Shown in pieces: positions 1 through 64,000 of a stretch of DNA of 64,000 bases. The number at the start of each line of letters is the position of its first letter. Within the stretch, counting starts at the first letter, position 1. The translations under genes and the position numbers were made by a program. Source of the stretch: a virus. The notes beneath the pieces were generated by a model. That model had not been told where the DNA came from. It saw only the letters and a list, made by a program, of their open reading frames with translations, and did no database searches. The stretch spans positions 24,671 to 88,670 of the IMG/VR virus record IMGVR_UViG_3300031951_000076. The stretch is one strand, 5' to 3'.

Positions 1-3000
1 ATAGCGTCTGTATTGGATGACATTTTAATCACAGGGTTAGCAAAATACACCCAATCACCATCTTTGTTTTTAGAAGGAATACCTTCTTCTACATATGTCA
101 TTGCATTCTGCATGATGTATTCATTATACGTCATGGGTGTAATTTTCACTTCATTGTTTTGTATTGTAACAAAAGGTACTTTTTTAGTGTTATTGATACC
201 AACAAGATTAGGATTTCTTGGATCAGTAAATTTAACTGTTGTTAAAAGATTTTGCATCAAAGAAATAACATTACCAGGAAGTTCACTAGATAAAACAATT
301 GGTTTACCATCGTTATTGAACCATTCACCATCTGCAGTTTTTACTTGCAAATATAAATGTCCTTGTGCTGTAATATTAAGTCTTGCTAATCCATTAGCTA
401 CATCACTACCGTTACCAATTTCAGAAAGCTGTTCCTTTTTAAGACGTGTAATAAATTGATCAACATATCTTTGTAACACTCCAATATCAGGTTTACCTTC
501 TGACATTTCCATACCTAAAGCTTTGTAAATTCCTTCAACAAGCTTAGGATTCATTGTTTCACCTACAAATGCTTTCCAAGCTTCAATTATAAGCTTAGCT
601 TTATTCTCACTCACCTTTGGAAGTTTAACATATGTAGGAAAAAATGTACCACGAGGTGTTGGTAATAACAAAACAGATACACCACTTTGGTTATCTATTT
701 CTTCTGTAAATGATTTTGTATTTTCAACTTTATCAATAACTACACCTGCATCTACTTGTAGCTCACCATTTTTTACAATAGCAAACATTCCATGGCGATT
801 GTCAGTTCCACCATCTGCTATTTTTGGATTAACTCTATCTTTAATTACACCAGGATCTGTTGTATTTCTTAAGATACCTATTGACTTTCCTTCAACTATT
901 CCATTCATTTCAAAACTTGGATCATTGTTAAAATTATCCAGTATAAATTTACGAAATTTTTGATTCTTTGCAACTTCTTCTTTTACCACGGTCGGCAAGT
1001 CCATATCTAACTGATCTTCAGGAACAACAATATTTACATACTTGTTAAATATTTTATGGTTAATCCACTGTGGTTCATGGAATGTTCCAATAAGTTTTTC
1101 TTTACCTTCTATTGTAGCATATACACCAATTGGAGCATAGTCATACATTTCAGGATTAACTTTTCCATCTGGACCAAAAATGTTTCCAGCATCATAAACA
1201 TCCCCAGTTATTCTATTTGTTACAGTTGGGAAATCTTTTGTCATCACTCTATAAGTCAGTGACGAACCTTCAGGAAAGTTTCCTGTCGCAATATCAAAAA
1301 CATAGTTTGTATTTACACCAGTTCTAACTTGCGTAACTACATCACCAGTAACTCTAAATTCAGCTATATCAGTTGTATTAGCTAATGAGTTACTTGGAGC
1401 AGTTTGTCTTCTTCCTTCTTGATAAGTTACATTAGCTGTATTATTATCAGACCTTGATGATTGTAATCCTGTTGTATCAAAACGATTATTCTGAACAAAG
1501 TCTCTAACCGCAGATGGATCATCTTCAATAAACTCAGAATATCTAATTTTATATGTACCGTTTTCAAGTTTTCCTAAAAAGTCATCAATCAAAGCTTTAT
1601 CAAAACTAGTTTCACCTGCATTATTAGTAACAATGTAGTTTACTGCTTTACCAGGAATAACAGATGCTATTTTGTATATATTACCTTGATCATCTGTAAA
1701 CTCATTATTTACTTGTATTTGATCAAAATAATTAATTTCAACATCAGGTTTTGGTTCTGCTTTCTTTAAACTACTTGCTTCTACAAATCTTTTAACACCA
1801 TCAGATGCAACTAGTGGATTACCTTCTAAATCTTTTAAATGATAAACCACTCTACCATCTTGTGTTTTAGTTATTTCAGCTACGGTATATTCTTTATCTT
1901 CAAAAACAACATTGTCATCTATTTTATATTCTTCTGTTTTTGGTTTTGGACCACCTTTTAATCTTTCATATCGCTGTCTTTCAAATTTACCGCTTGTTTT
2001 TTCCCATATTTCATAAGGCGGTGTTTCTCTATCTGCAGCATCATTTGACGCTTTAACCTTATTATATTGTTGTTGTAAATATTCTTCAACAGTATTAGGT
2101 ATTTCTTGTCCTTCAACGTCTTTTGCACGTTTAAGTTTACCTGTTTTTAAATTATCTAAAAATTCTTCTTCAGTAAATCCAATATTATCATCAGTTCCAT
2201 CTAACGCATTTAATAAAATTAAATCACCTAATGGAGCTATATCATATTTTTTACCATTAAAAATATAATTTTCTGTAAAATCAATTCCTGAAGTTTCTGT
2301 TTGTTGCTGCTGTTGACCTTGTTGACCTTGCTGTTGTTGACTTTCTAACTCTTTTCTTCTTTTTTCTTCTTCTTCTTTTTTCTTTTCTTGTTCAATTTCT
2401 TCTAAAAACTTTGCTCTCATTACAACAAGATCATCAGTTATTAATTTTTCATTAATAGCCATATCAATAATCTCGCGCTTAGAGTAATTTTCAATTTCTT
2501 CTTCTGTTAATCCATTTTCTTTTAAAAGTCTAGCAGCAGATGTATAAATGTTATCACTTAGATATTCATCCACTTTATAAAATATATCATCTAAAACAGA
2601 TGGTTTAAGCTCAAGATTAAATACTCTTTTAAAGAAATCACTAAGTGCATCTACAAATTCAACCCAAAGTGATTTTTTTCCTGTTAATCCAGGTACTGAT
2701 GTTAGCTCTTTCTGAAACTCTGGATTAGAATAAGCCTCAGCTAAAAATTCTTGAATGTTTGTAAAACCATAATAACTAGTATCAATACCTCTATCTTCTA
2801 AGGTTTTCTTAGCGTAGTTGTAAAGTTTTTCTATATCTCTTGTAAACTTGCTGTTATAAGCAAGCTCATCACTAGTTAAAAGGTGAATAATCTCATGAAG
2901 CATAACGCCCTCAAATGACATTTTACCTTCATGTAAATCAGGATCAATCGTTATTGTATTACTACCTAATGTGTAAAAAGCTGGAGCTATAGTTTGATTT

Positions 3001-5930
3001 CTATCAAATTTTACTTTTGCGTCATCTTTTATACTATCATACAAGCGAGCTAAAGCCATTCTTAGATAAGGATCTATATATGGATTTGCTGCCATTTTTT
3101 GTATCATCGGTTTAAGAGCAACAGTCTCGCCATCTTGTACATCATAGTATTCCATTATATCTTCTGCAATCCTATCATCATCTTTCATTCTATACAAGAA
3201 AGTGGCGTTTGTTCCTTTTTTTACCCAAGATGTACCTTCTTCATATTTTTTACCTTTTCTTTCTTCTCTTCTTTTTTTTCTTTCTTCATCTGTAAACCTT
3301 TGACTCTTACCTCTTTCTGCACGATCAGCTATTTCATTAAAAGGTTTTACAATTACATTATCAATATATTCTTTAAAGTTAGCAGCACCGTTTTTAGTAT
3401 CAGCATACTTTGCCCATTCTAATCCAAGTTGTCTAATTTGATTTTGTAACTGACTTGATCTTTGTTGTCTACTATATAATTTGTTCCTTAAAATAACATT
3501 TTGTACTTGATTTCTATTTGCTTTTTCATACTGATACAAACCATCTGGACCTTTTTTAATTGTCTTTAATGCTTCTGGATTATCTTTCTTTAAGGTGTCT
3601 AATTCTTTTTGAAGTTCGTTTAATACTGTTTTAGCTAAAGCTTTTTCAATAGGTTTTTTATCACTAATCTCCATTCCTTCAATATAATCCTTTTGAGAAT
3701 CAATTCTTAATTGTAAATCATTTAATTGATCTGCAAGATCATCTGATAAACCTATATCTTCTTTAGCTATTTGATTAAGCATTTCATTTTTAAACTCATT
3801 ATTATCAGCTGTTGTTTCATTTACAAGATTTCTATATATTGCAAGTCTAGTTGCAAGCTCAGTCATTTTGTTTTTTCTAGCCTCTTCTTCAGGAAGCATT
3901 CTTCCACGCCAGTCTTTTTTAAATATAATATCATCGTTCAAAATTTTATTTTGAGCGATCATTTGTTTAGTTAAATTTTTATATTTTTCAATTTGTTGTG
4001 GTGTAGTTTCATCAGGAGTAAAACCTAATTTAGCAAGCTCACCTGCATCAGTTCTTCCAACAGCATCAAGTTTACCAAGTAGTGTATTTTCTAAACCTAA
4101 TTGAATATGTGCATTTACAAATTGAGCAAAGGCACTATCTCTTAATAAATCTCTATGAAATTTATTTTCTACAGTGTTTGCAGCTTCAATAGCGCTATTT
4201 ACATTATTAAAATTGTTAGCAACATTAAAAAGCTTACTTTGATTAATTGTTGGTTTACCTTTTTCGTCCAAAATAATTTGCTCTTCTGATACCTCATTAC
4301 CATCTTTGTCTTTAGTTGTTACCATTTTTGTTTCAAAAATGTTACCAAACTTTAACCAGTTTTGTTGGGCTTCATTATAAAACTTTACAGCTGCTTTAGT
4401 AAACTCATCATTTCTTTTTGCTTGTTTAAGTTCACTATAAACACTCATCCCTCCACCTAAAATACCACCTAAACCAATACTTATAGATGCTTCAGGATCT
4501 TTACCTGTAACAGCATTTAATGTTTGATTCCAGTATTGATTAGCTAAAGATTTAACATCTTTAAGTTCAGCCATCTTACCTTCAACGCCAAATTTTTCAT
4601 TAACTCTTTGAATAGCTAACTGAGCATTTTCTTCTACAAAACCTTCCATCAAAGTACCTTTACCTAAAGCAGTAAGAAAAATTCCTGGTTTACTATTTAA
4701 AAGTTTACCTATACCTGTATTAGATAATTCATATGCTAATTCATCACCTAACCTAGTACCTCCCATTAAACCTTTTGAAATAGGTTTAGTAGCAGCTTTA
4801 CCCCACATGCTATTCAGCAACTTTAATTCCCATAAATTTGTCGCAGATAGTATAGCCGCATTTGCCATGAATGTTTCTTTCATGTGACTAGCAGCTATTA
4901 ACTTTTTTTCTTCTTTTGTATAAGGTAATCCAGTGTTTGGGTTAATTCTTAAAAAACCTCTTTCATCTGTAGTTAAACCTTTTTCAATATTTTTACCTAC
5001 TTCAGTGGTTTCAAACATAGATTCACCACCTACAGAAAGAGCCCATTGTGAAACTCTATCTAAACGATTAGCCCAAATAGATTGTGCCTTTGTTAAATAA
5101 TTTTGTACAGACGCTGCTCCTTCAATTGCATTATTAGCTGCACCTGCCCCTAATTTATAACCTGATAAACCTCTTGCTATTTTTTCTCCAACACCTAATC
5201 TAGAAAATGCCATACCAGGAGCAAAAGCTGACACCATAAAAGCAACACCATCTGTAAAATCATTTGTCCAAAAATTTAAATCATGTGTTGCTCTCCACCA
5301 AAAGCCTGCACCTTGTGCTTCAGCTTTTTCATACACAGGAAGCCAATCATTTTTTAGTTGTTCATCTAAATGACCAAAAACTTGAGCCATTGCATTTTGA
5401 GATGCATTTTGGATGTAATTATCTCCCCAGTTAGTTGGGTCTATCAGCCCTAAAAGAAAACCTGTATTTTGACCTATTTTAAATCCAGTAGACAAAGGAA
5501 GTCTAAGTAAACCTTTACCTAAATTAGCCCATACACTTTCATTTTGAGCCATCCAATCTTCATTATTTCTATCATATTGAAAGTTAGGACCTATTCTTTT
5601 ACCTGGCTCAAAACCACTATCATCATATCTACGTACTTCTGATAATGGTGTTTTAAAAGGTTCTGTACTAATACCAGATCTTGCAAATTGATCTGTGCGT
5701 TCTACGTATTGTCTTGCAGCAACAAAAGCAGCACTCATATTAATAGTGGTACTATCTGTAGTGAGATCAGGAATTTTACCAAACTTACTCTCACTAGTTA
5801 ATGCTTCAAGATTTAGTATTCTTTTAGAAGAATCATCAAATTTGTCTAAATTTGATAAATCGTCAAGTGTTAAATCAAGATTTAAATCTTTAACCGATGT
5901 ATTTGATACATAGTCGTTAAATGCTGACAT
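1..5930 (-). CDS. Giant virion-associated polyvalent protein with zincin-like domain (C-terminus outside window)
   Basis: The frame is open from an ATG at 5930 to the left edge without a stop, giving at least 1976 residues; the C-terminus lies outside the window. It contains a zinc metallopeptidase motif HEIIH at about residues 1012-1016, followed some 45 residues later by QEFLAEAY (E1061/E1065, possible third ligand), an arrangement known from large polyvalent phage proteins. Gly/Ala-rich amphipathic stretches lie in the first third, long Lys/Glu/Gln helices in the middle (about 550-950), a Gln-rich patch (about 1200-1220) and beta-rich sequence towards the end. It is the last of five giant genes after the tail genes, the position where crAss-like phages keep capsid cargo proteins ejected with DNA. 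Role in ejection, or peptidase attack on host or virion proteins, is inference. I saw no RNA polymerase catalytic motif. Confidence 0.85.
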   Translation of the reverse strand, partial: MSAFNDYVSNTSVKDLNLDLTLDDLSNLDKFDDSSKRILNLEALTSESKFGKIPDLTTDSTTINMSAAFVAARQYVERTDQFARSGISTEPFKTPLSEVRRYDDSGFEPGKRIGPNFQYDRNNEDWMAQNESVWANLGKGLLRLPLSTGFKIGQNTGFLLGLIDPTNWGDNYIQNASQNAMAQVFGHLDEQLKNDWLPVYEKAEAQGAGFWWRATHDLNFWTNDFTDGVAFMVSAFAPGMAFSRLGVGEKIARGLSGYKLGAGAANNAIEGAASVQNYLTKAQSIWANRLDRVSQWALSVGGESMFETTEVGKNIEKGLTTDERGFLRINPNTGLPYTKEEKKLIAASHMKETFMANAAILSATNLWELKLLNSMWGKAATKPISKGLMGGTRLGDELAYELSNTGIGKLLNSKPGIFLTALGKGTLMEGFVEENAQLAIQRVNEKFGVEGKMAELKDVKSLANQYWNQTLNAVTGKDPEASISIGLGGILGGGMSVYSELKQAKRNDEFTKAAVKFYNEAQQNWLKFGNIFETKMVTTKDKDGNEVSEEQIILDEKGKPTINQSKLFNVANNFNNVNSAIEAANTVENKFHRDLLRDSAFAQFVNAHIQLGLENTLLGKLDAVGRTDAGELAKLGFTPDETTPQQIEKYKNLTKQMIAQNKILNDDIIFKKDWRGRMLPEEEARKNKMTELATRLAIYRNLVNETTADNNEFKNEMLNQIAKEDIGLSDDLADQLNDLQLRIDSQKDYIEGMEISDKKPIEKALAKTVLNELQKELDTLKKDNPEALKTIKKGPDGLYQYEKANRNQVQNVILRNKLYSRQQRSSQLQNQIRQLGLEWAKYADTKNGAANFKEYIDNVIVKPFNEIADRAERGKSQRFTDEERKKRREERKGKKYEEGTSWVKKGTNATFLYRMKDDDRIAEDIMEYYDVQDGETVALKPMIQKMAANPYIDPYLRMALARLYDSIKDDAKVKFDRNQTIAPAFYTLGSNTITIDPDLHEGKMSFEGVMLHEIIHLLTSDELAYNSKFTRDIEKLYNYAKKTLEDRGIDTSYYGFTNIQEFLAEAYSNPEFQKELTSVPGLTGKKSLWVEFVDALSDFFKRVFNLELKPSVLDDIFYKVDEYLSDNIYTSAARLLKENGLTEEEIENYSKREIIDMAINEKLITDDLVVMRAKFLEEIEQEKKKEEEEKRRKELESQQQQGQQGQQQQQTETSGIDFTENYIFNGKKYDIAPLGDLILLNALDGTDDNIGFTEEEFLDNLKTGKLKRAKDVEGQEIPNTVEEYLQQQYNKVKASNDAADRETPPYEIWEKTSGKFERQRYERLKGGPKPKTEEYKIDDNVVFEDKEYTVAEITKTQDGRVVYHLKDLEGNPLVASDGVKRFVEASSLKKAEPKPDVEINYFDQIQVNNEFTDDQGNIYKIASVIPGKAVNYIVTNNAGETSFDKALIDDFLGKLENGTYKIRYSEFIEDDPSAVRDFVQNNRFDTTGLQSSRSDNNTANVTYQEGRRQTAPSNSLANTTDIAEFRVTGDVVTQVRTGVNTNYVFDIATGNFPEGSSLTYRVMTKDFPTVTNRITGDVYDAGNIFGPDGKVNPEMYDYAPIGVYATIEGKEKLIGTFHEPQWINHKIFNKYVNIVVPEDQLDMDLPTVVKEEVAKNQKFRKFILDNFNNDPSFEMNGIVEGKSIGILRNTTDPGVIKDRVNPKIADGGTDNRHGMFAIVKNGELQVDAGVVIDKVENTKSFTEEIDNQSGVSVLLLPTPRGTFFPTYVKLPKVSENKAKLIIEAWKAFVGETMNPKLVEGIYKALGMEMSEGKPDIGVLQRYVDQFITRLKKEQLSEIGNGSDVANGLARLNITAQGHLYLQVKTADGEWFNNDGKPIVLSSELPGNVISLMQNLLTTVKFTDPRNPNLVGINNTKKVPFVTIQNNEVKITPMTYNEYIMQNAMTYVEEGIPSKNKDGDWVYFANPVIKMSSNTDA

Positions 5931-5967
5931 TAGTTTTGCAATTTATTAGTATTTTAATTTACAGTTT

Positions 5968-8220
5968 TTATTTTTGTACTGGTGGATTCATTAATACTTG
6001 AAGTTCTTTAAAGGTGTAATTTTCACAAAGAAATTTAACAGTGCGACCAAAGTCTTCAACTGACTTAAGTGGTTCAAACCCAGGACCACCTGATGTTATC
6101 ATCTCTCCTTTATTATTTTTTAAATAGTATAAGTTTTCACCAGCTTTAACACCACTGAATTTTATATTATAACCATCTTTTGTTCTATCAAGGTATAAAA
6201 ATTCTTCAGGTTGACCTTTATATACTTTAGATCCAATTCTATGTAGCAGTCTTCTTTGATCATAATCAAATCCATAAAAAGGATCAAACTTCTGTAAAGA
6301 CTGAGCACCTGCGTTAAGAATTTTTACCTCACCTGTTTTATCATTATATTGATAATTACCTTTACCAACTCTAGCCTCAAGAGAAGCTTTTAATTGTGTT
6401 ACACTAATTGTTGATTTGTTTGGATCTAATTGAACATTGAATGAAACATCTACACCGTTAGCTGTTGGACTAAAAATAAGCCCTCCTCCAATTTGTGAAG
6501 CATCAATACCACTCATAGTTGCAGCAGCACTAACTGCTTCAGCATATCTTTTATCTGCTGGGTTCAAACCATACGATTGATATGTTGTCGCAACTTTTGT
6601 ATAATTTGGATCTTGATATTTACCTAAATATGTATTATATGCAGTATTAAGTTGATTATATAGTTGTGTTTCCTGATCAGTTAATTTCATCCCTTTATTA
6701 AGTCTTGTTTGTAAAATTGTCAATGCGTCAAATTGTTTACGACCCATATTATTTACAATAAAACTTTGAGCGTTTGTTTTAAAATTTTTCAAATTTTCTA
6801 CACTTACATTATATAACGCTGATTTTTTTGTAAATTTTAAAACAAGCTCATCTTGTGGATGTTCTCTTACATATTTAGAAAATGCTTTTTGTGTTAAAAC
6901 AGTTCCTGCAGGTAGTGATAATTTTATATGATTTTCTAATTCAGTTTGAGCAGTTGTTACCTCATTTACCATTCGATAAACATCATTTTTAGCACCTTGA
7001 AAGTTATTAAGTTCAGGTGTAGATGACCCACCTTTTATAGGTATATATGGTAAACTACCTTCATTATTTTTAAGACCCAGTTTATATAATTCATGCTCCC
7101 AGTCTTCCTTACGATCTTCTAATTCCCAATTTCTTTTGGTGTACATTCTACTAGTTTCCTGTGCTTCTCTATAAAACATCATAGCAACTTGGTTAAAATC
7201 AACATCTTGTTCAACATCAAAATGAGCATAACCTTTAGCTAATCTTTGTATTTCTTCATTATAAAAAATACCAAAAGATAAATTTTCTGCATTTCTTCTT
7301 ACAAACGTCATATCACCAGTTCCAGAAAAATTATTATCCATCTGGGTTTTCTGGTTAGCATAAGCATCTCTTTCTTTAATAAGCTGATCTTTTTTTGTAG
7401 GATCTTTTTCATTACGAATATCTACATCAAGTTCAAGTATTTTCATCTGTAAAGGTGCTTGAACAGGAGCTAATGCATCTGAATAAGCTTTACCTAATAC
7501 ATCTAAGTTATTACCATATTTTACAGCACCATCAATTCTCATTTGTGTTTTAGCCTGATCAGAAAGAACAGCATCTAAATAATTTGAGATTTCTCCTGGC
7601 AAATAACTTTTATCATCCACCTTTTCTACATAAAAACCATTTATTTTAACTGTTTTTGTATGAGACGGTTTAAATTCTTTCATACGTTCTGCCACCTCTT
7701 TCTTGTAATCATAATAAGGTGTATAGGATCTCTTCATACCATAATATTCTTTCCAAGACTCTGGACCATCATTAGCAAAATAATTCTTTTGTTGATTTAT
7801 ATAATCAATATTATTTTGATGAAAAAATTTACCTCCCTCCTGTAGACGGTAACTATTACCAATAGAGACCTGTCTGTTCCAATGCTCAGTTAATGACTGA
7901 TCACCAACAACATCAAAGTTGTTGTAAAATGGAGCAAATACATTTTTAGCAGCATTAACATTTTGAACTTGAGACAAATCCATTTTAGACAAGTTCTTAA
8001 GATTATCTTTTGCTTGCTTTAAAAATTGCTCTTTTACTTTTGCATTATATGGGTTAGTTGTTTCCCTATTAACAAAATTGTAAGTGGAGTTTATTTGTGC
8101 AAAGCCCTGGTCATACAATGCTTTTCTTCTCTGAAGCATTTTGTCCATGAACGAAAAGTCAGGCGTAAATAACGCTGGTTCAGGAAAGACGTCAGTGACA
8201 TTTGGTAAATAAGTAGCCAT
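5968..8220 (-). CDS. Large virion-internal (cargo) protein, 750 aa
   Basis: A 750-residue protein of unknown biochemical function. The first 400 residues are mostly helical and charged, opening with a Pro/Phe-rich segment (VFPEPALFTPDFSF) before a long amphipathic helix region; the last 200 residues look beta-rich. There is no signal peptide, membrane segment or recognised catalytic motif. It sits between two giant genes in the same direction, 38 bases from the next gene and 56 bases from the previous one. The preceding gap is pure AT with a short inverted repeat. By position and composition it resembles the cargo proteins held in crAss-like phage heads and tails; that assignment is inference. 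Confidence 0.85.
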   Translation of the reverse strand: MATYLPNVTDVFPEPALFTPDFSFMDKMLQRRKALYDQGFAQINSTYNFVNRETTNPYNAKVKEQFLKQAKDNLKNLSKMDLSQVQNVNAAKNVFAPFYNNFDVVGDQSLTEHWNRQVSIGNSYRLQEGGKFFHQNNIDYINQQKNYFANDGPESWKEYYGMKRSYTPYYDYKKEVAERMKEFKPSHTKTVKINGFYVEKVDDKSYLPGEISNYLDAVLSDQAKTQMRIDGAVKYGNNLDVLGKAYSDALAPVQAPLQMKILELDVDIRNEKDPTKKDQLIKERDAYANQKTQMDNNFSGTGDMTFVRRNAENLSFGIFYNEEIQRLAKGYAHFDVEQDVDFNQVAMMFYREAQETSRMYTKRNWELEDRKEDWEHELYKLGLKNNEGSLPYIPIKGGSSTPELNNFQGAKNDVYRMVNEVTTAQTELENHIKLSLPAGTVLTQKAFSKYVREHPQDELVLKFTKKSALYNVSVENLKNFKTNAQSFIVNNMGRKQFDALTILQTRLNKGMKLTDQETQLYNQLNTAYNTYLGKYQDPNYTKVATTYQSYGLNPADKRYAEAVSAAATMSGIDASQIGGGLIFSPTANGVDVSFNVQLDPNKSTISVTQLKASLEARVGKGNYQYNDKTGEVKILNAGAQSLQKFDPFYGFDYDQRRLLHRIGSKVYKGQPEEFLYLDRTKDGYNIKFSGVKAGENLYYLKNNKGEMITSGGPGFEPLKSVEDFGRTVKFLCENYTFKELQVLMNPPVQK

Positions 8221-8276
8221 ATTATATATATAAGATAATTAAAAATATTTAAAGTTTAAAATTAAACTTTTAAAGT

Positions 8277-11200
8277 TTAACCCATTAGACCTTGGTAATC
8301 TGATAGTATTTGTCTCCTTCTTGAATCTTTATCTTTTTTATCAGAATTATTAATCATATTCCAAGCTTCTTCTTCAGCTTTTTTATCAGAAAGACCTCTT
8401 TCCATTAAGTCTCCTTTTAATTTAGAAAAACCTTCTAAAGTATAACTACCTGAACTCGCACCAAAATCATCCCAATCTTGACCAGCATACTCATTGTAGT
8501 AGGATCTTCCTGTTAAAGGATCTACAGGATACATTTGGTTTACATTATTTAGTAAGCCAAGATACATTCTATTTTTCCAAGCTTGTCCAAACGCTTTTGC
8601 ATTTGTATTTAAATAAGCACGTCTTGCATTATCGTAGTTTTGATTTAACAAGACATTCTTATCCCAAAGCTCTTGTGATCTTCCTATATTAGCTGCTGTA
8701 TTTCTTTCTCTTCTTTGAGCTTCATTTTGAGCAAATTCTTTTGCAATAGCAACATTTTTTGAATCTATTTCTGCAATATCACTAACTACACCTTCTGCTT
8801 GCTGAGCTTGCAAGTTAGCTAAATTTGCGCCAACAGCTGAACTTGGAGAATATGTATTTAATATTTCCCACATCTTATTCATTTGACTTTGTCTTTGATG
8901 GGCTCTTGCTTTCCAATCTTCTAAAACAAGATCAGCAGGTTCAAATGGTAATTGCTGAGACCATGGGAAATATTTTCTTGGTGGTACAGCAGCAGCTGCA
9001 GCCATTGTTACTAAATCAGGTGTCATATACTGAAATGGCATTTGAATATTTTTGCCATCAAATGTACCTGCTCCTTTATAACAAGCTTTCTGTGCTTCAG
9101 CATAAGATGAATATACAGTTAGACCTGTATGTGTTGCTGCATTATAAACAGCAGGTCCTTGATCAGTACATACATATTGTTTTGCTTGAGTGTTTGTAGT
9201 GATAGCAGGAGGTTGATATTTAAATTGATCAAGATGTTCAAGACCAATTTTCTTATCATCTTTCATTTCTTTTCTATAATCACTTGCTTCAAATGTTTTA
9301 GCAAAAGCAGGATAGAATACATTATTAAAAAAGTCAGGATCTGTATATAGCTTTTTAACATCTTTTAATTGTTCATCTGTATATTTAGTATGATCAATTA
9401 AAAGATTCTTAAAGAATATTCTTCTTTTTTGAATATCACTCATACCCTTTAATGTATTTGGATCAGGATAGAGTGCTCTTAACACTTTATTCTCAAACAT
9501 TTGTGGAGTTACACCACCAAAAAATCCAACTTTCTCATCTTGACCTTTTGCATCTTTTTGAACCCATGTAAGACCTTCTGTAGAGTTTTGCGTAATTTGA
9601 TAACCTTTGATTGGTGTACCTTTATCATCTGTTTCATCATCATGTTGTAAACCAAAATAAGTAATTAACGCTGCTAATTCATTTGCTTCATCTTCTGTAA
9701 GATTTGATACATAATATTTACCACCTTCAGCTTTTGCTTTTTTAGCAAGAAGTTCTTGCATTTTTGCATATTTAGGATCTTTTAAGCTTGCTTTTTTATC
9801 AGGTGTTTTTGATTGATCATAGTAACCAGGAGCTTGTGTTGTAGTTGGATCAACAACAGTTAGACCACCTCTTATATACATACCCAATCTAGAAACAGAT
9901 CCACCTCTACGCATTGGAGGTTCTTGACCCATTTGTTGTTCTTGAGAAGGTGCCATAGGTGCTTGTTGATTATCTTCTTGATTAACAACTTCTTTTGAAG
10001 GTCCTTCCATTTCTGCAAGTTCAGGCATAATGTTTTTAACAACATCAGGTATACCTTGTGGGAAACCTTTCATTTGTTCTTGTATCAAAGCAAGCTGAGC
10101 AAGTTTCTTTTGATATGTTTTAACCATTAATTGAGCTGTAGATTTTTTAAGCTCATCTGCATTTTTATCTTCAATTACTGCTTTATATTTATTTATATCA
10201 TACTTTTTAGCAATCTCAGCTGGTGTGTATCCTTTTTTACTAGGAGGCATTCCAAACATCTTAAGAATCTTTTCATCTTTGATTCTTAATTTTTCTGTAT
10301 CAGAAAATATAAAACTACCTTCTGGAACATTTAATGGTGTACCACCTTCAGTGTGTCTTTTACCACCAATAAGCATATGTTCCAAAGCACCATCACCATC
10401 TACATCACCAAAAATTGTTTCATCTTTTTCAGCTTCAATATTGGCTTTTGATCTAGGTACAGGTTTTAAAGTTTTAGACAATGTCTCGGATTTCTCAGGT
10501 GGCATGTCTGTATAAATTCTTTTTTGACCAAGATTCAATCCATAACCTAGCTGCCCACTGTACGTCATAGGTTGACCACCTGTAGCAAAAAACCAACCTT
10601 GTTTTTTATTACCAGGCTGTTGGGTCATACCATATGGATTATATTTTTTTCTATAATAATCCTCAAACATACCATACCCAGGTTTATTTATATTTCTCAT
10701 TAAATCATATGCATTTAATAAATTTGTTCTAAGTCCTTCGTTAGGATCTCTTGGTCTAAATTGTTCTAAATTTTTATTATACTCTTCTAATTGAGAAATA
10801 TCATCTACGGAATTAATACCACCAAAATTCATTTGGTTTAAACCATCATCAATAATTCTAATTTTTATTTTTTTCATATTACTAGTTATAGGTGTACCAC
10901 CATGTTTAACTACATTACTTGGTTGAAAAATAGGATTTGTATACATACCTTTACTTTTAAAACCTCGTTTGTCTGGTTTATATTCTCCTGTTAATCCAAA
11001 AACATCTCCTTTATCTGGCTCTTTAGCAGTTAAAGAATTATCAAGCAATTTAGTTTCGGCCCACCATTTGTTAAATTTTTTTTGTTGCTTTCTATCTGTA
11101 AAATAATCTATAATAGGTTGTGCAATAAGTGCAGTACCTAATATATTTTTAGATGTTCTTTCCATCCATGTACCTGGCTTATCTTTTTTTTGCTTTTTTT

Positions 11201-11654
11201 GTTTAGGTTGTATATCTTGACATTCTCCTGTAACTAGATTTTTTTCTTTACCATCAGGGCAACCACCTATTGCTTGTTTAAAATCAGAGCCTGGTTTAGG
11301 AATTGTAAAGTTTCCATCAGCTTGTAAATTACCATCTACAAGTTTAGTTTTTGGAAGAGTTATTGTTTTATCTGGATCTGGAACACATTTACCTAATATA
11401 AAGTCATATTTATATGTAGGATCATCACATTGTGTTTGAGCAAAAAATCCATTTTTATTTATACCAAATGGATTTTTGTTCTCTCCAGTTATTGTAAAAG
11501 GATCTTTTTTATTATATAATGAATAATCATTCTCTGGTAAACTAATTTTATCAGGAATACATTTATCACCAACAGGTATATAACCTGGATCACAATTAGG
11601 AGGGGTACCCCCTATAACCATTTTAGGCAAACCTGTTATTCTAATTCTAGGCAT
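8277..11654 (-). CDS. Giant virion-internal protein with GG and Cys mini-motifs, 1125 aa
   Basis: The N-terminal 150 residues hold three two-Cys mini-motifs of the form C-(D/P)-x-G-...-G-(D/K/E)-x-C, spaced by Pro/Thr/Gly sequence and preceded by an LPK motif (ITGLPKMVIGG). At residues 417-422 there is DVDGDG, which resembles a calcium-binding loop, followed by GGKRHTEGGTPL and a predicted beta hairpin. Gly-Gly elements recur (KHGG, FGG, ATGG, MRRGG, YIRGG). The C-terminal third is helical and Ala/Gln/Asn-rich. The two-Cys and GG elements also occur in neighbouring giant proteins, so this looks like one member of a set of related modular cargo proteins. The gene is 10 bases from the upstream one. 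Function is unknown. The DxDGD-like string is in the wrong context for an RNA polymerase site. Confidence 0.85.
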   Translation of the reverse strand: MPRIRITGLPKMVIGGTPPNCDPGYIPVGDKCIPDKISLPENDYSLYNKKDPFTITGENKNPFGINKNGFFAQTQCDDPTYKYDFILGKCVPDPDKTITLPKTKLVDGNLQADGNFTIPKPGSDFKQAIGGCPDGKEKNLVTGECQDIQPKQKKQKKDKPGTWMERTSKNILGTALIAQPIIDYFTDRKQQKKFNKWWAETKLLDNSLTAKEPDKGDVFGLTGEYKPDKRGFKSKGMYTNPIFQPSNVVKHGGTPITSNMKKIKIRIIDDGLNQMNFGGINSVDDISQLEEYNKNLEQFRPRDPNEGLRTNLLNAYDLMRNINKPGYGMFEDYYRKKYNPYGMTQQPGNKKQGWFFATGGQPMTYSGQLGYGLNLGQKRIYTDMPPEKSETLSKTLKPVPRSKANIEAEKDETIFGDVDGDGALEHMLIGGKRHTEGGTPLNVPEGSFIFSDTEKLRIKDEKILKMFGMPPSKKGYTPAEIAKKYDINKYKAVIEDKNADELKKSTAQLMVKTYQKKLAQLALIQEQMKGFPQGIPDVVKNIMPELAEMEGPSKEVVNQEDNQQAPMAPSQEQQMGQEPPMRRGGSVSRLGMYIRGGLTVVDPTTTQAPGYYDQSKTPDKKASLKDPKYAKMQELLAKKAKAEGGKYYVSNLTEDEANELAALITYFGLQHDDETDDKGTPIKGYQITQNSTEGLTWVQKDAKGQDEKVGFFGGVTPQMFENKVLRALYPDPNTLKGMSDIQKRRIFFKNLLIDHTKYTDEQLKDVKKLYTDPDFFNNVFYPAFAKTFEASDYRKEMKDDKKIGLEHLDQFKYQPPAITTNTQAKQYVCTDQGPAVYNAATHTGLTVYSSYAEAQKACYKGAGTFDGKNIQMPFQYMTPDLVTMAAAAAVPPRKYFPWSQQLPFEPADLVLEDWKARAHQRQSQMNKMWEILNTYSPSSAVGANLANLQAQQAEGVVSDIAEIDSKNVAIAKEFAQNEAQRRERNTAANIGRSQELWDKNVLLNQNYDNARRAYLNTNAKAFGQAWKNRMYLGLLNNVNQMYPVDPLTGRSYYNEYAGQDWDDFGASSGSYTLEGFSKLKGDLMERGLSDKKAEEEAWNMINNSDKKDKDSRRRQILSDYQGLMG

Positions 11655-11664
11655 AATGTATAAT

Positions 11665-14600
11665 TTAAATTATTTCAAATTTAATTCCTTTTCTTCTAAG
11701 TTCTTTTAATTCTTCTTCTGTAACTTCCATTTCTTGACCAACCATTCCACCTTGAGCATACATGCCCCCACCATACATACCCATTGGCATTTGTTGAGGT
11801 GGAGCTTGTTGTTGAGGTTGTGCAGGTCCAGCACCTTGTTGTGATGCTTGTATCTGTTGCATAACCATTTCAACAGCTTGTTGTGCAAGTTCTTCAGGAA
11901 CACCTTGTTGAACTAAGTTTTGCATAATTTGTTCAGGAGGCATTTGTTGTTGCATCATTTGTATAACCATTTGAACAACTTGTTGCATTTGTTCTTCAGA
12001 TATTTGTGAAGCTTGTTCACCTTGTTGTGGTGGCATTCCTTGTTCAGGTGCTGCTGCACCTTGTTGTTGCATCATCATAGCTTCTTCAGGTGTCATACCA
12101 CCTTCAGCATATACAAATCTACTTAATGGATTTACTGGTTGAAAAGGATTATAAAATCCACCATCTTCAAAACCTTGATTACCATTCCATGTACCTGTAT
12201 ATGCACCACCATCTTCACTCATAGTCATTTCTGAATTTTCATAACAATTACCCCCCCAACAGTCACCTTGACGCTTTATACCTCTTTGTATTTGTCTATC
12301 CATTTTTCTTTGCATGCGATTAAGTTTTCTATTACTTGGAAAGGGATCATCACTTCTTCTTTCTTTTTTAGGTATTGGTTTAACATATTGATCAGGATAC
12401 CAAGTATGTTCTCTTCCAAAAATATTATAAGTGTAAGGAGTTTGACCATAAGGGTTTTGATTACTATATGCAACATCTTCAGGTATATTATGTCTTTTTC
12501 TAAACCATACTTCAGGATGTGCTAATGTAGCACCAACAGATCCTGCTAATGCTCTAAAAGGACTAACGGTTCCATCAGATCTTACACCTTTATTTACATA
12601 CCCAAATAAATCATTATAAAAAGGTGTCATATGTTCTGTATAACCTTGACTAACTAAATCAGCTGCAGCTTTTTCTCTACCTTTTCTAACATTATATCCT
12701 GGAGGACATTTACAATCATATTCTGGGCAAAGACAATTATCTACCTGACCTGCTGTTTCATAAACATCTCCACCATAAGCATAATTTACAGAATAATCAG
12801 AACCAAGTCCATATTTAGGTAAGTTAGCACCATAAGATATATCACCATATTGTGGTATAAATGGTCCAGCTTCACCACCTTCTTCTTTTCTACGACCTTT
12901 TTTACCTTTATTTTTACCAGCTTGCTGTCTTTTTTGATAGTTAGCTGCATTCTCTCTTCTTTTCTGATCTTTCTTTTCTTGCTCTATTTGTTCTTTAGTT
13001 TTATTTTCAGTAGCTTGTTTTTCATTTTCTGCTCTTACTCTTTCTTCTTCTATTCTTTGTGCCTCTTGTTGATTATTAAAAACTTCAAACTGACCTGTAG
13101 CACCTTTTTGTTTTGCTTCAGCTATTAATTCAGCTACTGTTTTTTGATTTTGAGCAACAGGTCCTTTACTTTTTTCTTTCGGTGTTGTTTCTGTAGATCC
13201 AGTTGTCTCAGTACCTGTTGTCTCTGCACCTGCTGTTTCTGCACCACCTGTTTGTGTACTTGTTCCTGCGTCTGAAGTAAATAATGAAAGTCTATCTTTT
13301 CTGTCTTTAATAGCTCTTTCAACTATTTTTTGATTATTTTTGTTTAAGTTAGCACGTCTTTCATTTTCTGGAGTATTGTCCCATTTATCCCATATTTCTT
13401 TACGTTCTTTCATTTCCTCTTCAGTGAGAGGTATTTCATACTGATCATTGTCAATTTCAAATTTTAGAGCATTAGTATCCCAGTTTGTAGTAAAATAATA
13501 GTTTTTGCCTGCATCACTCTCTAAAAAAGACAATTGTTTTTCTAATGTTTCTTTGTCTTTAGGTAATCTTAAGTTTTCCTGTTCTGCAGATGTAGAAGAT
13601 GTTGGTGTTTCTGTACTTGTTGAAGAAGTAGGTGTTCCTTCGTTAATAGGTACAATTTCAAAGTCTGATTCTGATTCATTAGTTGATGAAGATGATGCAG
13701 GACGTCTTCTTGTTTTATTCATTTCTTGCCATCTTTCTTTAGTAGGTATATCCTTTAACATTTCTTTTGCTTCTTCAAGTGTAGCACCATTTTCCAAAAG
13801 ACGATTGATATCATATTTACCACGTGTATAACCTCTAGCAAGCACTTCATTCATATATGCTGTCTGACTTGCTTTAAAATTTTTTAATTCAGCTTCAGAT
13901 AATTTAGATCTATCTATTTCTCCAACATTACCCCATCTTCTTTGTATAGGTACTTTAGACTTATTGTATCCATATCCTATTGCTTTGTTTCCTAGATATG
14001 CACCAAGTAGATATCCAGGACCTGTAACATACCATGGATAATCTGTTTTGTTTTGATCATTTAATATTATTTGTTCACCCTGATTAATTTGATTATCTGT
14101 AGGTATACCTATACTATCTTTTGTACCTTGAGTAGGCATTGGTATGTCTAAAGTATCTGAAAAAGGATTAACAATTACAGCATTACCCTGTTTAATTACT
14201 TTATTTGTCTCTTCATTACCAGCACCTGCAGTTGTATCAGGTTCAGCAATAACTTGATCCATTAACTGCTCCATACTCATTGTAGTAGTGTTTGTCAAAA
14301 CAGAATTTAAATAATTATCATAACTCTGTTTAAATGCATCATAACTAGGATAGTTTTCTACATTAGGCAATGTTTCTAAACTTCCAGTACCAAACATTGG
14401 TACTTGCATACCAAGATCAGCTCTTGGCACTCTACCACCCCAAGCCATCATACCTTGTTGCATTCCTGGCTGTTGCATACCTTGTTGTTGCATACCAGCT
14501 GGCTTCTTCATTTGCATTTGTCTCTGAAGCTGATTGTTAAATGCTGTAACAATACCAGGTGCTTGGTCATCAGGTATACCCATACCAATTAACTCTTCAA

Positions 14601-14745
14601 CAATTTGAACATCAGTGAAACCTTGTTGTTTCATCTGCATCATAAACTGAAGAATTTGTTGTTGAGATGTTTCAGAATCTTGAGATGGTTGGTCCATTTC
14701 CATTCCATACATTGCTTTACGTAAATTGTAGTTGTTGTAATACAT
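11665..14745 (-). CDS. Met/Gln-rich giant virion-internal protein, 1026 aa
   Basis: This protein has Met/Gln-rich ends around a charged, low-complexity middle. A 45-residue helical segment near the N-terminus (about 30-74, with GFTDVQIVEELIGMGIPDD) aligns without gaps to one near the C-terminus (about 922-966, with MPPEQIMQNLVQQGVPEE), so an ancestral segment has been duplicated within the chain. The middle (about 340-610) is Thr/Ser/Glu/Lys-rich and disordered. A Cys cluster (CLCPEYDCKCPPGY) lies near residue 680. GG elements (AWGG, YGG, YAEGG, YAQGG) and an LPK element (YGANLPKYGLG) recur. The tail ends in ELRRKGIKFEII. The neighbours are giant cargo-type genes 10 bases away on each side. 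No enzymatic motif was seen; a structural or DNA-ejection role is inferred from context. Confidence 0.85.
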   Translation of the reverse strand: MYYNNYNLRKAMYGMEMDQPSQDSETSQQQILQFMMQMKQQGFTDVQIVEELIGMGIPDDQAPGIVTAFNNQLQRQMQMKKPAGMQQQGMQQPGMQQGMMAWGGRVPRADLGMQVPMFGTGSLETLPNVENYPSYDAFKQSYDNYLNSVLTNTTTMSMEQLMDQVIAEPDTTAGAGNEETNKVIKQGNAVIVNPFSDTLDIPMPTQGTKDSIGIPTDNQINQGEQIILNDQNKTDYPWYVTGPGYLLGAYLGNKAIGYGYNKSKVPIQRRWGNVGEIDRSKLSEAELKNFKASQTAYMNEVLARGYTRGKYDINRLLENGATLEEAKEMLKDIPTKERWQEMNKTRRRPASSSSTNESESDFEIVPINEGTPTSSTSTETPTSSTSAEQENLRLPKDKETLEKQLSFLESDAGKNYYFTTNWDTNALKFEIDNDQYEIPLTEEEMKERKEIWDKWDNTPENERRANLNKNNQKIVERAIKDRKDRLSLFTSDAGTSTQTGGAETAGAETTGTETTGSTETTPKEKSKGPVAQNQKTVAELIAEAKQKGATGQFEVFNNQQEAQRIEEERVRAENEKQATENKTKEQIEQEKKDQKRRENAANYQKRQQAGKNKGKKGRRKEEGGEAGPFIPQYGDISYGANLPKYGLGSDYSVNYAYGGDVYETAGQVDNCLCPEYDCKCPPGYNVRKGREKAAADLVSQGYTEHMTPFYNDLFGYVNKGVRSDGTVSPFRALAGSVGATLAHPEVWFRKRHNIPEDVAYSNQNPYGQTPYTYNIFGREHTWYPDQYVKPIPKKERRSDDPFPSNRKLNRMQRKMDRQIQRGIKRQGDCWGGNCYENSEMTMSEDGGAYTGTWNGNQGFEDGGFYNPFQPVNPLSRFVYAEGGMTPEEAMMMQQQGAAAPEQGMPPQQGEQASQISEEQMQQVVQMVIQMMQQQMPPEQIMQNLVQQGVPEELAQQAVEMVMQQIQASQQGAGPAQPQQQAPPQQMPMGMYGGGMYAQGGMVGQEMEVTEEELKELRRKGIKFEII

Positions 14746-14755
14746 ATAATTTTAT

Positions 14756-17700
14756 TTATTGTTTCTTTGAACTATTTAAAATTTGTTCTAAAATACTTTG
14801 ATATTCTGGATTTGTTTTTAAAACAAAAGCATTATTTTTAAAATCGTATAATTGTCTATTTTTTTTGTTTAAGTTAAAATCACTTTTTAAATAATCATCA
14901 ACTAATTTTCCATCAGAAGTTCTTGTATCAATAGTAAATATTTTACCATTAAGATTAAGATTATAACTAGTATCTCTACCCTGCGCATACGCAGTTGGAA
15001 ATTCTATTTTCTTTGGAACTACAACAGGTTTATATTCTGGAGTTGATTTTGTTTCTGTACTTGTTGTATTGGCTCCTGTACCTGTAGTACTTATTGTACT
15101 TGTATTAGTTGGCGTAACTGTAGTTGGTTTAGTAGATGGTGATCTATGTATACTTGGATCATAAAATTTTTCACTTATAGGATCCCACATAAATTCAAAA
15201 GGAGCTGTTCCAGTTGCTTCCTGCCAACCATAATCACCTATTCTAAAAGCAGGTGCACCTGATCTACCAAAACCTGTCATTGCTGTAGCTGGTCCCCAAT
15301 AAGCGTTATGTACAAATCTAACAGGTGTACCTGCGAATGTCATACCTTTACCCAAGAGATTTTTTCCACTATAATTTCCTAGAATATCTCTACTAGCATT
15401 TATAATTGATGTTCCAGGTGCTTTAGCAAATTGTCTAATACCAGCTGTTGAACCAACACCTCCCACTGGTGTACTCAAAAATCCTTGAAACCCTACGTTA
15501 GCTGCATTTAAAAAAACATTACCAGCTCCATATAAACTAGGATCTTTATAAAAATTTTTTCCAGAAGTTACAAGATCTCTGCCTGCTTGTTCTACAACTG
15601 GTAAATTTTGAAATCCTAAAAGACCTGGATTTTGTTTTCTATCACTTCTCTCATACATCATCGCCTCCTGTGAATTTATATCTTCACCATAATTATTATA
15701 AACAGGATTAGGTTCTCCAACTTTATTTGCAAGATATCTAGTTCCTTTTGCAACATCCATTAGTGTACCTGTTGCAATATCACCTACAAAATTTGTTACA
15801 GGTGAATACCAGGCATTTGATTTACCTGCTCCAGTAGCATTTCTATAATTATTTCCAAACTCACTTGTATTAAAGAAATTTTTTACAAAGTCATTACTAT
15901 TATATAGCTTTTGTAAATTTGGTGCATATTGTTTCCAATCTTGTTCTGATGTATAACCTGCACTTCTTTGTGTAATACCTTGAACAGCATTTCTTAATCT
16001 GTCATCTGTCCAGTCACTATATTGACCTGGTTTAATTAACCAACCATCACCATAACCAGTCGCACGCAATCCGTTTTTATGAATATATTGCAAAGTTTCA
16101 TTTAACTTTTGTTCTACTGGATCTCCTGTTTCTGGATTAGTTTGACTATACATTCCATATCCACGACTTGGATCGCTTTCAGGACGTTTTTTCTCAAGAT
16201 CTACATTTTTATAATATGGACTATTTTTATAAAACTCTTCAGCACCCTGTGGAATAACTACACTTGGACCAACAACTAACGGCAATTTATTTTTATCTGC
16301 AAAATTACCAGCCATTCTTTTAGAATCTGTAGTGAAAGCACCTTTTTTATTTGTTTGAAAAACATTTACATCTAATTCATCATAGTATACACAGTTTCCA
16401 TCTACATTAATTCTTAATCTACCGTTTTCATCTGGAGGACATTGAAACTCTTTTTCTTTTCTATTATACTTAGGTAATTCATCTTTACCACCATACATAT
16501 ATACTTCATCAAAATATTTCCCAAGTTCTTCTTCTGTTGGTTGAACATATTCAATTTCAACACCTTGTGGCGTATACTTAGGTTTACCTGTAGGAGCCAT
16601 TGGATCTTCAAAATTCCATTCAAGATTACTTGGTGTTTGATAAAACGAAGGCCACGGTTTATTCATGCGCTGCTTTATCCACAATGCTTTTCTTTCTTCA
16701 TAAGGAAGGTCATCAGCAGAAATAACAATTTCTTGTAATTGTTTAATGTCTTTATAATCTGGAGGTAATGTAGTTGTTGAAGTTAATTCAAAGCCATTAA
16801 ATGCTTTTGGTAAAAACTTTTTTAACTGCCCACCTTGTTTCTTTTGTTCTATTGCTCCTGCTGTTTTCATTCCCAATCCTAATGTTGTTGCACCAAGCCC
16901 TATTTGATTTAAAGATTTTATTAATGCAGGCATATTAAAATCTTTTACATTAACTCCAAAAAGATAACTATGACCTTCTTTTATCATATCTTGTAATCCT
17001 TTTTCAATTTCTGGAATATCTTTTTCTGTATAAACTCTATCTCCTTTAATATCTTTTAATTTATCAATTCTTAGTTCATTTTGTACAGCAAATACTTCTT
17101 CTTCTGGCATTCCAAAATTATTCTTTTTTATCATTGGGCTCCAAGCTTCACCAGCAATTTCTTTTTCAGCATCTGTAGCTTCAAGTCTAATAGATCTACT
17201 GTGGGTTGTTTCATGCAGAGCATCTGTGTATGCAGATGTTGAAGGAATATTACTAGTATATGGTGCATTTTTATTTACTAGTACAACATCATTTAAATCT
17301 CCATAACCTCTTGCTCCATATTGACCAGGTTGTTCTCCTAAATACTGTTCTATTGAAAGACTTGGATTATGTTTTAATCTATAAGCTTCATATAATTTAA
17401 GTGCTTCTGGATCATCAATAAATCTTGCTTGTTGATTAGTTACTGAAAAATCTGGAAGTTTTACAGCTCCTACTTGTCTAGGTCTAAACGCTTCAAGTTT
17501 TGCTCTATTTGCTGGAGACTGAGAAAAAATTGTAGCATCTTGATTTGCTCTAGCAATATCTGCATCTAGTAAAGCATTTGATTCTATTTTAATAGGTTTA
17601 AATGTTGAAGGATTAAACTTATAAGCATTTTTTACAGCCCCTTGTGTAAGATATTCACCTACTCTTGGAGCAGCTTTTGCAATACCTTTAATTCCTGCAC

Positions 17701-20581
17701 TAATAGCGGCTTCTAATAATGTACCTACCTCAATAGCTTTTAAAATTTTATCAGCTTCTGCTCTTTTCTTATCTATGTATTCTTGACTGTGTCCAGCACC
17801 CTCCATAAACCCTAAATCCTTTCTACGTTTGTTTACTTGTTCTGTGAACTCTCTAGCTTTTTGTTTTTCTTTTTCTGTTCTTGTATCTGGACCAATTGTT
17901 GTTCTTGTTCTTGCTGCTTGTTCCTTTTTTTGTTTTAATCTAGCAGCACCAACTATTTCAGCCATTATTCGCTCATTACTCTTAATACCTGTTTGTTGAG
18001 CAATATCACCCTGACGCATGGCTTTTTCTTGAGCAGCAATAGACATTTTTAGATCAGCAAGAGTGCCACATTGACCATTAGGTAGCTGAATTTGTGGTTC
18101 ACCATTTGGACCAGGAGGACATTTGACTTCACCTCTTGTTTGAAACTTAGGTAGTGACCCACCTTTATCATATATATTACCACCAAAAGCTTTATTTTGT
18201 TTTTCATTAATATATTGACCAACTTGTGCAGGTGTTATTTCATAATCAGATTGTATATCATAATCACTTGGCGCATATTCAGTTCTTAGTCTTCCACCAG
18301 CTGACGTATATTTGTCGTATTGATCGCTTCTTATTAATTGATTTGTTCCAGGTATACGCTTATAATAAATTCTTCCTTCTATTTCAAATGGTTTATTAAA
18401 TTTATCAGCTATATCACCAACTACAACATTTTTATCCATAGCTTTTAAAATATTTTCACCAACATGCTTATTATTTATTTTAAAATCTTTAATCTTTTGG
18501 TAATTTTTTGGAGACATGTGCTTAAATGCAAATTCATTTGCATTTAATTTATAAGTATCTAAATCCCAAATATCATTATACTGAAAATACTGACCTTTAT
18601 CATCTTCTCCTTTTGTTACAGTGTGCTTACCCATGATCAAGTCTCCAAAAGGCTTAATAAAACTTTCTTCACCACCAACATGTTTTTCTTTTTCATCTTC
18701 AGGTTCAGGTGCTCCATATATTTTTACAAGTTCATCAAAATCTTCTTGTGTTATGATTATAGGAAATGCTTCTTTATAATCATTTATTTCAAAAGCACCT
18801 TTTTTATATCTAGAAGGACTAAAAGAATTACGTGTTTGAGGTAATCCTAAATAAAGTCTAAAAGCATCATGTTCTGCAGTAGCAACTCTATCATCATAAT
18901 CATTAAAAATTATTTTACCATTTTCTTTACTATCTTTTCCAGTTAAAGCAAGCGATGCAACTCGCACTGGATCAATAGCATACCCAGCAGTTGTATTTAA
19001 TTTTCCTAAGTTCAATCTTGTTTCATTAGGATTATAAACACGTTGATCGCTAGTTATACCATATTGTTGCATTTCTTGAGCATCAGTTCCACCCCATCCT
19101 GTTGTGTATCTTTTATTACCCCACATAAATTCTTTTTCACCTGCTCTCTTAGCTCTTTCATAAGCTCCTTCAAACGTATATTTTGAATAGTCATCAACAC
19201 CCCAGTTAAAAGGATTTACATAACTAAGCCAATTTCTATCTTGTCGTTTTGGTCCTGTAACAACTACATCTTCTTCATTTTTTACAAAATCATCACCCAT
19301 CTTTTCATAGTTCCCTTGCTGAAGTTGACTTTCTGTAGGAACATAGTATTGACTTGGACTAATTGTTGTTGTTTGTGTTGTTTGAAAACCAGTATATCCA
19401 CCTGGTGCAAATTTTTGTTTTTGACCTCCTTTTTCTTTAAAGAAGTCAAATATATTAGATGCTTGAGGATTATTTTGTTGTTCTTGTAATTTTTCAATTT
19501 CTTTTTTAGATAAAACAAAATTCATCCTAAACATGTCGTTCTTAGTAGGATCACCTTCAGGATTAGCTACTTCAGTTGATCTAACTTTATTTCTTAAATT
19601 TTGATATAAATTATCACCTTTAAAGTTTTTTTCACCTGTATTCCAATCGTATACATCTGTATAATAAACATCACCTGTTTGTGGATCTGTCCAGTATCTT
19701 CCTCTACCAATCGTACTTGCTAATGTAAAACCTGGATTAGACAAACTTTTCCAAACTAATTCACCTTTACCGATTTTTCCTTTATTAAACCAATTTGTAA
19801 AATCATCTGCTGAACCATATCCTAATCCACCATAATCTGTATATTCTGTACCTGAATTATCTAAACCAGTTCTTTTTTTAGAGTTTTGAATAACATTCCA
19901 AAGAATTAATTTTTGCTCATCTGTCAAAGATTCATTGTTCATTCTAGCATCACCAAATACTTGTTTAGCTAACATTTGAGAAACATTCGCTGGTACAGGC
20001 ATCAAATTTCTAAATGTATTTGCGCCACTTGCATCTACGTTTGTATAAGTATTATCTTTAAAACTTACTCTTTTATTTTTTGATTTAGTTTGTTTTTTAT
20101 TTAGTCCTGCAGAATTTTGAATTTGTGTATTTGTAAGTACAACAGGTTTTTGAATATTTGGTCTTGTACTTTCTGCAACAATTCTACTTTCTGGAAACTT
20201 CTTTCTTTTTTCTTCTTCTCTTTTTCGCATTTCCATTAAAATAGAAGAAGCTGTTTGAGGTTTCATTGTGGTTGTAAATGTTGTTTTAAAACCACCTGGT
20301 TCAAAATTAGTTAATACATCTTTCTTGTAATTTCTCTTACCATATATACCAGCAAAGGATTCGCCACCTTGTTTAGCAGGCATTAAAAAACCACCATTAA
20401 AAAATCTAAGTTTAGGATCTACACGCTGTTCAGGTTCAGAACTTTCAAAAATTCTTTTACGAAAAGCATATCCATTATCACCACCTAATTCTAAATTTGG
20501 CAATAAACTTCTTTCAGCTGTTTTTTGTTTTGTTAGCTTCTGATGATAATAGTTAGATAATATTGAATCATTTTTTTTCAT
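14756..20581 (-). CDS. Giant modular virion protein with HExxH motif, 1941 aa
   Basis: The largest complete protein in the window appears to be built from concatenated modules. Three segments begin with the same kind of junction, a G-(G)-(F/Y) followed by Thr-rich TTT and Pro (near residues 97, 405 and 1265). Two more begin with LPKF/LPKY followed by C-P-P-(G/D)-x-x-G and a second Cys (near 811 and 1367). One module holds HETTH at residues 1123-1127, a zincin-type zinc-binding motif, followed by an acidic helix. The C-terminal quarter contains Gly/Ala-rich stretches that could insert in membranes, then a Thr/Ser/Pro linker (about 1810-1870). The start overlaps the stop of the muzzle gene by one base. 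A cargo or ejection role is inferred. The repeated junctions raise the possibility of polyprotein processing. Confidence 0.85.
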   Translation of the reverse strand: MKKNDSILSNYYHQKLTKQKTAERSLLPNLELGGDNGYAFRKRIFESSEPEQRVDPKLRFFNGGFLMPAKQGGESFAGIYGKRNYKKDVLTNFEPGGFKTTFTTTMKPQTASSILMEMRKREEEKRKKFPESRIVAESTRPNIQKPVVLTNTQIQNSAGLNKKQTKSKNKRVSFKDNTYTNVDASGANTFRNLMPVPANVSQMLAKQVFGDARMNNESLTDEQKLILWNVIQNSKKRTGLDNSGTEYTDYGGLGYGSADDFTNWFNKGKIGKGELVWKSLSNPGFTLASTIGRGRYWTDPQTGDVYYTDVYDWNTGEKNFKGDNLYQNLRNKVRSTEVANPEGDPTKNDMFRMNFVLSKKEIEKLQEQQNNPQASNIFDFFKEKGGQKQKFAPGGYTGFQTTQTTTISPSQYYVPTESQLQQGNYEKMGDDFVKNEEDVVVTGPKRQDRNWLSYVNPFNWGVDDYSKYTFEGAYERAKRAGEKEFMWGNKRYTTGWGGTDAQEMQQYGITSDQRVYNPNETRLNLGKLNTTAGYAIDPVRVASLALTGKDSKENGKIIFNDYDDRVATAEHDAFRLYLGLPQTRNSFSPSRYKKGAFEINDYKEAFPIIITQEDFDELVKIYGAPEPEDEKEKHVGGEESFIKPFGDLIMGKHTVTKGEDDKGQYFQYNDIWDLDTYKLNANEFAFKHMSPKNYQKIKDFKINNKHVGENILKAMDKNVVVGDIADKFNKPFEIEGRIYYKRIPGTNQLIRSDQYDKYTSAGGRLRTEYAPSDYDIQSDYEITPAQVGQYINEKQNKAFGGNIYDKGGSLPKFQTRGEVKCPPGPNGEPQIQLPNGQCGTLADLKMSIAAQEKAMRQGDIAQQTGIKSNERIMAEIVGAARLKQKKEQAARTRTTIGPDTRTEKEKQKAREFTEQVNKRRKDLGFMEGAGHSQEYIDKKRAEADKILKAIEVGTLLEAAISAGIKGIAKAAPRVGEYLTQGAVKNAYKFNPSTFKPIKIESNALLDADIARANQDATIFSQSPANRAKLEAFRPRQVGAVKLPDFSVTNQQARFIDDPEALKLYEAYRLKHNPSLSIEQYLGEQPGQYGARGYGDLNDVVLVNKNAPYTSNIPSTSAYTDALHETTHSRSIRLEATDAEKEIAGEAWSPMIKKNNFGMPEEEVFAVQNELRIDKLKDIKGDRVYTEKDIPEIEKGLQDMIKEGHSYLFGVNVKDFNMPALIKSLNQIGLGATTLGLGMKTAGAIEQKKQGGQLKKFLPKAFNGFELTSTTTLPPDYKDIKQLQEIVISADDLPYEERKALWIKQRMNKPWPSFYQTPSNLEWNFEDPMAPTGKPKYTPQGVEIEYVQPTEEELGKYFDEVYMYGGKDELPKYNRKEKEFQCPPDENGRLRINVDGNCVYYDELDVNVFQTNKKGAFTTDSKRMAGNFADKNKLPLVVGPSVVIPQGAEEFYKNSPYYKNVDLEKKRPESDPSRGYGMYSQTNPETGDPVEQKLNETLQYIHKNGLRATGYGDGWLIKPGQYSDWTDDRLRNAVQGITQRSAGYTSEQDWKQYAPNLQKLYNSNDFVKNFFNTSEFGNNYRNATGAGKSNAWYSPVTNFVGDIATGTLMDVAKGTRYLANKVGEPNPVYNNYGEDINSQEAMMYERSDRKQNPGLLGFQNLPVVEQAGRDLVTSGKNFYKDPSLYGAGNVFLNAANVGFQGFLSTPVGGVGSTAGIRQFAKAPGTSIINASRDILGNYSGKNLLGKGMTFAGTPVRFVHNAYWGPATAMTGFGRSGAPAFRIGDYGWQEATGTAPFEFMWDPISEKFYDPSIHRSPSTKPTTVTPTNTSTISTTGTGANTTSTETKSTPEYKPVVVPKKIEFPTAYAQGRDTSYNLNLNGKIFTIDTRTSDGKLVDDYLKSDFNLNKKNRQLYDFKNNAFVLKTNPEYQSILEQILNSSKKQ

Positions 20582-23500
20582 TACCTTGGAGATTTCAAAA
20601 GTTTTTGATTCGATAACTTTAATATATATTTTACATCGCCACTATTAAACTTTCTCATAAACACTCTATTCACATGATGTCTAAATTTCTTACGTTCAAT
20701 TACTGATTTATTATAATTAACATATAATGGATTAATTGTATATACATAGCCATTAGCTGATGTATTAAACATAGGGATGTTTACAGGATTATACTCACCT
20801 CTATTATTTGTTATATCCCAAAATTGATTAAATCTATATTTATTTTCTTCTTTAGAAAATTGAATAGATATTGAATTAGGTGATGTATTAATCCTTGGAT
20901 ATGTAAGCATACCTAACGGATCGTTTTTTGATTTTAAAAAAAGCTGTAGCAATCCTGAAATTTGTTCTGAATTATAAACAACAGCTTGATCAAAATTATC
21001 ATCTAAAACATGAAATTTATCTTTACAATTATTATGATATTTATACGCCTCAAGTAAATATTCAACACTTCTTACTGTGTTCACTTGTTGACCTGTCGCT
21101 GATATAAATTCAACTTCAAATGGATACGATACACCATAAAAATTACAATAGCTATTACATGTAGTATTATGATACCAAAGCGTATTATTCTTAGCTGTTA
21201 AAAAATGATTTTTTGTTGGTATTACAAAAGTAGGTACCCAATCATGAAAACTTATCCACGCTTCAGCTTTTGTATCATAACTAGCCGTCCAACTTGCATC
21301 TTCAAAATACGTTGTATTTGTAAGTGCAATTTGCGTAGTGGCATTTAAATAAAAATTACCATCTAAATCATATGGTTCACCTGTATCAGGATGTTGGTAT
21401 GTTAAAGTAACTTTAGGTCTAAAGTCTCTTTTGGAAAGATACAAAACTTCTGTGACATTATCATATATCATTGTAATACCAACACCTCTTACTATATTAT
21501 CATACAATGGATAATTAGGGAACTGTAGTAACAACTGAGATGGTAAGTACATAGAAAACCACCAACGCATACCTGTTGCTGATATTTCTTTCATTCTACC
21601 TGTATATTGAAAAACCTTACCTTGATTTTGACTTACCCAAAATACACCTTTTGTTGTATTCACTGAAGCATATCTACTTTGATTTGATCCGTATTCAAAA
21701 GGTGCATCTGTGTTTACAATTGATTGTAATTGGTTTTGACCAGTTTCAAAAAGCTTACCATCACCAACAGTTATCTTTGCATTTGAACCATCAAGTTGTA
21801 ACTCTTCCACACCCATAAATGACAAAGGACTTTCAGTTTGCATCATAAATAATGCACCTGTTTTATTTATAGGTTTTATAGATGTAACACGAGCTATAAA
21901 TTCTTTATAGTTGTTTACCAAAAAAGCTCTCCAATTATCTTTCTTACTATCTATTTGTTGAGGTAATGAATATATAACTTTATTTGCACTATACTTATAG
22001 CAATTTGCTGAAATAAAAGGATCATAATCTCTAGGTAAAACATTACCCCATGAGATATTACTATTGAATAGTTTTGAAACACTTAATGAGTAATCATATT
22101 TATAATAGTTTCCATTCTTTATAACATCACTTCTAAACATTCCATTATAATCAGTAAATCTGTAAAGATCATAATGTCTCTTAGAAACCTCTATTTCCCA
22201 ATCTCTATATGCAGTATTTACTTCTGATTCACAATAAAAAACTCTAACACCTGAATTAAACAAATAAAAATAACCTCTTGCAACATAAAAAGTACCCATA
22301 AATATATCGTCCAATCTTCTAAAACTACCTGCTGTTTGCCAAAGTTGCCCATGAAGAAATTGTGTGTTTGCCCAGAATCTAGGCCATGGTACATTTGCAT
22401 ATTTTGTGTAATCAATATCTGAACCAGCTCCTTCAAATTCACCCATTAACCATGTATTAAAAAAGAACATTGTATTCTTTTCAGAGAAAGGATTTATGTA
22501 TGTATCCCCACCAAATACTGTTTCAGTTGTTCTATATTTAATAATTGTTGCATTAGGTTGAGTTATATCTAATGTAAAAATACAATTAGAAATAGGTAGT
22601 TGTTTTACTGTTTCTAACTGACCATACTGACTTGGTAAAGCATACTTTAATGCACCATACCATGACGATATATTACTTTTAATTTGTGTTTCTAATTCTG
22701 AACGACCTGCACCATTTACTTCTGATTTAAGAAAACGACTGTTATCTGAAATTGTAGGATCAGCTATATCTGCAGCAGCAGTACCATTAGTTACATCAAG
22801 TACAACATATCTACTTCTAAATAAATTATTTATTTGATATTGTGTATTAAATTGTTGTATACCATTCCCTACATAATATGCTGAATTGATTCTTCGTCTT
22901 TGATTACCAGCAATATTATTAGGTTTTATTTGATCATAAATACCGTATGAATCATACTGACAAGAATATTGTCTATATGGTATTAAACCAATTATAAGTT
23001 TATAAAATTGCTCTTGAAGTGTCATTTGTTGATAAACAAATAAAATAAGTTGTAGAGCAACATTATAACCATTGATAGCATCATTTGCAAGATTTCTTTC
23101 TTTTGTTGTAATAGATGAGCTTGTAGCATTATCATCACCATCAATGTTCCAAAAACCTTCACCTGTTTGTGGTGTACTAATTGCACCTCCACCTATTTGA
23201 TTACTAAACGTAGTAAAAGATCCATATACTTGTGCTTGCAATCCAAAATTACCACCACTAAGAGCATCACCTTTAATTTCTAAAGGTTTTTGATGACCAT
23301 AATTTACATCATAACGCTTCTTTAAAAATATATTTTGATTAATATTTACTTCATTATCATTAGCAAAATTCCAATCAAAATCAGGACCATGTTTACCAGC
23401 TAATGCAGTAAATAAACTAGTAACTCCTACAAAACGTGATAATAGTGTAATAAAATCACTTAAAAAATCAGAAATAAATTTAAACTTAGGATGCTTGTAC

Positions 23501-25524
23501 GGTATCTTAAATTGACCATAAGCATTACCATGATGTTCTGAATATATTTTTAAATCATAAAGTGAAAGATATGGATTACTAAAACTTACATCAGGACTAT
23601 GAAATGAAAATATATTTCTTCTATATTCACTTAAAAGAGGTGTTGTTGCAGTTCTTATAACACCTAATGATGCTGATCCTGTAAGAGCACCTAAAGCAAA
23701 TCTATTATATGTTTCAGCATCCTCATACGTAGGTGTTAAATATGGATCTGGTCTAAGATCGTTATATGGATAATTTTGATATAAACCTTTTAATGGATTT
23801 CCTGGTATTGGGTATTCTCTCATGTTGTTAAGAAGACCCTTTGCTAAAATAGTTTTATTACCTTCTCTAGATCCACGTAATATTTGATATCCAACAATTG
23901 ATTCTATTGGTTGACCATTCTCATCTAAGGGCCATGAAATATTTTCAAACTCTACACCAAGTAAAACAATTTTTGAAGCATTTGTATTATGAATATTTAA
24001 TAAAGGACCTCTTGTTTCATCAGGCATTTTATGATGTCTGATTGGTTTACCACAAAGATTTAAAGGATTACCTGGTGTTGCAGGAAAACTATTCCATATG
24101 TTTGGTTTATCTGCTGGATAGTTTTCTGTTGATTGCCAATAAGCCATATCACCTCTTGCTACTTCTACTCCACCGTCTGTACGAATTACAGTTGGTACAG
24201 TTGGTGTGTATGTTGCTGTATTTTCTACACTCCATCTTGGACATAAACCTTCAAAACAAGAAACATTTTGTGTATCACTCACTGTTGATGGACGTCCAGG
24301 TATATGGTATGAATCACTAAACTCACCTGTATTATATACAAATCGTATAAAGAAAGCATACTGCTCATCTCTCATATAACCAACATTGTTATTACCTTGA
24401 AAGTAATAATCTGCTGGATATTCAATTGCAACCCATTTAGCTCTAATTTGATTAGCTAAAGGTTGATAATTAAATTTAAACTTACTATACACTCCTGTAC
24501 GTAATAAATAATCACCTACAGCATATAGTGCATCAGATTTTTCAACAGGTTCTGTTCTCAATACCACTTGAGAAATTGGAACATCTACAAACTCTGGATT
24601 CCATCTATCAACATAAATTGTACCTTGAGATGTAGAATAGTAACCTATTCTTTTTGCTACTGTTTGCTGATTTATGTTAGCTAATATAACTAACTCAAAT
24701 TCATCAAAATCTTTATCAATGTTTGTAATATTAATTGTTAAAGAACAAGCCGTATTTTGGTTATCAAACAAACCTTGAACTTGAGTCAATCCAATATAAT
24801 CTGTAAACCTCACTTGATTAACAGTATATCCTATACAAGCTTGATAAGATCCATTTGGAAGAGTACCAGCTAGCCTTCCTTTTGATATTCTAATACAAGG
24901 GTGTGTTAATAAAGGGGCAATTCTAATTGCCTCACAGTCTAAAATTCTTAGACCTGGGTTTAAACTTGTTGGAGATGTATCAAATGTTCTAACTCTACAT
25001 CCATTAGGAAAGGTGTCTACATATTTCCATGGTACATCATCAATATTCATTGTTCTTGTAGGATTTAAACCATCATCCCAATAAATAATTGTACCACAAT
25101 CATACCTAATGCGATTCGCTGCTGTAATTAAATTTGTTGTTTTAAAATTTAAACAATCATCATTAACTATTTTTTCATATTTACAAAGAGATTCTGTAAA
25201 CTTTCCTATCTCTGATTTTGTGTTATTTGTCATAAATAACACCCATTCATCACCAGCAATATGTGTTGCACCTATCAGTGTATAAGGAAGATCAACGCAT
25301 TTTATATTAGAAGGTTCATTTCCAATAACCCCCATTTGACCATCATGTGAATTATTTACAGCATTGCGCGCATGCGTGTATAACCCATCACCTACAAATA
25401 ATTCATTGTAGTCTTTGAGCATACCTTTGTTGAAAGTGTTTGTAGTAATGTCGCTTGTACTACTACTACTACTATCTACACTTTCATCATCGTCATCAGT
25501 CTTACGTTTTTTGCTTTTAGCCAT
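20581..25524 (-). CDS. Tail stabilisation / muzzle-like protein, 1647 aa
   Basis: A very long, beta-rich, Asn/Tyr/Thr-rich protein. After an acidic, Ser-rich start it has the opening FNKGMLKDYNEL...ARNAVNNSHDGQMGVIGNEPSN (residues about 30-75, split here), a pattern I associate with the large tail-stabilising protein of crAss-like phages that forms the muzzle at the distal end of the short tail. Repeated beta-propeller-like stretches and scattered Cys follow, and the C-terminus is basic. It lies directly after the ring/connector genes and before the giant cargo genes, as in that order. The start overlaps the preceding metallopeptidase-like gene by 8 bases. Family assignment rests on pattern memory and gene order. 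Confidence 0.8.
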   Translation of the reverse strand: MAKSKKRKTDDDDESVDSSSSSTSDITTNTFNKGMLKDYNELFVGDGLYTHARNAVNNSHDGQMGVIGNEPSNIKCVDLPYTLIGATHIAGDEWVLFMTNNTKSEIGKFTESLCKYEKIVNDDCLNFKTTNLITAANRIRYDCGTIIYWDDGLNPTRTMNIDDVPWKYVDTFPNGCRVRTFDTSPTSLNPGLRILDCEAIRIAPLLTHPCIRISKGRLAGTLPNGSYQACIGYTVNQVRFTDYIGLTQVQGLFDNQNTACSLTINITNIDKDFDEFELVILANINQQTVAKRIGYYSTSQGTIYVDRWNPEFVDVPISQVVLRTEPVEKSDALYAVGDYLLRTGVYSKFKFNYQPLANQIRAKWVAIEYPADYYFQGNNNVGYMRDEQYAFFIRFVYNTGEFSDSYHIPGRPSTVSDTQNVSCFEGLCPRWSVENTATYTPTVPTVIRTDGGVEVARGDMAYWQSTENYPADKPNIWNSFPATPGNPLNLCGKPIRHHKMPDETRGPLLNIHNTNASKIVLLGVEFENISWPLDENGQPIESIVGYQILRGSREGNKTILAKGLLNNMREYPIPGNPLKGLYQNYPYNDLRPDPYLTPTYEDAETYNRFALGALTGSASLGVIRTATTPLLSEYRRNIFSFHSPDVSFSNPYLSLYDLKIYSEHHGNAYGQFKIPYKHPKFKFISDFLSDFITLLSRFVGVTSLFTALAGKHGPDFDWNFANDNEVNINQNIFLKKRYDVNYGHQKPLEIKGDALSGGNFGLQAQVYGSFTTFSNQIGGGAISTPQTGEGFWNIDGDDNATSSSITTKERNLANDAINGYNVALQLILFVYQQMTLQEQFYKLIIGLIPYRQYSCQYDSYGIYDQIKPNNIAGNQRRRINSAYYVGNGIQQFNTQYQINNLFRSRYVVLDVTNGTAAADIADPTISDNSRFLKSEVNGAGRSELETQIKSNISSWYGALKYALPSQYGQLETVKQLPISNCIFTLDITQPNATIIKYRTTETVFGGDTYINPFSEKNTMFFFNTWLMGEFEGAGSDIDYTKYANVPWPRFWANTQFLHGQLWQTAGSFRRLDDIFMGTFYVARGYFYLFNSGVRVFYCESEVNTAYRDWEIEVSKRHYDLYRFTDYNGMFRSDVIKNGNYYKYDYSLSVSKLFNSNISWGNVLPRDYDPFISANCYKYSANKVIYSLPQQIDSKKDNWRAFLVNNYKEFIARVTSIKPINKTGALFMMQTESPLSFMGVEELQLDGSNAKITVGDGKLFETGQNQLQSIVNTDAPFEYGSNQSRYASVNTTKGVFWVSQNQGKVFQYTGRMKEISATGMRWWFSMYLPSQLLLQFPNYPLYDNIVRGVGITMIYDNVTEVLYLSKRDFRPKVTLTYQHPDTGEPYDLDGNFYLNATTQIALTNTTYFEDASWTASYDTKAEAWISFHDWVPTFVIPTKNHFLTAKNNTLWYHNTTCNSYCNFYGVSYPFEVEFISATGQQVNTVRSVEYLLEAYKYHNNCKDKFHVLDDNFDQAVVYNSEQISGLLQLFLKSKNDPLGMLTYPRINTSPNSISIQFSKEENKYRFNQFWDITNNRGEYNPVNIPMFNTSANGYVYTINPLYVNYNKSVIERKKFRHHVNRVFMRKFNSGDVKYILKLSNQKLLKSPR

Positions 25525-25879
25525 GTTTTACTTGTAATTTCTTCTTATCAAGAAACTTATATATTCTACCTGTTATATGCCCTGCTAACCAAGCCTGAGC
25601 TTCTTCATCGTTTATAGATCTGTCTCTAGTTACAGCTTTAACAGCATGATAAACTTCGTGACCAATTGTGTTATGACTTAGATATTTAACATCAACCAAT
25701 AGATAGTATTTATCTATGTCAATCGATAACATCATTCCTTCACTTTCACCTGCATCTCTTGGACCTCTTAAACCATGTTTTTTATACACCTTCTTTGTCT
25801 CCACTTTTAATTGATCTGTTACAATTAAAGTGAGGCTACAACTATAAGTTTCTAACTTAATAGTGTGCGAAGTTTTCAT
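25517..25879 (-). CDS. Small HExxH metallopeptidase-like protein
   Basis: A 120-residue protein with GHEVYHAV (H74, E75, H78), the zinc-binding motif of zincin metallopeptidases, followed by NDEEAQAWLAGH (E92/E93 as likely third ligand, with a typical Glu-x-x-Ala-Trp helix). The sequence before it is beta-rich and consistent with the edge strands of a minimal zincin fold. The short length and lack of a signal peptide suggest a cytoplasmic or virion-associated protease. It lies between a ring protein gene (3 bases upstream) and the muzzle gene (8-base overlap), so processing or assembly of tail proteins is a reasonable guess. Activity is not shown. Confidence 0.8.
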   Translation of the reverse strand: MKTSHTIKLETYSCSLTLIVTDQLKVETKKVYKKHGLRGPRDAGESEGMMLSIDIDKYYLLVDVKYLSHNTIGHEVYHAVKAVTRDRSINDEEAQAWLAGHITGRIYKFLDKKKLQVKHG

Positions 25880-25881
25880 AA

Positions 25882-26808
25882 TTAAAATGGTTCAACTGAC
25901 TTAAACATATCGTAATACTTAGAATACATTGCTTTTCTATTAGTTTTCCAAAGTGTATACATCTCTGAAAAATTTGGTGTATTTACAATAGTTAATGCGT
26001 TGTTTCTTGCAGCTCTTACTCTTGGTTCAAGCAATTGTATTTTTTGAGCAACATCTTCTCCATTAATAAATAAGTTTTCAAGAATGCGCTGTTTAATAGC
26101 ATATTCATAGTATTCATTAATCATTGGGTGATCAACAACTAAAAGATTACCATCATCATCCTCAAGTGTACCCTCGTATGAAATAAATACTTTACGATCA
26201 GTTTTTAAATTTACTACACCATAATCTGGGTAATCTTGATATCTTGGAACATCCATATACTTTTCACCAAGATCTATATATATAAAACCATTCTTTATAA
26301 AAGCTGATTTATATGTGTTATCTGTTGCATCTTTTTTACCAGAGGATGGTGAAACACCTATTCTTTCAACAAGATTATATGTTCTTGTTTCAAATTTTCT
26401 TTTTTCTACAACTTGTACAAATATTCTTTCTCCTGTTTTGCATTCTACAGTGTATGTATGCTCACACCCACAAACACTCTCCTGTGAACCACATCTACCA
26501 CATCTAGGTAAAACAACATTTTCAGTTTGTCTTCCAGAAAGAACTTCTCTTGTAACGGTGGTGTCACTACATAAGTAGGCATAATTTAATACATAGAAAT
26601 CATCAGGAAGTCTAGATTTACCATGGCTCAGATCTAATACAACTTCTTTTGTACCATGAATACGCAATCCTAAATCATAATTAACCCGTTGTACAACTTT
26701 GATTAACTGACTTGGTTCAATAAAACCTTCCAAACTATACGTAGTAAAGTCAGCGGCAACTTCATTTAGTAACTGATCGAGTGTTCTATATTTTAATTCG
26801 GTGTTCAT
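25882..26808 (-). CDS. Ring/connector (head-to-tail joining) protein, 308 aa
   Basis: The helical N-terminus (LDQLLNEVAADFTTYSLEGF, then IKVVQRVNYDLG) resembles the gp4-like tail accessory/ring proteins that form the collar under the portal in crAss-like podoviruses. A Cys cluster CGRCGSQESVCGCEH near residues 100-114 could bind zinc. The second half has the beta-rich core and then a helical end. The start overlaps the stop of the upstream ring protein by 4 bases (ATGA), indicating translational coupling and probably balanced stoichiometry. Position directly before the muzzle gene supports a tail-ring role. I am confident of a structural role, less so of the exact ring. Confidence 0.75.
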   Translation of the reverse strand: MNTELKYRTLDQLLNEVAADFTTYSLEGFIEPSQLIKVVQRVNYDLGLRIHGTKEVVLDLSHGKSRLPDDFYVLNYAYLCSDTTVTREVLSGRQTENVVLPRCGRCGSQESVCGCEHTYTVECKTGERIFVQVVEKRKFETRTYNLVERIGVSPSSGKKDATDNTYKSAFIKNGFIYIDLGEKYMDVPRYQDYPDYGVVNLKTDRKVFISYEGTLEDDDGNLLVVDHPMINEYYEYAIKQRILENLFINGEDVAQKIQLLEPRVRAARNNALTIVNTPNFSEMYTLWKTNRKAMYSKYYDMFKSVEPF

Positions 26809-27482
26809 GTTGTTGCACTATTTTGTTTATCAATAGCTGTATCAGGTGGTATTTGATAAGTCATCATCAAATCTTTCATTACTTGAGCTTCTAACTCACC
26901 AAACAAGTAGTCTGGAATGTTAAAAGATTGATCTTGTCTAGTTATGCAATCATCTTCTTTACATGTCCATAAACTAATATCATCTTCAAAAATTCCTTCT
27001 ATTCTAACAGCATCCCATTCTAAGTTTGGAAAGTATAAGTAATCATCTAAAAACCAATAGTATTTAGCTTTATTATATTTAAATGTAGATCCATTAGATA
27101 ACCTAACATAGTTTGTAGATGTAGTAGGTTGTAAAATATCAGAGTTGTCAATAGATGTAACAGCTCTAATAAGAGGACCAAAATATCCTTGCATAAAAAC
27201 AGGAAGTTTGTCTTTTGTACGTTTAATTGTACAATCTGCTTTTATACCTGCACAACAACCTTCCACTTTATCTACTTCTACAAGTTCTACACAATCAAGA
27301 GTTTGCATAGCTGAAGAAAAAACCATTAGTTTATTCTTGCTATCTTCACGTTTCATTAACCATTTTGCATGCTTTATTACAAATGAATAAAGCATACGAT
27401 CAGTCATAAACGCATCTTGTTTGTTCGTTTTTAACTGATTACGCAAACGTGATAGAACATCTCCAATTGTAACTCTAGCCAT
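26805..27482 (-). CDS. Ring/connector protein, 225 aa
   Basis: A protein with a helical N-terminus (VTIGDVLSRLRNQLKTNKQDAF) followed by a beta-rich core with paired Cys (GCCAGIKADC near residue 75; CKEDDC near 177) and an acidic helical end. This arrangement matches the other two ring-type proteins in the window (25882-26808 and 50818-51516), which suggests one structural family used for successive rings of the neck and tail. It is translationally coupled to the next gene and one base from the previous one. No enzymatic motif. Confidence 0.75.
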   Translation of the reverse strand: MARVTIGDVLSRLRNQLKTNKQDAFMTDRMLYSFVIKHAKWLMKREDSKNKLMVFSSAMQTLDCVELVEVDKVEGCCAGIKADCTIKRTKDKLPVFMQGYFGPLIRAVTSIDNSDILQPTTSTNYVRLSNGSTFKYNKAKYYWFLDDYLYFPNLEWDAVRIEGIFEDDISLWTCKEDDCITRQDQSFNIPDYLFGELEAQVMKDLMMTYQIPPDTAIDKQNSATT

Positions 27483-27483
27483 T

Positions 27484-28068
27484 TTAATCTAAATTAAATT
27501 CGTCATAATTTTGAAGTAAATCTTCAATTTCTATTTTTCTTTCAGAAGCTATTTTATCTTTTCTAAAAATCTTACTCACCCTAACCATATTATCTACAAG
27601 AACATATTTTTTCCAATCTTCTCTGTAAGCTTTTCCAAGACTTCTAGTAAAATCTCTCACTCCTTTAAAACCCCACAAATCATGATTTTTAAATCTATAT
27701 TTAGTTTCATAATTTGTATAAAATATCTTTGCTAAATGTTGATCTGATTCCCAATTTTGATTCTGAAGTACAAAACCGTATTTCTCACTTTTCTTAAAAT
27801 CAACATTACTTTTCTTTTTAGGACAGCTACCAATAAATATATAACCTAGTTGTTCAGGAAGTTGTATACCATTTCTATCATTTAACGCAGTTTCCCAGAT
27901 AAGACCATTAAAAGTTGATATTATATTTTTAAAACTATTTACAGATAGATTATTATACTTTGGGTTTTCTTCCAAAAATTTATTATAAAAATCTGTATTA
28001 GTTAAATTTAACTTTTTAGGTCTGTAGCGAGGCGCTGTTAAGTCTGGCTTTTTATATTTTTTTGGCAC
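27484..28068 (-). CDS. Conserved-type unknown protein in tail module, 194 aa
   Basis: A basic, Lys/Asn/Tyr-rich protein with aromatic beta-rich sequence in the middle and a charged helical C-terminus (IASERKIEIEDLLQNYDEF). I do not recognise a domain. It opens with a Pro/Lys-rich tail (MPKKYKKPDLTAPRYRPKK) that could bind nucleic acid or anchor in the virion. It sits one base before the ring protein gene and after the metallophosphoesterase, so a minor structural or assembly role is likely from context only. Confidence 0.7.
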   Translation of the reverse strand: MPKKYKKPDLTAPRYRPKKLNLTNTDFYNKFLEENPKYNNLSVNSFKNIISTFNGLIWETALNDRNGIQLPEQLGYIFIGSCPKKKSNVDFKKSEKYGFVLQNQNWESDQHLAKIFYTNYETKYRFKNHDLWGFKGVRDFTRSLGKAYREDWKKYVLVDNMVRVSKIFRKDKIASERKIEIEDLLQNYDEFNLD

Positions 28069-28101
28069 AATCTTACATTATTAATTTACAAAAAATCTAC
28101 G

Positions 28102-28120
28102 AAGTTTCCTAAGTAAACTT
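28102..28120 (-). terminator. Weak hairpin followed by T-run
   Basis: On the minus strand an AAGTTT/AAACTT hairpin (6 bp, 7-base loop) overlaps the stop codon of the phosphoesterase and is followed within a few bases by TTTTTT. The stem has few G-C pairs, so it would be a weak attenuator at best. Confidence 0.3.
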
Positions 28121-29337
28121 TAATTGTTTACATTATACGTAAATTCAGATATTTTTCCTTTTTCAATATCATGCACTTCCATAACTGCTTGGCGTTTAGA
28201 ACCAGTATATTTGTTGTGGTAATGCCAGTAGTCAGTAGAACAAAGGCTAGGAAGATGTTTAACAGCAAAACCATTGGTTTCATTTTCACTGACATATTCT
28301 GTTGTTTTTTTAGAATGAAAGTGTCCTGTGTAGCATGTACGATACTTTGTTTTGCCCCAAGAAATTGGAAACTCAGTTGCATAAATAAGTGGCGTGTTCT
28401 TTTTATTAACATCACCGTGTTCAAAAGCAAAAAAGTTGTGACCATACACCACAACTTTTCTTTCTGAATATTCTACATCAAAATAGATTGAGTAGTCTTC
28501 CTTATCAAAACACTTAGATAGTGCGTGAGCCAAATGGTAAGAACTAAGTCGATCGTGATTACCAGGAACATAAACTACATGAAGATTTTCACAAAACTGT
28601 TTAAGATAGCATATAGACCAATATAAAGAATCAAATGCTTTTGTATATGCTTCATGAGCACGCAATTCATTGTTTACTGGAGTACCTGATGTTGTTGTAC
28701 CATTAAAAGTATCCATATTTAAAAGATCGCCACCAATTACGTAAACAATTTTGTTTAGTTTATGAGACATATATGCTCTATGTACAAGATCTTTTATAGC
28801 TACTTTAAAGTTTTCTACTATATCATCATTATGCTCTTTACCAAAGTGCAAGTCTTGTATTGATAAAATACTAACAGTGTCGTTTTCAAACTTATTATTT
28901 AGGTATATTTCACCTGTAACTGGTTGATAATCAGGCTGAAAATTAGCTATTACATCAGCTAATATATCTTTTTGATCCTTTTTTATAGCTGTGACAAAAG
29001 CTGATATATGCCAACCATCATGCTTTTGCTTATTCCAATAGTTACTTAGTTTCCATTTAGTTGTATCTATTTTAAGGAGTTCTATTATTTCTTCTGCAGT
29101 CTTTGGCTCTACAGAAAATACTCCTTTTATCTCAGCCTCACCTTTGTTTAAATCTTCTTTAACTTCTGTAATTCTATCTTTAATTACTGGTTGCAAATCA
29201 ATATCAACCCACCTTGTTCTTAAAATTTCTTTTTTGATTTCTTTGTACTTTTGTATAGAAATACCTAATTTTACAGAACAGTAGTAGTCTGATTTTTTCC
29301 ACTTAAGTGAGTTTTTAACTTGCTCGTGAAGATTCAT
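28120..29337 (-). CDS. Calcineurin-like metallophosphoesterase, 405 aa
   Basis: Residues about 150-345 carry the full set of metallophosphoesterase motifs: D-L-H (162-164), GGDLLNMD (D204, N207), GNHD (259-262), EHGD (H307) and TGHFH (337-341). These residues bind two metal ions and hydrolyse phosphodiesters or phosphomonoesters. The N-terminal 150 residues are basic and helical and could be a nucleic-acid-binding region. Similar proteins in phages are often annotated as DNA-repair or SbcD-like phosphoesterases, but no partner ATPase lies nearby. It begins a new unit after the hairpins that close the glycosyltransferase genes and ends in a weak AT-rich hairpin. The substrate is unknown. Confidence 0.88.
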   Translation of the reverse strand: MNLHEQVKNSLKWKKSDYYCSVKLGISIQKYKEIKKEILRTRWVDIDLQPVIKDRITEVKEDLNKGEAEIKGVFSVEPKTAEEIIELLKIDTTKWKLSNYWNKQKHDGWHISAFVTAIKKDQKDILADVIANFQPDYQPVTGEIYLNNKFENDTVSILSIQDLHFGKEHNDDIVENFKVAIKDLVHRAYMSHKLNKIVYVIGGDLLNMDTFNGTTTSGTPVNNELRAHEAYTKAFDSLYWSICYLKQFCENLHVVYVPGNHDRLSSYHLAHALSKCFDKEDYSIYFDVEYSERKVVVYGHNFFAFEHGDVNKKNTPLIYATEFPISWGKTKYRTCYTGHFHSKKTTEYVSENETNGFAVKHLPSLCSTDYWHYHNKYTGSKRQAVMEVHDIEKGKISEFTYNVNN

Positions 29338-29392
29338 ATGTTAATGGGTTTGTTTAATAAAATTAACATTTGTTTTTTAAATAAAAAAATAT

Positions 29393-29418
29393 AGCCCCAA
29401 CGTAGACACGCCAGGGCT
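29393..29418 (-). terminator. Intrinsic terminator after glycosyltransferase genes
   Basis: On the minus strand the arm AGCCCTGGCGT pairs with ACGTTGGGGCT (11 pairs, three of them G-T) around a 4-base loop, followed by ATATTTTTTT. It lies between the end of the last glycosyltransferase gene and the start of the phosphoesterase gene, so it marks a transcription-unit boundary. Confidence 0.75.
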
Positions 29419-29422
29419 GTTT

Positions 29423-29449
29423 GTCAGGATGAAACCAACAAAACCTGAC
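29423..29449 (-). terminator. Second hairpin preceding the intrinsic terminator
   Basis: GTCAGG and CCTGAC form a 6-bp stem with a 15-base loop, just 4 bases after the stop codon at 29454 and 4 bases before the stronger hairpin. With no T-run of its own it is probably a helper or RNA-protecting hairpin in a tandem terminator. Confidence 0.5.
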
Positions 29450-29453
29450 TTTT

Positions 29454-30773
29454 TTATTCAAAAGATATATCAAAAAAGTTACCTCTTTGTTTTATATCAT
29501 CTGTGTTAATTCCTTTGTAATTTAAAAAAGGAATAACATCTATATAAAACTGTTCTTGATCTTCTTTCCAACCTGGGTGAAAAGAAATATGCATTGGTAC
29601 ATTTAAATCCCAAAGAACTGATTTTTCTTTCAGCAGTTCTTGTTCATGACCTTCAACATCTATTTTTATAACAGAGATATTACTTTCAGATAGGTTATAT
29701 TTTTCTAAAATTTCTTTAATTGAAATACAATCAACTGATATTAAATTTTCTGTAGCTGAATCTCTTGTAATACTTTCCCCTAAAACAGCAGAACCTAATT
29801 GTAATTTAGTTTTTGTAGAAACAGCTTTGTCTTCTAAAATAATATTTGATATATTATTTAATTTAATATTTTCTACAAACTCTGCATGAGCAACTGGATC
29901 AGGTTCAAAACATATACAGTTCTTTGAATATTTTGAAGCTACTAATGATATAGGACCTATCCACGATCCTATATCTATAAATGTTTTATTTTTATCAAGT
30001 TTTGGAACAATAAAATCAAAGGTTGATTGTTCCCACCAAGAATAATGATCTAACCAAAATTTTGTTGTAACTGGTGTATTTTGTACATTAAATTCCAAAC
30101 CACCTTTATTTACCTTATGACTCATATTAATAGTTGATTTTAATTTGGTTCCCCAACATGATATACTTGATGCTGCAGTGTTTAAATAATATTTCCATTC
30201 ATCTGTAATATTTTCATCTGTTAAATACCACGGTGTGTGTTTTATACAATATGGTTTATCTAATCTTAAGGCATCATATGCAAAACCAGAAAATGGTCTA
30301 TATAAAGCAAATGTTGTATCAATATGAGCATCCCATCCAATATCTTTTCTGTTTATCCAATACTTACTTTCCCATTCTCTTGCTTGCCTTCCTATTTCTG
30401 TTTCAGGTAAATCACTTATATCTAATGAAAATCCAACTTTAAAAACATCAGTGTTTTCTAAAACATTAATCATTTTATCAAGCCAATCATTTGGAACGTC
30501 ATCATACAAGCAATCTGAATCAGCTATTATAAAATAGTTATCGTTAAAGTAAGGTCTTAATTGATCACCCCATACAGAATGGGGACCATTATTTTGACTA
30601 GAATAAACAACAGTTACACCTGAGTTATTATAATATTCTAATAATGGAGGATATGTAGATTGCTGATCAAAAATTACAATCTCAATTCTTGGTTCTTTTA
30701 AAAGAAAGTTAACAGCGTTTTTTAAAGAACTAATGAGATTTCTATTGACAATAAATGCTTTAATCTTTTTCAA
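29454..30773 (-). CDS. Glycosyltransferase fused to FkbM-type methyltransferase, 439 aa
   Basis: A two-domain protein. Residues about 1-215 form a GT-A type glycosyltransferase: FIVNRN start, an FDQQST strand, the metal-binding DSD at 85-87 and a downstream acceptor region rich in Trp/Tyr. Residues about 235-439 form an S-adenosylmethionine-dependent methyltransferase of the FkbM type: FIDIGSWIG (265-273), FEPDPVAHAEF (289-299) and IKIDVEGHE (369-377). The natural reading is that a sugar is added and a hydroxyl on it or a neighbouring sugar is then O-methylated, a common cap in bacterial surface glycans. The start overlaps the upstream glycosyltransferase by 14 bases. It directly follows the fibre genes in the same direction, so the phage's own Thr/Ser-rich fibres are plausible acceptors; this is inference. 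Modification of host envelope glycans is the alternative. Confidence 0.88.
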   Translation of the reverse strand: MKKIKAFIVNRNLISSLKNAVNFLLKEPRIEIVIFDQQSTYPPLLEYYNNSGVTVVYSSQNNGPHSVWGDQLRPYFNDNYFIIADSDCLYDDVPNDWLDKMINVLENTDVFKVGFSLDISDLPETEIGRQAREWESKYWINRKDIGWDAHIDTTFALYRPFSGFAYDALRLDKPYCIKHTPWYLTDENITDEWKYYLNTAASSISCWGTKLKSTINMSHKVNKGGLEFNVQNTPVTTKFWLDHYSWWEQSTFDFIVPKLDKNKTFIDIGSWIGPISLVASKYSKNCICFEPDPVAHAEFVENIKLNNISNIILEDKAVSTKTKLQLGSAVLGESITRDSATENLISVDCISIKEILEKYNLSESNISVIKIDVEGHEQELLKEKSVLWDLNVPMHISFHPGWKEDQEQFYIDVIPFLNYKGINTDDIKQRGNFFDISFE

Positions 30774-31509
30774 GAAAATCTTTTAAAAGTTGTTTATAAT
30801 CTTGTTCCCAATGTGGGTTCAAATATACATCACCTGTAGGAACATAACCTAACTTACGCATGTATTCAACATGTTCACTATGTCTTTGTATCACATTTGG
30901 TCTGTCACTAGTATCTGTACCTGCACCACTCATATGATAACTTCTACCTCCCCACATATAAAACCAACTCACTTCATTGTCTGGTGGAGCAGCAAATACA
31001 ACATTTTGTGAATTATATCGAATATTCATTACAAATGTCATATCATATCCTGCATTCTCATGTGGATGTTTTCCAAGATTTTCCCAAATTCTTTTACTAT
31101 AAACAATGCCTGAATTACCTAATCCTGTAATATCAGTAATTGCTTTATTGTTAAAGAAAACTCCACGATGCCAGTGTAAAAGATCTGTATCTTCTTTAAA
31201 ATACTTTGCAATATTTGTTAGATGATTTGGAAGTGCAACATCGTCATCGTCCCAAACTGCAATTATATTAGATGAACATTGACTTACAGCAAAGTTTTCT
31301 TTTTCACCAATTGTTTGAAATGTGTAATCTAAATTATAAATTTTTATTTCAGGATGGTCAAAGATTAATTTTTGTAAAGGGTAATCGTTTACAATAATCA
31401 TTTCTTTTTTACCAGGATAGTCTTGATTAATAAAAGAATAAATACTTTCTTCTAATAAATCCACTCTACCATACGTTATACATTTTGCAGATATAAAAGG
31501 ATAATTCAT
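30760..31509 (-). CDS. Family 2-like glycosyltransferase, 249 aa
   Basis: A GT-A fold glycosyltransferase. The N-terminus ISAKCITYGRVDLLEESIYS followed by FINQDYPGKKEMIIVND is the classical GT2 nucleotide-sugar binding region. WDDDDVALPNHL (Asp 87-90) is the metal-binding motif. A C-terminal acceptor domain contains several Trp/Tyr/His residues. It lacks membrane segments, so it acts in the cytoplasm. It overlaps both neighbouring genes (14 and 4 bases), so the three glycosyltransferases are one coupled unit. The sugar and acceptor cannot be read from sequence. Confidence 0.88.
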   Translation of the reverse strand: MNYPFISAKCITYGRVDLLEESIYSFINQDYPGKKEMIIVNDYPLQKLIFDHPEIKIYNLDYTFQTIGEKENFAVSQCSSNIIAVWDDDDVALPNHLTNIAKYFKEDTDLLHWHRGVFFNNKAITDITGLGNSGIVYSKRIWENLGKHPHENAGYDMTFVMNIRYNSQNVVFAAPPDNEVSWFYMWGGRSYHMSGAGTDTSDRPNVIQRHSEHVEYMRKLGYVPTGDVYLNPHWEQDYKQLLKDFLEKD

Positions 31510-32432
31510 ATAAGCGCTGATGTTTTAGAAGTGTTAATAATTTCTTCAGCATACTTATATGAACAAAAATCTTTATTAAGATTTTGAATTTCTATATCAT
31601 ATGGTAATACTAATTGATACTTGCCTTTAAAAAATAAATCAGTTCTGTCAGAAGTTACACCTGCATTATGAAATATAGGATGTTTATCCCATTCACTAAC
31701 TGGAGATGTAGCCCAAGAAAAAGAAAGTTTATTAGTTACTAATACTTGCTTATCCCAAAACCAAAGATTCCAAAGAACTGCCCACATATCAGCACACCAA
31801 ATTTGTAGTTCATGATATGAAGGATCTAATGCTTTATCTTTATCAATTTCATGTGTAATTAATCTAAAAAGATTTTCAGCATCATAATATACTTTTTTCC
31901 AAAACTCTGCAGGAATTCCTTTTAAAATATATTGTGCTCCACCACTATTTTTTTCTTGCTCAATAATGTATTGTTTATTAACATTAACTATATCAGCCAT
32001 AAAATCAAGATACTTTTCACCTTTAGATCTAACATAGTTTGCACCAATATAACTTACAGTATCGCTTACATAACAATTATCATCTTCAAGAAGTCCTTTA
32101 AAATCTAATGGTTTTGCAAAAATAATATCGCAGTCATGATAGAAAATAGTTTCATGTTCTAATTCAGGATGCTGCAACCAATGCTTGTACAAAACATGGG
32201 GACGTATACTGGATATATAACAAGGTTTTTGCCTGTTATCTGGATAAAAATAAAATCTCGTATCAGTGTATTTTGCTGCAAGTTTTTGCCATTTTTCAGA
32301 AACATGTCCATGGTGCCCACATACAATTTGAATATCTTTTGGATCTACACCATTTCTAACAAAGTTATTAATCATAACTTCTACTTGCCATGTATAATAA
32401 TCTATGGCAGGTTGTACGCATAAAAATTTCAT
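31506..32432 (-). CDS. Putative glycosyltransferase with H-D-C-D motif, 308 aa
   Basis: The start (FLCVQPAIDYYTWQVEVMI) and the FYHDCDIIFAKPL segment (DxD-type D100/D102) are typical of GT-A enzymes that handle a nucleotide sugar with a divalent metal. The rest is Trp- and His-rich (IFHNAGV near residue 265). The layout resembles the peptidyl-serine galactosyltransferase and hydroxyproline arabinosyltransferase group, which modify Ser or Hyp in structural proteins; I offer this resemblance cautiously, from memory. It is the first gene of the sugar unit, 34 bases after the last fibre gene, with an AT-rich TACAAATATATT element just upstream of its start. Confidence 0.75.
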   Translation of the reverse strand: MKFLCVQPAIDYYTWQVEVMINNFVRNGVDPKDIQIVCGHHGHVSEKWQKLAAKYTDTRFYFYPDNRQKPCYISSIRPHVLYKHWLQHPELEHETIFYHDCDIIFAKPLDFKGLLEDDNCYVSDTVSYIGANYVRSKGEKYLDFMADIVNVNKQYIIEQEKNSGGAQYILKGIPAEFWKKVYYDAENLFRLITHEIDKDKALDPSYHELQIWCADMWAVLWNLWFWDKQVLVTNKLSFSWATSPVSEWDKHPIFHNAGVTSDRTDLFFKGKYQLVLPYDIEIQNLNKDFCSYKYAEEIINTSKTSALI

Positions 32433-32466
32433 AAATGTTGGTTTTTTTACAAATATATTAAATAAA

Positions 32467-34935
32467 TTAACAATATCCTATTGCTTGTACAAATGATGTT
32501 CCTCCAAAAATACCACCTTGAAAACATACAGTATTACCAGGCGCAAGTGAAAAGTTATTTGACCAGTTAACACAATAATCTGACCAACCACTTACACTTA
32601 CAAAAAAAGTAGATGTATTTAAATATTCAACAGATGGTGCAACTACATATGTAGGAGAAGTGCTAGTAGAACCATCTGTAAAAAATACTCTTAATCTGAT
32701 TTCAAAAAATGTTGCAACTGGAGGAGTAGCATAAAGACTAAGTATATTACATATATTTAAAAAACCAGATTGTACATTAGTTGCAGCAGGACTGCTTTGT
32801 GTCCAACTTAACCAATTTTGTTGTCTATGATCTAGAAATACAGCGCTAACACATTTACAATTATCACCTAAAAGACCCCATAGAATTGTTTGATTACAAC
32901 CACTTCCCCCAAAAGGTGCTGATGTAACAGTTGCTATTGTAGCGCCTGGATAACAAGTTCCACCTGGATTTCCTGAAATAAAAGGTGTGCAAGTATTTGT
33001 ACCTGAAACACATGCGGGTGCAATTGTTGTAGTGCTGGTAGAAGTAGTTGTTGGTGGACCTGTCACCACAAAACTATTAGATGCAGGACAAATTCCACTT
33101 ACACTCACAATTCTTAACTGAACAAGAGATCCTATTGGTATTTGAAAAGGTAACACAGTTGATGAAGATAAACAACCTGTACCTCCTACCACATTATTCC
33201 AAGGAGTCCAAGATGTACCTGTACCACTTGTATCAGCTCTAAATTGAACTTGAGAACATGTGTTACAACCTACTGTTGGAATTGTGTAATTTATTTGAAC
33301 AGTTTGACTACCCGTGCCACCACCTGATATTGAACGAGCATCAGTAATTGTTGGAGAACAGCATATTGGAGGAGCTAACGTAGTAGTTGTACTAGTTGAT
33401 GTTGTGCTAGTAGTCGAAGTGGTAGTCGAAGTGGTTGTAGTAGATGTAGAAGTTGTTGTTGTAGTTGGATTACATACCCCTCGATTTAATGCTTTAAAAC
33501 CATAAGGATCAGGAAGATTGCTATTAGGTACATTTACCCATAAATTAGATACACAACTTAAAATACAACTAGCTGGGTAAGGACCAGCTAAGGGACTATA
33601 AGCTACAATAGCTGATGGTGCAAATGGAGGTGTTAAAGATGTGTTAGTTGCATAAGCAACAACCCACGCACCTCCTGGCAGATAAGTAGAACTATTATCC
33701 CAATATATGTATAGTACTTCAGGATCTGGTGGATCAACAATAAATTTATACCACACCTTACCATTTACGAGTGTTGTCTCAGGGAATAAACTTTGTTCAA
33801 TATTACCAAAGTTTTCTGAAAATGCATAAAAACAAATATTTTCTGGACATTTTCCTAACGCACTACTGCATACTGCAGGTGTTAATGCATTATTACAATC
33901 AGGAGTCCATTGATTAGTTGAACTACTTATAGGTAAAGCGTTACCACCATTATCAAGTGTTTGAAAAATTGAACCTGCTCCTAAACCATCTATATCCCAA
34001 ACCCATTTATTAATAGAAGGTAGCCAATAAACAGCTAAACTAGTTGCATAACCATACCACACTTTACCATTATATAAAACTGGTGATGTACCGATTGGTA
34101 AATCTTCATAACCTAGACCACCTTGTTCTGCTGCAACTATAAAACACATTGTTGGATCAATAGTAGTTGTAGTTGTTGTGGAACTAGTTGTTGTGGAGCT
34201 TGTTGTAGTGCTTGTGCTACTTGTTGTTGATGTTGATGTAGTAGTACTTGTTGTTGAAGTACTAGTAGATGTAGTAGTACTAGTTGTTGAAGTAGTAGTT
34301 GTAGTGGGGCAATTTTCTAAAAGTGAAGAATCTATAAACCCTACACTTGTTCCACCAACTACTTGTGGTGTCCATAATGGAGGATTTATACCATTAGTAA
34401 CTGGATATTGTGCTGTTGATGGAAGTGTTTGAATTATTCCACCAAATGATGAATCTTCATGAACCCACTGTGTACCATCATAATACACTCTTCTTAATGG
34501 AGAATTGTCAAAAACATATTGAGGTTTACCATTTATTTGAGAAGCATTACCGCCTGATGATAATTGTATATTATAAAAACAAGCATTACCTACACATTCT
34601 ATATATAAATTAAAACATATATTAGGAAATACAGTAGTTGTGGTCGTAGTAGAAGATGTTGTAGTTGTTGAAGAAGTTGTACTACTTGTGGTGGTGCTAG
34701 TTGATGTACTGGTAGTAGTAGTTGGTAAAATAATTGGTATATTACAACTACTAGTATTTGACGTAGCTATTAAAGCTATTACACCTGGTGATACATCAAC
34801 TAGCATGCCTGCTAACAAATCTGCTGTATTTACAACAGATGGGTTAACAGTACCGCCAGCAGGTATTGTAGATAAAGTCATCGTTGGACCAAATCCAGAA
34901 CCAAGAGGACCATTTATTTGTACAAATACAAACAT
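32467..34935 (-). CDS. Modular Thr/Ser-linked fibre/adhesin protein, 822 aa
   Basis: Residues 1-70 are an anchor domain shared with three other proteins here (GFGP near residue 15, a conserved VSPG turn, Cys near 65). Then alternate: Thr/Ser linker (about 71-100), a beta domain with NGKPQY and VYYDGTQWV (105-205), linker (207-260), two more domains of the same NGKxWY type (263-365 and 368-485), linker (487-520), a fibronectin-III-like domain (522-625), a short linker and a Cys-containing C-terminal domain (640-822). No signal peptide, as expected for a virion protein. Likely a tail fibre or decoration adhesin binding surface sugars or proteins. It is the last fibre gene before the glycosyltransferases. 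Domain names are judged by eye. Confidence 0.8.
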   Translation of the reverse strand: MFVFVQINGPLGSGFGPTMTLSTIPAGGTVNPSVVNTADLLAGMLVDVSPGVIALIATSNTSSCNIPIILPTTTTSTSTSTTTSSTTSSTTTTSSTTTTTTVFPNICFNLYIECVGNACFYNIQLSSGGNASQINGKPQYVFDNSPLRRVYYDGTQWVHEDSSFGGIIQTLPSTAQYPVTNGINPPLWTPQVVGGTSVGFIDSSLLENCPTTTTTSTTSTTTSTSTSTTSTTTSTSTTSSTSTTTSSTTTSSTTTTTTIDPTMCFIVAAEQGGLGYEDLPIGTSPVLYNGKVWYGYATSLAVYWLPSINKWVWDIDGLGAGSIFQTLDNGGNALPISSSTNQWTPDCNNALTPAVCSSALGKCPENICFYAFSENFGNIEQSLFPETTLVNGKVWYKFIVDPPDPEVLYIYWDNSSTYLPGGAWVVAYATNTSLTPPFAPSAIVAYSPLAGPYPASCILSCVSNLWVNVPNSNLPDPYGFKALNRGVCNPTTTTTSTSTTTTSTTTSTTSTTSTSTTTTLAPPICCSPTITDARSISGGGTGSQTVQINYTIPTVGCNTCSQVQFRADTSGTGTSWTPWNNVVGGTGCLSSSTVLPFQIPIGSLVQLRIVSVSGICPASNSFVVTGPPTTTSTSTTTIAPACVSGTNTCTPFISGNPGGTCYPGATIATVTSAPFGGSGCNQTILWGLLGDNCKCVSAVFLDHRQQNWLSWTQSSPAATNVQSGFLNICNILSLYATPPVATFFEIRLRVFFTDGSTSTSPTYVVAPSVEYLNTSTFFVSVSGWSDYCVNWSNNFSLAPGNTVCFQGGIFGGTSFVQAIGYC
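34156..34315 (-). repeat. Thr/Ser linker tract of the 822-aa fibre
   Basis: About 53 codons of almost only Thr and Ser, read on the minus strand. The codons vary (ACA, ACT, ACC, TCT, AGT, TCC), so it is a protein-level repeat rather than an exact DNA repeat. Shorter tracts of the same kind lie at 33376-33475 and 34630-34730. Confidence 0.85.
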
Positions 34936-34947
34936 ACTTTATATAAA

Positions 34948-35580
34948 TTAAGAAATCTTCTTAACAAAAATTCTAGTTGGTGTATTATTAGCATCTGAAG
35001 GGAATGGTGACTGTGCACTTGGGTTCATACAAACACTATAATAACCAGCAGCTGTTACTTCAAGTATAAGTGTAGCATTAATTATCTGATCAGCAGCTGC
35101 AGCTTCAACTGATTTATAATCATTCAAAAGAGTAATTGAACTCATTGCTCCACCTGATGTAGTAGAAGAAGATACTCTTACAAGGATATCAACATTACTA
35201 GTAAAATCAAAAAAGTGAATTTGAGTAGTTATCTCATAAATACCAGGTTGCTTAAAATGAATACGAGCTCCTTGGTTAGCATTAGTTCCAGCTACAGATC
35301 CAGAATTAACAAGCTCAAACACATCTGTATTTGTGTTAAATAGTACACTGTTCCATGGAATGTAGTTATCTATTCCATTTGTCATATTACCATATTGAGC
35401 ACTTGTAGGATAAGCTCCTCCTGATCCAGGGTTAACCCAGCTAAATCCAGCTGAAGGAGTTGTGAAGTTCTCTTTTTTCACCCTGTAGGTGGTTGCTCCT
35501 GTACTGTCATTCATTACAATTTCAGCACCCTGCGTGTTCCCAGTAAATAAAGGAAGAGCAGAAATTTTTACGTTAGGCAT
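34948..35580 (-). CDS. Trimeric tail-fibre tip-like protein, 210 aa
   Basis: The N-terminus KISALPLFTGNTQGAEIVMND followed by TYRVKKENF is a common fibre-protein opening. The remaining 150 residues are beta-rich and resemble a C1q/TNF-like jelly roll used as a trimeric fibre tip (ARIHFKQPGIYEITTQIHFF, then a C-terminal YYSVCMNP strand). It lacks the Thr/Ser linkers of its neighbours. It probably forms a compact receptor-binding head, perhaps assembled with the long fibres encoded on either side. An AT-rich promoter-like element lies about 40 bases upstream of the start. Confidence 0.75.
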   Translation of the reverse strand: MPNVKISALPLFTGNTQGAEIVMNDSTGATTYRVKKENFTTPSAGFSWVNPGSGGAYPTSAQYGNMTNGIDNYIPWNSVLFNTNTDVFELVNSGSVAGTNANQGARIHFKQPGIYEITTQIHFFDFTSNVDILVRVSSSTTSGGAMSSITLLNDYKSVEAAAADQIINATLILEVTAAGYYSVCMNPSAQSPFPSDANNTPTRIFVKKIS

Positions 35581-35617
35581 AGTTTTTAAAATTTAAAAGT
35601 TAAAATATTTAGGGTTA

Positions 35618-35634
35618 TACAAATATAATATAAT
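35618..35634 (-). promoter_or_regulatory. AT-rich promoter-like element before fibre-tip gene
   Basis: ATTATATTATATTTGTA (minus strand) lies 38 bases upstream of the start at 35580. It contains TATATTTG, which matches the TAnnTTTG -7 box of Bacteroidota promoters, and resembles the two identical elements at 50332 and 58509. I saw no convincing -33 box. Confidence 0.3.
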
Positions 35635-38600
35635 CTATTGTTCTGTTATTAACAAATCATTGTTTTCAGCTTGAAGCTCATCATTTAATTCAGTTGATAT
35701 AAAGTTACTAGGATCTGCAGTGGTAGTAGTTGTAGTACTAGTAGAAGTTGTACTTGTTGTAGTTGGAGTCGTACAAGTACCATCAATATATTCAATTTCA
35801 ACAGCATCTGTACTTGAAATTGTTAAAGATGATGTTGTATAATTTCCAGTACCTATAACATCTATACACTCAACTATAACACTGTTAATTTTAATATTAA
35901 GTTTTGATGTAGGTGCAGCTGTTCCTATATTAATAGTCAAAGCACCAACATAACCACCATGAACACCTTCTGCAGTTTGACCATTTGTAACAGGTAAACT
36001 ACCTACTGTTATAATATACCAAGAAGGTGTAATATTATCTAAACTAGATCCTGCAGATGTATTATTAGTTACAAACAAACTTCCAGAAGGTAATGTTGTT
36101 GTGGTTGTAGTACTAGTTGTTGTGGTCGTACTAGTTGAGGTAGTCGTTGTTGTAGTAGGTTCCTCTGTAGTAGTTGTTGTTGTACTAGTTGTAGACGTTG
36201 TTGATGTCGTAGTAGTAGTAGGCTCTTCTGTAGTCGTAGTTGTAGTACTTGTTGTGGTCGGTTCTTCAGTTGTCGTAGTAGTTGTTGAAGTAGTTGTAGT
36301 TGTGCTTGTGGTAGTTGTAGGACATATTGATTGCTCTATAACTAAATCTTCATCATTCTCAGCAGTTATGGAATCATCTCCTTCACTTGCTAACAAACAT
36401 AAAGTAGCAGGATCTATTGTAGTAGTTGTAGTTGTACTGGTTGTAGAAGTAGTGGTAGTGGTTGGCTCCTCTGTAGTAGTAGTGGTCGTACTAGTTGAAG
36501 TAGTCGTAGTTGTAGGTTCCTCTGTGGTTGTAGTAGTTGTAGAAGTTGTACTAGTAGTAGGTTCTTCCGTAGTCGTAGTTGTAGTACTGCTACTAGTAGT
36601 AGTTGTGGTAGGTTCTTCTGTTGTAGTTGTTGTAGTAGAAGATGTTGTTGTACTGCTAGTAGTAGTAGTTGTTGGTGCACAAGACTGACAATCGTTAGGG
36701 AAACCTGATAGCAAACATCCAACTTCACATGGGGTAGTTGTTATATCCCCAGTTATATTAATTGGTGTTCCAGCAAGAACACAAGCTGTTATAGTGATGT
36801 TTGTTCCTATTATACCAATAGTATCTGGAGTTCCGTTACATTGTATATAATCTATATTTCCTCCTACTGTAGGGCCTGAAGTAAAGCTATAGCAGAAGCA
36901 ACAAGACTCAGCTACAATATTATCATCATTCTCAGCTGTTATAGGATCATCACTTTCAGTAGATATGAAACACAATGTAGCTGGATCTAACGTGGTAGTA
37001 GTCGTAGTGCTTGACGTTGTGGTAGTACTAGTTGAAGTTGTAGTAGTGGTGGGTTCTTCAGTTGTTGTAGTTGTAGTTGTCGGCTCCTCAGTAGTAGTAG
37101 TAGTGGTTGTAGGTTCCTCAGTAGTAGTAGTAGTGGTAGTACTTGTACTTGTTGTAGTAGTCGAAGTAGTAGTTGTACAAGTTGTTACAAAACTTTTTGC
37201 TCTTACATTTCCTAAAGAATCTGTAAATGCTATCCAATAAGTTCCTACAGCAACACCTCCTTGTGAATATACTACAGATGTACCAACTGTCCAACTAGTA
37301 TTAGATAATGCTGCAGCTTCACTTGTAAACCAAAAATTACCAAAAGCATAACCTGTGCCTGAACCTCCTGTTGGGTTATTTGCTGTAACCTCAATTGATT
37401 GAGTTGCAGCATTTACGCATACTACAGATACTATATCAAAGTCTAATGGACAAGGTGATTGTTCTATAGCTAAATTATCATCATTTTCCCCTGTTATAGG
37501 ATCATTCCCTTCTGTAGCTATCAAACAAAATGTAGCAGGATCTAATGTTGTACTAGTTGTTGTCGTTGTTGTGCTAGTGGTACTAGTTGTAGTAGTAGAC
37601 GTTGTAGGTTCTTCAGTTGTTGTGGTCGTTGTAGTACTTGATGTTGTTGTTGTCGTAGGTTCTTCTGTGGTTGTCGTAGTTGTACTAGTACTTGTTGTAG
37701 TAGACGTTGTAGTGGTGCTTGTGCTACTTGTAGTTGTAGTTGTACTAGTAGTAGTTGTCCCAGGACTATCACATAATAAACCAAATGCAAAGTTAGTTCT
37801 GTATTCACTATATGTAGCCTGAATCTGAATTTGTGTATGTGTTCCGGGAAACTGTACAATACCATAACCTTCATTACCAGATATAGTGTAACTATTAGAT
37901 CCAAATACTACACCGCTGTCTCCCACTGTAAGGTCTGTTGGTGTAACAGCACAAGGTCCAGCAGCATTAAATCCACATCCAGGAAGTTCAATAAATGGTA
38001 CATTAGGTTTAAACAACTGCTGTGTTACAGGGCTACCCAAAGACCATATACCAAGAATAGGATCAGCAATTGGTGATGAGAAATTAAAGGTGATTGTCAC
38101 TATTCCAGCAATATTACCTTTAATATAGTATGAATTACCACTTGGTGCAACATTACCATAACTTGTACAAGTAATACCATTAGTACATTGTACAGGTTCA
38201 ACACCTGTGGGATTAAGAGGATCAAATCCATCACCAGGACCTGCAGGACCATTGGTAGACATTGTGATACCAATTATACCTTGTTTAGCAGTATTTATAG
38301 ATCCTTCAGTATAATTATCACCAACATTCTGCCATACAATTTGACAAAGTGTAGTAGTAGTTGTTGTTACAGGACATTCTTCAGTTCTAAGTTGATCATC
38401 ATTTTCTGCTGTAATTGGTTCATCAGCTTCAGTAGCAAGTAAACAAATATTGTTTGGATCTTCAGTAGTAGTAGTTGTAGTAGAAGATGTAGTAGAAGAT
38501 GTTGTAGAAGATGTTGTAGGGATTGTACCTGTACCACCACCATTGCTACAAGGATCTTCTGTAGTTGTAGTTGTAGTGGATGTTGTTGTAGTAGTAGACG

Positions 38601-39435
38601 TAGTTGTTGTAGGACAAGCACTTGCATCACCACTTCCTGGAACAGTACAAGGTGGTTCATATATACATAAATCAAATGTACCAATTTGACCACTCGATGG
38701 TCCACCATACCCCCAAAATCTTACATAAATTGTATCGCCAGATGTTAATCCTGTTAAATGTATAAACGGCATTGATGAACCTGATACATCGTCAACACAA
38801 TAAGTTTGTGTAAGAGATTGACAATCTGAACCTTCGTAAATTGCTAAAGCACCATCTGTAATTTGATTTGCTCTTGTACTTACAAGCACATTACCGCTGG
38901 CAGGAACTATAAATCTTAACCATAAATCATGACCTAAATAATTTCCACAAGTTGGAATTGGTAAAGATGCACCTATACTAGGAGTTGTATATGTTGTATA
39001 AACACAATTACACTGAACTGGAACTAATGTTGAAACACAAGCATTTGTTCCTGGTTGAGCTGTTGTAGTAGTTGTAGTTGAAGTAGTACTTGTTGTTGAT
39101 GATGTAGTACTAGTACTTGTTGATGTAGATGTAGTTGTCGTTGAAGTAGATGTGCTAGTAGTTGATGTGGTAGTGGTTGTTGTGGATGTAGTTGTAGTGG
39201 TACATCTTAGATTTAGTTTATCTAATATAATATCTACAACTTCTTGAACATTCATTCCTTTTTTTACACCAGCGCAATCGTAGTCACTTCCATTATAAAC
39301 AATACACTCTGACTCAACAATAATATCACATTTTTGAGCATCAGGACATATAGTTGTTGGGCATGGATATGTTTTACCGTCTTGTGGACAGCAACAAGGT
39401 AAATTATTATATGAGCAACTACAACTGCAAGACAT
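35635..39435 (-). CDS. Giant mucin-like modular adhesin, 1266 aa
   Basis: It begins with a Cys-rich anchor (1-78; CIVYNGSDYDCAGVKKGMNV) shared with three other proteins. It then has a Thr/Ser linker (about 77-127), a PPC-like beta domain (130-268; DLWLRFIVPASGNVLVST, IYVRFWGYGG), more linkers, a lectin-like beta domain (362-555), an SprB/PKD-like Ig domain (660-750; VAVGTYWIAFTDSLGNVRAK), a CxCY domain (843-910) and a C-terminal beta domain (1116-1220). Linkers reach about 90 residues and contain EEP breaks every 7-15 residues. A short motif, TExxDxITAENDDxLxxE, occurs five times after linkers, including at the very C-terminus. PPC and SprB-type domains are typical of secreted Bacteroidota adhesins, suggesting acquisition from hosts. 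Probably a long tail fibre. Confidence 0.8.
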   Translation of the reverse strand: MSCSCSCSYNNLPCCCPQDGKTYPCPTTICPDAQKCDIIVESECIVYNGSDYDCAGVKKGMNVQEVVDIILDKLNLRCTTTTTSTTTTTTSTTSTSTSTTTTSTSTSTSTTSSTTSTTSTTTTTTAQPGTNACVSTLVPVQCNCVYTTYTTPSIGASLPIPTCGNYLGHDLWLRFIVPASGNVLVSTRANQITDGALAIYEGSDCQSLTQTYCVDDVSGSSMPFIHLTGLTSGDTIYVRFWGYGGPSSGQIGTFDLCIYEPPCTVPGSGDASACPTTTTSTTTTTSTTTTTTEDPCSNGGGTGTIPTTSSTTSSTTSSTTTTTTEDPNNICLLATEADEPITAENDDQLRTEECPVTTTTTTLCQIVWQNVGDNYTEGSINTAKQGIIGITMSTNGPAGPGDGFDPLNPTGVEPVQCTNGITCTSYGNVAPSGNSYYIKGNIAGIVTITFNFSSPIADPILGIWSLGSPVTQQLFKPNVPFIELPGCGFNAAGPCAVTPTDLTVGDSGVVFGSNSYTISGNEGYGIVQFPGTHTQIQIQATYSEYRTNFAFGLLCDSPGTTTTSTTTTTSSTSTTTTSTTTSTSTTTTTTEEPTTTTTSSTTTTTTTEEPTTSTTTTSTTSTTTTTTSTTLDPATFCLIATEGNDPITGENDDNLAIEQSPCPLDFDIVSVVCVNAATQSIEVTANNPTGGSGTGYAFGNFWFTSEAAALSNTSWTVGTSVVYSQGGVAVGTYWIAFTDSLGNVRAKSFVTTCTTTTSTTTTSTSTTTTTTTEEPTTTTTTTEEPTTTTTTTEEPTTTTTSTSTTTTSSTTTTTTLDPATLCFISTESDDPITAENDDNIVAESCCFCYSFTSGPTVGGNIDYIQCNGTPDTIGIIGTNITITACVLAGTPINITGDITTTPCEVGCLLSGFPNDCQSCAPTTTTTSSTTTSSTTTTTTEEPTTTTTSSSTTTTTTEEPTTSTTSTTTTTTEEPTTTTTSTSTTTTTTEEPTTTTTSTTSTTTTTTIDPATLCLLASEGDDSITAENDEDLVIEQSICPTTTTSTTTTTSTTTTTTEEPTTTSTTTTTTEEPTTTTTSTTSTTSTTTTTTEEPTTTTTTSTSTTTTTSTTTTTTLPSGSLFVTNNTSAGSSLDNITPSWYIITVGSLPVTNGQTAEGVHGGYVGALTINIGTAAPTSKLNIKINSVIVECIDVIGTGNYTTSSLTISSTDAVEIEYIDGTCTTPTTTSTTSTSTTTTTTADPSNFISTELNDELQAENNDLLITEQ
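36092..36680 (-). repeat. Two long Thr/Ser/EEP linker tracts of the 1266-aa adhesin
   Basis: Two tracts (36092-36325 and 36417-36680) of about 78 and 88 codons, mainly Thr with Ser and regularly spaced EEP elements, flank one short TExxD...ENDED motif. The plus strand of this stretch reads as Val-rich open frames that are not genes. Confidence 0.85.
36990..37182 (-). repeat. Thr linker tract with 10-residue EEPTTTTTTT repeat
   Basis: A tract of about 64 codons containing three consecutive EEP plus seven-Thr units (30 bases each). The EEP codons differ between copies, so the units are not recent identical duplications. Confidence 0.85.
37542..37765 (-). repeat. Thr/Ser linker tract of the 1266-aa adhesin
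   Basis: About 75 codons of Thr/Ser with two EEP breaks, between the lectin-like domain and the SprB-like domain of the adhesin. Confidence 0.82.
39055..39205 (-). repeat. Thr/Ser linker tract after the Cys anchor
   Basis: About 50 codons of Thr/Ser joining the Cys-rich anchor of the 1266-aa adhesin to its PPC-like domain. Confidence 0.82.
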
Positions 39436-39442
39436 TATTAAA

Positions 39443-39760
39443 TTATTTAAAAGTTACTGTAGCTGTAAAACTACAATTTAGTGGTGGTAATGTTGTTTTA
39501 CAATGCGGCAAGTTTTTAATTACATTTTCTAATATTATACAAAGTGAATCACCATCTTTTAAACCATAACATTCTATATTAGGTCCGTGATATTGAATAC
39601 ACTCACAATCATAAAATTCTTCACACGGTTCACAATTAGGATTAATAGTTGTAGTGGTAGTCGTAGTTGTTGTACACTTAGGTACACAACTAGGACATAC
39701 AGTTTCATGACAACCGCATGAAGCACTACATCCACAACTACAATTACAATGACAACTCAT
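39443..39760 (-). CDS. Short Cys-rich anchor-type protein, 105 aa
   Basis: It starts with CxCxCxC sequence (MSCHCNCSCGCSASCGCHE), has a short Thr linker, then the anchor motif CIQYHGPNIECYGLKDGDSLC shared with three larger proteins, and ends with a Leu/Pro helix. It has almost no other domain, so it may be a stand-alone adaptor or a rudimentary fibre base. The Cys pattern could bind metal or form cross-links once outside the cell. It lies 7 bases before the giant adhesin that carries the same anchor, consistent with gene duplication. Confidence 0.75.
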   Translation of the reverse strand: MSCHCNCSCGCSASCGCHETVCPSCVPKCTTTTTTTTTINPNCEPCEEFYDCECIQYHGPNIECYGLKDGDSLCIILENVIKNLPHCKTTLPPLNCSFTATVTFK

Positions 39761-39773
39761 AATTTTTTATTTT

Positions 39774-42700
39774 TTAAGGTACAGGATCTTGACAGGTTTC
39801 ACCTAAAGGATCGCACATTTTAGAAAAAACTGATTTTATACCAGTACCAGTAGCAGGATTAAGGCCAAATTGAACACATCTCCTATACTTTGTATTAGCA
39901 TCAGTAAAAGTTAAATTTTCAATTGTAGGAAGAAACTCACAATTTGAATATGAAACAGTTCCTGTAAAAGGAAATGCTAATGCACCGCTTGCTTCAAATG
40001 TAATACACATACACGATAAATCAACTGAATTACAATCTTGACCAGTAGCAATATTACCATATGACATTTTGTTACAAGCGTTAGTTCCTGTTACGCATTC
40101 CCATGAAGATCCAATTGGATAATCAAGATTTTGACCAGTATAGCTAAGTAAAAAGGCATATAATGTTCCAACAGGATCGTTCAAATCACTAACAATTTCC
40201 CATCTGGCAAGTCCTATATTCCAATAAATATATAGAGAAATTTGTGAAATACTTGGTGATGGGAATGTAGGTGTTTGTACAACATAATAAGCTTTTCCAT
40301 TTATATTTCCTTGTGGTGTTGCTTCACTATCATATACAGAATACTCTGTAGCACCATCTATTCCACCAATAAAGTTTACACATATACCACTGCATCCATA
40401 AACTGTTACAGGAGGATTGCCACCAGTTGATTCTGCAAAACATGTACCTAAGTTAAGAACATACTTTGGTGATATGCCAGAAACATTAGTTGCAGTAACA
40501 TCTTGTAATGAAGAGGTACAAACATTAACATAACTTACTGGATTAGTTGATGCTTCTGCAAAAGTAATAACTTGAGTTACACCTTCACAATCTGGATAAG
40601 TTACTTGAGCAGCAAAACCACCTTGGATTTGATAATCTATATTTAAACAATTACAACAACTGCCTATATTACTTGAAACAACAAAACCACCACCACCAGT
40701 TATATTATTTACATTTACCCAATCTAATGATGTTCCATTTGGTGCTGGAACAACACCATTATTAAAAGGTACATTTAAGTATGCTGCTAACGTACCATTT
40801 ATAGCATTAATTCTAATTTCCCAACGAGTTCCAGACCATACTAAATAACCAGTATTTGCCGTATTATTAATACTAGTAAATCGAAATACTGGTTGATTAT
40901 TAACAATATCTATTGTTGTAGAAGATTGAGATGAATAACCATTTGCACCTCCAACAGTTTCAAGACTTGTAACTAAACAAGCTGATTGACACAGTAATTC
41001 ATTATAACTAGTAACTTTTAAAAATAATGTTGAACTACCAAAAGGTGCCACAGGCTGCTCAACCCATGCTGTTTCTGGTGGAGTTAATCCAACACCAACT
41101 GTTGAATTTGTAGCTGTAATAAAACCAATAGCTACAGGAGGTGTTACGACAGGTACTGCAGTTTGTGCTGCTACCCATTGAGTACCATTATAATAAACAG
41201 TAAAATGATATGTTGTTACACCTAAAGTATCTGTACCAGAATACCAATATTTACCATTATATAAACCATTATTAGTCAAATCAAAATTAAAACCAATTGC
41301 TTCAGCATTCCATGATGAACAAAGCGGTACTCTTGGACAAGATGGATTATTAAAATCAAGAGGTGCTGCTAAAGCAAGCGTCCCACTACCATATGGAAGT
41401 TCACCAGTTACAGTCCAATTATTTGTTGTTGGAGGATATATGCCTACACCAGCATCAGTATTTGTGGAAATTTGATTACTTGTTGGAATTGGAAATACAG
41501 GTGGATTAATTGTATGTGCTGCTATCCACGTTGTACCATCATAATATACAGTAAGATATGAGTTATCTGGTGCAAACATTGTATTTGTTTTTGGTGTTGT
41601 GTACCAAGCTTTACCATTATAAATTCCACCAAATTGCATTTGAACTTGACCATTGCCAACAGGTGTTGCTTCATTACCCCACTCAGCACACAATGTAGGT
41701 TGTATTGTAGTGGTCGTTGTAGTTGATGTGGTTGACGTAGTAGAACTAGTTGTGCTTGTAGTGCTACTAGTTGTTGTTGTGGTTGGAGGACATGATATAC
41801 GATTGTTACAAAGTTCAGTTGTACTAGCTGAAACACCATTTGGTAATGGTGTTCTAAACATAGTTGCACACACACGTGTACCATTAGAAACAGATACAAC
41901 TTTATCAAGATATGTAATACAATCTACAACAGTAACATTTACAGGTGAACCTAAAGAAGATATAAATGTATAACATCTACAAGGTAAATTTAAGGTTGTA
42001 GTTGTTGTAGTGCTTGTAGATGAAGTAGTACTGGTACTTGTGGAAGTGGTTGTACTACTTGTTGTAGTACTTGTAGTAGATGTACTGGTAGTGCTAGTAG
42101 TAGTTGTTGTTGGTACTGGACAAGCTGTATTATTAACACATGGTATAATAGATGAAATAAGTTGTGACGTTGCACCATTATTATCTGAAGTACCGACAAA
42201 TCCACTTCTTGCACATATAGCAGCTACATTTCTAGAAATAGTTAATGTCTGAGATATACCGCTACAATCATCCCAAAATATATCTGTACTAGAACCAATA
42301 GGTCCATTTGAAATAACTGAATAACAATAACATGGAATTGTAGTGGTTGTTGTTGTACTAGATGTAGAAGTAGTTGAAGATGATGTAGATGTCGTTGAAC
42401 TACTCGTAGTAGTCGATGTAGATGTTGTTGTAGAACTACTAGTTGTTGTGGTACTTGTAGAAGTGGTAGTCGTAGAACTTGTAGTTGTAAACTGTGGTTT
42501 TGGTGTAGTTGTGGTAGTAGTTGAACTAGTACTTGTAGAAGATGTGGTTGTACTACTAGTAGTTGATGTACTACTTGTTGATGTAGTTGTTGAAGTGGTT
42601 GTACTAGTTGTAGGACAAGGTGTAACATCACAAAGAGGTCCAGGTGTAGAAATAACAATAGGACCGCATGCATCAATTGCTGTTACTGAAATTGCACAAA

Positions 42701-43979
42701 CTATGTGTTGTTGATTTGGTCCAATATAAATCCCCCATACAAGATTACCATTTCTATCTATATATGAATAATACCCACCATTAGGGCCACCATCAATTGT
42801 AAAACAATAAGGAGGAGGTAAAGTGGTTGTTGTCGTTGTACTTGTGGTGGTAGTTGTTGATGTTGTCGTAGTTGTTGTAGTTGTACCAAGAGATGTGTTA
42901 GTACATTCAGGTAATGAAGATGCACCATCAATTTTAAAAGATACACTACCAGCAGGAGGAACAATTACACCATAAGGAGGAAAATGTTGAAATTCATAAA
43001 TGTTACCATCTTTATTACCTAAGTAAATTTTACCCTGTGCTTGAAATACACCAAAAGGAAAATCTACAATACCTGTTACATTAACCGTTTCTTCAAGCGT
43101 TCCTGTTGCGTAATCATACTGATATACAAACTTTTGATTTGTTACAATATCAAAAGTGGTAACTATAAACTTACCGTTAGATGTTAATAAAAAGTCACCT
43201 GATATTTGATCATTAATATCTAATTGAAAACCTGGAATAAAAGTATTCGTAGTTAAATCATATTCCCCAACAGTAGAAAAACCACCCACTGATAAAATAG
43301 TATTTACTACAAGAAGTCTTGTATTATTTATAGCCCAAAGACCATCAGATGAATTAAATCCTACAGGCCATGTGTAAGTAGCTACAGGATTTATAGAAGA
43401 TGTAAAAGGATTAATTGTAATATTCCATTCTACAAATTGTCGCGTTACTAAATTTATTAACCAAAGTTTTGTACTCGTATGAGCTACGTCAGGTGAGTTA
43501 GGACCAAACTGTATATTTAAAAGAGTACTTGTATTAGTTATTACATTATATTGATAAACTTGTGAACCAGAGTTTAATATAACTAAACAAGGATCAGCAG
43601 TTGTAGTGGTGGTCGTAGAAGTAGTTGTTGTTGTAGATGTAGAAGTAGAAGTACTTGTTGTAGTTGTAGGTAATGGACAAATTGTAGTAGTAGTAGTAGT
43701 TGTAGAAGTAGACGTAGTACTAGTTGTTGTAGTACTTGTAGTGGTGGTCGATGTTGCACAACTTACGTTTACAAAAAACGGTTGATTCCATGTATCTTGA
43801 GATACAATTTTAACAACAGTGGTACCATTAGGAACTAAAACATTATATCCAGCTGGTTGAAATGCTGATAAAGGAATATTTGTAATAAAAGGAATTGCGT
43901 AACCATCTGCATTTGTATATAAATCAAATGGTCCACTACCTGGTGATACGTTAAGTGATATGTTTATTAAAAATGACAT
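39774..43979 (-). CDS. Giant mucin-like modular adhesin with beta-propeller, 1401 aa
   Basis: Residues 1-75 are the GPF-type anchor domain (GSGPFDLYTNADGYAIPF). Then come two Thr/Ser linkers, a beta-propeller (about 128-358; repeated strands such as QVYQYNVITNT and VGEYDLTTNTF), a linker, a Gly-rich domain, the longest Ser/Thr linker (about 453-548), two CxCY domains separated by a linker (548-620, 664-728), and a run of NGKxWY domains (762-875, 885-1000, 1195-1300) mixed with further Cys domains. The C-terminal half lacks linkers. Adhesin function is inferred from architecture and from position among fibre genes. Thr/Ser content makes the linkers possible O-glycan acceptors for the glycosyltransferases encoded downstream. 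Confidence 0.8.
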   Translation of the reverse strand: MSFLINISLNVSPGSGPFDLYTNADGYAIPFITNIPLSAFQPAGYNVLVPNGTTVVKIVSQDTWNQPFFVNVSCATSTTTTSTTTTSTTSTSTTTTTTTICPLPTTTTSTSTSTSTTTTTSTTTTTTADPCLVILNSGSQVYQYNVITNTSTLLNIQFGPNSPDVAHTSTKLWLINLVTRQFVEWNITINPFTSSINPVATYTWPVGFNSSDGLWAINNTRLLVVNTILSVGGFSTVGEYDLTTNTFIPGFQLDINDQISGDFLLTSNGKFIVTTFDIVTNQKFVYQYDYATGTLEETVNVTGIVDFPFGVFQAQGKIYLGNKDGNIYEFQHFPPYGVIVPPAGSVSFKIDGASSLPECTNTSLGTTTTTTTTSTTTTTSTTTTTTLPPPYCFTIDGGPNGGYYSYIDRNGNLVWGIYIGPNQQHIVCAISVTAIDACGPIVISTPGPLCDVTPCPTTSTTTSTTTSTSSTSTTSSTTTSSTSTSSTTTTTTPKPQFTTTSSTTTTSTSTTTTSSSTTTSTSTTTSSSTTSTSSSTTSTSSTTTTTTIPCYCYSVISNGPIGSSTDIFWDDCSGISQTLTISRNVAAICARSGFVGTSDNNGATSQLISSIIPCVNNTACPVPTTTTTSTTSTSTTSTTTSSTTTSTSTSTTSSTSTTTTTTLNLPCRCYTFISSLGSPVNVTVVDCITYLDKVVSVSNGTRVCATMFRTPLPNGVSASTTELCNNRISCPPTTTTTSSTTSTTSSTTSTTSTTTTTTIQPTLCAEWGNEATPVGNGQVQMQFGGIYNGKAWYTTPKTNTMFAPDNSYLTVYYDGTTWIAAHTINPPVFPIPTSNQISTNTDAGVGIYPPTTNNWTVTGELPYGSGTLALAAPLDFNNPSCPRVPLCSSWNAEAIGFNFDLTNNGLYNGKYWYSGTDTLGVTTYHFTVYYNGTQWVAAQTAVPVVTPPVAIGFITATNSTVGVGLTPPETAWVEQPVAPFGSSTLFLKVTSYNELLCQSACLVTSLETVGGANGYSSQSSTTIDIVNNQPVFRFTSINNTANTGYLVWSGTRWEIRINAINGTLAAYLNVPFNNGVVPAPNGTSLDWVNVNNITGGGGFVVSSNIGSCCNCLNIDYQIQGGFAAQVTYPDCEGVTQVITFAEASTNPVSYVNVCTSSLQDVTATNVSGISPKYVLNLGTCFAESTGGNPPVTVYGCSGICVNFIGGIDGATEYSVYDSEATPQGNINGKAYYVVQTPTFPSPSISQISLYIYWNIGLARWEIVSDLNDPVGTLYAFLLSYTGQNLDYPIGSSWECVTGTNACNKMSYGNIATGQDCNSVDLSCMCITFEASGALAFPFTGTVSYSNCEFLPTIENLTFTDANTKYRRCVQFGLNPATGTGIKSVFSKMCDPLGETCQDPVP
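42336..42620 (-). repeat. Longest Ser/Thr linker of the 1401-aa adhesin
   Basis: About 95 codons of Thr and Ser, broken once by TPKPQF. Two shorter tracts of the same protein lie at 41993-42120 and 41703-41795 and two more at 43600-43755. Confidence 0.85.
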
Positions 43980-43982
43980 TTT

Positions 43983-44903
43983 TTAACATATATTTATTCG
44001 AGCTACACTATTTCCTGTAACACATGAATTAAATAGTACAGTTCCTGTTGGTGAAGTTATTCTAAGCCAGTTTATATTAGAGTGTGGTATATTATTACCA
44101 CATACAGCATTATACGTTGTCATCGCAGCTGGAATAGAAATATTAATAGTTGTAGATCCAGGTGTAATTGTTGCTGCAACAGCTAATGCCTGCGCTTGCG
44201 ACAGAACAGTTTTACTATATCTTGAATATCGATTCCACGTTGCTGATGGATTTAAAGCAGTTGGTATATTATTATAATCTCTACATATATTTCTTCCAGA
44301 AAGTGATAAAGCACCACCTGTACCAAAATCATTATTTAAAAGAATATCTCCAAGATAAACACCATTGCCATAAATTTCAAACATTGCTTGATTACACACA
44401 TGATCACCAATATCACCCATACAAGGATGTGTATAACCAGCTGGTAATAATTGCAACTCATTAAAATCATGTATATATATACCTTCTATTATCAGACCAT
44501 TTAAACAATTTACTACAGGTCTTACTGTTGTAGTTGTAGTTGTTGATGTTGATGTAGAGGTAGATGTTGATGTAGAGGTAGATGTCGTACTAGTAGTTGA
44601 GGAAGTACTAGTTGTTGTTGGTAATCTAGTAGTAGTAGTAGTTGTTGTACTCGTAGTTGTCGTACTAGTAGTAGTTGTTGTTGTTGGAGGTATATTAACA
44701 ATTATACTATTTGTACATTTACCATTTGATCTAATTTTTACACTTGTTGTAAAATCAGGTACATTCACAGTTACTCCAGATGTAAGATTTGCTTTTGAAA
44801 TATTAATACCATAAGCAACGATATATCCATCCACATTTGAATAAATCATAAATGGACCTGTATCACCACCTGCTGTATTTAATTTTACAAAAATAGCTTG
44901 CAT
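43983..44903 (-). CDS. Thr/Ser-linked fibre protein, 306 aa
   Basis: A GPF-type anchor domain (1-73; GDTGPFMIYSNVDGYIVAYG) is followed by a Thr/Ser tract of about 55 residues and a C-terminal beta-rich domain (about 128-306) with four or more Cys and the sequence IYGNGVYLGDILLNNDFGTG. This C-terminal domain has no repeat elsewhere in the window. It is the simplest example of the anchor-linker-head plan. The gene sits 3 bases from its downstream neighbour and 1 base from its upstream neighbour, so it is translated in step with its paralogues. Confidence 0.78.
   Translation of the reverse strand: MQAIFVKLNTAGGDTGPFMIYSNVDGYIVAYGINISKANLTSGVTVNVPDFTTSVKIRSNGKCTNSIIVNIPPTTTTTTSTTTTSTTTTTTTRLPTTTSTSSTTSTTSTSTSTSTSTSTSTTTTTTVRPVVNCLNGLIIEGIYIHDFNELQLLPAGYTHPCMGDIGDHVCNQAMFEIYGNGVYLGDILLNNDFGTGGALSLSGRNICRDYNNIPTALNPSATWNRYSRYSKTVLSQAQALAVAATITPGSTTINISIPAAMTTYNAVCGNNIPHSNINWLRITSPTGTVLFNSCVTGNSVARINIC
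44523..44690 (-). repeat. Thr/Ser linker tract of the 306-aa fibre
   Basis: About 56 codons of Thr/Ser with one R-L-P break and alternating Ser-Thr pairs, placed between the anchor and head domains. Confidence 0.85.
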
Positions 44904-44904
44904 C

Positions 44905-46062
44905 TTAACTTATATTTTTACAAACATTGAAACCTGTTATTTTATAAACAACACTAGGGCTTGCTGGTATATTCTGAGGATTTTGAAAAATGTTAACACC
45001 ATTAACAATTAATGTTTCTATACGCATTCTAGGTGCAGCACCAGGTGCATTAATTAATACAAAATCACTAATGGCATTAGCAGGAAGATTAATATTAAAA
45101 TTATATTGATCTAACAAAGTTGTACAATTTGTATCAGAATATCTTTTTGCAACACCTGTAATAGTAAGTGCTACTGGATTAATTCCTAATGACTTAAACA
45201 CCTCAATTCCTATAAAACCATCAAAATTTGTTGGTGAAATAATAAATGTAGCCACTGAAGGATCAAATACTGTTGTTGTAGTTGTTGTACTTGATGTAGT
45301 TGTTGGTGGTGGTATACATGATTCATTTGACTGCTGTTGTGAAGAACCAGCTGCACATGCTTTACCAAGAGGTGTCACAGTAACAAAAGATGTATTAACA
45401 GATATTGTATTTGTTCTAGCACAATAGTATTTTGTTGAATTTCCACTTATGTTTTCTGTGTAACTAAAATTATTACAACCATCATAAGATATTCCTTGAG
45501 TATTTGCTGAATTATTTTTAACACTATAACATTGACAACGTAACGTAGTTGTTGTAGTAGTAGTTGATGTTGATGTTGTAGATGTTGTTGTAGTACTTGT
45601 AGTACTTGTAGACGTAGTCGTTGTTGTTGGAGCAGGAGTACAACAAATATTTGTATCATTATATGAACCAGGACCTACAGATTGTGTAATAGGTTTAGTA
45701 GCATCAATACATCTTGTAACAGTTATATTACGAATTGTTAAAGAACTAGGTGTTATTCTTCCACATTGATAAAAAGTAAATGTAGTTGGTGTTACACCGC
45801 CTGTAAATGTAAAGTTTCTACAAGGACATTTAGTTGTTGGTACAGTTAATAAAACTTCATCACATTTTTTTCCAGAATTAGATTGAACACTTACTTTAGC
45901 TGTTGCATTTGGAACAATCATGTAATAACCAGATTGCAATTGTAGTTTAGTAACAGTTGATGGCCATATAGTAGGATTGTTTAAATTATCATAAAGTATA
46001 ATACTATAAGGACCTGTATCAGGTCCTGAATTGTTTAATGTTAAAGCTATAGTTTTTGACAT
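44905..46062 (-). CDS. Thr/Ser-linked fibre protein with two Cys domains, 385 aa
   Basis: A GPF-type anchor (1-78; GPDTGPYSIILYDN) runs directly into a Cys domain (about 78-140), then a Thr/Ser linker (143-173), a CxCY domain (174-250; CQCYSVKNN...YDGCNN), a short linker and a beta-rich C-terminal domain (266-385). The two Cys domains are members of the same repeated family found in the larger adhesins. This fibre may display several small binding heads. One base separates it from the next gene. Confidence 0.78.
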   Translation of the reverse strand: MSKTIALTLNNSGPDTGPYSIILYDNLNNPTIWPSTVTKLQLQSGYYMIVPNATAKVSVQSNSGKKCDEVLLTVPTTKCPCRNFTFTGGVTPTTFTFYQCGRITPSSLTIRNITVTRCIDATKPITQSVGPGSYNDTNICCTPAPTTTTTSTSTTSTTTTSTTSTSTTTTTTTLRCQCYSVKNNSANTQGISYDGCNNFSYTENISGNSTKYYCARTNTISVNTSFVTVTPLGKACAAGSSQQQSNESCIPPPTTTSSTTTTTTVFDPSVATFIISPTNFDGFIGIEVFKSLGINPVALTITGVAKRYSDTNCTTLLDQYNFNINLPANAISDFVLINAPGAAPRMRIETLIVNGVNIFQNPQNIPASPSVVYKITGFNVCKNIS

Positions 46063-46069
46063 TAATAAT

Positions 46070-46351
46070 TTAATTAATCGACACTAAATCAATTGAAATT
46101 TGTAATAAACAACAGTCATCTTTAGGAAATGCTTTTGGTAGTATTTTATCAAAAAACAAATCACAAAGAGATTCACCTTTTTTTATATCGTAACAATCTT
46201 CATCTTTACCTGAATATTTTACACAACAAAGATCTATTACATCTTCACACTGTTCTTTTGGATTACAATCAGGAAGACATTGTACACCTGGTGGTGTACA
46301 TTGTAAACAAGGTTCACAATTTGGATCAGATGTATTACAATTACAAGCCAT
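46070..46351 (-). CDS. Short Cys-rich anchor-type protein, 93 aa
   Basis: The protein consists almost entirely of a Cys-rich start (CNCNTSDPNCEPCLQC) and the shared anchor motif CCVKYSGKDEDCYDIKKGES, followed by a short helix (LFFDKILPKAF) and two more Cys. It resembles the 105-aa protein at 39443-39760 and the N-termini of the 1266-aa and 524-aa proteins. It is likely a structural adaptor in the fibre assembly. Confidence 0.75.
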   Translation of the reverse strand: MACNCNTSDPNCEPCLQCTPPGVQCLPDCNPKEQCEDVIDLCCVKYSGKDEDCYDIKKGESLCDLFFDKILPKAFPKDDCCLLQISIDLVSIN

Positions 46352-46384
46352 AGTTAATTAATTATTCAGATACGGCACTATCTC

Positions 46385-47959
46385 CTAAACACATATTGAT
46401 TGTAAATTTAATGTACCTCCTGTTGCAGGAACAACAACATCATTAATATAATAATACGCTAAAGGAACATTACAAGAACAACCTAGTGATTGATCAGGTG
46501 TTGTTGTGTTATATGAAAATTCATACGGAACTCCTTCACAATCAACAAATGATACAAATATTTTACCATTGTAACCAGGAACTGTATTACCTGATGCGTT
46601 ACCTAAATCTGTTGAAGAAGGTGTAACAGTCCATTCATAACAAGGTCCACAAGTAGTAGTAGTGGTAGTAGTACTGGTAGTAGTAGTACTAGTAGTTGTT
46701 GAAGTGGTCGTTGTGCTTGTTGTTGTTGACGTGCTGGTTGTTGTTGTTGTTACAGGTTGTATAACTTGTACAATTTGTTTACTACATGTTTTACCATCTT
46801 TTATAATGCAACCATTCACTGTAACTGTATATGGTAAATTTGGATTCAAAGAAGATGTACTTACATCATATGTTACACCAATAGGATTTGTAGATTCAAC
46901 AACTAAATCTAATGTTGTAGTGTAAGTGTGACCATTTCCATCAGTAATAGAAACAGTAGATAATGTAGGACAATTTGCAAAACCAGATGGAATTACAGTA
47001 CCACTATTAAAAATTAAAGTAACTAAATTTCCTGCTGTATTTCTTGTAGCTTGATATACTAAAAAGAAAGCAGAACAATCCACAGAGCAACATGTTTTTA
47101 AATCATATATTGCTGATCTTATATCACAAACAGTAAGCCATAAATTTTGAAAAGACTGCGCTAAATTAGCAGGACTAATTGTCCACCCAGGAATAGATGC
47201 CATTGTCCCAGTTTGACTTAAAGCATTTTGTGAACTTAATAAATTACATTGTGCAGTTGTAGCAAGACCTATATCTGATGGAGTACCAAGTGAACTAGTA
47301 AAAACACATAGTTGCTGATCAAGTAAACCTAAAAGAATATCCATTTGAATAGGTACACCTTGTGTAGCTATACTATATGAACAAAAAGGTGTAACAAGTG
47401 GTGGAACATAACCTGGGTCATTCTCAAGACTAGTAACCCTTGTTTGTAAATCTAAAATTTGTAACTTTTGTAAATTAATTTGTTCATTAAGAGAACAAAC
47501 TTTATTTGCAACAAGAACTGCATATTCACTTAACTTAAGACTTGTAACAATTAAACCAGTAGACGGATCAACATACCATAAACATTCAGGAAGAGGAAGT
47601 GTAGGTTCAGAATACTCTCTATCAATTACTTCTGCTAAACTACTTGATGTATTAAAAGAAACTTTACCCACACAACAAATGGCATTTGTTAAAAGCTGTA
47701 TAACATTTTCTAACTTTTTATCTGTAGGTATTTTTAATGTACTGCACGCATCAACAAGACAATCAAAATCAACATCTGATAAATCAAGTGCTTCTTTTAC
47801 TTTACATAGCTCATCTGCAAGTTTATATACTACATCAGAAACAGTATCACCTTTACAAAGATTGATACATTTAAGATCAGGGCCCTGCCATATCACACAA
47901 TTTGATGATATAGGTGAGCAATTTTCTTTATCAGAATTTGAATGATACGGTGTCATCAA
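46385..47959 (-). CDS. Fibre protein with helical shaft and Thr/Ser linker, 524 aa
   Basis: The N-terminus carries the shared anchor motif in the form CVIWQGPDLKCINLCKGDTV (about 21-40), followed by a helical region with coiled-coil character (about 50-180; VCSLNEQINLQKLQILDLQT). A beta-rich region follows, then a Thr/Ser linker (401-436) and a C-terminal CxCY-like domain (438-524; CYEWTVTPSS ... FVDCEGVPYEF). The WQGP...INLCKGD pattern is frequent near tail genes of Bacteroidota phages as I recall. Likely the first long fibre of the adhesin module, with an attached variable head. Confidence 0.78.
   Translation of the reverse strand: MMTPYHSNSDKENCSPISSNCVIWQGPDLKCINLCKGDTVSDVVYKLADELCKVKEALDLSDVDFDCLVDACSTLKIPTDKKLENVIQLLTNAICCVGKVSFNTSSSLAEVIDREYSEPTLPLPECLWYVDPSTGLIVTSLKLSEYAVLVANKVCSLNEQINLQKLQILDLQTRVTSLENDPGYVPPLVTPFCSYSIATQGVPIQMDILLGLLDQQLCVFTSSLGTPSDIGLATTAQCNLLSSQNALSQTGTMASIPGWTISPANLAQSFQNLWLTVCDIRSAIYDLKTCCSVDCSAFFLVYQATRNTAGNLVTLIFNSGTVIPSGFANCPTLSTVSITDGNGHTYTTTLDLVVESTNPIGVTYDVSTSSLNPNLPYTVTVNGCIIKDGKTCSKQIVQVIQPVTTTTTSTSTTTSTTTTSTTTSTTTTSTTTTTTTCGPCYEWTVTPSSTDLGNASGNTVPGYNGKIFVSFVDCEGVPYEFSYNTTTPDQSLGCSCNVPLAYYYINDVVVPATGGTLNLQSICV
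46652..46755 (-). repeat. Thr/Ser linker tract of the 524-aa fibre
   Basis: About 35 codons of Thr/Ser between the beta-rich region and the terminal Cys domain. A comparable tract in the 385-aa fibre lies at 45543-45632. Confidence 0.82.
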
Positions 47960-47974
47960 AATATAATTTTATTG

Positions 47975-48169
47975 TTATTTATCATTATTTAATTGATACT
48001 CAATAATATCTTTTCTTAATTCATCAAGCCAAATCTTATTTTTTTTATTACAAGATTTAATACCAAATCTCATTTTGCGAAATTCATCATAATATGAATT
48101 TGCAAATTTTACAAAATATTTTTTCTCATCACCTGTTATGCATTCATTATGACTGGTCTGGCAATTCAT
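47975..48169 (-). CDS. Small basic protein, 64 aa
   Basis: A short, Lys/Asn-rich and mostly helical protein starting MNCQTSHNECITGDEKKYF, with three Cys. It overlaps the upstream Cys protein by 23 bases, so the pair is probably translated together. The same MNC start suggests a relation to that neighbour but the rest differs. Function unknown. Confidence 0.6.
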   Translation of the reverse strand: MNCQTSHNECITGDEKKYFVKFANSYYDEFRKMRFGIKSCNKKNKIWLDELRKDIIEYQLNNDK

Positions 48170-48320
48170 TATTTGTAATTTGTGTATTATTAGCTTGTTT
48201 AAGATCTGCTAATGTTTTTTCATAAAACGTAACGCAGTTTGTACATACTTTTGAACCATCTGTGGCAACACGCACTTGACAACCGCATGTAATTTGAGAG
48301 TTACAATTTGGACAATTCAT
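48147..48320 (-). CDS. Zinc-ribbon-like small protein, 57 aa
   Basis: Translating the minus strand from the ATG at 48320 gives MNCPNCNSQITCGCQVRVAT..., ending at TAA at 48147. CPNC plus CGC and a later CTNC form a possible zinc ribbon, followed by a short charged helix. Similar tiny proteins occur near tail genes of Bacteroidota phages. It overlaps the next gene by 23 bases and is 20 bases from the upstream gene. A chaperone or structural zinc role is possible. Confidence 0.65.
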   Translation of the reverse strand: MNCPNCNSQITCGCQVRVATDGSKVCTNCVTFYEKTLADLKQANNTQITNNELPDQS

Positions 48321-48340
48321 ATTGGTTTATTTTTGGTTTA

Positions 48341-48922
48341 TTAATGACATGTGGAACAACACCCATCACCACTCATGTATTTTGCTAATCTTTTGTTAGC
48401 ATATACAAGTAACTCATTTCCTTTTTGTACATCATGGCAATATTCAACTTTTGCCTTTGCCGAATCAATAAAAGATTTAATAAGTCTTAACTCTTTTAAT
48501 TGTTCTTTCACATCAGCTTCAGGTTCACAGGCTGCTAATTCTAATTTACAAAGTTCGTGAAAATATTTATTTAATATTTGACAAACACGTAAATGTTTAT
48601 ATTCAACAAATACCTCACTATTAGGGCTTACAGAATATCTTATAAAATAAACACCATCAGGTAATATCTGTGATAATTCATCACAACTATCAGATTGAAG
48701 TTTTAAATCACATGCATTTAAAACTAAATTAAAAAGTTCATCATTAGATGGTGGATTTGGAATAGGAATTATAGCTGGTACATTAAATCCAGGAGATGTA
48801 ATTTCCAATTGAGGACATGTGATAGGTACTTTATCACTATATATACTAGTATCTTGCACACGAAAAATTGTACAATTATTCGTATTTGGCACTTCTAAAC
48901 TTAATTGATGTTTGTAAGCCAT
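48341..48922 (-). CDS. Conserved tail/fibre-associated protein, 193 aa
   Basis: The pattern is distinctive: NNCTIFRVQDTSIYSDKVP near the start, then ITSPGFNVP, LNACDLKLQSDSCDEL, LPDGVYFIRYSVSPN and EYKHLRVC, and an AKAKVEYCHDVQKGNELL helix before a Cys-rich end (GDGCCSTCH). I recall this pattern as common just before fibre genes of Bacteroidota phages, where it is annotated as structural or hypothetical. The first half is beta-rich and the second helical. It opens the adhesin unit just after a terminator (49001-49018) and an AT-rich promoter-like element. It may join the fibres to the tail. Confidence 0.75.
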   Translation of the reverse strand: MAYKHQLSLEVPNTNNCTIFRVQDTSIYSDKVPITCPQLEITSPGFNVPAIIPIPNPPSNDELFNLVLNACDLKLQSDSCDELSQILPDGVYFIRYSVSPNSEVFVEYKHLRVCQILNKYFHELCKLELAACEPEADVKEQLKELRLIKSFIDSAKAKVEYCHDVQKGNELLVYANKRLAKYMSGDGCCSTCH

Positions 48923-48954
48923 TAGACTAAACTTTTGAAATTACTTAGACCCTC

Positions 48955-48968
48955 CAATAATAATATAC
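48955..48968 (-). promoter_or_regulatory. AT-rich promoter-like element before adhesin unit
   Basis: On the minus strand GTATATTATTATTG lies 33 bases upstream of the start at 48922 and just downstream of the terminator that closes the previous unit. It is close to the GTATATTATATTGTA found upstream of two other units. The position between a terminator and a start codon suits a promoter core; the sequence alone is too AT-rich to prove it. Confidence 0.35.
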
Positions 48969-49000
48969 TGTATTTTAGACATATTTCAAAATAAAAAAAA

Positions 49001-49018
49001 GGGGTACGATTGCACCCC
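49001..49018 (-). terminator. Intrinsic terminator, possibly bidirectional
   Basis: A 7-bp stem (GGGGTGC on the minus strand pairing with GTACCCC, one G-T pair) with a 4-base loop is flanked by an A-run upstream and a T-run downstream. It follows the stop codon of the 417-aa structural gene by about 22 bases and separates it from the adhesin unit. Confidence 0.85.
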
Positions 49019-49040
49019 TTTTTTATAAAGAAAACTCTTA

Positions 49041-50294
49041 TTAAACAGTTTCCAGAACAAGATCATTATTTCCTGCTGCAGCAGCTGCACCAAGAATAAA
49101 GTTACTCATTGCTGTAGTAGAAGTACCAGTTGGTACATGTACAACCAGCAAATATTGATCATTATCAAATGTTCCTGTAGGATTGTTAAAGCGAGGTACA
49201 CTGTGAAGAATCAAAAGTTGATCATACAAACCTTGACGATTGATAGTTGCAAGAGCAGGATCAGCTTCAATTTCACGCATCCTTAAGCTATCTACACGAG
49301 TGCTATCAGGATATGCATTTTGAAGATAACGACCATCAAGAATCATCTGACGCAAGATTGTTTCACCAAGACCTGAAGCTTGCAAAGGAGTTTGTAACTC
49401 ACTGTCATCAAAACATTGTACATTACAAGCATCTCCTGTTTCATCTGTCAATGATGCAAAAATAAACAGAGGCATCAATTCATAGAAATCTGTAGGAGTG
49501 AAAGTACAGCTAAGGAACTTAGTATCAACATATGCAGCTTCAATACCAAGACAAGCTTGATCAGTAGAAGCAGTTTGTGATGTAGGATCCCAAGCAGCAT
49601 GATTACCAGCAGGATCTGCTAAGTAAGCATCAAGAGCTACAATAAATGCATCAATACCAGCTTGTGTAGGACTACCATCAGGACCAACAGCTTGTGTAGC
49701 AACGACTGCACCTGTATAATCTTTAACATAAAGTTTGATGAAATTATTAATCAGAGGATTAGTCAAAAGACGTTTAGCCCAAGCAATTACAGCAATTGTA
49801 GGATCTACAAGAGCTCCAGTACATGTAGCAGAACAATCATCAGTGCAACATCCTGTAAACGCATCTTGTGTACTATAAATGTTGTGAGACAAGAAACGAA
49901 GTGCAGGAGAACCTTTAAGGTCAATACGAAGACGATAGGTTTTACCACACTCAAGATTACATACACAAAGTTCTCTTATTTGTGTGCGTGGAGAAACAGC
50001 ACCCACTTCAATAAGACGAGTGATGTACTTAGGATTGATTACTTTAGACTTAACTGACTCTTGATAACCACCTAAAAATCTGTTACCACCAATCTTATCA
50101 GTTGCAAAGTAAGAACCTTGAGCAAGAAGAAAAGGTGCAGCAGAAGGAGCAGCTAAAGCAGCAAATGTCCTAGAATCAAAAAAACCAACTTGTCCAGCTG
50201 TAAGGTTGGAGGTGTTACCTGTAGTTCTTAATGTAAAAGAACCTTGTGAAGTTGCAGGTAGGAAACTTTTTCGAAAGGCGTGATTAAAATACAT
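49041..50294 (-). CDS. Large virion structural protein, 417 aa
   Basis: The protein starts MYFNHAFRKSFLPATSQG and has a Gly/Thr/Ala-rich N-terminal third (TAGQVGFFDSRTFAAL), a Cys cluster near residues 110-160 (CVCNLEC, CCTDDCSATC) and a mixed alpha/beta remainder ending in an Ala/Gly stretch. The composition is typical of an abundant structural protein, and it has its own terminator and promoter-like element, which fits a strongly expressed product. Similar sequences are, as I recall, annotated as virion structural proteins in Bacteroidota phages. Whether it forms tail, head decoration or fibre base cannot be decided here. Confidence 0.75.
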   Translation of the reverse strand: MYFNHAFRKSFLPATSQGSFTLRTTGNTSNLTAGQVGFFDSRTFAALAAPSAAPFLLAQGSYFATDKIGGNRFLGGYQESVKSKVINPKYITRLIEVGAVSPRTQIRELCVCNLECGKTYRLRIDLKGSPALRFLSHNIYSTQDAFTGCCTDDCSATCTGALVDPTIAVIAWAKRLLTNPLINNFIKLYVKDYTGAVVATQAVGPDGSPTQAGIDAFIVALDAYLADPAGNHAAWDPTSQTASTDQACLGIEAAYVDTKFLSCTFTPTDFYELMPLFIFASLTDETGDACNVQCFDDSELQTPLQASGLGETILRQMILDGRYLQNAYPDSTRVDSLRMREIEADPALATINRQGLYDQLLILHSVPRFNNPTGTFDNDQYLLVVHVPTGTSTTAMSNFILGAAAAAGNNDLVLETV

Positions 50295-50331
50295 AATTTT
50301 AAAATTTAAAAGGGTTTATAAACAATATAAA

Positions 50332-50346
50332 TACAATATAATATAC
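50332..50346 (-). promoter_or_regulatory. AT-rich promoter-like element
   Basis: The 15-base sequence GTATATTATATTGTA (minus strand) is identical to the one at 58509-58523. It lies 38 bases upstream of the start of the 417-aa structural gene. Exact recurrence in two short intergenic gaps at a similar distance from a start suggests a shared regulatory element such as a late promoter. Confidence 0.4.
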
Positions 50347-50350
50347 GAAT

Positions 50351-50815
50351 TTATTTTAAAAATAACAACTTATATTTTATAGAATTTATAGTAGACTTAA
50401 TATTATCTAAATCATTTACTATTTCGCTATAAGGCATAGATGACTGCAATGAGCATATTTTATCATATAGTTTTCTAAGAAACTCTAAACCTTCTTCTAC
50501 AGAATTTATTTCTGAAGCAGCCGTATTAGGAAGTTCTAAAATCTTTTCAGAAGCACCTTGAAAACCCTCTACAAGATCATCAGCATGTCCTGTAAAAGCT
50601 TCATAATCAAGTGCTTTGTGAGCAGCAAATGAACCAAGGCCTGTCACTTTAAGATGAAGTTTATGAATGCTTGTTACAGCATTTAAAAGATCTTGTGCTA
50701 AAGCTGCTGTTTGCATACATAGTGCACATGATTCAGAACCACCATTGTCAACAATCATCATTGTTACACTAGCTGGTTTAGATGAAAAAATACTAGGTCT
50801 TGTTAACTTTTGCAT
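50351..50815 (-). CDS. Dps/ferritin-like domain protein, 154 aa
   Basis: Residues about 35-150 are helical. HKLHLKVTGLGSFAAHKALD carries His 54 and His 66 twelve residues apart, followed by HADDLVEGF with Asp 79 and Glu 83 four apart. This H-x11-H ... D-x3-E arrangement is that of the Dps ferroxidase centre, and the surrounding LHxxxxG...F..H sequence also matches Dps-type proteins. The chain is near the usual Dps length, and a CALC motif precedes it. It lies inside the structural gene run, 2 bases from a ring-type protein. Possible roles are iron or peroxide handling, DNA protection in the head, or a ferritin fold reused as a structural protein. Confidence 0.7.
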   Translation of the reverse strand: MQKLTRPSIFSSKPASVTMMIVDNGGSESCALCMQTAALAQDLLNAVTSIHKLHLKVTGLGSFAAHKALDYEAFTGHADDLVEGFQGASEKILELPNTAASEINSVEEGLEFLRKLYDKICSLQSSMPYSEIVNDLDNIKSTINSIKYKLLFLK

Positions 50816-50817
50816 AT

Positions 50818-51516
50818 CTAACTATTTGATTGTACAACTTGTTGTTCTCTTTGATATTGTACTATTGATTCAATATCACCAGCAAGAATTGCTACGGCTT
50901 GATCAACAATAACTTCTGCTACATCATCATTAAATTCTGTTTCTTGATCAGCAGTAAAAACTGTATTATTTACAATATCAATACAACCATTAAACTGAAC
51001 TTCTCTTGGTTTTCTAAAGTAGTATAAATATGCTTCATCAATTTCAAACTCATCATTTGTGTAAACACGAAGTCTATTATTTACTAATGTAGAAACTGTT
51101 TCAGCCCAGTCAAAATCTGGTTGCTTGTCTTTATTATTTAATATAACAGCTATATTAGCTTCTTCTACTTGATATACAGTCATTCTTCTAGAAGGACAAC
51201 AAGATTTTTTAGCAAATACATCTGTTCTTACGTAGTGAAGATAATCTGCTGGAATATCACCTTCTGCATAGATTCTTTTATCTACCATTGGTAAAAGCTC
51301 AAACTTTAATAGTCTTTGTAAATCATCAACAAGACCACTAGATTGTTCAGCACCTTCTTTACGAATATTAATACCATAAAGCTGGCGTCTTGTCCATTCT
51401 ATTTGAGCTTTATTAAAAGCTTCTTGAATCTGCCAACATTCAAAGTTGTCATAGTCCAATGAAGCTAATTTATTCAGCCTTTGTTTAATCTTTATTTGTA
51501 ACAGATTGTTATTCAT
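50818..51516 (-). CDS. Ring/adaptor protein, 232 aa
   Basis: A helical N-terminus (LLQIKIKQRLNKLASLDYDNF), a beta-rich core with paired Cys (KKSCCPSRR near 105), an AYLYYFRKPREVQFNG segment and an acidic helical end (FNDDVAEVIVDQAVAIL). This plan is like the two ring proteins at 25882-27482 and like gp4-type head completion proteins that sit under the portal. It lies at the end of the head module, 1 base from the preceding gene and 2 from the next. The ring number is not determined. Confidence 0.72.
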   Translation of the reverse strand: MNNNLLQIKIKQRLNKLASLDYDNFECWQIQEAFNKAQIEWTRRQLYGINIRKEGAEQSSGLVDDLQRLLKFELLPMVDKRIYAEGDIPADYLHYVRTDVFAKKSCCPSRRMTVYQVEEANIAVILNNKDKQPDFDWAETVSTLVNNRLRVYTNDEFEIDEAYLYYFRKPREVQFNGCIDIVNNTVFTADQETEFNDDVAEVIVDQAVAILAGDIESIVQYQREQQVVQSNS

Positions 51517-51765
51517 CTAGCATTTCCATTTGCGCAGAGATTTATTAATTCTGCTATTAGGATCATTAGCTGTTTTAGAAGACGTAAGTTTCGACTTCAT
51601 TCCTTTCATCCTAGCACAAAATGACTTTTTTCTAGAACCACCTTCTGGTTGAGGTGCTTTAAGATTACCACCAGTAGCTTTATTATAAGAAGCTCTACCT
51701 TTAGCGTTTAAACCACCTTCAGGATTTTTACCTTCTTTTCTTTGCCAAGCTGGTGATTTTGCCAT
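51517..51765 (-). CDS. Small basic protein of the DUF6321 type, 82 aa
   Basis: The sequence is highly characteristic: AKSPAWQRKEGKNPEGGLNA, GRASYNKATGGNLKAP, then KSFCARMKGMKSKLTSSK and NDPNSRINKSLRKWKC. I recognise this as the small phage protein family named DUF6321, which occurs in many unrelated phages and whose function is unknown to me. It is rich in Lys, Arg, Gly and Ser and probably binds nucleic acid. It ends a run of seven tiny basic genes. Confidence 0.88.
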   Translation of the reverse strand: MAKSPAWQRKEGKNPEGGLNAKGRASYNKATGGNLKAPQPEGGSRKKSFCARMKGMKSKLTSSKTANDPNSRINKSLRKWKC

Positions 51766-51767
51766 GG

Positions 51768-52178
51768 TTATTTACTTTTACGAAGTGATTTAGGTGTACA
51801 ACCACCCATTTTCATTTTAACAGGACCTCCACTTTTTTTGTAACCCATTTTATTTCTAACAGGTGTAGGAAGTTGACCAAGGCTTTTTTGTTTATCTGAA
51901 GGTACAGGTTTTAAAGCAGTACCACCTGTGCGCAACTTTACTTTTTTAACTACTCTAGTATTATCTGCTGCTGGATTTTGTTTTATTCTTTGTAGTCGTG
52001 CTGCTTCACTAGAAAGATTTCTTGCTTTTTCTTCTTTTTGCTGATCATACATTGACTTGTATCCAGGATATCCTGAAATAGATTTAGTCAAATTTTCATC
52101 GTTTTGCTTCCACTGATTGTAAGAAATTTCTTTACCAGCTTCATTATAATACTTTTGTTTTGCTTTTTTTGGAGGCAT
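51768..52178 (-). CDS. Small basic Lys/Gly-Gly protein, 136 aa
   Basis: A highly basic protein with a helical, charged first half (QQKEEKARNLSSEAARLQRI) and a second half containing LRTGGTALKP and YKKSGGPVKMKMGGC, the GG element shared with neighbouring small proteins. No fold is recognised. It may be a DNA-binding or capsid-interior protein. Confidence 0.7.
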   Translation of the reverse strand: MPPKKAKQKYYNEAGKEISYNQWKQNDENLTKSISGYPGYKSMYDQQKEEKARNLSSEAARLQRIKQNPAADNTRVVKKVKLRTGGTALKPVPSDKQKSLGQLPTPVRNKMGYKKSGGPVKMKMGGCTPKSLRKSK

Positions 52179-52180
52179 GA

Positions 52181-52345
52181 TTATTTGTTTTTAGCCATTT
52201 TTTTAAAAGTTTTTGCTAGGTTGTAGCGTTTACTACCAGGAGGACAAGACGAAGATCCAAATTTAGCTCCAGTACATACACCTTCCGTACCTCTACGTTT
52301 GATAGATGCTGTAGCTTTTTGAATCCACTTTTTGTCTTTTGTCAT
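52181..52345 (-). CDS. Tiny basic protein with KKWIQKA motif, 54 aa
   Basis: Translation from the ATG at 52345 gives MTKDKKWIQKATASIKRRGT..., ending KKMAKNK at a TAA at 52181. The K-x-WIQKA start and the later Gly/Cys/Ser segment (VCTGAKFGSSSCPPGSKRY) resemble a widespread family of very short phage structural-region proteins. It sits 2 bases from both neighbours, which supports it being a real gene. Confidence 0.7.
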   Translation of the reverse strand: MTKDKKWIQKATASIKRRGTEGVCTGAKFGSSSCPPGSKRYNLAKTFKKMAKNK

Positions 52346-52347
52346 AG

Positions 52348-52584
52348 TTACTTCTTTTTAGACTTAACGCTTCCACCTTTTTTAAGAGTACCCAATTTTT
52401 CAGCATATTTGCTTCGGTTTGATTTTCCTGAAGCATCATACCCAGGTTTTCCTTTATTAACACTTTGTTTCCAATCTTTTTGTTTTGTTGCAAAATCAGA
52501 AACATTACTTTTTAAATTTTTTACATCATCTGTTAATACTTTATTTCCAGCAGCTTTAGCTTTTTTTTCTTTATCGTTTGGCAT
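52348..52584 (-). CDS. Small basic Lys/Gly-Gly protein, 78 aa
   Basis: Lys-rich throughout, with a short helical region (VLTDDVKNLKSNVSDFAT) and a tail LGTLKKGGSVKSKKK that closely matches the C-terminal tail of the 101-aa protein at 53165-53470 and resembles that of the 137-aa protein. The shared tail suggests a common sorting, processing or binding signal. Function unknown. Confidence 0.7.
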   Translation of the reverse strand: MPNDKEKKAKAAGNKVLTDDVKNLKSNVSDFATKQKDWKQSVNKGKPGYDASGKSNRSKYAEKLGTLKKGGSVKSKKK

Positions 52585-52603
52585 AATAAATATTTTTAAT
52601 TTT

Positions 52604-53017
52604 TTATTTTTTTCTAGATTTGCCTACAGTACCACCTCTTTTAAGTGGTTTCATTAAATAATTGGGGTCTGTTGTTTTTTTCTGTTGTTTTTCACGTTCT
52701 CGTCTAGCTTGTTCTTTATATATAATTTCAGCTGCTCTGTTCATATTTATTTCTTTACTACCTGAACCTTCTTTATTTCCACCTTGCACGTTTTTATATT
52801 CACTTGCGTATTGATTCATTTTAGTTGTATTTGGTGCACCATCAAAAAATCCTTTTACAGTTCTGCGAGTTTTTTCTTTAGTTACACTACCTTTTCCAAT
52901 TAAGTTTGGTCTTGTAACTGTTTTTTTAACATAGTTACCATCTTCGCTATAAACCTTAGTTTTTGTTTTTTTAGGACCACCGTCTTCGTACTTTTTAATA
53001 GAAGTTTTCTTTTTCAT
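52604..53017 (-). CDS. Small basic Lys/Gly-Gly protein, 137 aa
   Basis: The start MKKKTSIKKYEDGGPKK and the end LKRGGTVGKSRKK both carry a basic GG element. Between them are a beta-like stretch (TKVYSEDGNYVKKTVTRP) and a charged helix (AAEIIYKEQARREREKQQ). It is strongly basic and likely to contact DNA or acidic capsid surfaces. It is one base from the next gene. Confidence 0.7.
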   Translation of the reverse strand: MKKKTSIKKYEDGGPKKTKTKVYSEDGNYVKKTVTRPNLIGKGSVTKEKTRRTVKGFFDGAPNTTKMNQYASEYKNVQGGNKEGSGSKEINMNRAAEIIYKEQARREREKQQKKTTDPNYLMKPLKRGGTVGKSRKK

Positions 53018-53018
53018 A

Positions 53019-53165
53019 TTATTTCTTTTTAGCTTTTATTTTACGTTCTTGTTTAAGCATTTGAGCTGTAGGCTTTTTACCTGATCCTTTAGCATCGCGA
53101 ATATTATCCCAAAGTCCTCTTTGAGAATAAGATCCATCTTTGCGTTTGATCATTTCTTTTGCCAT
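53019..53165 (-). CDS. Tiny basic protein, 48 aa
   Basis: The ATG at 53165 overlaps the stop of the upstream gene by one base (TGATG). The product, MAKEMIKRKDGSYSQRGLWD... ending KIKAKKK, has 16 Lys or Arg residues. The SYSQRGLWDNIRDAKGSG core resembles short phage proteins of the same gene neighbourhood. Tight coupling on both sides supports translation. Confidence 0.68.
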   Translation of the reverse strand: MAKEMIKRKDGSYSQRGLWDNIRDAKGSGKKPTAQMLKQERKIKAKKK

Positions 53166-53470
53166 CACTTCTTTTTTTTAGTTTTAACAATACCACCTTT
53201 TTTTAATTTAGAAGAAGAAGTTGTATCTTTTTTAATTGCATCTAAATACTTCTTAGAGTCTATACCTTCTATACTTCTTAAATAATAATCATTTTTTAAT
53301 TTTGTATTTATAGAATCAAGTTGTGGTTTCATTTTATCAAACATTCTCTTTTGATAATCTTTAAGCTGATTGCTGTTATAAATACCATAACCTGGATCAA
53401 TTTTTTTACCAGAAGGTGGTGGAGTTCCTTTCTTTGGTGGTGGAGTTCCTTTCTTTTTTACACTTGACAT
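53165..53470 (-). CDS. Small basic Lys/Gly-Gly protein, 101 aa
   Basis: A Pro/Lys-rich start with a repeated KKGTPPP element is followed by a helix (QLKDYQKRMFDKMKPQLDSI) and a tail KLKKGGIVKTKKKK that matches the 78-aa protein's tail. It is the first of the basic small genes in transcription order. Function unknown; a scaffold-binding or DNA-condensing role is possible. Confidence 0.7.
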   Translation of the reverse strand: MSSVKKKGTPPPKKGTPPPSGKKIDPGYGIYNSNQLKDYQKRMFDKMKPQLDSINTKLKNDYYLRSIEGIDSKKYLDAIKKDTTSSSKLKKGGIVKTKKKK

Positions 53471-53485
53471 ATATTTAAATTTTAA

Positions 53486-54502
53486 TTATCTATTCCAATA
53501 TTGTTCAACTTTCTTTGTCAAATCTATAAGAATTTCTTCATTAAGAGGATTCTTAAGATATTCTACAACATCAGCTTGGTTACGGCCAAGAAGAGTTGTA
53601 GTGGCCATATGATATATAAATCCATCAGCTTTTGTTGCAATGAATTTATAATAATGACTATCTTTTACAATTGCTCTAATTTTTAAAGATTCCATATCAA
53701 GAGAAGCTGTTTCTAAGAAACGCTTAGCTGTCTTATTTTTATCTTTTTCTATAAGATCACCATTGATGTATTTATCCATATTATCATAGATAATATCATT
53801 TGGTGTAGACTTTTTATATTGAGCACTATTAGGATCTAAAAGTCTAGCAATATAAAGTAGTTTATTTTGATTCTTGTCAAAGAGCTTTTGAAGTTCTGAA
53901 AGAGCTTTGTTACGAAGCTTCTTAACTTCTGTTTTAGTAGATGCTGTATCTTCTAATCTATCCAAATAAAATTTAGGTGGTGTTGTACGTTGACGGGCAT
54001 CTTCTAAAGATTTTGATACAATTGAAAAGCCACCTGCATCAATTGCATATAGTTTAATTAAATCATAGGGATCTTTGTCTGCATCAAGATAAACAGGTTC
54101 ATTACCACAACGAATTTTAATCTTATCCCAAAACTCTGTATTATCTTGTTTAAGTAGTTTTACTTTATTCCAAAACTCTTTATCTTCAACATCAATTACA
54201 TTACCAGCTAAAACCTTTTCAAGATGAGAAACTACTCTACGAATTTCTTTAATTTTTGCTTCTTGTTCATCAAAAGGAAGTGAAGATAATTCAGGTGCAA
54301 ATTCGTTTAATCCTGTAAGATAACGCTTAAGACCATTTACTTCTAAACATGCAATTGATTCTTCATGGAATGCACCTTCAAAAAGACTTAAACCATATCT
54401 TTGTAATCCCATGTTTTCTACTCCAGGATCAAAATAAGGTTTAATAGAAATAGTTGACTTTTTGTTTTGTGGATACATTTCCACCATTGTAAGACTACTC
54501 AT
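53486..54502 (-). CDS. Conserved-type head auxiliary protein, 338 aa
   Basis: I chose the ATG at 54502 (MSSLTMVEMYPQ), preceded by an A-rich AAAAAACCAAAT leader; a further in-frame ATG 51 bases upstream would add an unlikely tail inside a hairpin region. The protein is mixed alpha/beta, with FDPGVENMGLQRYGLSLFEG near the start, a charged helical middle and a domain near the C-terminus containing YKFIATKADGFIYHM. Position between capsid and connector genes suggests a head auxiliary or assembly protein. It starts after two tandem hairpins. Confidence 0.7.
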   Translation of the reverse strand: MSSLTMVEMYPQNKKSTISIKPYFDPGVENMGLQRYGLSLFEGAFHEESIACLEVNGLKRYLTGLNEFAPELSSLPFDEQEAKIKEIRRVVSHLEKVLAGNVIDVEDKEFWNKVKLLKQDNTEFWDKIKIRCGNEPVYLDADKDPYDLIKLYAIDAGGFSIVSKSLEDARQRTTPPKFYLDRLEDTASTKTEVKKLRNKALSELQKLFDKNQNKLLYIARLLDPNSAQYKKSTPNDIIYDNMDKYINGDLIEKDKNKTAKRFLETASLDMESLKIRAIVKDSHYYKFIATKADGFIYHMATTTLLGRNQADVVEYLKNPLNEEILIDLTKKVEQYWNR

Positions 54503-54529
54503 ATTTGGTTTTTTATTGTTTATTAAGTT

Positions 54530-54579
54530 GGTTACAATTTGTAACCAGTTCAATATGTTGATGACTACTAAATGTAGTC
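54530..54579 (-). other. Two tandem hairpins in a gene junction
   Basis: GGTTACA/TGTAACC (530-546, 7 bp with a 3-base loop) and GACTAC/GTAGTC (563-579, 6 bp with a 5-base loop) fill the short gap between two head genes. Neither is followed by a T-run on the minus strand, so they are more likely RNA-processing, stability or operator elements than terminators. Confidence 0.5.
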
Positions 54580-54582
54580 AAC

Positions 54583-54813
54583 TTAATCTAAGATTTTAGA
54601 AATCCAGCTTTGCTTTACCTGATCTTCTTTATTCTTTTCTGCACGACTTTCAGCTTTAGCAAATTCTACATCAGTAAGCATAAGAGATTTCACTTTACCA
54701 TTCACTTTTACTAAAACAGTAAGATAACTATCGTTCTCATTTGTAAAGTTAGTAGCTTTTTTGTTTTTAATTCTAATAACTTTACCAATTCTAGTAAATG
54801 TTTCAAAGGTCAT
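54583..54813 (-). CDS. Small protein in head module, 76 aa
   Basis: The ATG at 54813 directly follows the preceding stop (TAA, one base, ATG), which makes it a better start than the in-frame ATG at 54885 inside the upstream gene. The product is a small beta-rich domain (TFTRIGKVIRIKNKK, SYLTVLVKVNGKVKSLML) ending in a charged helix. It could be a small OB- or SH3-like structural protein. Function unknown. Confidence 0.65.
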   Translation of the reverse strand: MTFETFTRIGKVIRIKNKKATNFTNENDSYLTVLVKVNGKVKSLMLTDVEFAKAESRAEKNKEDQVKQSWISKILD

Positions 54814-54814
54814 T

Positions 54815-55264
54815 TTAGTCAATTTTAACAAGTTCATAATAAAAATACACATCTCCCCAGTCTTGAGTAGATGATACATCTGCAATTTTAATATTAAAAA
54901 TGTCTCCAGCTACACCAGTTCCAAATACTACAGGTATAGCATTACCTGTTACATAACCTGTTAGTTGTACATAAAATTTTTCTCTATCAGGTATGATTTC
55001 TGGATTTTGAAGAGAAATAAAAAATGATGAAGCTGTTGCATCAAAATTTACTAAATCAACTATACCTTTTTTAGACATAATTCTTATCTGTCCAGAGGTA
55101 CCACCTTGTAAATCTATTTCATAAAATTTAATATCCATAATATCTCTTGACAATCTATTCACATGCGCAATGCGCGCGAGAGCACCCTCAGCTTCAGAAT
55201 AAGCTTGTTGTAAAGCTCTATCTGGAGACTTAGGATTCATTATCAGACGTTTAAGAGATATCAT
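54815..55264 (-). CDS. Head auxiliary/decoration-like protein, 149 aa
   Basis: A helical N-terminus (DRALQQAYSEAEGALARIAH) is followed by a beta-rich domain (DIKFYEIDLQGGTSGQIRIM ... YVQLTGYVTGNAIPVVFGTG ... VYFYYELVKID). This helix-plus-beta-sandwich layout suits a capsid decoration or head-fibre protein, consistent with being two genes after the major capsid protein. A second in-frame ATG at 55240 is an alternative start. Confidence 0.65.
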   Translation of the reverse strand: MISLKRLIMNPKSPDRALQQAYSEAEGALARIAHVNRLSRDIMDIKFYEIDLQGGTSGQIRIMSKKGIVDLVNFDATASSFFISLQNPEIIPDREKFYVQLTGYVTGNAIPVVFGTGVAGDIFNIKIADVSSTQDWGDVYFYYELVKID

Positions 55265-55352
55265 AGTACTAAACTTATAGAACCTAACAAGGGTTGCCAG
55301 TCCTTCACTTGATCAGAGTGGTAGGCATACACTAGGTTGAAGGGGTGATAAA
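55265..55352 (-). other. Short GC-richer gap without gene
   Basis: This 88-base gap is clearly less AT-rich than other gaps here. The minus strand has a possible AACCTA/TAGGTT closing stem around a partly self-complementary CACT...AGTG element. I see no tRNA cloverleaf and no ORF longer than a few codons. A structured leader for the next gene is possible. Confidence 0.3.
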
Positions 55353-55514
55353 TTATTTACCACTCTTTGAATTTCTATTCAAAGAAGGATTAACTTTCAC
55401 ATTTTTATTATTAACATTTGTACGAACACCTTTTGTAGAAGGTTGTACTCTTTTGTAACCAGCAGCTGAACCAAGTTCAGACTTAGATTTTGGAGTTCCA
55501 GGTTTTCCAGCCAT
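55353..55514 (-). CDS. Tiny basic protein, 53 aa
   Basis: The ATG at 55514 gives MAGKPGTPKSKSELGSAAGY followed by KRVQPSTKGVRTN and an Asn/Lys-rich end, stopping at TAA at 55353. It is Gly/Lys/Ser-rich and likely disordered. It lies between the terminator after the capsid gene and the next head gene. Composition like that of the other tiny basic proteins supports coding. Confidence 0.6.
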   Translation of the reverse strand: MAGKPGTPKSKSELGSAAGYKRVQPSTKGVRTNVNNKNVKVNPSLNRNSKSGK

Positions 55515-55552
55515 TTGTTTAGTTTTTAAATTGTTATTTAATATATATAAAG

Positions 55553-55579
55553 ACCTGGGTGTATGGTTAACACCCAGGT
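55553..55579 (-). terminator. Strong hairpin after the major capsid gene
   Basis: ACCTGGGTGT pairs perfectly with ACACCCAGGT (10 bp) around a 7-base loop, 13 bases after the capsid stop codon. On the minus strand it is followed by CTTTATATATATT, a modest T-rich tract. A terminator or attenuator that sets a high capsid-to-downstream ratio is likely. Confidence 0.7.
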
Positions 55580-55591
55580 ACTGTTATATTA

Positions 55592-57211
55592 TTAGAATGA
55601 ACCACCAGTAATAGGATTGCGCATAACAATCTTCAATACCTTGGTAGGATCTTTCACCCAAATTGCAGGCATTGTTTGTGTCATAAATACGCGATATCCA
55701 TTGAAATTACCAGAAGATTGGAAACCTTGTGTACGACCCATATAATCCATGGTACCATTTTGATAGAACCATTTCAGTTGGTTGTCCCAGCTAAGTTTCA
55801 ACAAGAAGATATTATCATTTGTGTTATCAGTGATATCAAAGATAATAAAGTTGTAAGAGCTAAGAGGGAAACCATCGATGATTGGATTTTCGATGTCGTT
55901 AGTGTGTACATTATCAAACGCAGGGTTAAGTACAAACTTAATGTTAGCCAAGAAAGGAATAATGTACTGAGTGTATGCAAATCCAAAGTTCAGATCCATA
56001 CCTTGACCAGTAATTGCTCCAATTTCTTTAGCATTAATCACTAAGCCAGAATTAACTGCCTCACGCTTAATAGCTTCATTAACAAGTTTCATACCACCAA
56101 GACCTGTTTGTACAATCAATTGACGTTGAGGATCTGGTCCTTTAAATTCAACTTTACCGTTAAAGAAGTTAAAGATTTCAGATTTAAACAAGTCAAGATT
56201 GAAAGATCCACGGTTGTAGATACGCTTGTAAGAGTTGTCAAGTTGCTTCCAAAGACCCACAGACAAACGAATATCATCTGGACCATCTTGCTTAATACGT
56301 CCACCTTGTCCCCACATCAAGTAGGTTTCGATGTCATTAGCAATTTTGGTAAGATGAGCTGCCTCAAGTGTAGTCAAGAAAGAACGAGTAAGTTGTCCTG
56401 ATTGATAAGCTTTCTTTACATAATCTTTACCAAGCTTAGAAGCCATGTCTTCAAGATTAGTAATAGAAGGATCAGGATTCTTTTCAAAGTTTCTCCAAAG
56501 TTCAATTACAGGTACAGTTCCATCAGCTTTCATACCACCTTTCATCATAAGGTCAGCACGAGAAGAAATAGAATAATGTACGTGAGCTTCAGCACCACCT
56601 ACGTAGTTGTAGAACTCACGAAAACCTGCAGACACTGAACCAATGTCAGAGAAACGCTCGCCATATTCACCACGAGCAGAACCTTTACGAAACACTCTAG
56701 TTCCAACAGCAAGATACTGATTTTGGATGAACCTAAAGTTGTCGTTGTTCACAAGTTGAACAGTGTAAATAAAACCATCACCAGCAGGGATGACATCATC
56801 AGCAGTGATGTACATCTCAACGCCATTGTATTTATCATAAGTGATGATATCACCATGACCAAAAGAGCGTTTGTTGATTTTGATTCTAAATGTTTGTCCA
56901 TCAATACCTTTAGTTGTATTGCCTGGATCTAGATCTTCTACTATGTAAGGAAGATCTTGTGCGACAGGAATCTGCCATTTGTATTCACCACGTGCGTTGT
57001 CTACCATAATCACGTTCTTACCACCAAAGCTGGACATTTGATAAAGAGGCATTTCTACCTTTTGTACCATTGCCCACAAATCGACAGGACCTAAATCTGT
57101 AGGTTCTGCGCTCTTAAGGAGGTTAGACAAGTGATATGAATCCACATGTGAACTCGTATGATACTGAGTGTCACGTAGGAATATACCATTGTTTAAAACT
57201 GGAGTTGCCAT
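55592..57211 (-). CDS. Major capsid protein (HK97-fold, crAss-like), 539 aa
   Basis: Length, position after the scaffold-like gene and composition fit the crAss-like major capsid protein. It has an N-terminal arm (LLKSAEPTDLGPVDLWAMVQ), then a beta-rich region (VMVDNARGEYKWQIP, split motif), a DPGNTTKGIDGQTFRIKINK segment, a central helical domain with SSRADLMMKGGMKADG, and a C-terminal domain ending in MRNPITGGSF. No protease gene of the HK97 type is seen nearby. It is followed by a strong hairpin, consistent with high dosage. I am confident of the role from context, without a structure comparison. Confidence 0.85.
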   Translation of the reverse strand: MATPVLNNGIFLRDTQYHTSSHVDSYHLSNLLKSAEPTDLGPVDLWAMVQKVEMPLYQMSSFGGKNVIMVDNARGEYKWQIPVAQDLPYIVEDLDPGNTTKGIDGQTFRIKINKRSFGHGDIITYDKYNGVEMYITADDVIPAGDGFIYTVQLVNNDNFRFIQNQYLAVGTRVFRKGSARGEYGERFSDIGSVSAGFREFYNYVGGAEAHVHYSISSRADLMMKGGMKADGTVPVIELWRNFEKNPDPSITNLEDMASKLGKDYVKKAYQSGQLTRSFLTTLEAAHLTKIANDIETYLMWGQGGRIKQDGPDDIRLSVGLWKQLDNSYKRIYNRGSFNLDLFKSEIFNFFNGKVEFKGPDPQRQLIVQTGLGGMKLVNEAIKREAVNSGLVINAKEIGAITGQGMDLNFGFAYTQYIIPFLANIKFVLNPAFDNVHTNDIENPIIDGFPLSSYNFIIFDITDNTNDNIFLLKLSWDNQLKWFYQNGTMDYMGRTQGFQSSGNFNGYRVFMTQTMPAIWVKDPTKVLKIVMRNPITGGSF

Positions 57212-57243
57212 TGGGCTTAAAATTTAAGGGGTTAGTAAATAAA

Positions 57244-58479
57244 TTATCGTTTAAAAATATTTTGTGGTCTTGCTATTTTTCTAGGTCTTTGATCATCTTC
57301 TTCTTGATAAGTGTAAGAGCTTTTACGAGCTTGTTCTGTTTTTAACTGTCTTACAGTTTGTTCAACAGCTGCTGTTTTACCTTGTTTTTTAAGTTCTGCT
57401 CTATAACTATCAGGATCAGATAACAACCAAAGAGCTTCTGCTATAAGAGAATAATTTGGTTCTACGTATTGATACTTCTCTAAAAGATGTCCTAATAAAT
57501 TTGTAGGGCGTCCACTTACAGAAGGATATTGCGGTTGAACCAAACCTGAATAAAGACTAGCTTGTGTTTTTTTATCTAACTTCAAGCCATTAATTTCACC
57601 AGGTCTTAAAGCTTCAAATACATTTTGTATATATGCATTTGCTGCTTGCTCTTGTTGTTTTCTACGTTGCTCTTGTTCTGCCAATTGAGCGTGGACCATT
57701 TGCTCCTGCATTTGATCTAATTTTGGCTTAAACTGACGAGCTTTTCTTTCTAATGTACCAAGTTCTTTAAGTGTTACAATTTCTTCTTCAATTTCTTCAG
57801 GACTTTCACCTCTTGTTTGAAGATAGTTTCTTACAATTAATTCTTGGTCATATTCGTCTTGAGGATCTAAAGATCTAATTTCTTCATTTTGAGCTAATGC
57901 TTGAAACAAACCTTTTAAATCTTGACCTCCATCTGCTACATATTTTGCTGCATATTGAAGTTCTTGAGGAAGTGCTTTAAAAAACTCTTGAGGAGTTTGA
58001 GATGCCACCTCATCTTTAAGATTATTTATATTAGCTTGCCAAAGATCATCTACATCTTTTTCAGATAAACCACCCAAGTAATCATCCAAAGACTGTTTTG
58101 ATTCATCGTAATCATCAAAAGCAAACATTTCTTTTGACTCAATACGTTTCTTAAGAAACTCTACCAGTCCTGATTTTTCTGTGCGAGGTCTACCAGGTTT
58201 AGATTTTAAACTTTCATCTTCTACATCTGTTGCAATGTCTTTGTCTAAGATGTCTGAAAGAACTTCTTTTGCATTTTCTTTAGTTTCATCTCCTGCAACT
58301 TCTTCTGGTTTACCATCAAGAAAGCTAAGATCTACATCTTTTTTAGTGAACACTGTAGGTTTTATTTCTTCTTGCGCAGGTGTGATAACACTTTCTGCAC
58401 CAGGAGCACCTAACCAGCTATCAATATCTAAGTCTACTTGTTGTACAGAAGTCTGTACATTGGATTGATTTTCAGCCAT
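57244..58479 (-). CDS. Scaffold-like head assembly protein, 411 aa
   Basis: Highly acidic and helical, with long Gln/Glu/Arg coiled-coil stretches (QMQEQMVHAQLAEQEQRRKQ) and an AT-hook-like SKPGRPR near residue 92. The beginning is disordered and Asp/Glu-rich. The end is basic (RPRKIARPQNIFKR). This composition and the position between portal and major capsid genes are typical of scaffolding proteins, whose basic C-terminus binds the capsid protein. An AT-rich promoter-like element lies 30 bases upstream. Confidence 0.78.
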   Translation of the reverse strand: MAENQSNVQTSVQQVDLDIDSWLGAPGAESVITPAQEEIKPTVFTKKDVDLSFLDGKPEEVAGDETKENAKEVLSDILDKDIATDVEDESLKSKPGRPRTEKSGLVEFLKKRIESKEMFAFDDYDESKQSLDDYLGGLSEKDVDDLWQANINNLKDEVASQTPQEFFKALPQELQYAAKYVADGGQDLKGLFQALAQNEEIRSLDPQDEYDQELIVRNYLQTRGESPEEIEEEIVTLKELGTLERKARQFKPKLDQMQEQMVHAQLAEQEQRRKQQEQAANAYIQNVFEALRPGEINGLKLDKKTQASLYSGLVQPQYPSVSGRPTNLLGHLLEKYQYVEPNYSLIAEALWLLSDPDSYRAELKKQGKTAAVEQTVRQLKTEQARKSSYTYQEEDDQRPRKIARPQNIFKR

Positions 58480-58508
58480 GATATATTTGGTTTTTTGTTA
58501 GTTTTCTT

Positions 58509-58523
58509 TACAATATAATATAC
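58509..58523 (-). promoter_or_regulatory. AT-rich promoter-like element before scaffold/capsid genes
   Basis: GTATATTATATTGTA on the minus strand, identical to the element at 50332-50346. It is 30 bases upstream of the scaffold-like gene start, in a gap of about 110 bases after the portal gene. Confidence 0.4.
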
Positions 58524-58591
58524 AACTTAAACTCTAAAAATTTACAAAATATTAAATAATTATAGCAAAGCACTGGATAATATAGCTATAA

Positions 58592-61339
58592 TTATTTCTT
58601 CTTACTCTTAGATTTTGTATCGTATTTATTTTTATTTTCTTTTGCAATCTCAAGTTGTTTATTTGCGACTTCTTTTTGAACTGACAACTTTTGTTTTTCC
58701 ACTTCAAGTTTTTGATCACTTTGCAACTTATCTGTTAAATGGCTTTCTCTTTTTAAATTCATTTCATCACGATAGCGTTGTTCACTTTGAATTTTTGCAA
58801 GTGCGTCAATATAGTCAGATTGTTGATTTTCGTCAATATCTGATCCAGCACCATAACCAGCTGCTCTAATTTCTGCAACAGTGATATCTTTTTCTCTATC
58901 TTTTTCAGACTCATCAGCTTTAAATTGCAGTTGCATTTGAATTTGTTTTTCTTGAGCAGCCAATTGTTCTTGTTGCATTTTTTCTTCATGAGCTCTTTCT
59001 TGCTCTTTAAGTTTTTGCATCTTCTCTTCTGTTGATTTAAGAACATTTGTAAGCTCAGCCATAGACTCTGCTTTAATAATATTACCTAAATCAAATATTG
59101 AAGCACCCGTTGTGTTATTTTGAACAGCTAATTGTTTTAGTTGTTCCATAACAGCACGAGTGTTTGTTTTTGTTGTACAGAATATATTAAGTTCTCTCAT
59201 TAGTAAATCTGTACCATTTATCTCAAAATTCATTTTTTCATCTGCTGTAGTTATATATTGAAGTCTTACAGATGGTTTTTTAGAATGATAATACTGAGCA
59301 AGATCTGTACGCATCTGATGTACGCGAGGCATTAAGTTATCACTATGCTGTATAAAGTATTGTTCTGTTTGTGCATAGCTGGCATTCATAGCTTGCTCAA
59401 TACCAGTGGCTGTTTGTTGTTGTGCAATAGGCTGACCCATCCTTTGAGGATTTAAACCTATCACTTCAAAAGCTTGTTGTTTAAAATATGTCGCCAGTTG
59501 GATACGCGACATCAAACGCTGTGTCTGTTCAAGATTCAACACTTGATAGTGTTGGAATGATAATGGATTTTCTGTATTGGTAATTGTAGTATCAAGAGGC
59601 AGCATCTGAAAGTTTTTCATTGCTACATATGCTTTAGCTAAATTATTCTTACCCCAATCTTCACCCAAAGAGTGACGAGGAAGAGCATTTTGATCAAGCA
59701 TAATCACTGTACCAAGTTCATCTACAAGAATATCTGCTATCTGATTATTTACAATGTTATAACCAATCTGATATGGTTTCATCAAGTCTACAAGACTAAT
59801 AGACCTTGTATTACGATCACCAAAAACAGCACCTTCTACTGGAAGCTTGCATCCATAAATACTACTATCACCTTTAAATTGAAAAGGTATTCTACCTGGT
59901 CTTCCACCACTTAATCCAAGATATATAGGATTAATACCTCCAGGATTATTTACACCCCAGAATGCAGGACGATTAGGACCTATCTTAACCCCACCCCACA
60001 CTTCATTAATCCAAATCCAATCTACATGTTCACCATAGGTTAAATTGTCTTTACTTTTTTGTTTGTAAACAGAGGTATTATAAATAGGTTTATCTGTCAC
60101 TTTGAAATCTTCACTTACAATTTCTTGTATAATTTCACCATCTTCTGTAATCTTTGTAAGATGTCCCACTTTACGTTGAGACTTCCAATACACTTGAGTT
60201 ACACGTAACATATGAGACTTACCAAAATCTTGCAAGTCTTCAGAATCAGAAAGAATCCATTCTGCTATATCACCTGTACCAAACTTAGCATCATATAAAG
60301 AAGTAAATTGACGATATGCAAGTGATGGCATTTGTGTATTCCATTCATGAGATCTTGTAGGATCATAGTATGTACCATCATTTTGATAACCTGAAACAGC
60401 ATAACCTGCAGAACGTACAGGATATATTACCTCTAATGCTTCAAGTTGGTCTTGTGTCATCATCCAACCAAACTTATCTATTACATCAGATACACTCATC
60501 ATATCTATCTTACCTACCCAGTTACCTTGAGATATATAACGCACATCTGGTGATTTGTGATAGAATGTAAGAAGAGGATTCCATAACTCAATATCATAGT
60601 CATCTTCCATTAACTTAAGATGCCAAAATTCTCTATCAGTAATAAGCATATCACGAAATGCCATCTCTTCTAATTCATCCATTCTAAATCTTTCCTCATC
60701 AACACGCATTTGATGCGTAGCCCATTGCTCAATAACTGATCTATAATCTTTTTTAAAGAATTGTTCTATTTCAGGAAGTGTTTTTAGATTATCAGGACTC
60801 ATTGCTTGTTGACCTTCTTCAGAATCCATTTCAATACCTTCTTCAGACATACGAGCTAAAATTTTATTTCTAGCATCTTCAAGAAGAGTGACCTCTAACA
60901 TTTCTCTTTTTTTCTCCAACATCTCATTGTACGAATATTCATCAACAGCTCTATACATTATTCTAGAAGCTCTTTTTGAAAATTCATTTGATAATACATT
61001 AATTACATTTGGAATAATTGGATAGAACTTAAGCTCCAAAGCTGATGCATCTTCTTTTGTTAATACATCTATCAAATCAGCCATCTCATTATTTTCTTCA
61101 ATGATATAATCTGATCTATCTATAATACCTCTAGCAAGTTTGTAATTTTTAGAAAGTCTGCGTGAGTTTCTGCGTAATTGTTTCATACCTTGAAACTCTA
61201 GCCAATCTAAGTTCCAAGCACGCCATTGTTCATCTTTATCTCTTTCAGGAAGAAATTGAATAGGCTGGGTGAGAACACCCATCTTATTGTATTCTACCTT
61301 TTTACCAGCTTTGAGATCTAGGGCATTATATATTTGCAT
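58592..61339 (-). CDS. Portal protein, 915 aa
   Basis: It lies directly after the terminase gene and before scaffold and capsid genes. Residues 1-600 are mixed alpha/beta with DWLEFQGMKQLRRNSRRLSK, a WIWINEVWGGVKIG segment and SLVDLMKPYQIGYNIVNNQI, consistent with a large crAss-like portal. The last 200 residues are a long Gln/Glu/Lys coiled coil (MQQEQLAAQEKQIQMQLQFK) ending in a Lys-rich tail, which could form the portal barrel reaching into the head. Portals form a dodecameric ring through which DNA is packaged and released. Confidence 0.85.
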   Translation of the reverse strand: MQIYNALDLKAGKKVEYNKMGVLTQPIQFLPERDKDEQWRAWNLDWLEFQGMKQLRRNSRRLSKNYKLARGIIDRSDYIIEENNEMADLIDVLTKEDASALELKFYPIIPNVINVLSNEFSKRASRIMYRAVDEYSYNEMLEKKREMLEVTLLEDARNKILARMSEEGIEMDSEEGQQAMSPDNLKTLPEIEQFFKKDYRSVIEQWATHQMRVDEERFRMDELEEMAFRDMLITDREFWHLKLMEDDYDIELWNPLLTFYHKSPDVRYISQGNWVGKIDMMSVSDVIDKFGWMMTQDQLEALEVIYPVRSAGYAVSGYQNDGTYYDPTRSHEWNTQMPSLAYRQFTSLYDAKFGTGDIAEWILSDSEDLQDFGKSHMLRVTQVYWKSQRKVGHLTKITEDGEIIQEIVSEDFKVTDKPIYNTSVYKQKSKDNLTYGEHVDWIWINEVWGGVKIGPNRPAFWGVNNPGGINPIYLGLSGGRPGRIPFQFKGDSSIYGCKLPVEGAVFGDRNTRSISLVDLMKPYQIGYNIVNNQIADILVDELGTVIMLDQNALPRHSLGEDWGKNNLAKAYVAMKNFQMLPLDTTITNTENPLSFQHYQVLNLEQTQRLMSRIQLATYFKQQAFEVIGLNPQRMGQPIAQQQTATGIEQAMNASYAQTEQYFIQHSDNLMPRVHQMRTDLAQYYHSKKPSVRLQYITTADEKMNFEINGTDLLMRELNIFCTTKTNTRAVMEQLKQLAVQNNTTGASIFDLGNIIKAESMAELTNVLKSTEEKMQKLKEQERAHEEKMQQEQLAAQEKQIQMQLQFKADESEKDREKDITVAEIRAAGYGAGSDIDENQQSDYIDALAKIQSEQRYRDEMNLKRESHLTDKLQSDQKLEVEKQKLSVQKEVANKQLEIAKENKNKYDTKSKSKKK

Positions 61340-61376
61340 GACTCTTAATTGTTATATTATATCTAATATTATAAGT

Positions 61377-61401
61377 AGTTGTCGTATAAAATGAGACAAC
61401 T
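61377..61401 (-). other. Hairpin in terminase-portal gap
   Basis: AGTTGTC and GACAACT form a 7-bp stem with an 11-base AT-rich loop in the gap between terminase and portal genes. No T-run follows on the minus strand, so it is more likely an RNA stability or processing element than a terminator. Confidence 0.4.
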
Positions 61402-61434
61402 GACCAATCTGAAATTGTAACATTCACTTTAAAA

Positions 61435-63630
61435 CTATCTAAGATTTTTGAATGGGCTTCTTGGCTGTGCATATGCTGACGGTTTAAATTTAGATTGTCC
61501 AATATGTCTAAATGGCCCCCAATCTAATTTACTAATTTTTTGGGGTTTTTCCAACTTTTCATTATACTCAATTCTTTTAGCAAGACCTCTATTAGATTGT
61601 TGCACTTTAGCAAAAGCTACAAGTGCGCAGAAAGATACAAGTCTATCCACATTTAGACCTTCTCTATAATCTTTCATTTCTTTAAGAAGCATAGGATCTG
61701 GAATGCGCTCCACGCCATATATAGTCTTAACAATTGTACCATCTGGAAGTGTTTCGTGATCAAGTTCTTCTTGTAAAAATTCTACACCATAAGATAAGAG
61801 ATTACCTTTAAACAATGTACCTACGTTTTTCCAACCATATTGTTGAAACACATTTCTATTAGCTCCAAGATCTTTAAGAAACAATATCATATCTTTTGGT
61901 ACAAGATAGCGTTGTTTCTTTTTAGATATCATGTATTGAATAAATAATGCCACGTTATTTTCTACAATAGTCCAAGCATTATACCATTCAATCATTAATT
62001 CTAACCGTTCATGTGTTTTATTAATATCATCAAACCTACCACACCAACTAGCAACAATCTTATCACGCTCTATTGAATTTTTAACATCTCCATTACCATT
62101 ATCTTGTATTATTTCTACAGCATTCTTAAGAATGTATATAGAACAGAGAGATTCAGATGTTGTTGTCTTACCTTCACCTACAGGATCTATACTTGCATAA
62201 TACATCCCAAATGTTGGATTGCTAACAGGACGTTCGTACACACATATCACTCCTTCTTTATCTTCTGTATTTTTCTTAATTGGAAACTCCATAATAGGAG
62301 TTTTTCTAGATTGTTTATCTACTATTTTACCTTCAGCATTTCTACTAAGTTCTAAATACTCAACTGAATAAAGTTTATCATTTATTCTTTGAAGTTGTTT
62401 GGTTACAAGATGAGAAGGAAAAACACTCACCTTTCTTGTAGCAAACGCTTCTTCTATATTACGAGGATGCTGAGATATTGTAAGTTGATAAGCTTCTGGG
62501 GCAAGTTTCTTTTTAGCTTTTTCAAACTCTTCATCTAAAGCTTTTAGTGCTTCTTCTACTAATGAATTACCATAATCATCTATATATGGAGGCATACTCC
62601 ATTGCTCAGGAATAAAAAGTCCTGTTACACCTATTGTACCATCACCATCTAAAAGATTACTTTCTACAGCAAAGAATCCATTCTCATCTGGATTTAGAAT
62701 ATACTCCTTCATAGGTTCACACTGATCCAAGTCACCCACTGAACCTGCTGCTATAAACTGACCAGTGATAATATGACCTGATTTAAGTGCAGGTTTCATA
62801 AACCCATATGTATCATCCATCTTTGGTGCGATACCAGCTTCCTCATGAAAGAAATAAGTTACAGGTCCACCCACACCATGTGTAGGATCTTTCTCAAATG
62901 AATAAAGATTAATAGTAGACTTATTACCTTTAAAGGTGTCCCTACCATTAATCCTCACTTTAATTTGTTGTTGCCATGCACCCACCTTATCAGGTTCAGC
63001 AGGTCTATACCATGCAGTATGTTCATTAAGAAAGTTTCTATATTCATTTAAAAACTTCCAAGAACCTTTTTCATTTATATAGTCTTTAAGACTTGCACCT
63101 ATCTTTAACACAGCACCATCTTCAAACCAATACTGATTTATAAGTTTAGCCATATGAAAGTATGATGAAGCTATCTGACGTTTCTTTAGAATAATAGCAT
63201 GCTTCCAGTTTAGTTCAGCTAAATGTTCATAGAGAGCCATATGATACTGTGCGTCACGAACCTTTGCAAAATCAAAACGCTTTTCTTCTTTATCATAGAT
63301 GGGAAGAAAATTAAGCCACATGTAATAGTCTCTAGAAATATACCAAGTGTTCGTATTAGAATGTACTATTATTCCTTTACGACATTTATTCTTTTGGTCA
63401 TCCCAATAGTTTATAAAGTCTTTTGTTTTAAGAGGAGCATCACAATAGTATCCCTGCTTTTGAAACTTACGTGCTTCTGCATTAAATATACGTGTAGTTT
63501 CATCAAAGTTGTACGTACCAGGTTCTTTAAAAAGTGATTGTAAAAAATCTTTAAATTCCTCTCTTGTTTGAAAAGCTGTAACAGACCACGTCCCATTTTT
63601 GTATGTTGGTACTTCTATAAAATTATCCAT
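61435..63630 (-). CDS. terL: Large terminase subunit, 731 aa
   Basis: The DNA-packaging motor. The ATPase half has a Walker-A-like region in ILKKRQIASSYF (about 147-158), a Walker B VTYFFHEEAG (257-266, catalytic E263 or E264) and a coupling-type IAAGSVGD (293-300). The nuclease half (about 470-670) has YASIDPVGEG with D482, WTIVENN with E557 and NVDRLVSF with D662, the acidic residues expected for two-metal cleavage of concatemeric DNA. Length suits crAss-like terminases. The start overlaps the preceding 80-aa gene by 8 bases. Confidence 0.92.
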   Translation of the reverse strand: MDNFIEVPTYKNGTWSVTAFQTREEFKDFLQSLFKEPGTYNFDETTRIFNAEARKFQKQGYYCDAPLKTKDFINYWDDQKNKCRKGIIVHSNTNTWYISRDYYMWLNFLPIYDKEEKRFDFAKVRDAQYHMALYEHLAELNWKHAIILKKRQIASSYFHMAKLINQYWFEDGAVLKIGASLKDYINEKGSWKFLNEYRNFLNEHTAWYRPAEPDKVGAWQQQIKVRINGRDTFKGNKSTINLYSFEKDPTHGVGGPVTYFFHEEAGIAPKMDDTYGFMKPALKSGHIITGQFIAAGSVGDLDQCEPMKEYILNPDENGFFAVESNLLDGDGTIGVTGLFIPEQWSMPPYIDDYGNSLVEEALKALDEEFEKAKKKLAPEAYQLTISQHPRNIEEAFATRKVSVFPSHLVTKQLQRINDKLYSVEYLELSRNAEGKIVDKQSRKTPIMEFPIKKNTEDKEGVICVYERPVSNPTFGMYYASIDPVGEGKTTTSESLCSIYILKNAVEIIQDNGNGDVKNSIERDKIVASWCGRFDDINKTHERLELMIEWYNAWTIVENNVALFIQYMISKKKQRYLVPKDMILFLKDLGANRNVFQQYGWKNVGTLFKGNLLSYGVEFLQEELDHETLPDGTIVKTIYGVERIPDPMLLKEMKDYREGLNVDRLVSFCALVAFAKVQQSNRGLAKRIEYNEKLEKPQKISKLDWGPFRHIGQSKFKPSAYAQPRSPFKNLR

Positions 63631-63865
63631 TGATAAGTTTTTCTACTTCTAAAGGATCGCCTTTAAGTCTATATAAAAGTTCTTTTAAATCAGCTATATT
63701 TTTACTTTTTAAACATCTTTCACAGTCTTGTTTATCCCAATATTTATTGTAATCGTCTCTATGTATAGCCACCCACAATTCTGTAAATGGATTAAAATGA
63801 AATATCCAATTATACATAAATGAGTTTCCTACATAGTTGGGTTCATAATCTTGATATGCTTCCAT
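63623..63865 (-). CDS. Small protein preceding terminase, 80 aa
   Basis: I set the start at the ATG at 63865 (MEAYQDYEPNYVGNSFMYNW); an upstream in-frame ATG at 63991 lies inside the tRNA-like gene and is not credible. The product has an aromatic segment (YNWIFHFNPFTELWVAIHRD) and a charged helical second half with CERC. It overlaps the terminase gene by 8 bases. Its position is that of a small terminase subunit, but it lacks an obvious helix-turn-helix, so that role is only a possibility. Confidence 0.7.
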   Translation of the reverse strand: MEAYQDYEPNYVGNSFMYNWIFHFNPFTELWVAIHRDDYNKYWDKQDCERCLKSKNIADLKELLYRLKGDPLEVEKLING

Positions 63866-63879
63866 AATAAATAATTTAG

Positions 63880-63997
63880 CTGTAGGGGTAGGATTCGAAC
63901 CTACACGTTGACTATTCTCAACAAAAAGCTTATTTCTGTGGAGAATACTCAACACTATCGAGACAAGATAGCGTGTCTGCCATTTCACCACCCTACA
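63880..63997 (-). tRNA. tRNA-like gene, Leu-type body, GUC anticodon, giant variable arm
   Basis: The minus strand folds into a full cloverleaf: acceptor TGTAGGG/CCCTACA (7 perfect pairs), D-arm GTG...CAC with AAATGGCAGA, anticodon stem CTATC/GATAG with loop TTGTCTC (anticodon GTC, at 63962-63964), and T-arm GTAGG-TTCGAAT-CCTAC. The discriminator is G and no CCA is encoded. The D-arm and GGTGAAATGGCAGACACGC opening are those of bacterial tRNA-Leu. The variable region is 50 bases and forms a hairpin of about 19 pairs (GTTGA/TCAAC, TATTCTC/GAGAATA, then ACAGAAA/TTTTTGT), far beyond the usual 11-23 bases. Position 37 is T, which is unusual. It may be a functional class II tRNA of odd identity, or a tRNA-shaped processing signal. 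Confidence 0.75.
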
Positions 63998-64000
63998 ATA

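Follow-up and report, generated by a model that had tools for sequence, protein, structure and literature searches.

Thr/Ser-tract proteins and a co-occurring candidate glycosyltransferase of a crAss-like phage: predicted O-glycosylation of virion proteins

Thr/Ser-tract proteins of the window and their sequence grammar

On the minus strand of the analyzed DNA, a stretch of 64,000 nucleotides from IMG/VR record IMGVR_UViG_3300031951_000076 (positions 24,671 to 88,670) that is called the window here, genes for proteins with long Thr/Ser tracts are followed directly by glycosyltransferase genes, and this arrangement raises the question whether the phage decorates its own particle proteins with sugars. 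We regard it as probable that the first enzyme, GT1, starts a cytoplasmic O-glycosylation of virion proteins and that the sugar is then lengthened and capped by the products of the genes behind it. The PHROG head, portal and TerL matches as well as a CrAss_Ring_2 match (2e-23) in the record, along with a CrAss_Ring_1 match below the cut-off, identify the source virus by sequence as a crAss-like phage, and the host is likely a member of the Bacteroidota.

The six Thr/Ser-tract proteins described in an earlier note on this DNA were all recovered as minus-strand products with tracts of at least 12 residues, and 31 such tracts are present in the window. The protein of 822 amino acids at positions 32467 to 34935 has tracts of 30, 48 and 29 residues and is followed after 35 bases by GT1; its N-terminal domain is present in GT1-positive relatives only. 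The protein of 1266 amino acids at 35635 to 39435 contains 42% Thr plus Ser, and the EEP breaks that had been attributed to the tracts in general occur in this protein and are absent from the other five. Its longest broken tract (36418 to 36672, residues 922 to 1006) comprises 85 residues including the EEP breaks, and the longest unbroken tract comprises 50 residues (42339 to 42488) and represents residues 498 to 547 of a protein of 1401 amino acids with seven tracts (39774 to 43979); the earlier figure of about 95 residues was thus too high. The set further includes a protein of 306 amino acids with two tracts and an N-terminal module common to its neighbours (43983 to 44903), a protein of 385 amino acids (44905 to 46062) and a conserved tail-region protein with a tract of 33 residues (46385 to 47959). 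The latter tract is absent from the homologues in GT1-negative relatives, since none of those encoded in 60 GT1-negative loci has a Thr/Ser run of more than 6 residues. An identification of this tail-region protein as a fibre is unsupported, the structure model being moderate and the fibronectin-III-like match weak. Besides the six, a seventh, small Cys-rich protein (39443 to 39760) has a run of nine Thr residues. Gene order and homology suggest that the six tract proteins are located in the virion.

The tracts are not a product of chance, because, in 115 viral contigs picked on neutral grounds, just one of 1,319 genes has a Thr/Ser run of at least 8 residues. DNA slippage was ruled out as their origin, as every one of the four Thr and six Ser codons is used in the tracts. 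Moreover, they follow a common grammar that consists of Pro before the tract, TTTTTT at its end and Pro at position +3. Pro was found at position -1 of 24 and at position +3 of 27 of the 31 window tracts, and Ser occupies 2 of 186 of the last tract positions as opposed to 24% overall; among the tracts of relatives, 118 of 165 have Pro at position +3. By these tract and Pro statistics, the tracts qualify as Pro/Thr/Ser-rich repeat domains of the kind known from mucin-type O-glycosylation. Asp is absent within the listed tracts and does not directly precede any of the 31.

GT1 as a predicted initiating glycosyltransferase

The GT1 gene (31506 to 32432, minus strand) encodes a predicted initiating Thr/Ser-tract glycosyltransferase of 308 amino acids that matches positions 1 to 291 of the 293 positions of the phrog_4417 profile (E-value 1.4e-75), a family annotated as 'unknown function' and present in 74 phage records. 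A sequence search of Pfam, NCBIfam and PDB gave no match for GT1, the placement thus being by fold. The AlphaFold model (pLDDT 97) yielded Foldseek best matches that are all of the GT-A type, namely UGGT (4e-8), GT8, LgtC, glycogenin and XXYLT1, with the PDB matches being distant (TM about 0.4 to 0.57). The putative DxD metal site H99-D100-x-D102 and the C-terminal His motif H255-N-A-G258 are invariant across 47 related sequences. According to this model, GT1 folds with high confidence as a GT-A glycosyltransferase of the GT8/GT24-like type. In the literature collection searched, neither phrog_4417 nor phage proteins with Thr tails were found to be described, and the cellular GT1 homologues in Bacteroidota are placed in RiPP clusters instead.

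Since phage DNA glucosyltransferases are common and a deoxynucleotide monophosphate kinase is encoded elsewhere in the record, the enzymes might be thought to glucosylate phage DNA as a protection against restriction. We consider this extremely improbable: the nearest folds of GT1 act on protein, glycan or glycolipid acceptors, no hydroxymethylase was detected among the scanned proteins (representing part of the genes of a probably incomplete record), and neither the co-occurrence with Thr tracts nor the adjacency to structural genes described below would be predicted.

The variable cassette downstream of GT1

The earlier description of three overlapping glycosyltransferase genes, the last fused to an FkbM domain, proved accurate. 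GT2 (30760 to 31509; PF00535, Pfam E-value 3.4e-11) overlaps GT1 by 4 bases and the GT3-FkbM fusion gene (29454 to 30773) by 14 bases, all in the same direction as the tract genes. The fusion protein combines PF00535 (residues 12 to 139) with PF05050 (residues 281 to 417; 2.6e-8), the latter FkbM methyltransferase domain being encoded at 29523 to 29933. The view that the enzymes belong to established families accordingly applies to GT2 and to both GT3-FkbM domains, but not to GT1, which lacks a Pfam match and is assigned to GT-A by fold.

In the relatives, GT1 is followed by a cassette whose content varies and which is made up of other glycosyltransferase and methyltransferase genes: PF00535 was found in 18 of 85 cases, together with Gly_transf_sug, GT6, GT29, GT25, several methyltransferases and the capsule-type family Caps_synth. 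A GT2 homologue adjoins GT1 in few relatives, and a fusion of the GT3-FkbM type occurs elsewhere among the GT1 loci in L004/L005 only. Even in L001, the closest relative with 84% GT1 identity, the genes after GT1 differ. This variation, along with the many Gram-positive phages in which no annotated glycosyltransferase stands beside GT1, would fit a reading in which GT1 glycosylates the tracts with a single unmethylated residue and the two downstream genes act elsewhere. Such a restriction to GT1 is rather unlikely, as many of the downstream genes encode glycosyltransferases or sugar-type methyltransferases, as those of the window overlap GT1, and as L001 independently carries an FkbM gene at position +3. 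The earlier concept of a dedicated three-enzyme unit for phage fibres was too narrow: GT1 is the only constant partner, the other two enzymes are exchangeable, and the acceptors in Gram-positive phages are predicted to be capsid and tail-tube C-termini.

Co-occurrence of tracts and GT1

The earlier note had named fibres without the enzyme, or the reverse, as observations against a functional pairing. Relatives were therefore collected independently of both features by means of a neighbouring exonuclease gene, and this set of 80 contigs comprised 14 with tracts and GT1, 65 with neither, one with GT1 only and none with tracts only (Fisher p 1e-14, without a correction for kinship). On the exonuclease tree, tracts and GT1 were gained or lost jointly three to four times, and the supported sisters L334 and L336 have both and neither, respectively. 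A further contig, L200, has tracts beside the exonuclease without GT1 and is a fragment that stops inside the exonuclease gene.

In a non-redundant set of 52 GT1 loci, tract genes make up 69 of 230 genes upstream and 1 of 226 downstream of GT1, and a tract gene occupies position -1 in 35 of 50 cases. Likewise, in contigs chosen only by an (ACN)9 pattern, all 11 GT1 genes stand directly after a tract gene. GT1 without a nearby tract was observed in three of the 52 loci (L010, L039 and L041); other apparent exceptions are explained by shorter or broken Thr runs nearby (L019, L078 and L079) or by missing upstream sequence (L042 and L045). In the opposite direction, of 50 additional viral records with tracts, largely fragments or records of short tracts, only 2 contain the phrog_4417 family. 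The tracts are therefore not strictly dependent on GT1, and the notion that any tract implies this enzyme was ruled out, as phrog_4417 is missing from most records selected by T9.

The pairing could also reflect linkage instead of an enzyme and its substrate, with tracts and GT1 forming one mobile tail cassette moved by recombination, and crAss-like relatives indeed swap the adjoining tract genes and GT1 as a block. This explanation is quite improbable, since the tracts grew within the conserved tail-region protein at 46385 to 47959, whose relatives are tract-free, since crAss-like, Chryseobacterium, siphophage and Herelleviridae contexts all show the pairing, and since the matching Thr tails of Gram-positive phages are found on core capsid and tube proteins encoded several genes away from GT1.

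Thr-tailed structural proteins of Gram-positive phages

The gene immediately before GT1 in Gram-positive phages is a capsid or tail-tube gene, and its product has a poly-Thr tail end. A Thr/Ser run of at least 6 residues is encoded within eight genes of GT1 in 80 of 80 loci and at position -1 in 75 of them, and the tract proteins are annotated as structural. In Lactococcus phage 1706, the capsid and the major structural protein both terminate in TTTTTTTTTTHHD or nearly so, and GT1 is the next gene. GT1 of this phage is orf14, and the poly-Thr tails of its capsid and ORF13 end in THHD; the family is also carried by Enterococcus phage phiFL1A (gp51, with gp50 as the T-tailed protein) and by Chryseobacterium phage MA9V-3. 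Identical tail ends of capsid and tube proteins were found in 26 of 56 phages, compared with a shuffled mean of 4.8.

These loci also bear on the view that the glycosyltransferases alter the host surface in superinfection exclusion or seroconversion, with the tracts being flexible linkers that are merely adjacent. Serotype-altering phage glycosyltransferases are well known (PMC12619734, PMC10955285), and Caps_synth is part of the downstream cassette. A host modification would, however, not predict matching capsid and tube tails, a lone GT1 within capsid/tail operons behind T-tailed structural genes or the joint gain and loss of tracts and GT1, and no membrane segment was detected in GT1, GT2 or GT3; this view is consequently improbable. 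That the phage glycosylates its own tract proteins in the cytoplasm, as initially proposed, remains a prediction, strongly supported by the co-occurrence data and the soluble nature of the enzymes. Since across very different phages GT1 is almost never found without Thr tracts on virion proteins, a sugar decoration of their own particles is probable.

Predicted mechanism and comparison with known systems

According to the preferred model, GT1 would act as a cytoplasmic GT-A enzyme that puts the first sugar on Thr (and Ser) in dense virion-protein tracts, recognizing Pro, a Thr/Ser run that ends in about six Thr, and then x-x-Pro or the protein C-terminus. The acceptors in this crAss-like phage would be interdomain linkers of tail-region proteins; GT2 and GT3 may lengthen the sugar, and the FkbM domain of the fusion probably methylates it. 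Methylation would thereby cap the sugars attached to the tracts, and the presumed benefit would be extended, protease-resistant linkers or a shielding of the particle. On balance, we favour the wider view that phrog_4417 is a widespread, hitherto undescribed family of phage-borne initiating protein O-glycosyltransferases that recognize a portable, mucin-like acceptor tag, either P-T/S-TTTTTT-x-x-P or poly-Thr at the C-terminus. Phages of Bacteroidota and Gram-positive bacteria would have placed this tag on proteins of the capsid, tail tube and tail fibres, and a swappable cassette would then build glycans specific to each phage, among them methylated glycans and perhaps also sialic-acid-like or ABO-like structures. 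If this is true, a phage protein family so far annotated as unknown acquires a function, and virion glycosylation, until now demonstrated in mycobacteriophages, extends to crAss-like phages as well as to phages that infect lactic acid bacteria, enterococci and staphylococci. Both tag and enzyme are open to direct testing in phage isolates, and an enzyme of this kind, compact, cytoplasmic and able to modify a short Thr tail, would be useful as a glycosylation tool.

Mammalian GalNAc-transferases favour Pro at positions -1 and +3, and the dense Thr/Ser runs flanked by Pro resemble the PTS domains of eukaryotic mucin-type O-glycosylation, whereas GT1 has no PDB sequence match to the solved polypeptide GalNAc-transferases and would act in the bacterial cytoplasm, not in the Golgi. 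The serine-rich repeat adhesins of Gram-positive bacteria are modified by GtfA/GtfB and variable further glycosyltransferases. They share with the system predicted here a constant initiating step followed by a variable downstream set, co-encoded acceptors and enzymes, and the cytoplasmic location; in contrast, GT1 has no Pfam or NCBIfam match to the GtfA/GtfB families, the acceptor is Thr-rich, and no accessory secretion genes were recognized here. The general O-glycosylation of Bacteroidetes modifies single D(S/T) positions in D-S/T-x sites of exported proteins in the periplasm (for related work see PMC8698959). The O-linkage predicted here and the likely Bacteroidota host are common features, but the tracts differ from the D(S/T) form, and the phage itself encodes the enzymes, which are soluble.

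The closest known counterpart is found in mycobacteriophages, whose virion O-glycosylation was reportedly described by Freeman et al. in Cell Host Microbe in 2023. Two reports that cite this study state that these phages glycosylate the C-termini of capsid and tail-tube subunits with their own glycosyltransferase (PMC12619734, PMC12894461; see also PMC10877033), and the former claim that no phage system of this kind had been described was too strong in view of the first two. By these accounts, a phage-encoded glycosyltransferase for virion proteins, reported there and predicted here, is common to both systems, and the capsid and tail-tube C-termini modified in mycobacteriophages are also the acceptors predicted for the Gram-positive members. 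Nevertheless, none of the phage records with a phrog_4417 homologue is that of a Mycobacterium phage, and the capsid and tail-tube C-termini of Che8 lack a Thr/Ser tail. Compared with the mycobacteriophage acceptors, T-tails are present at the capsid and tube C-termini of the Gram-positive members, and the window tracts link domains within other proteins. The system considered here is distinguished by dense tracts with a Pro/Thr grammar, including internal linkers of tail-region proteins, that are followed by a variable sugar cassette.

Tract proteins and enzyme genes of the window

The window covers 64 kb of a virus record of 88.7 kb in total. By sequence it is classified as a crAss-like phage: matches to PHROG head-and-packaging families were obtained for its head protein, portal and terminase, and the gene at 26805-27482 gave a profile match to the crAss tail ring protein 2. 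Six proteins with Thr/Ser tracts are encoded on the minus strand in the region that separates the head genes from the ring proteins and are followed by three mutually overlapping genes, the last of which is fused to FkbM, as the earlier note had described. These proteins contain 31 tracts of at least 12 residues, within which every Thr codon and every Ser codon is used. The previously given tract length of 95 residues was an overestimate: the longest tract measures 50 residues unbroken and 85 with the EEP breaks that interrupt the tracts of 35635-39435. A run of eight such residues occurred in 1 of 1,319 genes from neutrally chosen viral contigs.

Additionally, a motif resembling [TS]E..[DE].I.AENDD.L..EQ is present in about six copies between the tracts of 35635-39435. 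A Cys-rich module (C..Y/W.GP...C....GD....V) is common to 46385-47959, 46070-46351, 39443-39760 and 35635-39435, and another N-terminal domain, detectable in the genes at 43983, 44905 and 39774, is seemingly common to four tract proteins. Both are probably attachment modules.

The enzyme GT1 and its downstream cassette

The first of the three genes, GT1 (31506-32432, minus strand), belongs to phrog_4417, annotated as 'unknown function', and its comparison with Pfam matched no family. A structure model built from an alignment of 47 relatives (pLDDT 97) yielded GT-A enzymes as top solved structures, including UDP-glucose:glycoprotein glucosyltransferase (E 4e-8), along with GT8 enzymes, LgtC, glycogenin and xyloside xylosyltransferase. 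The DxD and C-terminal HNAG motifs are invariant in the alignment. According to the modelled fold, GT1 is a glycosyltransferase.

GT2 (30760-31509, minus strand) matches glycosyltransferase family 2, and GT3-FkbM (29454-30773, minus strand) combines a domain of this family with an FkbM methyltransferase, whose family membership suggests that it adds a methyl cap. The 85 genes located at positions +1 to +3 behind GT1 in the compared loci include matches to glycosyltransferase family 2 (18), Gly_transf_sug (6), FkbM (4), GT6 (3) and GT29 sialyltransferase (2), as well as to GT25, radical SAM/SPASM and further methyltransferases; in the nearest relative, L001, one gene belongs to GT6 and FkbM is encoded by a gene of its own. 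Judged by gene content, GT1 is the constant step, with GT2 and GT3-FkbM as one version of an exchangeable set. Three kinds of gene in the cassettes of loci L001-L080 are unusual for phage structural regions: GT6, which is of the ABO type, GT29, which is of the sialyltransferase type, and radical SAM/SPASM.

Co-occurrence of GT1 and tracts

The co-occurrence of enzymes and tracts, suggested as a check in the earlier note, was analyzed in both directions; p-values are merely indicative, as the contigs are kin. Among 52 non-redundant loci encoding GT1 relatives, 44 contained a tract of at least eight residues. Within five genes of GT1, tract genes made up 69 of 230 upstream and 1 of 226 downstream genes, and the immediately upstream position was occupied by a tract gene in 35 of 50 loci. 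The eight tract-negative loci comprised two without upstream sequence, three with shorter or broken Thr runs and three true exceptions. In the reverse direction, contigs were picked solely by the DNA pattern (ACN)9; GT1 was detected in 11 of them, always immediately after the tract gene, was absent from most and was present in 2 of 50 further whole records. According to these two tests, GT1 nearly always accompanies tracts, whereas the converse does not hold. Other Thr-tract phages may be served by another enzyme family: in locus L194, a tract gene that is not accompanied by phrog_4417 is followed by a 360-aa gene (5735-6817) that by eye resembles a GT-B glycosyltransferase.

A neutral sample of 80 contigs, retrieved via the neighbouring exonuclease, contained both features in 14 cases, neither in 65, GT1 alone in one short contig and a tract alone in none. 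The exonuclease tree requires three to four changes of this joint state, and the supported sisters L334 and L336 possess GT1 with tracts and neither of them, respectively. The conserved protein 46385-47959 carries a tract of 33 residues in the window and of 18 in L345/L363; none of its homologues in 60 GT1-negative loci has one.

GT1 relatives in Gram-positive phages and Bacteroidota

GT1 homologues are carried by 74 annotated phage records, mostly of phages of lactobacilli, enterococci, staphylococci and lactococci. In Enterococcus phage phiFL1A, the major tail protein ends in TTTTTSTTTTTTSSTTTTTTTQASSK and its gene overlaps the GT1 gene by one base. In Lactococcus phage 1706, the capsid and the major structural protein both end in 9-10 Thr residues and then HHD, with GT1 as the next gene, and a gene with such a poly-Thr C-terminus likewise accompanies GT1 in Staphylococcus, Arcanobacterium and Lactobacillus phages. 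Distant family members adjoin TTVKP or TETQTQTQ repeats, and a family scan detected Thr/Ser runs at most eight genes away in 80 of 80 loci. The residues following the tract were the same in capsid and tail-tube protein in 26 of 56 within-phage pairs, compared with 4.8 in a shuffle that takes no account of kinship. An identical tag on unrelated proteins is what a single reading enzyme would predict.

In Staphylococcus and Arcanobacterium phages, an extra, very Thr-rich frame overlaps or directly follows the gene of the T-tailed major tail protein before GT1 (L086:5203-5925, L088:4164-4926, L551:7117-7930), which suggests a longer-tailed form generated by frameshift. Another phage record contains a spore photoproduct lyase match in its replication part (L556:6724-7575).

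The Bacteroidota homologues (L520-L548), many of which are about 570 aa long and carry a second domain resembling a glycosyltransferase, adjoin LanC-like genes, C39-peptidase (ABC) exporters and GG-leader peptides. Lanthipeptide-like RiPP clusters (for example L523:6001-11033, L540, L537) hold these homologues together with GG-leader precursors with Thr-rich cores. By its gene neighbourhood, this branch also looks peptide-directed, and the products are possibly glycosylated peptides.

Acceptor grammar and proposed mechanism

Pro precedes the tract in 24 of the 31 window tracts and occupies position +3 in 27; the 165 tracts of relatives have Pro before in 111 and at +3 in 118. Ser accounts for 24% of the window tract residues, yet for only 2 of 186 final tract positions. 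Pro at -1 and +3 is also preferred by mammalian mucin GalNAc-transferases, a likeness in Pro placement and not kinship.

The association of GT1 with tracts forms a strong, general pattern; the glycosylation chemistry itself is a proposal. GT1 probably primes Thr residues within the tracts of freshly synthesized structural proteins, after which further enzymes would extend the glycan, FkbM would add a methyl group and the completed glycoprotein would be assembled into the particle. No membrane segment was detected in the three enzymes, which is consistent with the cytoplasmic action claimed earlier. Dense O-glycans would keep the linkers extended and protease-resistant, or shield the particle.

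Phage-encoded virion glycosylation as such is already known from mycobacteriophages, for which glycans on capsid and tail-tube C-termini are described as influencing antibody recognition (PMC12619734, PMC12894461). The system proposed for the window differs from it in the enzyme family, the acceptor tag and the modular cassette.

What the first reader, a model, noticed from the sequence alone, without database searches (positions are those of the whole stretch)
63880..63997. tRNA-like gene with a ~50-base variable arm and mismatched identity elements
The cloverleaf is intact, but the variable arm is a nearly continuous hairpin of about 19 pairs, the D-arm is Leu-like, the anticodon GUC would read Asp codons, the discriminator is G (as for Ser or Asp), and position 37 is T. 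Such a mix could mean misreading of Asp codons, a tRNA adapted to evade anticodon-loop nucleases, or a tRNA-shaped RNA used for transcript processing in front of the structural genes.
Basis: seen in the sequence. Interest (0 to 1): 0.8.

Follow-up and report, generated by a model that had tools for sequence, protein, structure and literature searches.

The report
Aspartate-marked tRNA-like RNA, probably not decoding
The odd tRNA at the end of this phage fragment belongs to a widespread, apparently undescribed family of tRNA-like RNAs, carried by many Bacteroidota bacteria and their phages, that keeps the marks by which the cell loads tRNAs with aspartate but has changed letters that ordinary tRNAs need to read codons.

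Summary
On the minus strand, 63880-63997, lies an intact cloverleaf with a 50-nt, 19-bp variable arm, loop UUGUCUC and G73. It is no decayed pseudogene. It belongs to a family seen upstream of the terminase gene in 46 of 80 related crAss-like loci and on Bacteroidota chromosomes; an anticodon-masked covariance model finds it in 30 of 296 genomes sampled across the phylum and in 39 of 59 of one order. The fold is strongly supported by covariation (99.2% of cells paired; 20 of 24 pairs change on both sides). The five strong bacterial aspartate-identity letters are essentially invariant: G73, U35, C36 and C38 always, G34 in 63 of 64. Position 37 is never A and is U in 58 of 64; position 33 can be any base. 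Ordinary tRNAs of the same phages have U33 and a purine 37 in 64 of 64. Chromosomal copies look like stand-alone RNA genes, often divergent from one Lrp/AsnC regulator (73 of 119 loci). Several of the same phages and hosts also carry a normal tRNA-Asp. Best reading: an RNA charged by the ordinary AspRS but withdrawn from normal decoding. Charging, expression and function are untested. ARAGORN and Rfam recognise only short-armed copies.

The parts
63880..63997 (-). whole tRNA-like RNA (118 nt, positions 1-73)
   Evidence: R1, 95.1 bits
63991..63997 (-). acceptor stem, 5' strand TGTAGGG (U1, G2)
   Evidence: pairs with 63881-63887
63973..63988 (-). D-arm, Leu-like, stem GUG/CAC
   Evidence: stem covaries across the family
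63955..63971 (-). anticodon arm CTATC-TTGTCTC-GATAG
   Evidence: covariation
63960..63966 (-). anticodon loop UUGUCUC: U33, G34 U35 C36, U37, C38
63905..63954 (-). 50-nt variable region, 19-bp hairpin
63888..63904 (-). T-arm GTAGG-TTCGAAT-CCTAC
63881..63887 (-). acceptor stem, 3' strand CCCTACA
63880..63880 (-). discriminator G73 (next base, 63879, is C; CCA is not encoded)
   Evidence: G73 and C74 in 234 of 234 copies
63623..63865 (-). small ORF (80 aa if it starts at the ATG) between the RNA and terminase, no Pfam or PHROG match; context
61435..63630 (-). large terminase (phrog_6681), downstream on the same strand; context
55592..57211 (-). crAss-type major capsid protein (PF23898); fixes the phage as crAss-like

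Best explanation
It is the phage copy of a conserved Bacteroidota tRNA-like RNA: a tRNA with a leucine-type body and long variable arm that carries the aspartate identity letters, so that the cell's ordinary aspartyl-tRNA synthetase charges (or at least binds) it, while the anticodon loop has been altered (no A at 37, U33 not required) so that it takes little or no part in normal decoding. Shown here: the fold, its covariation, the invariant letters, the altered decoding letters, the chromosomal and phage distribution, stand-alone gene anatomy on chromosomes, co-occurrence and frequent divergent adjacency with one Lrp/AsnC regulator, a canonical tRNA-Asp in several of the same genomes. Inferred: charging with aspartate; exclusion from decoding; a role in sensing or supplying charged aspartate under control of the Lrp-type regulator; that the phage carries it, as it carries tRNAs and sometimes tmRNA, to keep this RNA available during infection.
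For: Covariation on 20 sequences with the anticodon loop masked: 99.2% of 480 cells paired, 20 of 24 pairs changed on both sides, 0 of 500 shuffles, slid controls 50-62%. In 64 family rows found with the loop-masked model: G34 63, U35 64, C36 64, C38 64; position 37 U 58, C 4, G 2, A 0; position 33 U 53, A 6, G 3, C 2. G73 and G2-C71 in 234 of 234 distinct pattern-found copies, G73 in 46 of 46 terminase-found copies. Control: 64 distinct ordinary tRNAs of the same phage loci have U33 64, purine 37 64. Bacterial aspartate identity is G73, G34, U35, C36, C38, with G2-C71 minor (PMC9976931, passages). Canonical tRNA-Asp with GUCAC loop beside it: phages G009 and G015, hosts G002, G003, G005, G006, G007. 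Stand-alone gene signs on chromosomes: TAnnTTTG upstream in 67 of 124 against 5 and 7 in controls, terminator-like hairpin within 60 nt in 34 of 124 against 0. Lrp/AsnC divergent neighbour in 73 of 119; in 99 genomes all 8 with the RNA have the Lrp orthologue, 3 of 91 without do, and in 3 of the 8 the two are not adjacent.
Against: No expression, charging or phenotype data. Bacterial tRNA-Asp has G1-C72, said to be strictly conserved; here it is U1-A72 in 229 of 234, and G10 is not conserved. Leu body plus long arm plus G73 could also suit SerRS. No second AspRS in any of 99 genomes (one hit each in 98, none in 1), so no special partner was found. 53 of 64 copies keep U33, so weak decoding is not excluded. 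Conservation of U37 itself is not explained by AspRS identity. Lrp co-occurrence is not corrected for shared descent; G017, G087 and G106 have the Lrp and no RNA that was found. The phage copies lack promoter-like and terminator-like flanks (3 of 77, as in controls, and 0 of 77).
Confidence: 0.5

Rival explanations
1. A real supplementary tRNA-Asp: it is charged with Asp and decodes GAC/GAU, and the changed position 37 and long arm are tolerated or protect it from an anticodon nuclease.
For: Anticodon GUC kept in 63 of 64; AspRS letters complete except G1-C72 and G10; phages often carry it inside tRNA arrays; ARAGORN calls short-armed copies tRNA-Asp (6 loci). Nuclease evasion by anticodon-loop changes in phage tRNAs is published (PMC10264068, abstract and passages).
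Against: Ordinary tRNAs of the same phages have U33 and purine 37 in 64 of 64; 11 of 64 family rows lack U33. Two phages (G009, G015) and at least five hosts already have a canonical tRNA-Asp. Host chromosomes carry the same loop.
Confidence: 0.2
2. A non-aminoacylated regulatory or scaffold RNA that uses the tRNA shape for stability and the UGUCUC loop as a base-pairing or protein-binding site.
For: UGUCUC is repeated in an added D-loop hairpin in 17 of 46 terminase loci; elaborate arm with conserved GACCAC core (61 of 92 phage, 56 of 142 bacterial copies) and GAUAAA/CUAA internal loop (55 and 107); U37 itself is conserved, which AspRS identity does not demand.
Against: Does not explain invariant C38, G73 and G2-C71 as a set; the complement GAGACA is not enriched in the window (18 seen, 25.1 expected).
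Confidence: 0.2
3. A serine-accepting tRNA that would insert Ser at Asp codons (Leu body with G73, long arm).
For: A73 to G73 can turn tRNA-Leu to serine in some systems (PMC9976931, passages); G73, G2-C71 and a large arm are present.
Against: Bacterial Ser identity lists C72 and C11-G24; here A72 and, in the window, U11-A24. SerRS ignores the anticodon, so conserved GUC and C38 would be unexplained.
Confidence: 0.06
4. A transcript-processing signal (RNase P site) in front of the late genes of these phages only.
For: Lies 250-1140 nt (median 419) upstream of terminase in 46 loci, same strand; phage copies lack their own promoter and terminator signs.
Against: Chromosomal copies are stand-alone and not next to one operon; anticodon-loop invariance is not needed for RNase P.
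Confidence: 0.03
5. Decayed tRNA-Leu pseudogene.
For: Leu-like D-arm; R1's next hits carry Leu anticodons.
Against: Covariation, invariant letters, hundreds of copies.
Confidence: 0.01

Closest known systems
Canonical bacterial tRNA-Asp (GUC)
   Same: G34 U35 C36, C38, G73, G2-C71
   Different: Long variable arm, Leu-like D-arm, U1-A72, no A at 37; occurs beside a canonical tRNA-Asp in several genomes
Bacterial tRNA-Leu (class II)
   Same: D-arm and long variable arm; R1's weaker hits include tRNA-Leu genes
   Different: G73 instead of A73, GUC anticodon, variable region of 21-130 nt
tRNA-Other, the pseudo-tRNA of Bacillus cereus (PMC3399842; abstract read)
   Same: tRNA-shaped RNA on a chromosome, reported not to work in translation and to have a regulatory role
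   Different: Different phylum; no homology tested or claimed; no phage family carrying it is known to me (recall)
Human non-aminoacylable tRNA-Asp(GUC) that acts on aspartyl-tRNA synthetase gene expression (passage in PMC8007984)
   Same: An extra tRNA-Asp-like RNA with a non-decoding role tied to AspRS
   Different: Human, said not to be chargeable, T-arm changed; no homology claimed
Phage tRNAs with anticodon-loop changes that evade nucleases (PMC10264068; abstract and passages)
   Same: Altered anticodon loop in a phage tRNA
   Different: Here the change is shared with host chromosomes

Membership tests
Functional decoding tRNA | Cloverleaf with conserved core letters (U8, A14, G18G19, TTCRA) | tested here: met
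Functional decoding tRNA | Purine at 37 | tested here: not met
   U37 in the window; purine in 2 of 64 family rows against 64 of 64 ordinary tRNAs
Functional decoding tRNA | U33 | tested here: inconclusive
   present in the window; 53 of 64 in the family
Functional decoding tRNA | Reaches Rfam RF00005 gathering score (29 bits) | tested here: inconclusive
   window no; short-armed relatives L014 42.0 and L058 41.7 yes; 16 bacterial loci none
tRNA-Asp (charged by AspRS) | G73, G34, U35, C36, C38 | tested here: met
   list from PMC9976931
tRNA-Asp (charged by AspRS) | G1-C72 (strictly conserved in bacteria) | tested here: not met
   U1-A72 in the window and in 229 of 234
tRNA-Asp (charged by AspRS) | G10 | tested here: inconclusive
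   G10 in the window, A or U in most of the family
tRNA-Asp (charged by AspRS) | Actual aspartylation | not testable with these tools
   needs a charging assay
tRNA-Leu | A73 and Leu anticodon | tested here: not met
   G73 in 234 of 234, GUC
tRNA-Ser | C72 and C11-G24 with G73 and large arm | tested here: not met
   A72, U11-A24 in the window; list
tRNA-Sec | Rfam RF01852 gathering score 47, UCA anticodon | tested here: not met
   14.9 bits, GUC
Pseudogene | Broken stems, no conservation | tested here: not met

The most novel reading that the evidence does not exclude
Bacteroidota keep a dedicated, Lrp-linked RNA that is charged with aspartate by the housekeeping AspRS but barred from the ribosome, and use it to sense or donate aspartate outside translation; their phages, including this crAss-like one, carry their own simplified copies to control or replace that function during infection.
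Probability: 0.3. Interest if true: 0.93.

Novelty: new variant of a known kind. Interest (0 to 1): 0.8.

Why it matters
A tRNA-like RNA with the full set of strong aspartate-identity letters, and a loop that departs from all 64 ordinary tRNAs examined in the same phages, is present in a large share of some Bacteroidota orders (39 of 59 genomes in one), yet gene finders mostly miss it. If it is charged but not used in decoding, it is a non-translational aminoacyl-RNA tied to a specific regulator in common environmental bacteria, and the phage copies offer a simple handle on why phages carry tRNAs.

Tried and rejected
Pseudogene: rejected by covariation and conservation. tRNA-Sec: 14.9 bits only. 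Four-base anticodon (ARAGORN calls L008 'tctc'): not needed, L008 fits a 7-base loop TTGTCTC between paired stems. Dedicated AspRS paralogue in hosts: none; one aspS hit in 98 of 99 genomes, none in one. Enrichment of the loop's complement GAGACA in the window: none, 18 seen, 25.1 expected. A divergent copy beside the Lrp gene of G017, G087, G106: none with filters off. First canonical tRNA-Asp pattern had a wrong gap and found one unrelated match; corrected, whose listing was cut before G001, G004 and G008 and holds many chance matches (control counts are similar), so only the rows that read as tRNA-Asp (GTCACG...GGGTTCGAGTC) were used. DNA similarity in annotated phages: no match for the 2566-base region or for the L105 copy. 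Literature: no paper describing this RNA was seen in the listings; these cover an open-access library only, and another name for the RNA could be missed.

Full report
What is there. The window is the last 64,000 bases of an 88,670-base virus record. The tRNA-like element is on the minus strand at 63880-63997 and nearly touches the contig end. The phage is crAss-like: major capsid matches PF23898, terminase phrog_6681 and portal phrog_6547.

It is a family. Terminase homologues, fetched without regard to the RNA, gave 80 loci (the best 80 of 293). An RNA model built from 20 sequences with the anticodon loop masked found the element at more than 70 bits in the window and in 46 of the 80 loci. 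34 of 80 have none; some are too short, but of the 40 loci with more than 3 kb upstream 11 also lack it, so it is common in this phage group, not universal. The 46 loops are CUGUCUC 33, UUGUCUC 12, CGGUCUC 1. Filtering gave 234 distinct full-length copies, 92 viral and 142 chromosomal. Of 113 chromosomal loci with such a copy, 111 are Bacteroidota, 1 Ignavibacteriota and 1 without phylum label. With the model, 30 of 296 phylum-wide genomes (32 reported, two taken as tRNA-Leu), 39 of 59 in the order of G007, 13 of 40 in the order of G002 and 1 of 61 in the class of the Ignavibacteriales genome (only that genome itself) have it. The searches over more than 40 genomes use stricter filters, so these are lower bounds. 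The single Ignavibacteriales copy could be transfer or a misplaced contig; I did not check.

Structure. On the 20-sequence alignment 99.2% of cells pair, 20 of 24 pairs change on both sides, the covariation score is 0.619 against 0.199 in shuffles, and slid controls pair 50-62%. Across the 234 copies the 5' half of the D-stem reads GUG, ACG, AUG, UUG, GCG or UCG, with matching 3' halves in the sequences printed. The variable region runs from 21 to 130 nt. Two kinds occur: a simple hairpin, as in the window, and an elaborate arm with a GACCAC core and a GAUAAA/CUAA internal loop; the latter reminds me of the UAA/GAN motif, a recalled resemblance only.

Identity letters. The copies were chosen by a pattern that fixes part of the loop, C31-G39 and part of the D-arm, so counts from it are biased for those letters (not for G73, position 1-72 or 2-71). 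The loop-masked search is the fairer one: in 64 rows G34 63, U35 64, C36 64, C38 64, position 37 U 58, C 4, G 2, never A, position 33 U 53, A 6, G 3, C 2. It can still miss members whose stems or D-arm differ. G73 is 234 of 234 and G2-C71 234 of 234. The review PMC9976931 (passages read) names G73, G34, U35, C36 and C38 as the strong aspartate determinants, G2-C71 as minor, and G1-C72 as strictly conserved in bacterial tRNA-Asp. The last is not met (U1-A72 in 229 of 234). As a control, 64 distinct ordinary tRNAs from the same phage loci have U33 in 64 and A or G at 37 in 64. So the letters read by AspRS are fixed and a letter kept by ordinary tRNAs is systematically changed.

A second aspartate tRNA, not the first. 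Phages G009 and G015 carry a canonical tRNA-Asp (loop CUGUCAC) in the same arrays; G010 shows none by ARAGORN. Hosts G002, G003, G005, G006 and G007 show canonical tRNA-Asp sequence; the listing was cut before the rest. Hosts have a single AspRS.

Chromosomal anatomy. Of 124 chromosomal copies with enough flank, 67 have the Bacteroidota-type TAnnTTTG box upstream (5 and 7 in two control windows) and 34 a terminator-like hairpin directly downstream (0 in control). The TAnnTTTG consensus is recalled. Copies are often tandem: two distinct copies in 29 of 113 loci, five in G005 and six in G339. In 73 of 119 loci the nearest upstream gene is a divergent Lrp/AsnC regulator, including the Ignavibacteriales locus. 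In 99 genomes the close orthologue (E 1e-47 or better) is in 11, the RNA in 8, both in 8; Fisher p 9.6e-10, not corrected for descent, and with the E cut-off chosen after seeing the list. In three of the eight they are far apart.

Phage copies have neither box nor terminator (3 of 77 with 4 and 3 in controls, and 0 of 77), and in the terminase loci they sit 250-1140 nt before terminase on the same strand, so they are probably cut from a longer transcript. In 17 of 46 terminase loci the D-loop holds an added hairpin with a second UGUCUC, its stem varying in a compensatory way. This hints that the loop motif itself is bound by something.

How it most likely works. Shown: a conserved folded RNA with AspRS letters, non-standard decoding letters and a linked regulator. 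Inferred: the housekeeping AspRS charges or binds it, the changed loop keeps it from normal use at Asp codons, and the charged or bound state serves a non-translational end, sensing or donation, under Lrp-type control. I give 0.5 to the first two inferences together and less to the rest. Main rivals are a supplementary decoding tRNA-Asp and an uncharged regulatory RNA.

What is known. Rfam's tRNA model does match short-armed members (42.0 and 41.7 bits, gathering 29) and ARAGORN calls six of the terminase loci tRNA-Asp, so some copies will stand in databases as tRNA-Asp. Long-armed ones are missed: the window copy by both, 16 of 16 chromosomal loci tried by Rfam gathering and 14 of 14 by ARAGORN. 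I found no description of the family (listings), within an open-access library only. The B. cereus pseudo-tRNA (PMC3399842, abstract) and the human non-chargeable tRNA-Asp (passage in PMC8007984) show that extra tRNA-like RNAs can be regulators; neither was tested as a relative here.

Noticed in passing
L105:2510-2665, L126, L156, L084 and other viral copies: In viral copies the segment after the GACCAC core holds a 6-12 nt palindrome whose sequence differs between phages (GCGCGC, GCCGGCCGGC, GCATGC, GTGCAC, GTTGCAAC): 39 of 50 distinct segments against 15.0 in shuffles; bacterial copies 17 of 50 against 15.3. Could be a kissing-loop dimer site, like the HIV DIS loop (recalled).
   Followed up: partly
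L022, L035, L037, L043, L047-L049, L054, L055, L057, L062, L068, L071, L072, L078-L080: Added hairpin in the D-loop with a second UGUCUC motif; 17 of 46 terminase loci.
   Followed up: partly
G005:C1:4115688-4116630 and G339:C1:3545330-3546434: Five and six tandem copies of the RNA on one chromosome.
   Followed up: no
L029, L038, L039, L050, L066 (and L058), just after the RNA: Conserved downstream stretch AGGTTRACTGGAAT...TTTAACTGTAGAAAGGG, maybe another structured RNA; no Rfam match near it in L058.
   Followed up: partly
L001, L002, L005, L007-L010, L012, L014, just before the RNA: Conserved upstream element with GCTAGATCGTAAGCTAG-like and GTTGGCAACT-like hairpins in the closest relatives; no Rfam match to it in L014.
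   Followed up: partly
L377:4031-4405 and L381:1997-2398: Two of the phage records with this RNA also carry a tmRNA gene.
   Followed up: no
234 copies: C follows G73 in 234 of 234 and A stands at -2 in 206 of 234, although CCA is mostly not encoded; may bear on end processing.
   Followed up: no
G010:C1:134803-138222: Several model hits of 105-151 nt inside the tRNA array of this phage, perhaps tRNAs with inserts in other arms.
   Followed up: no
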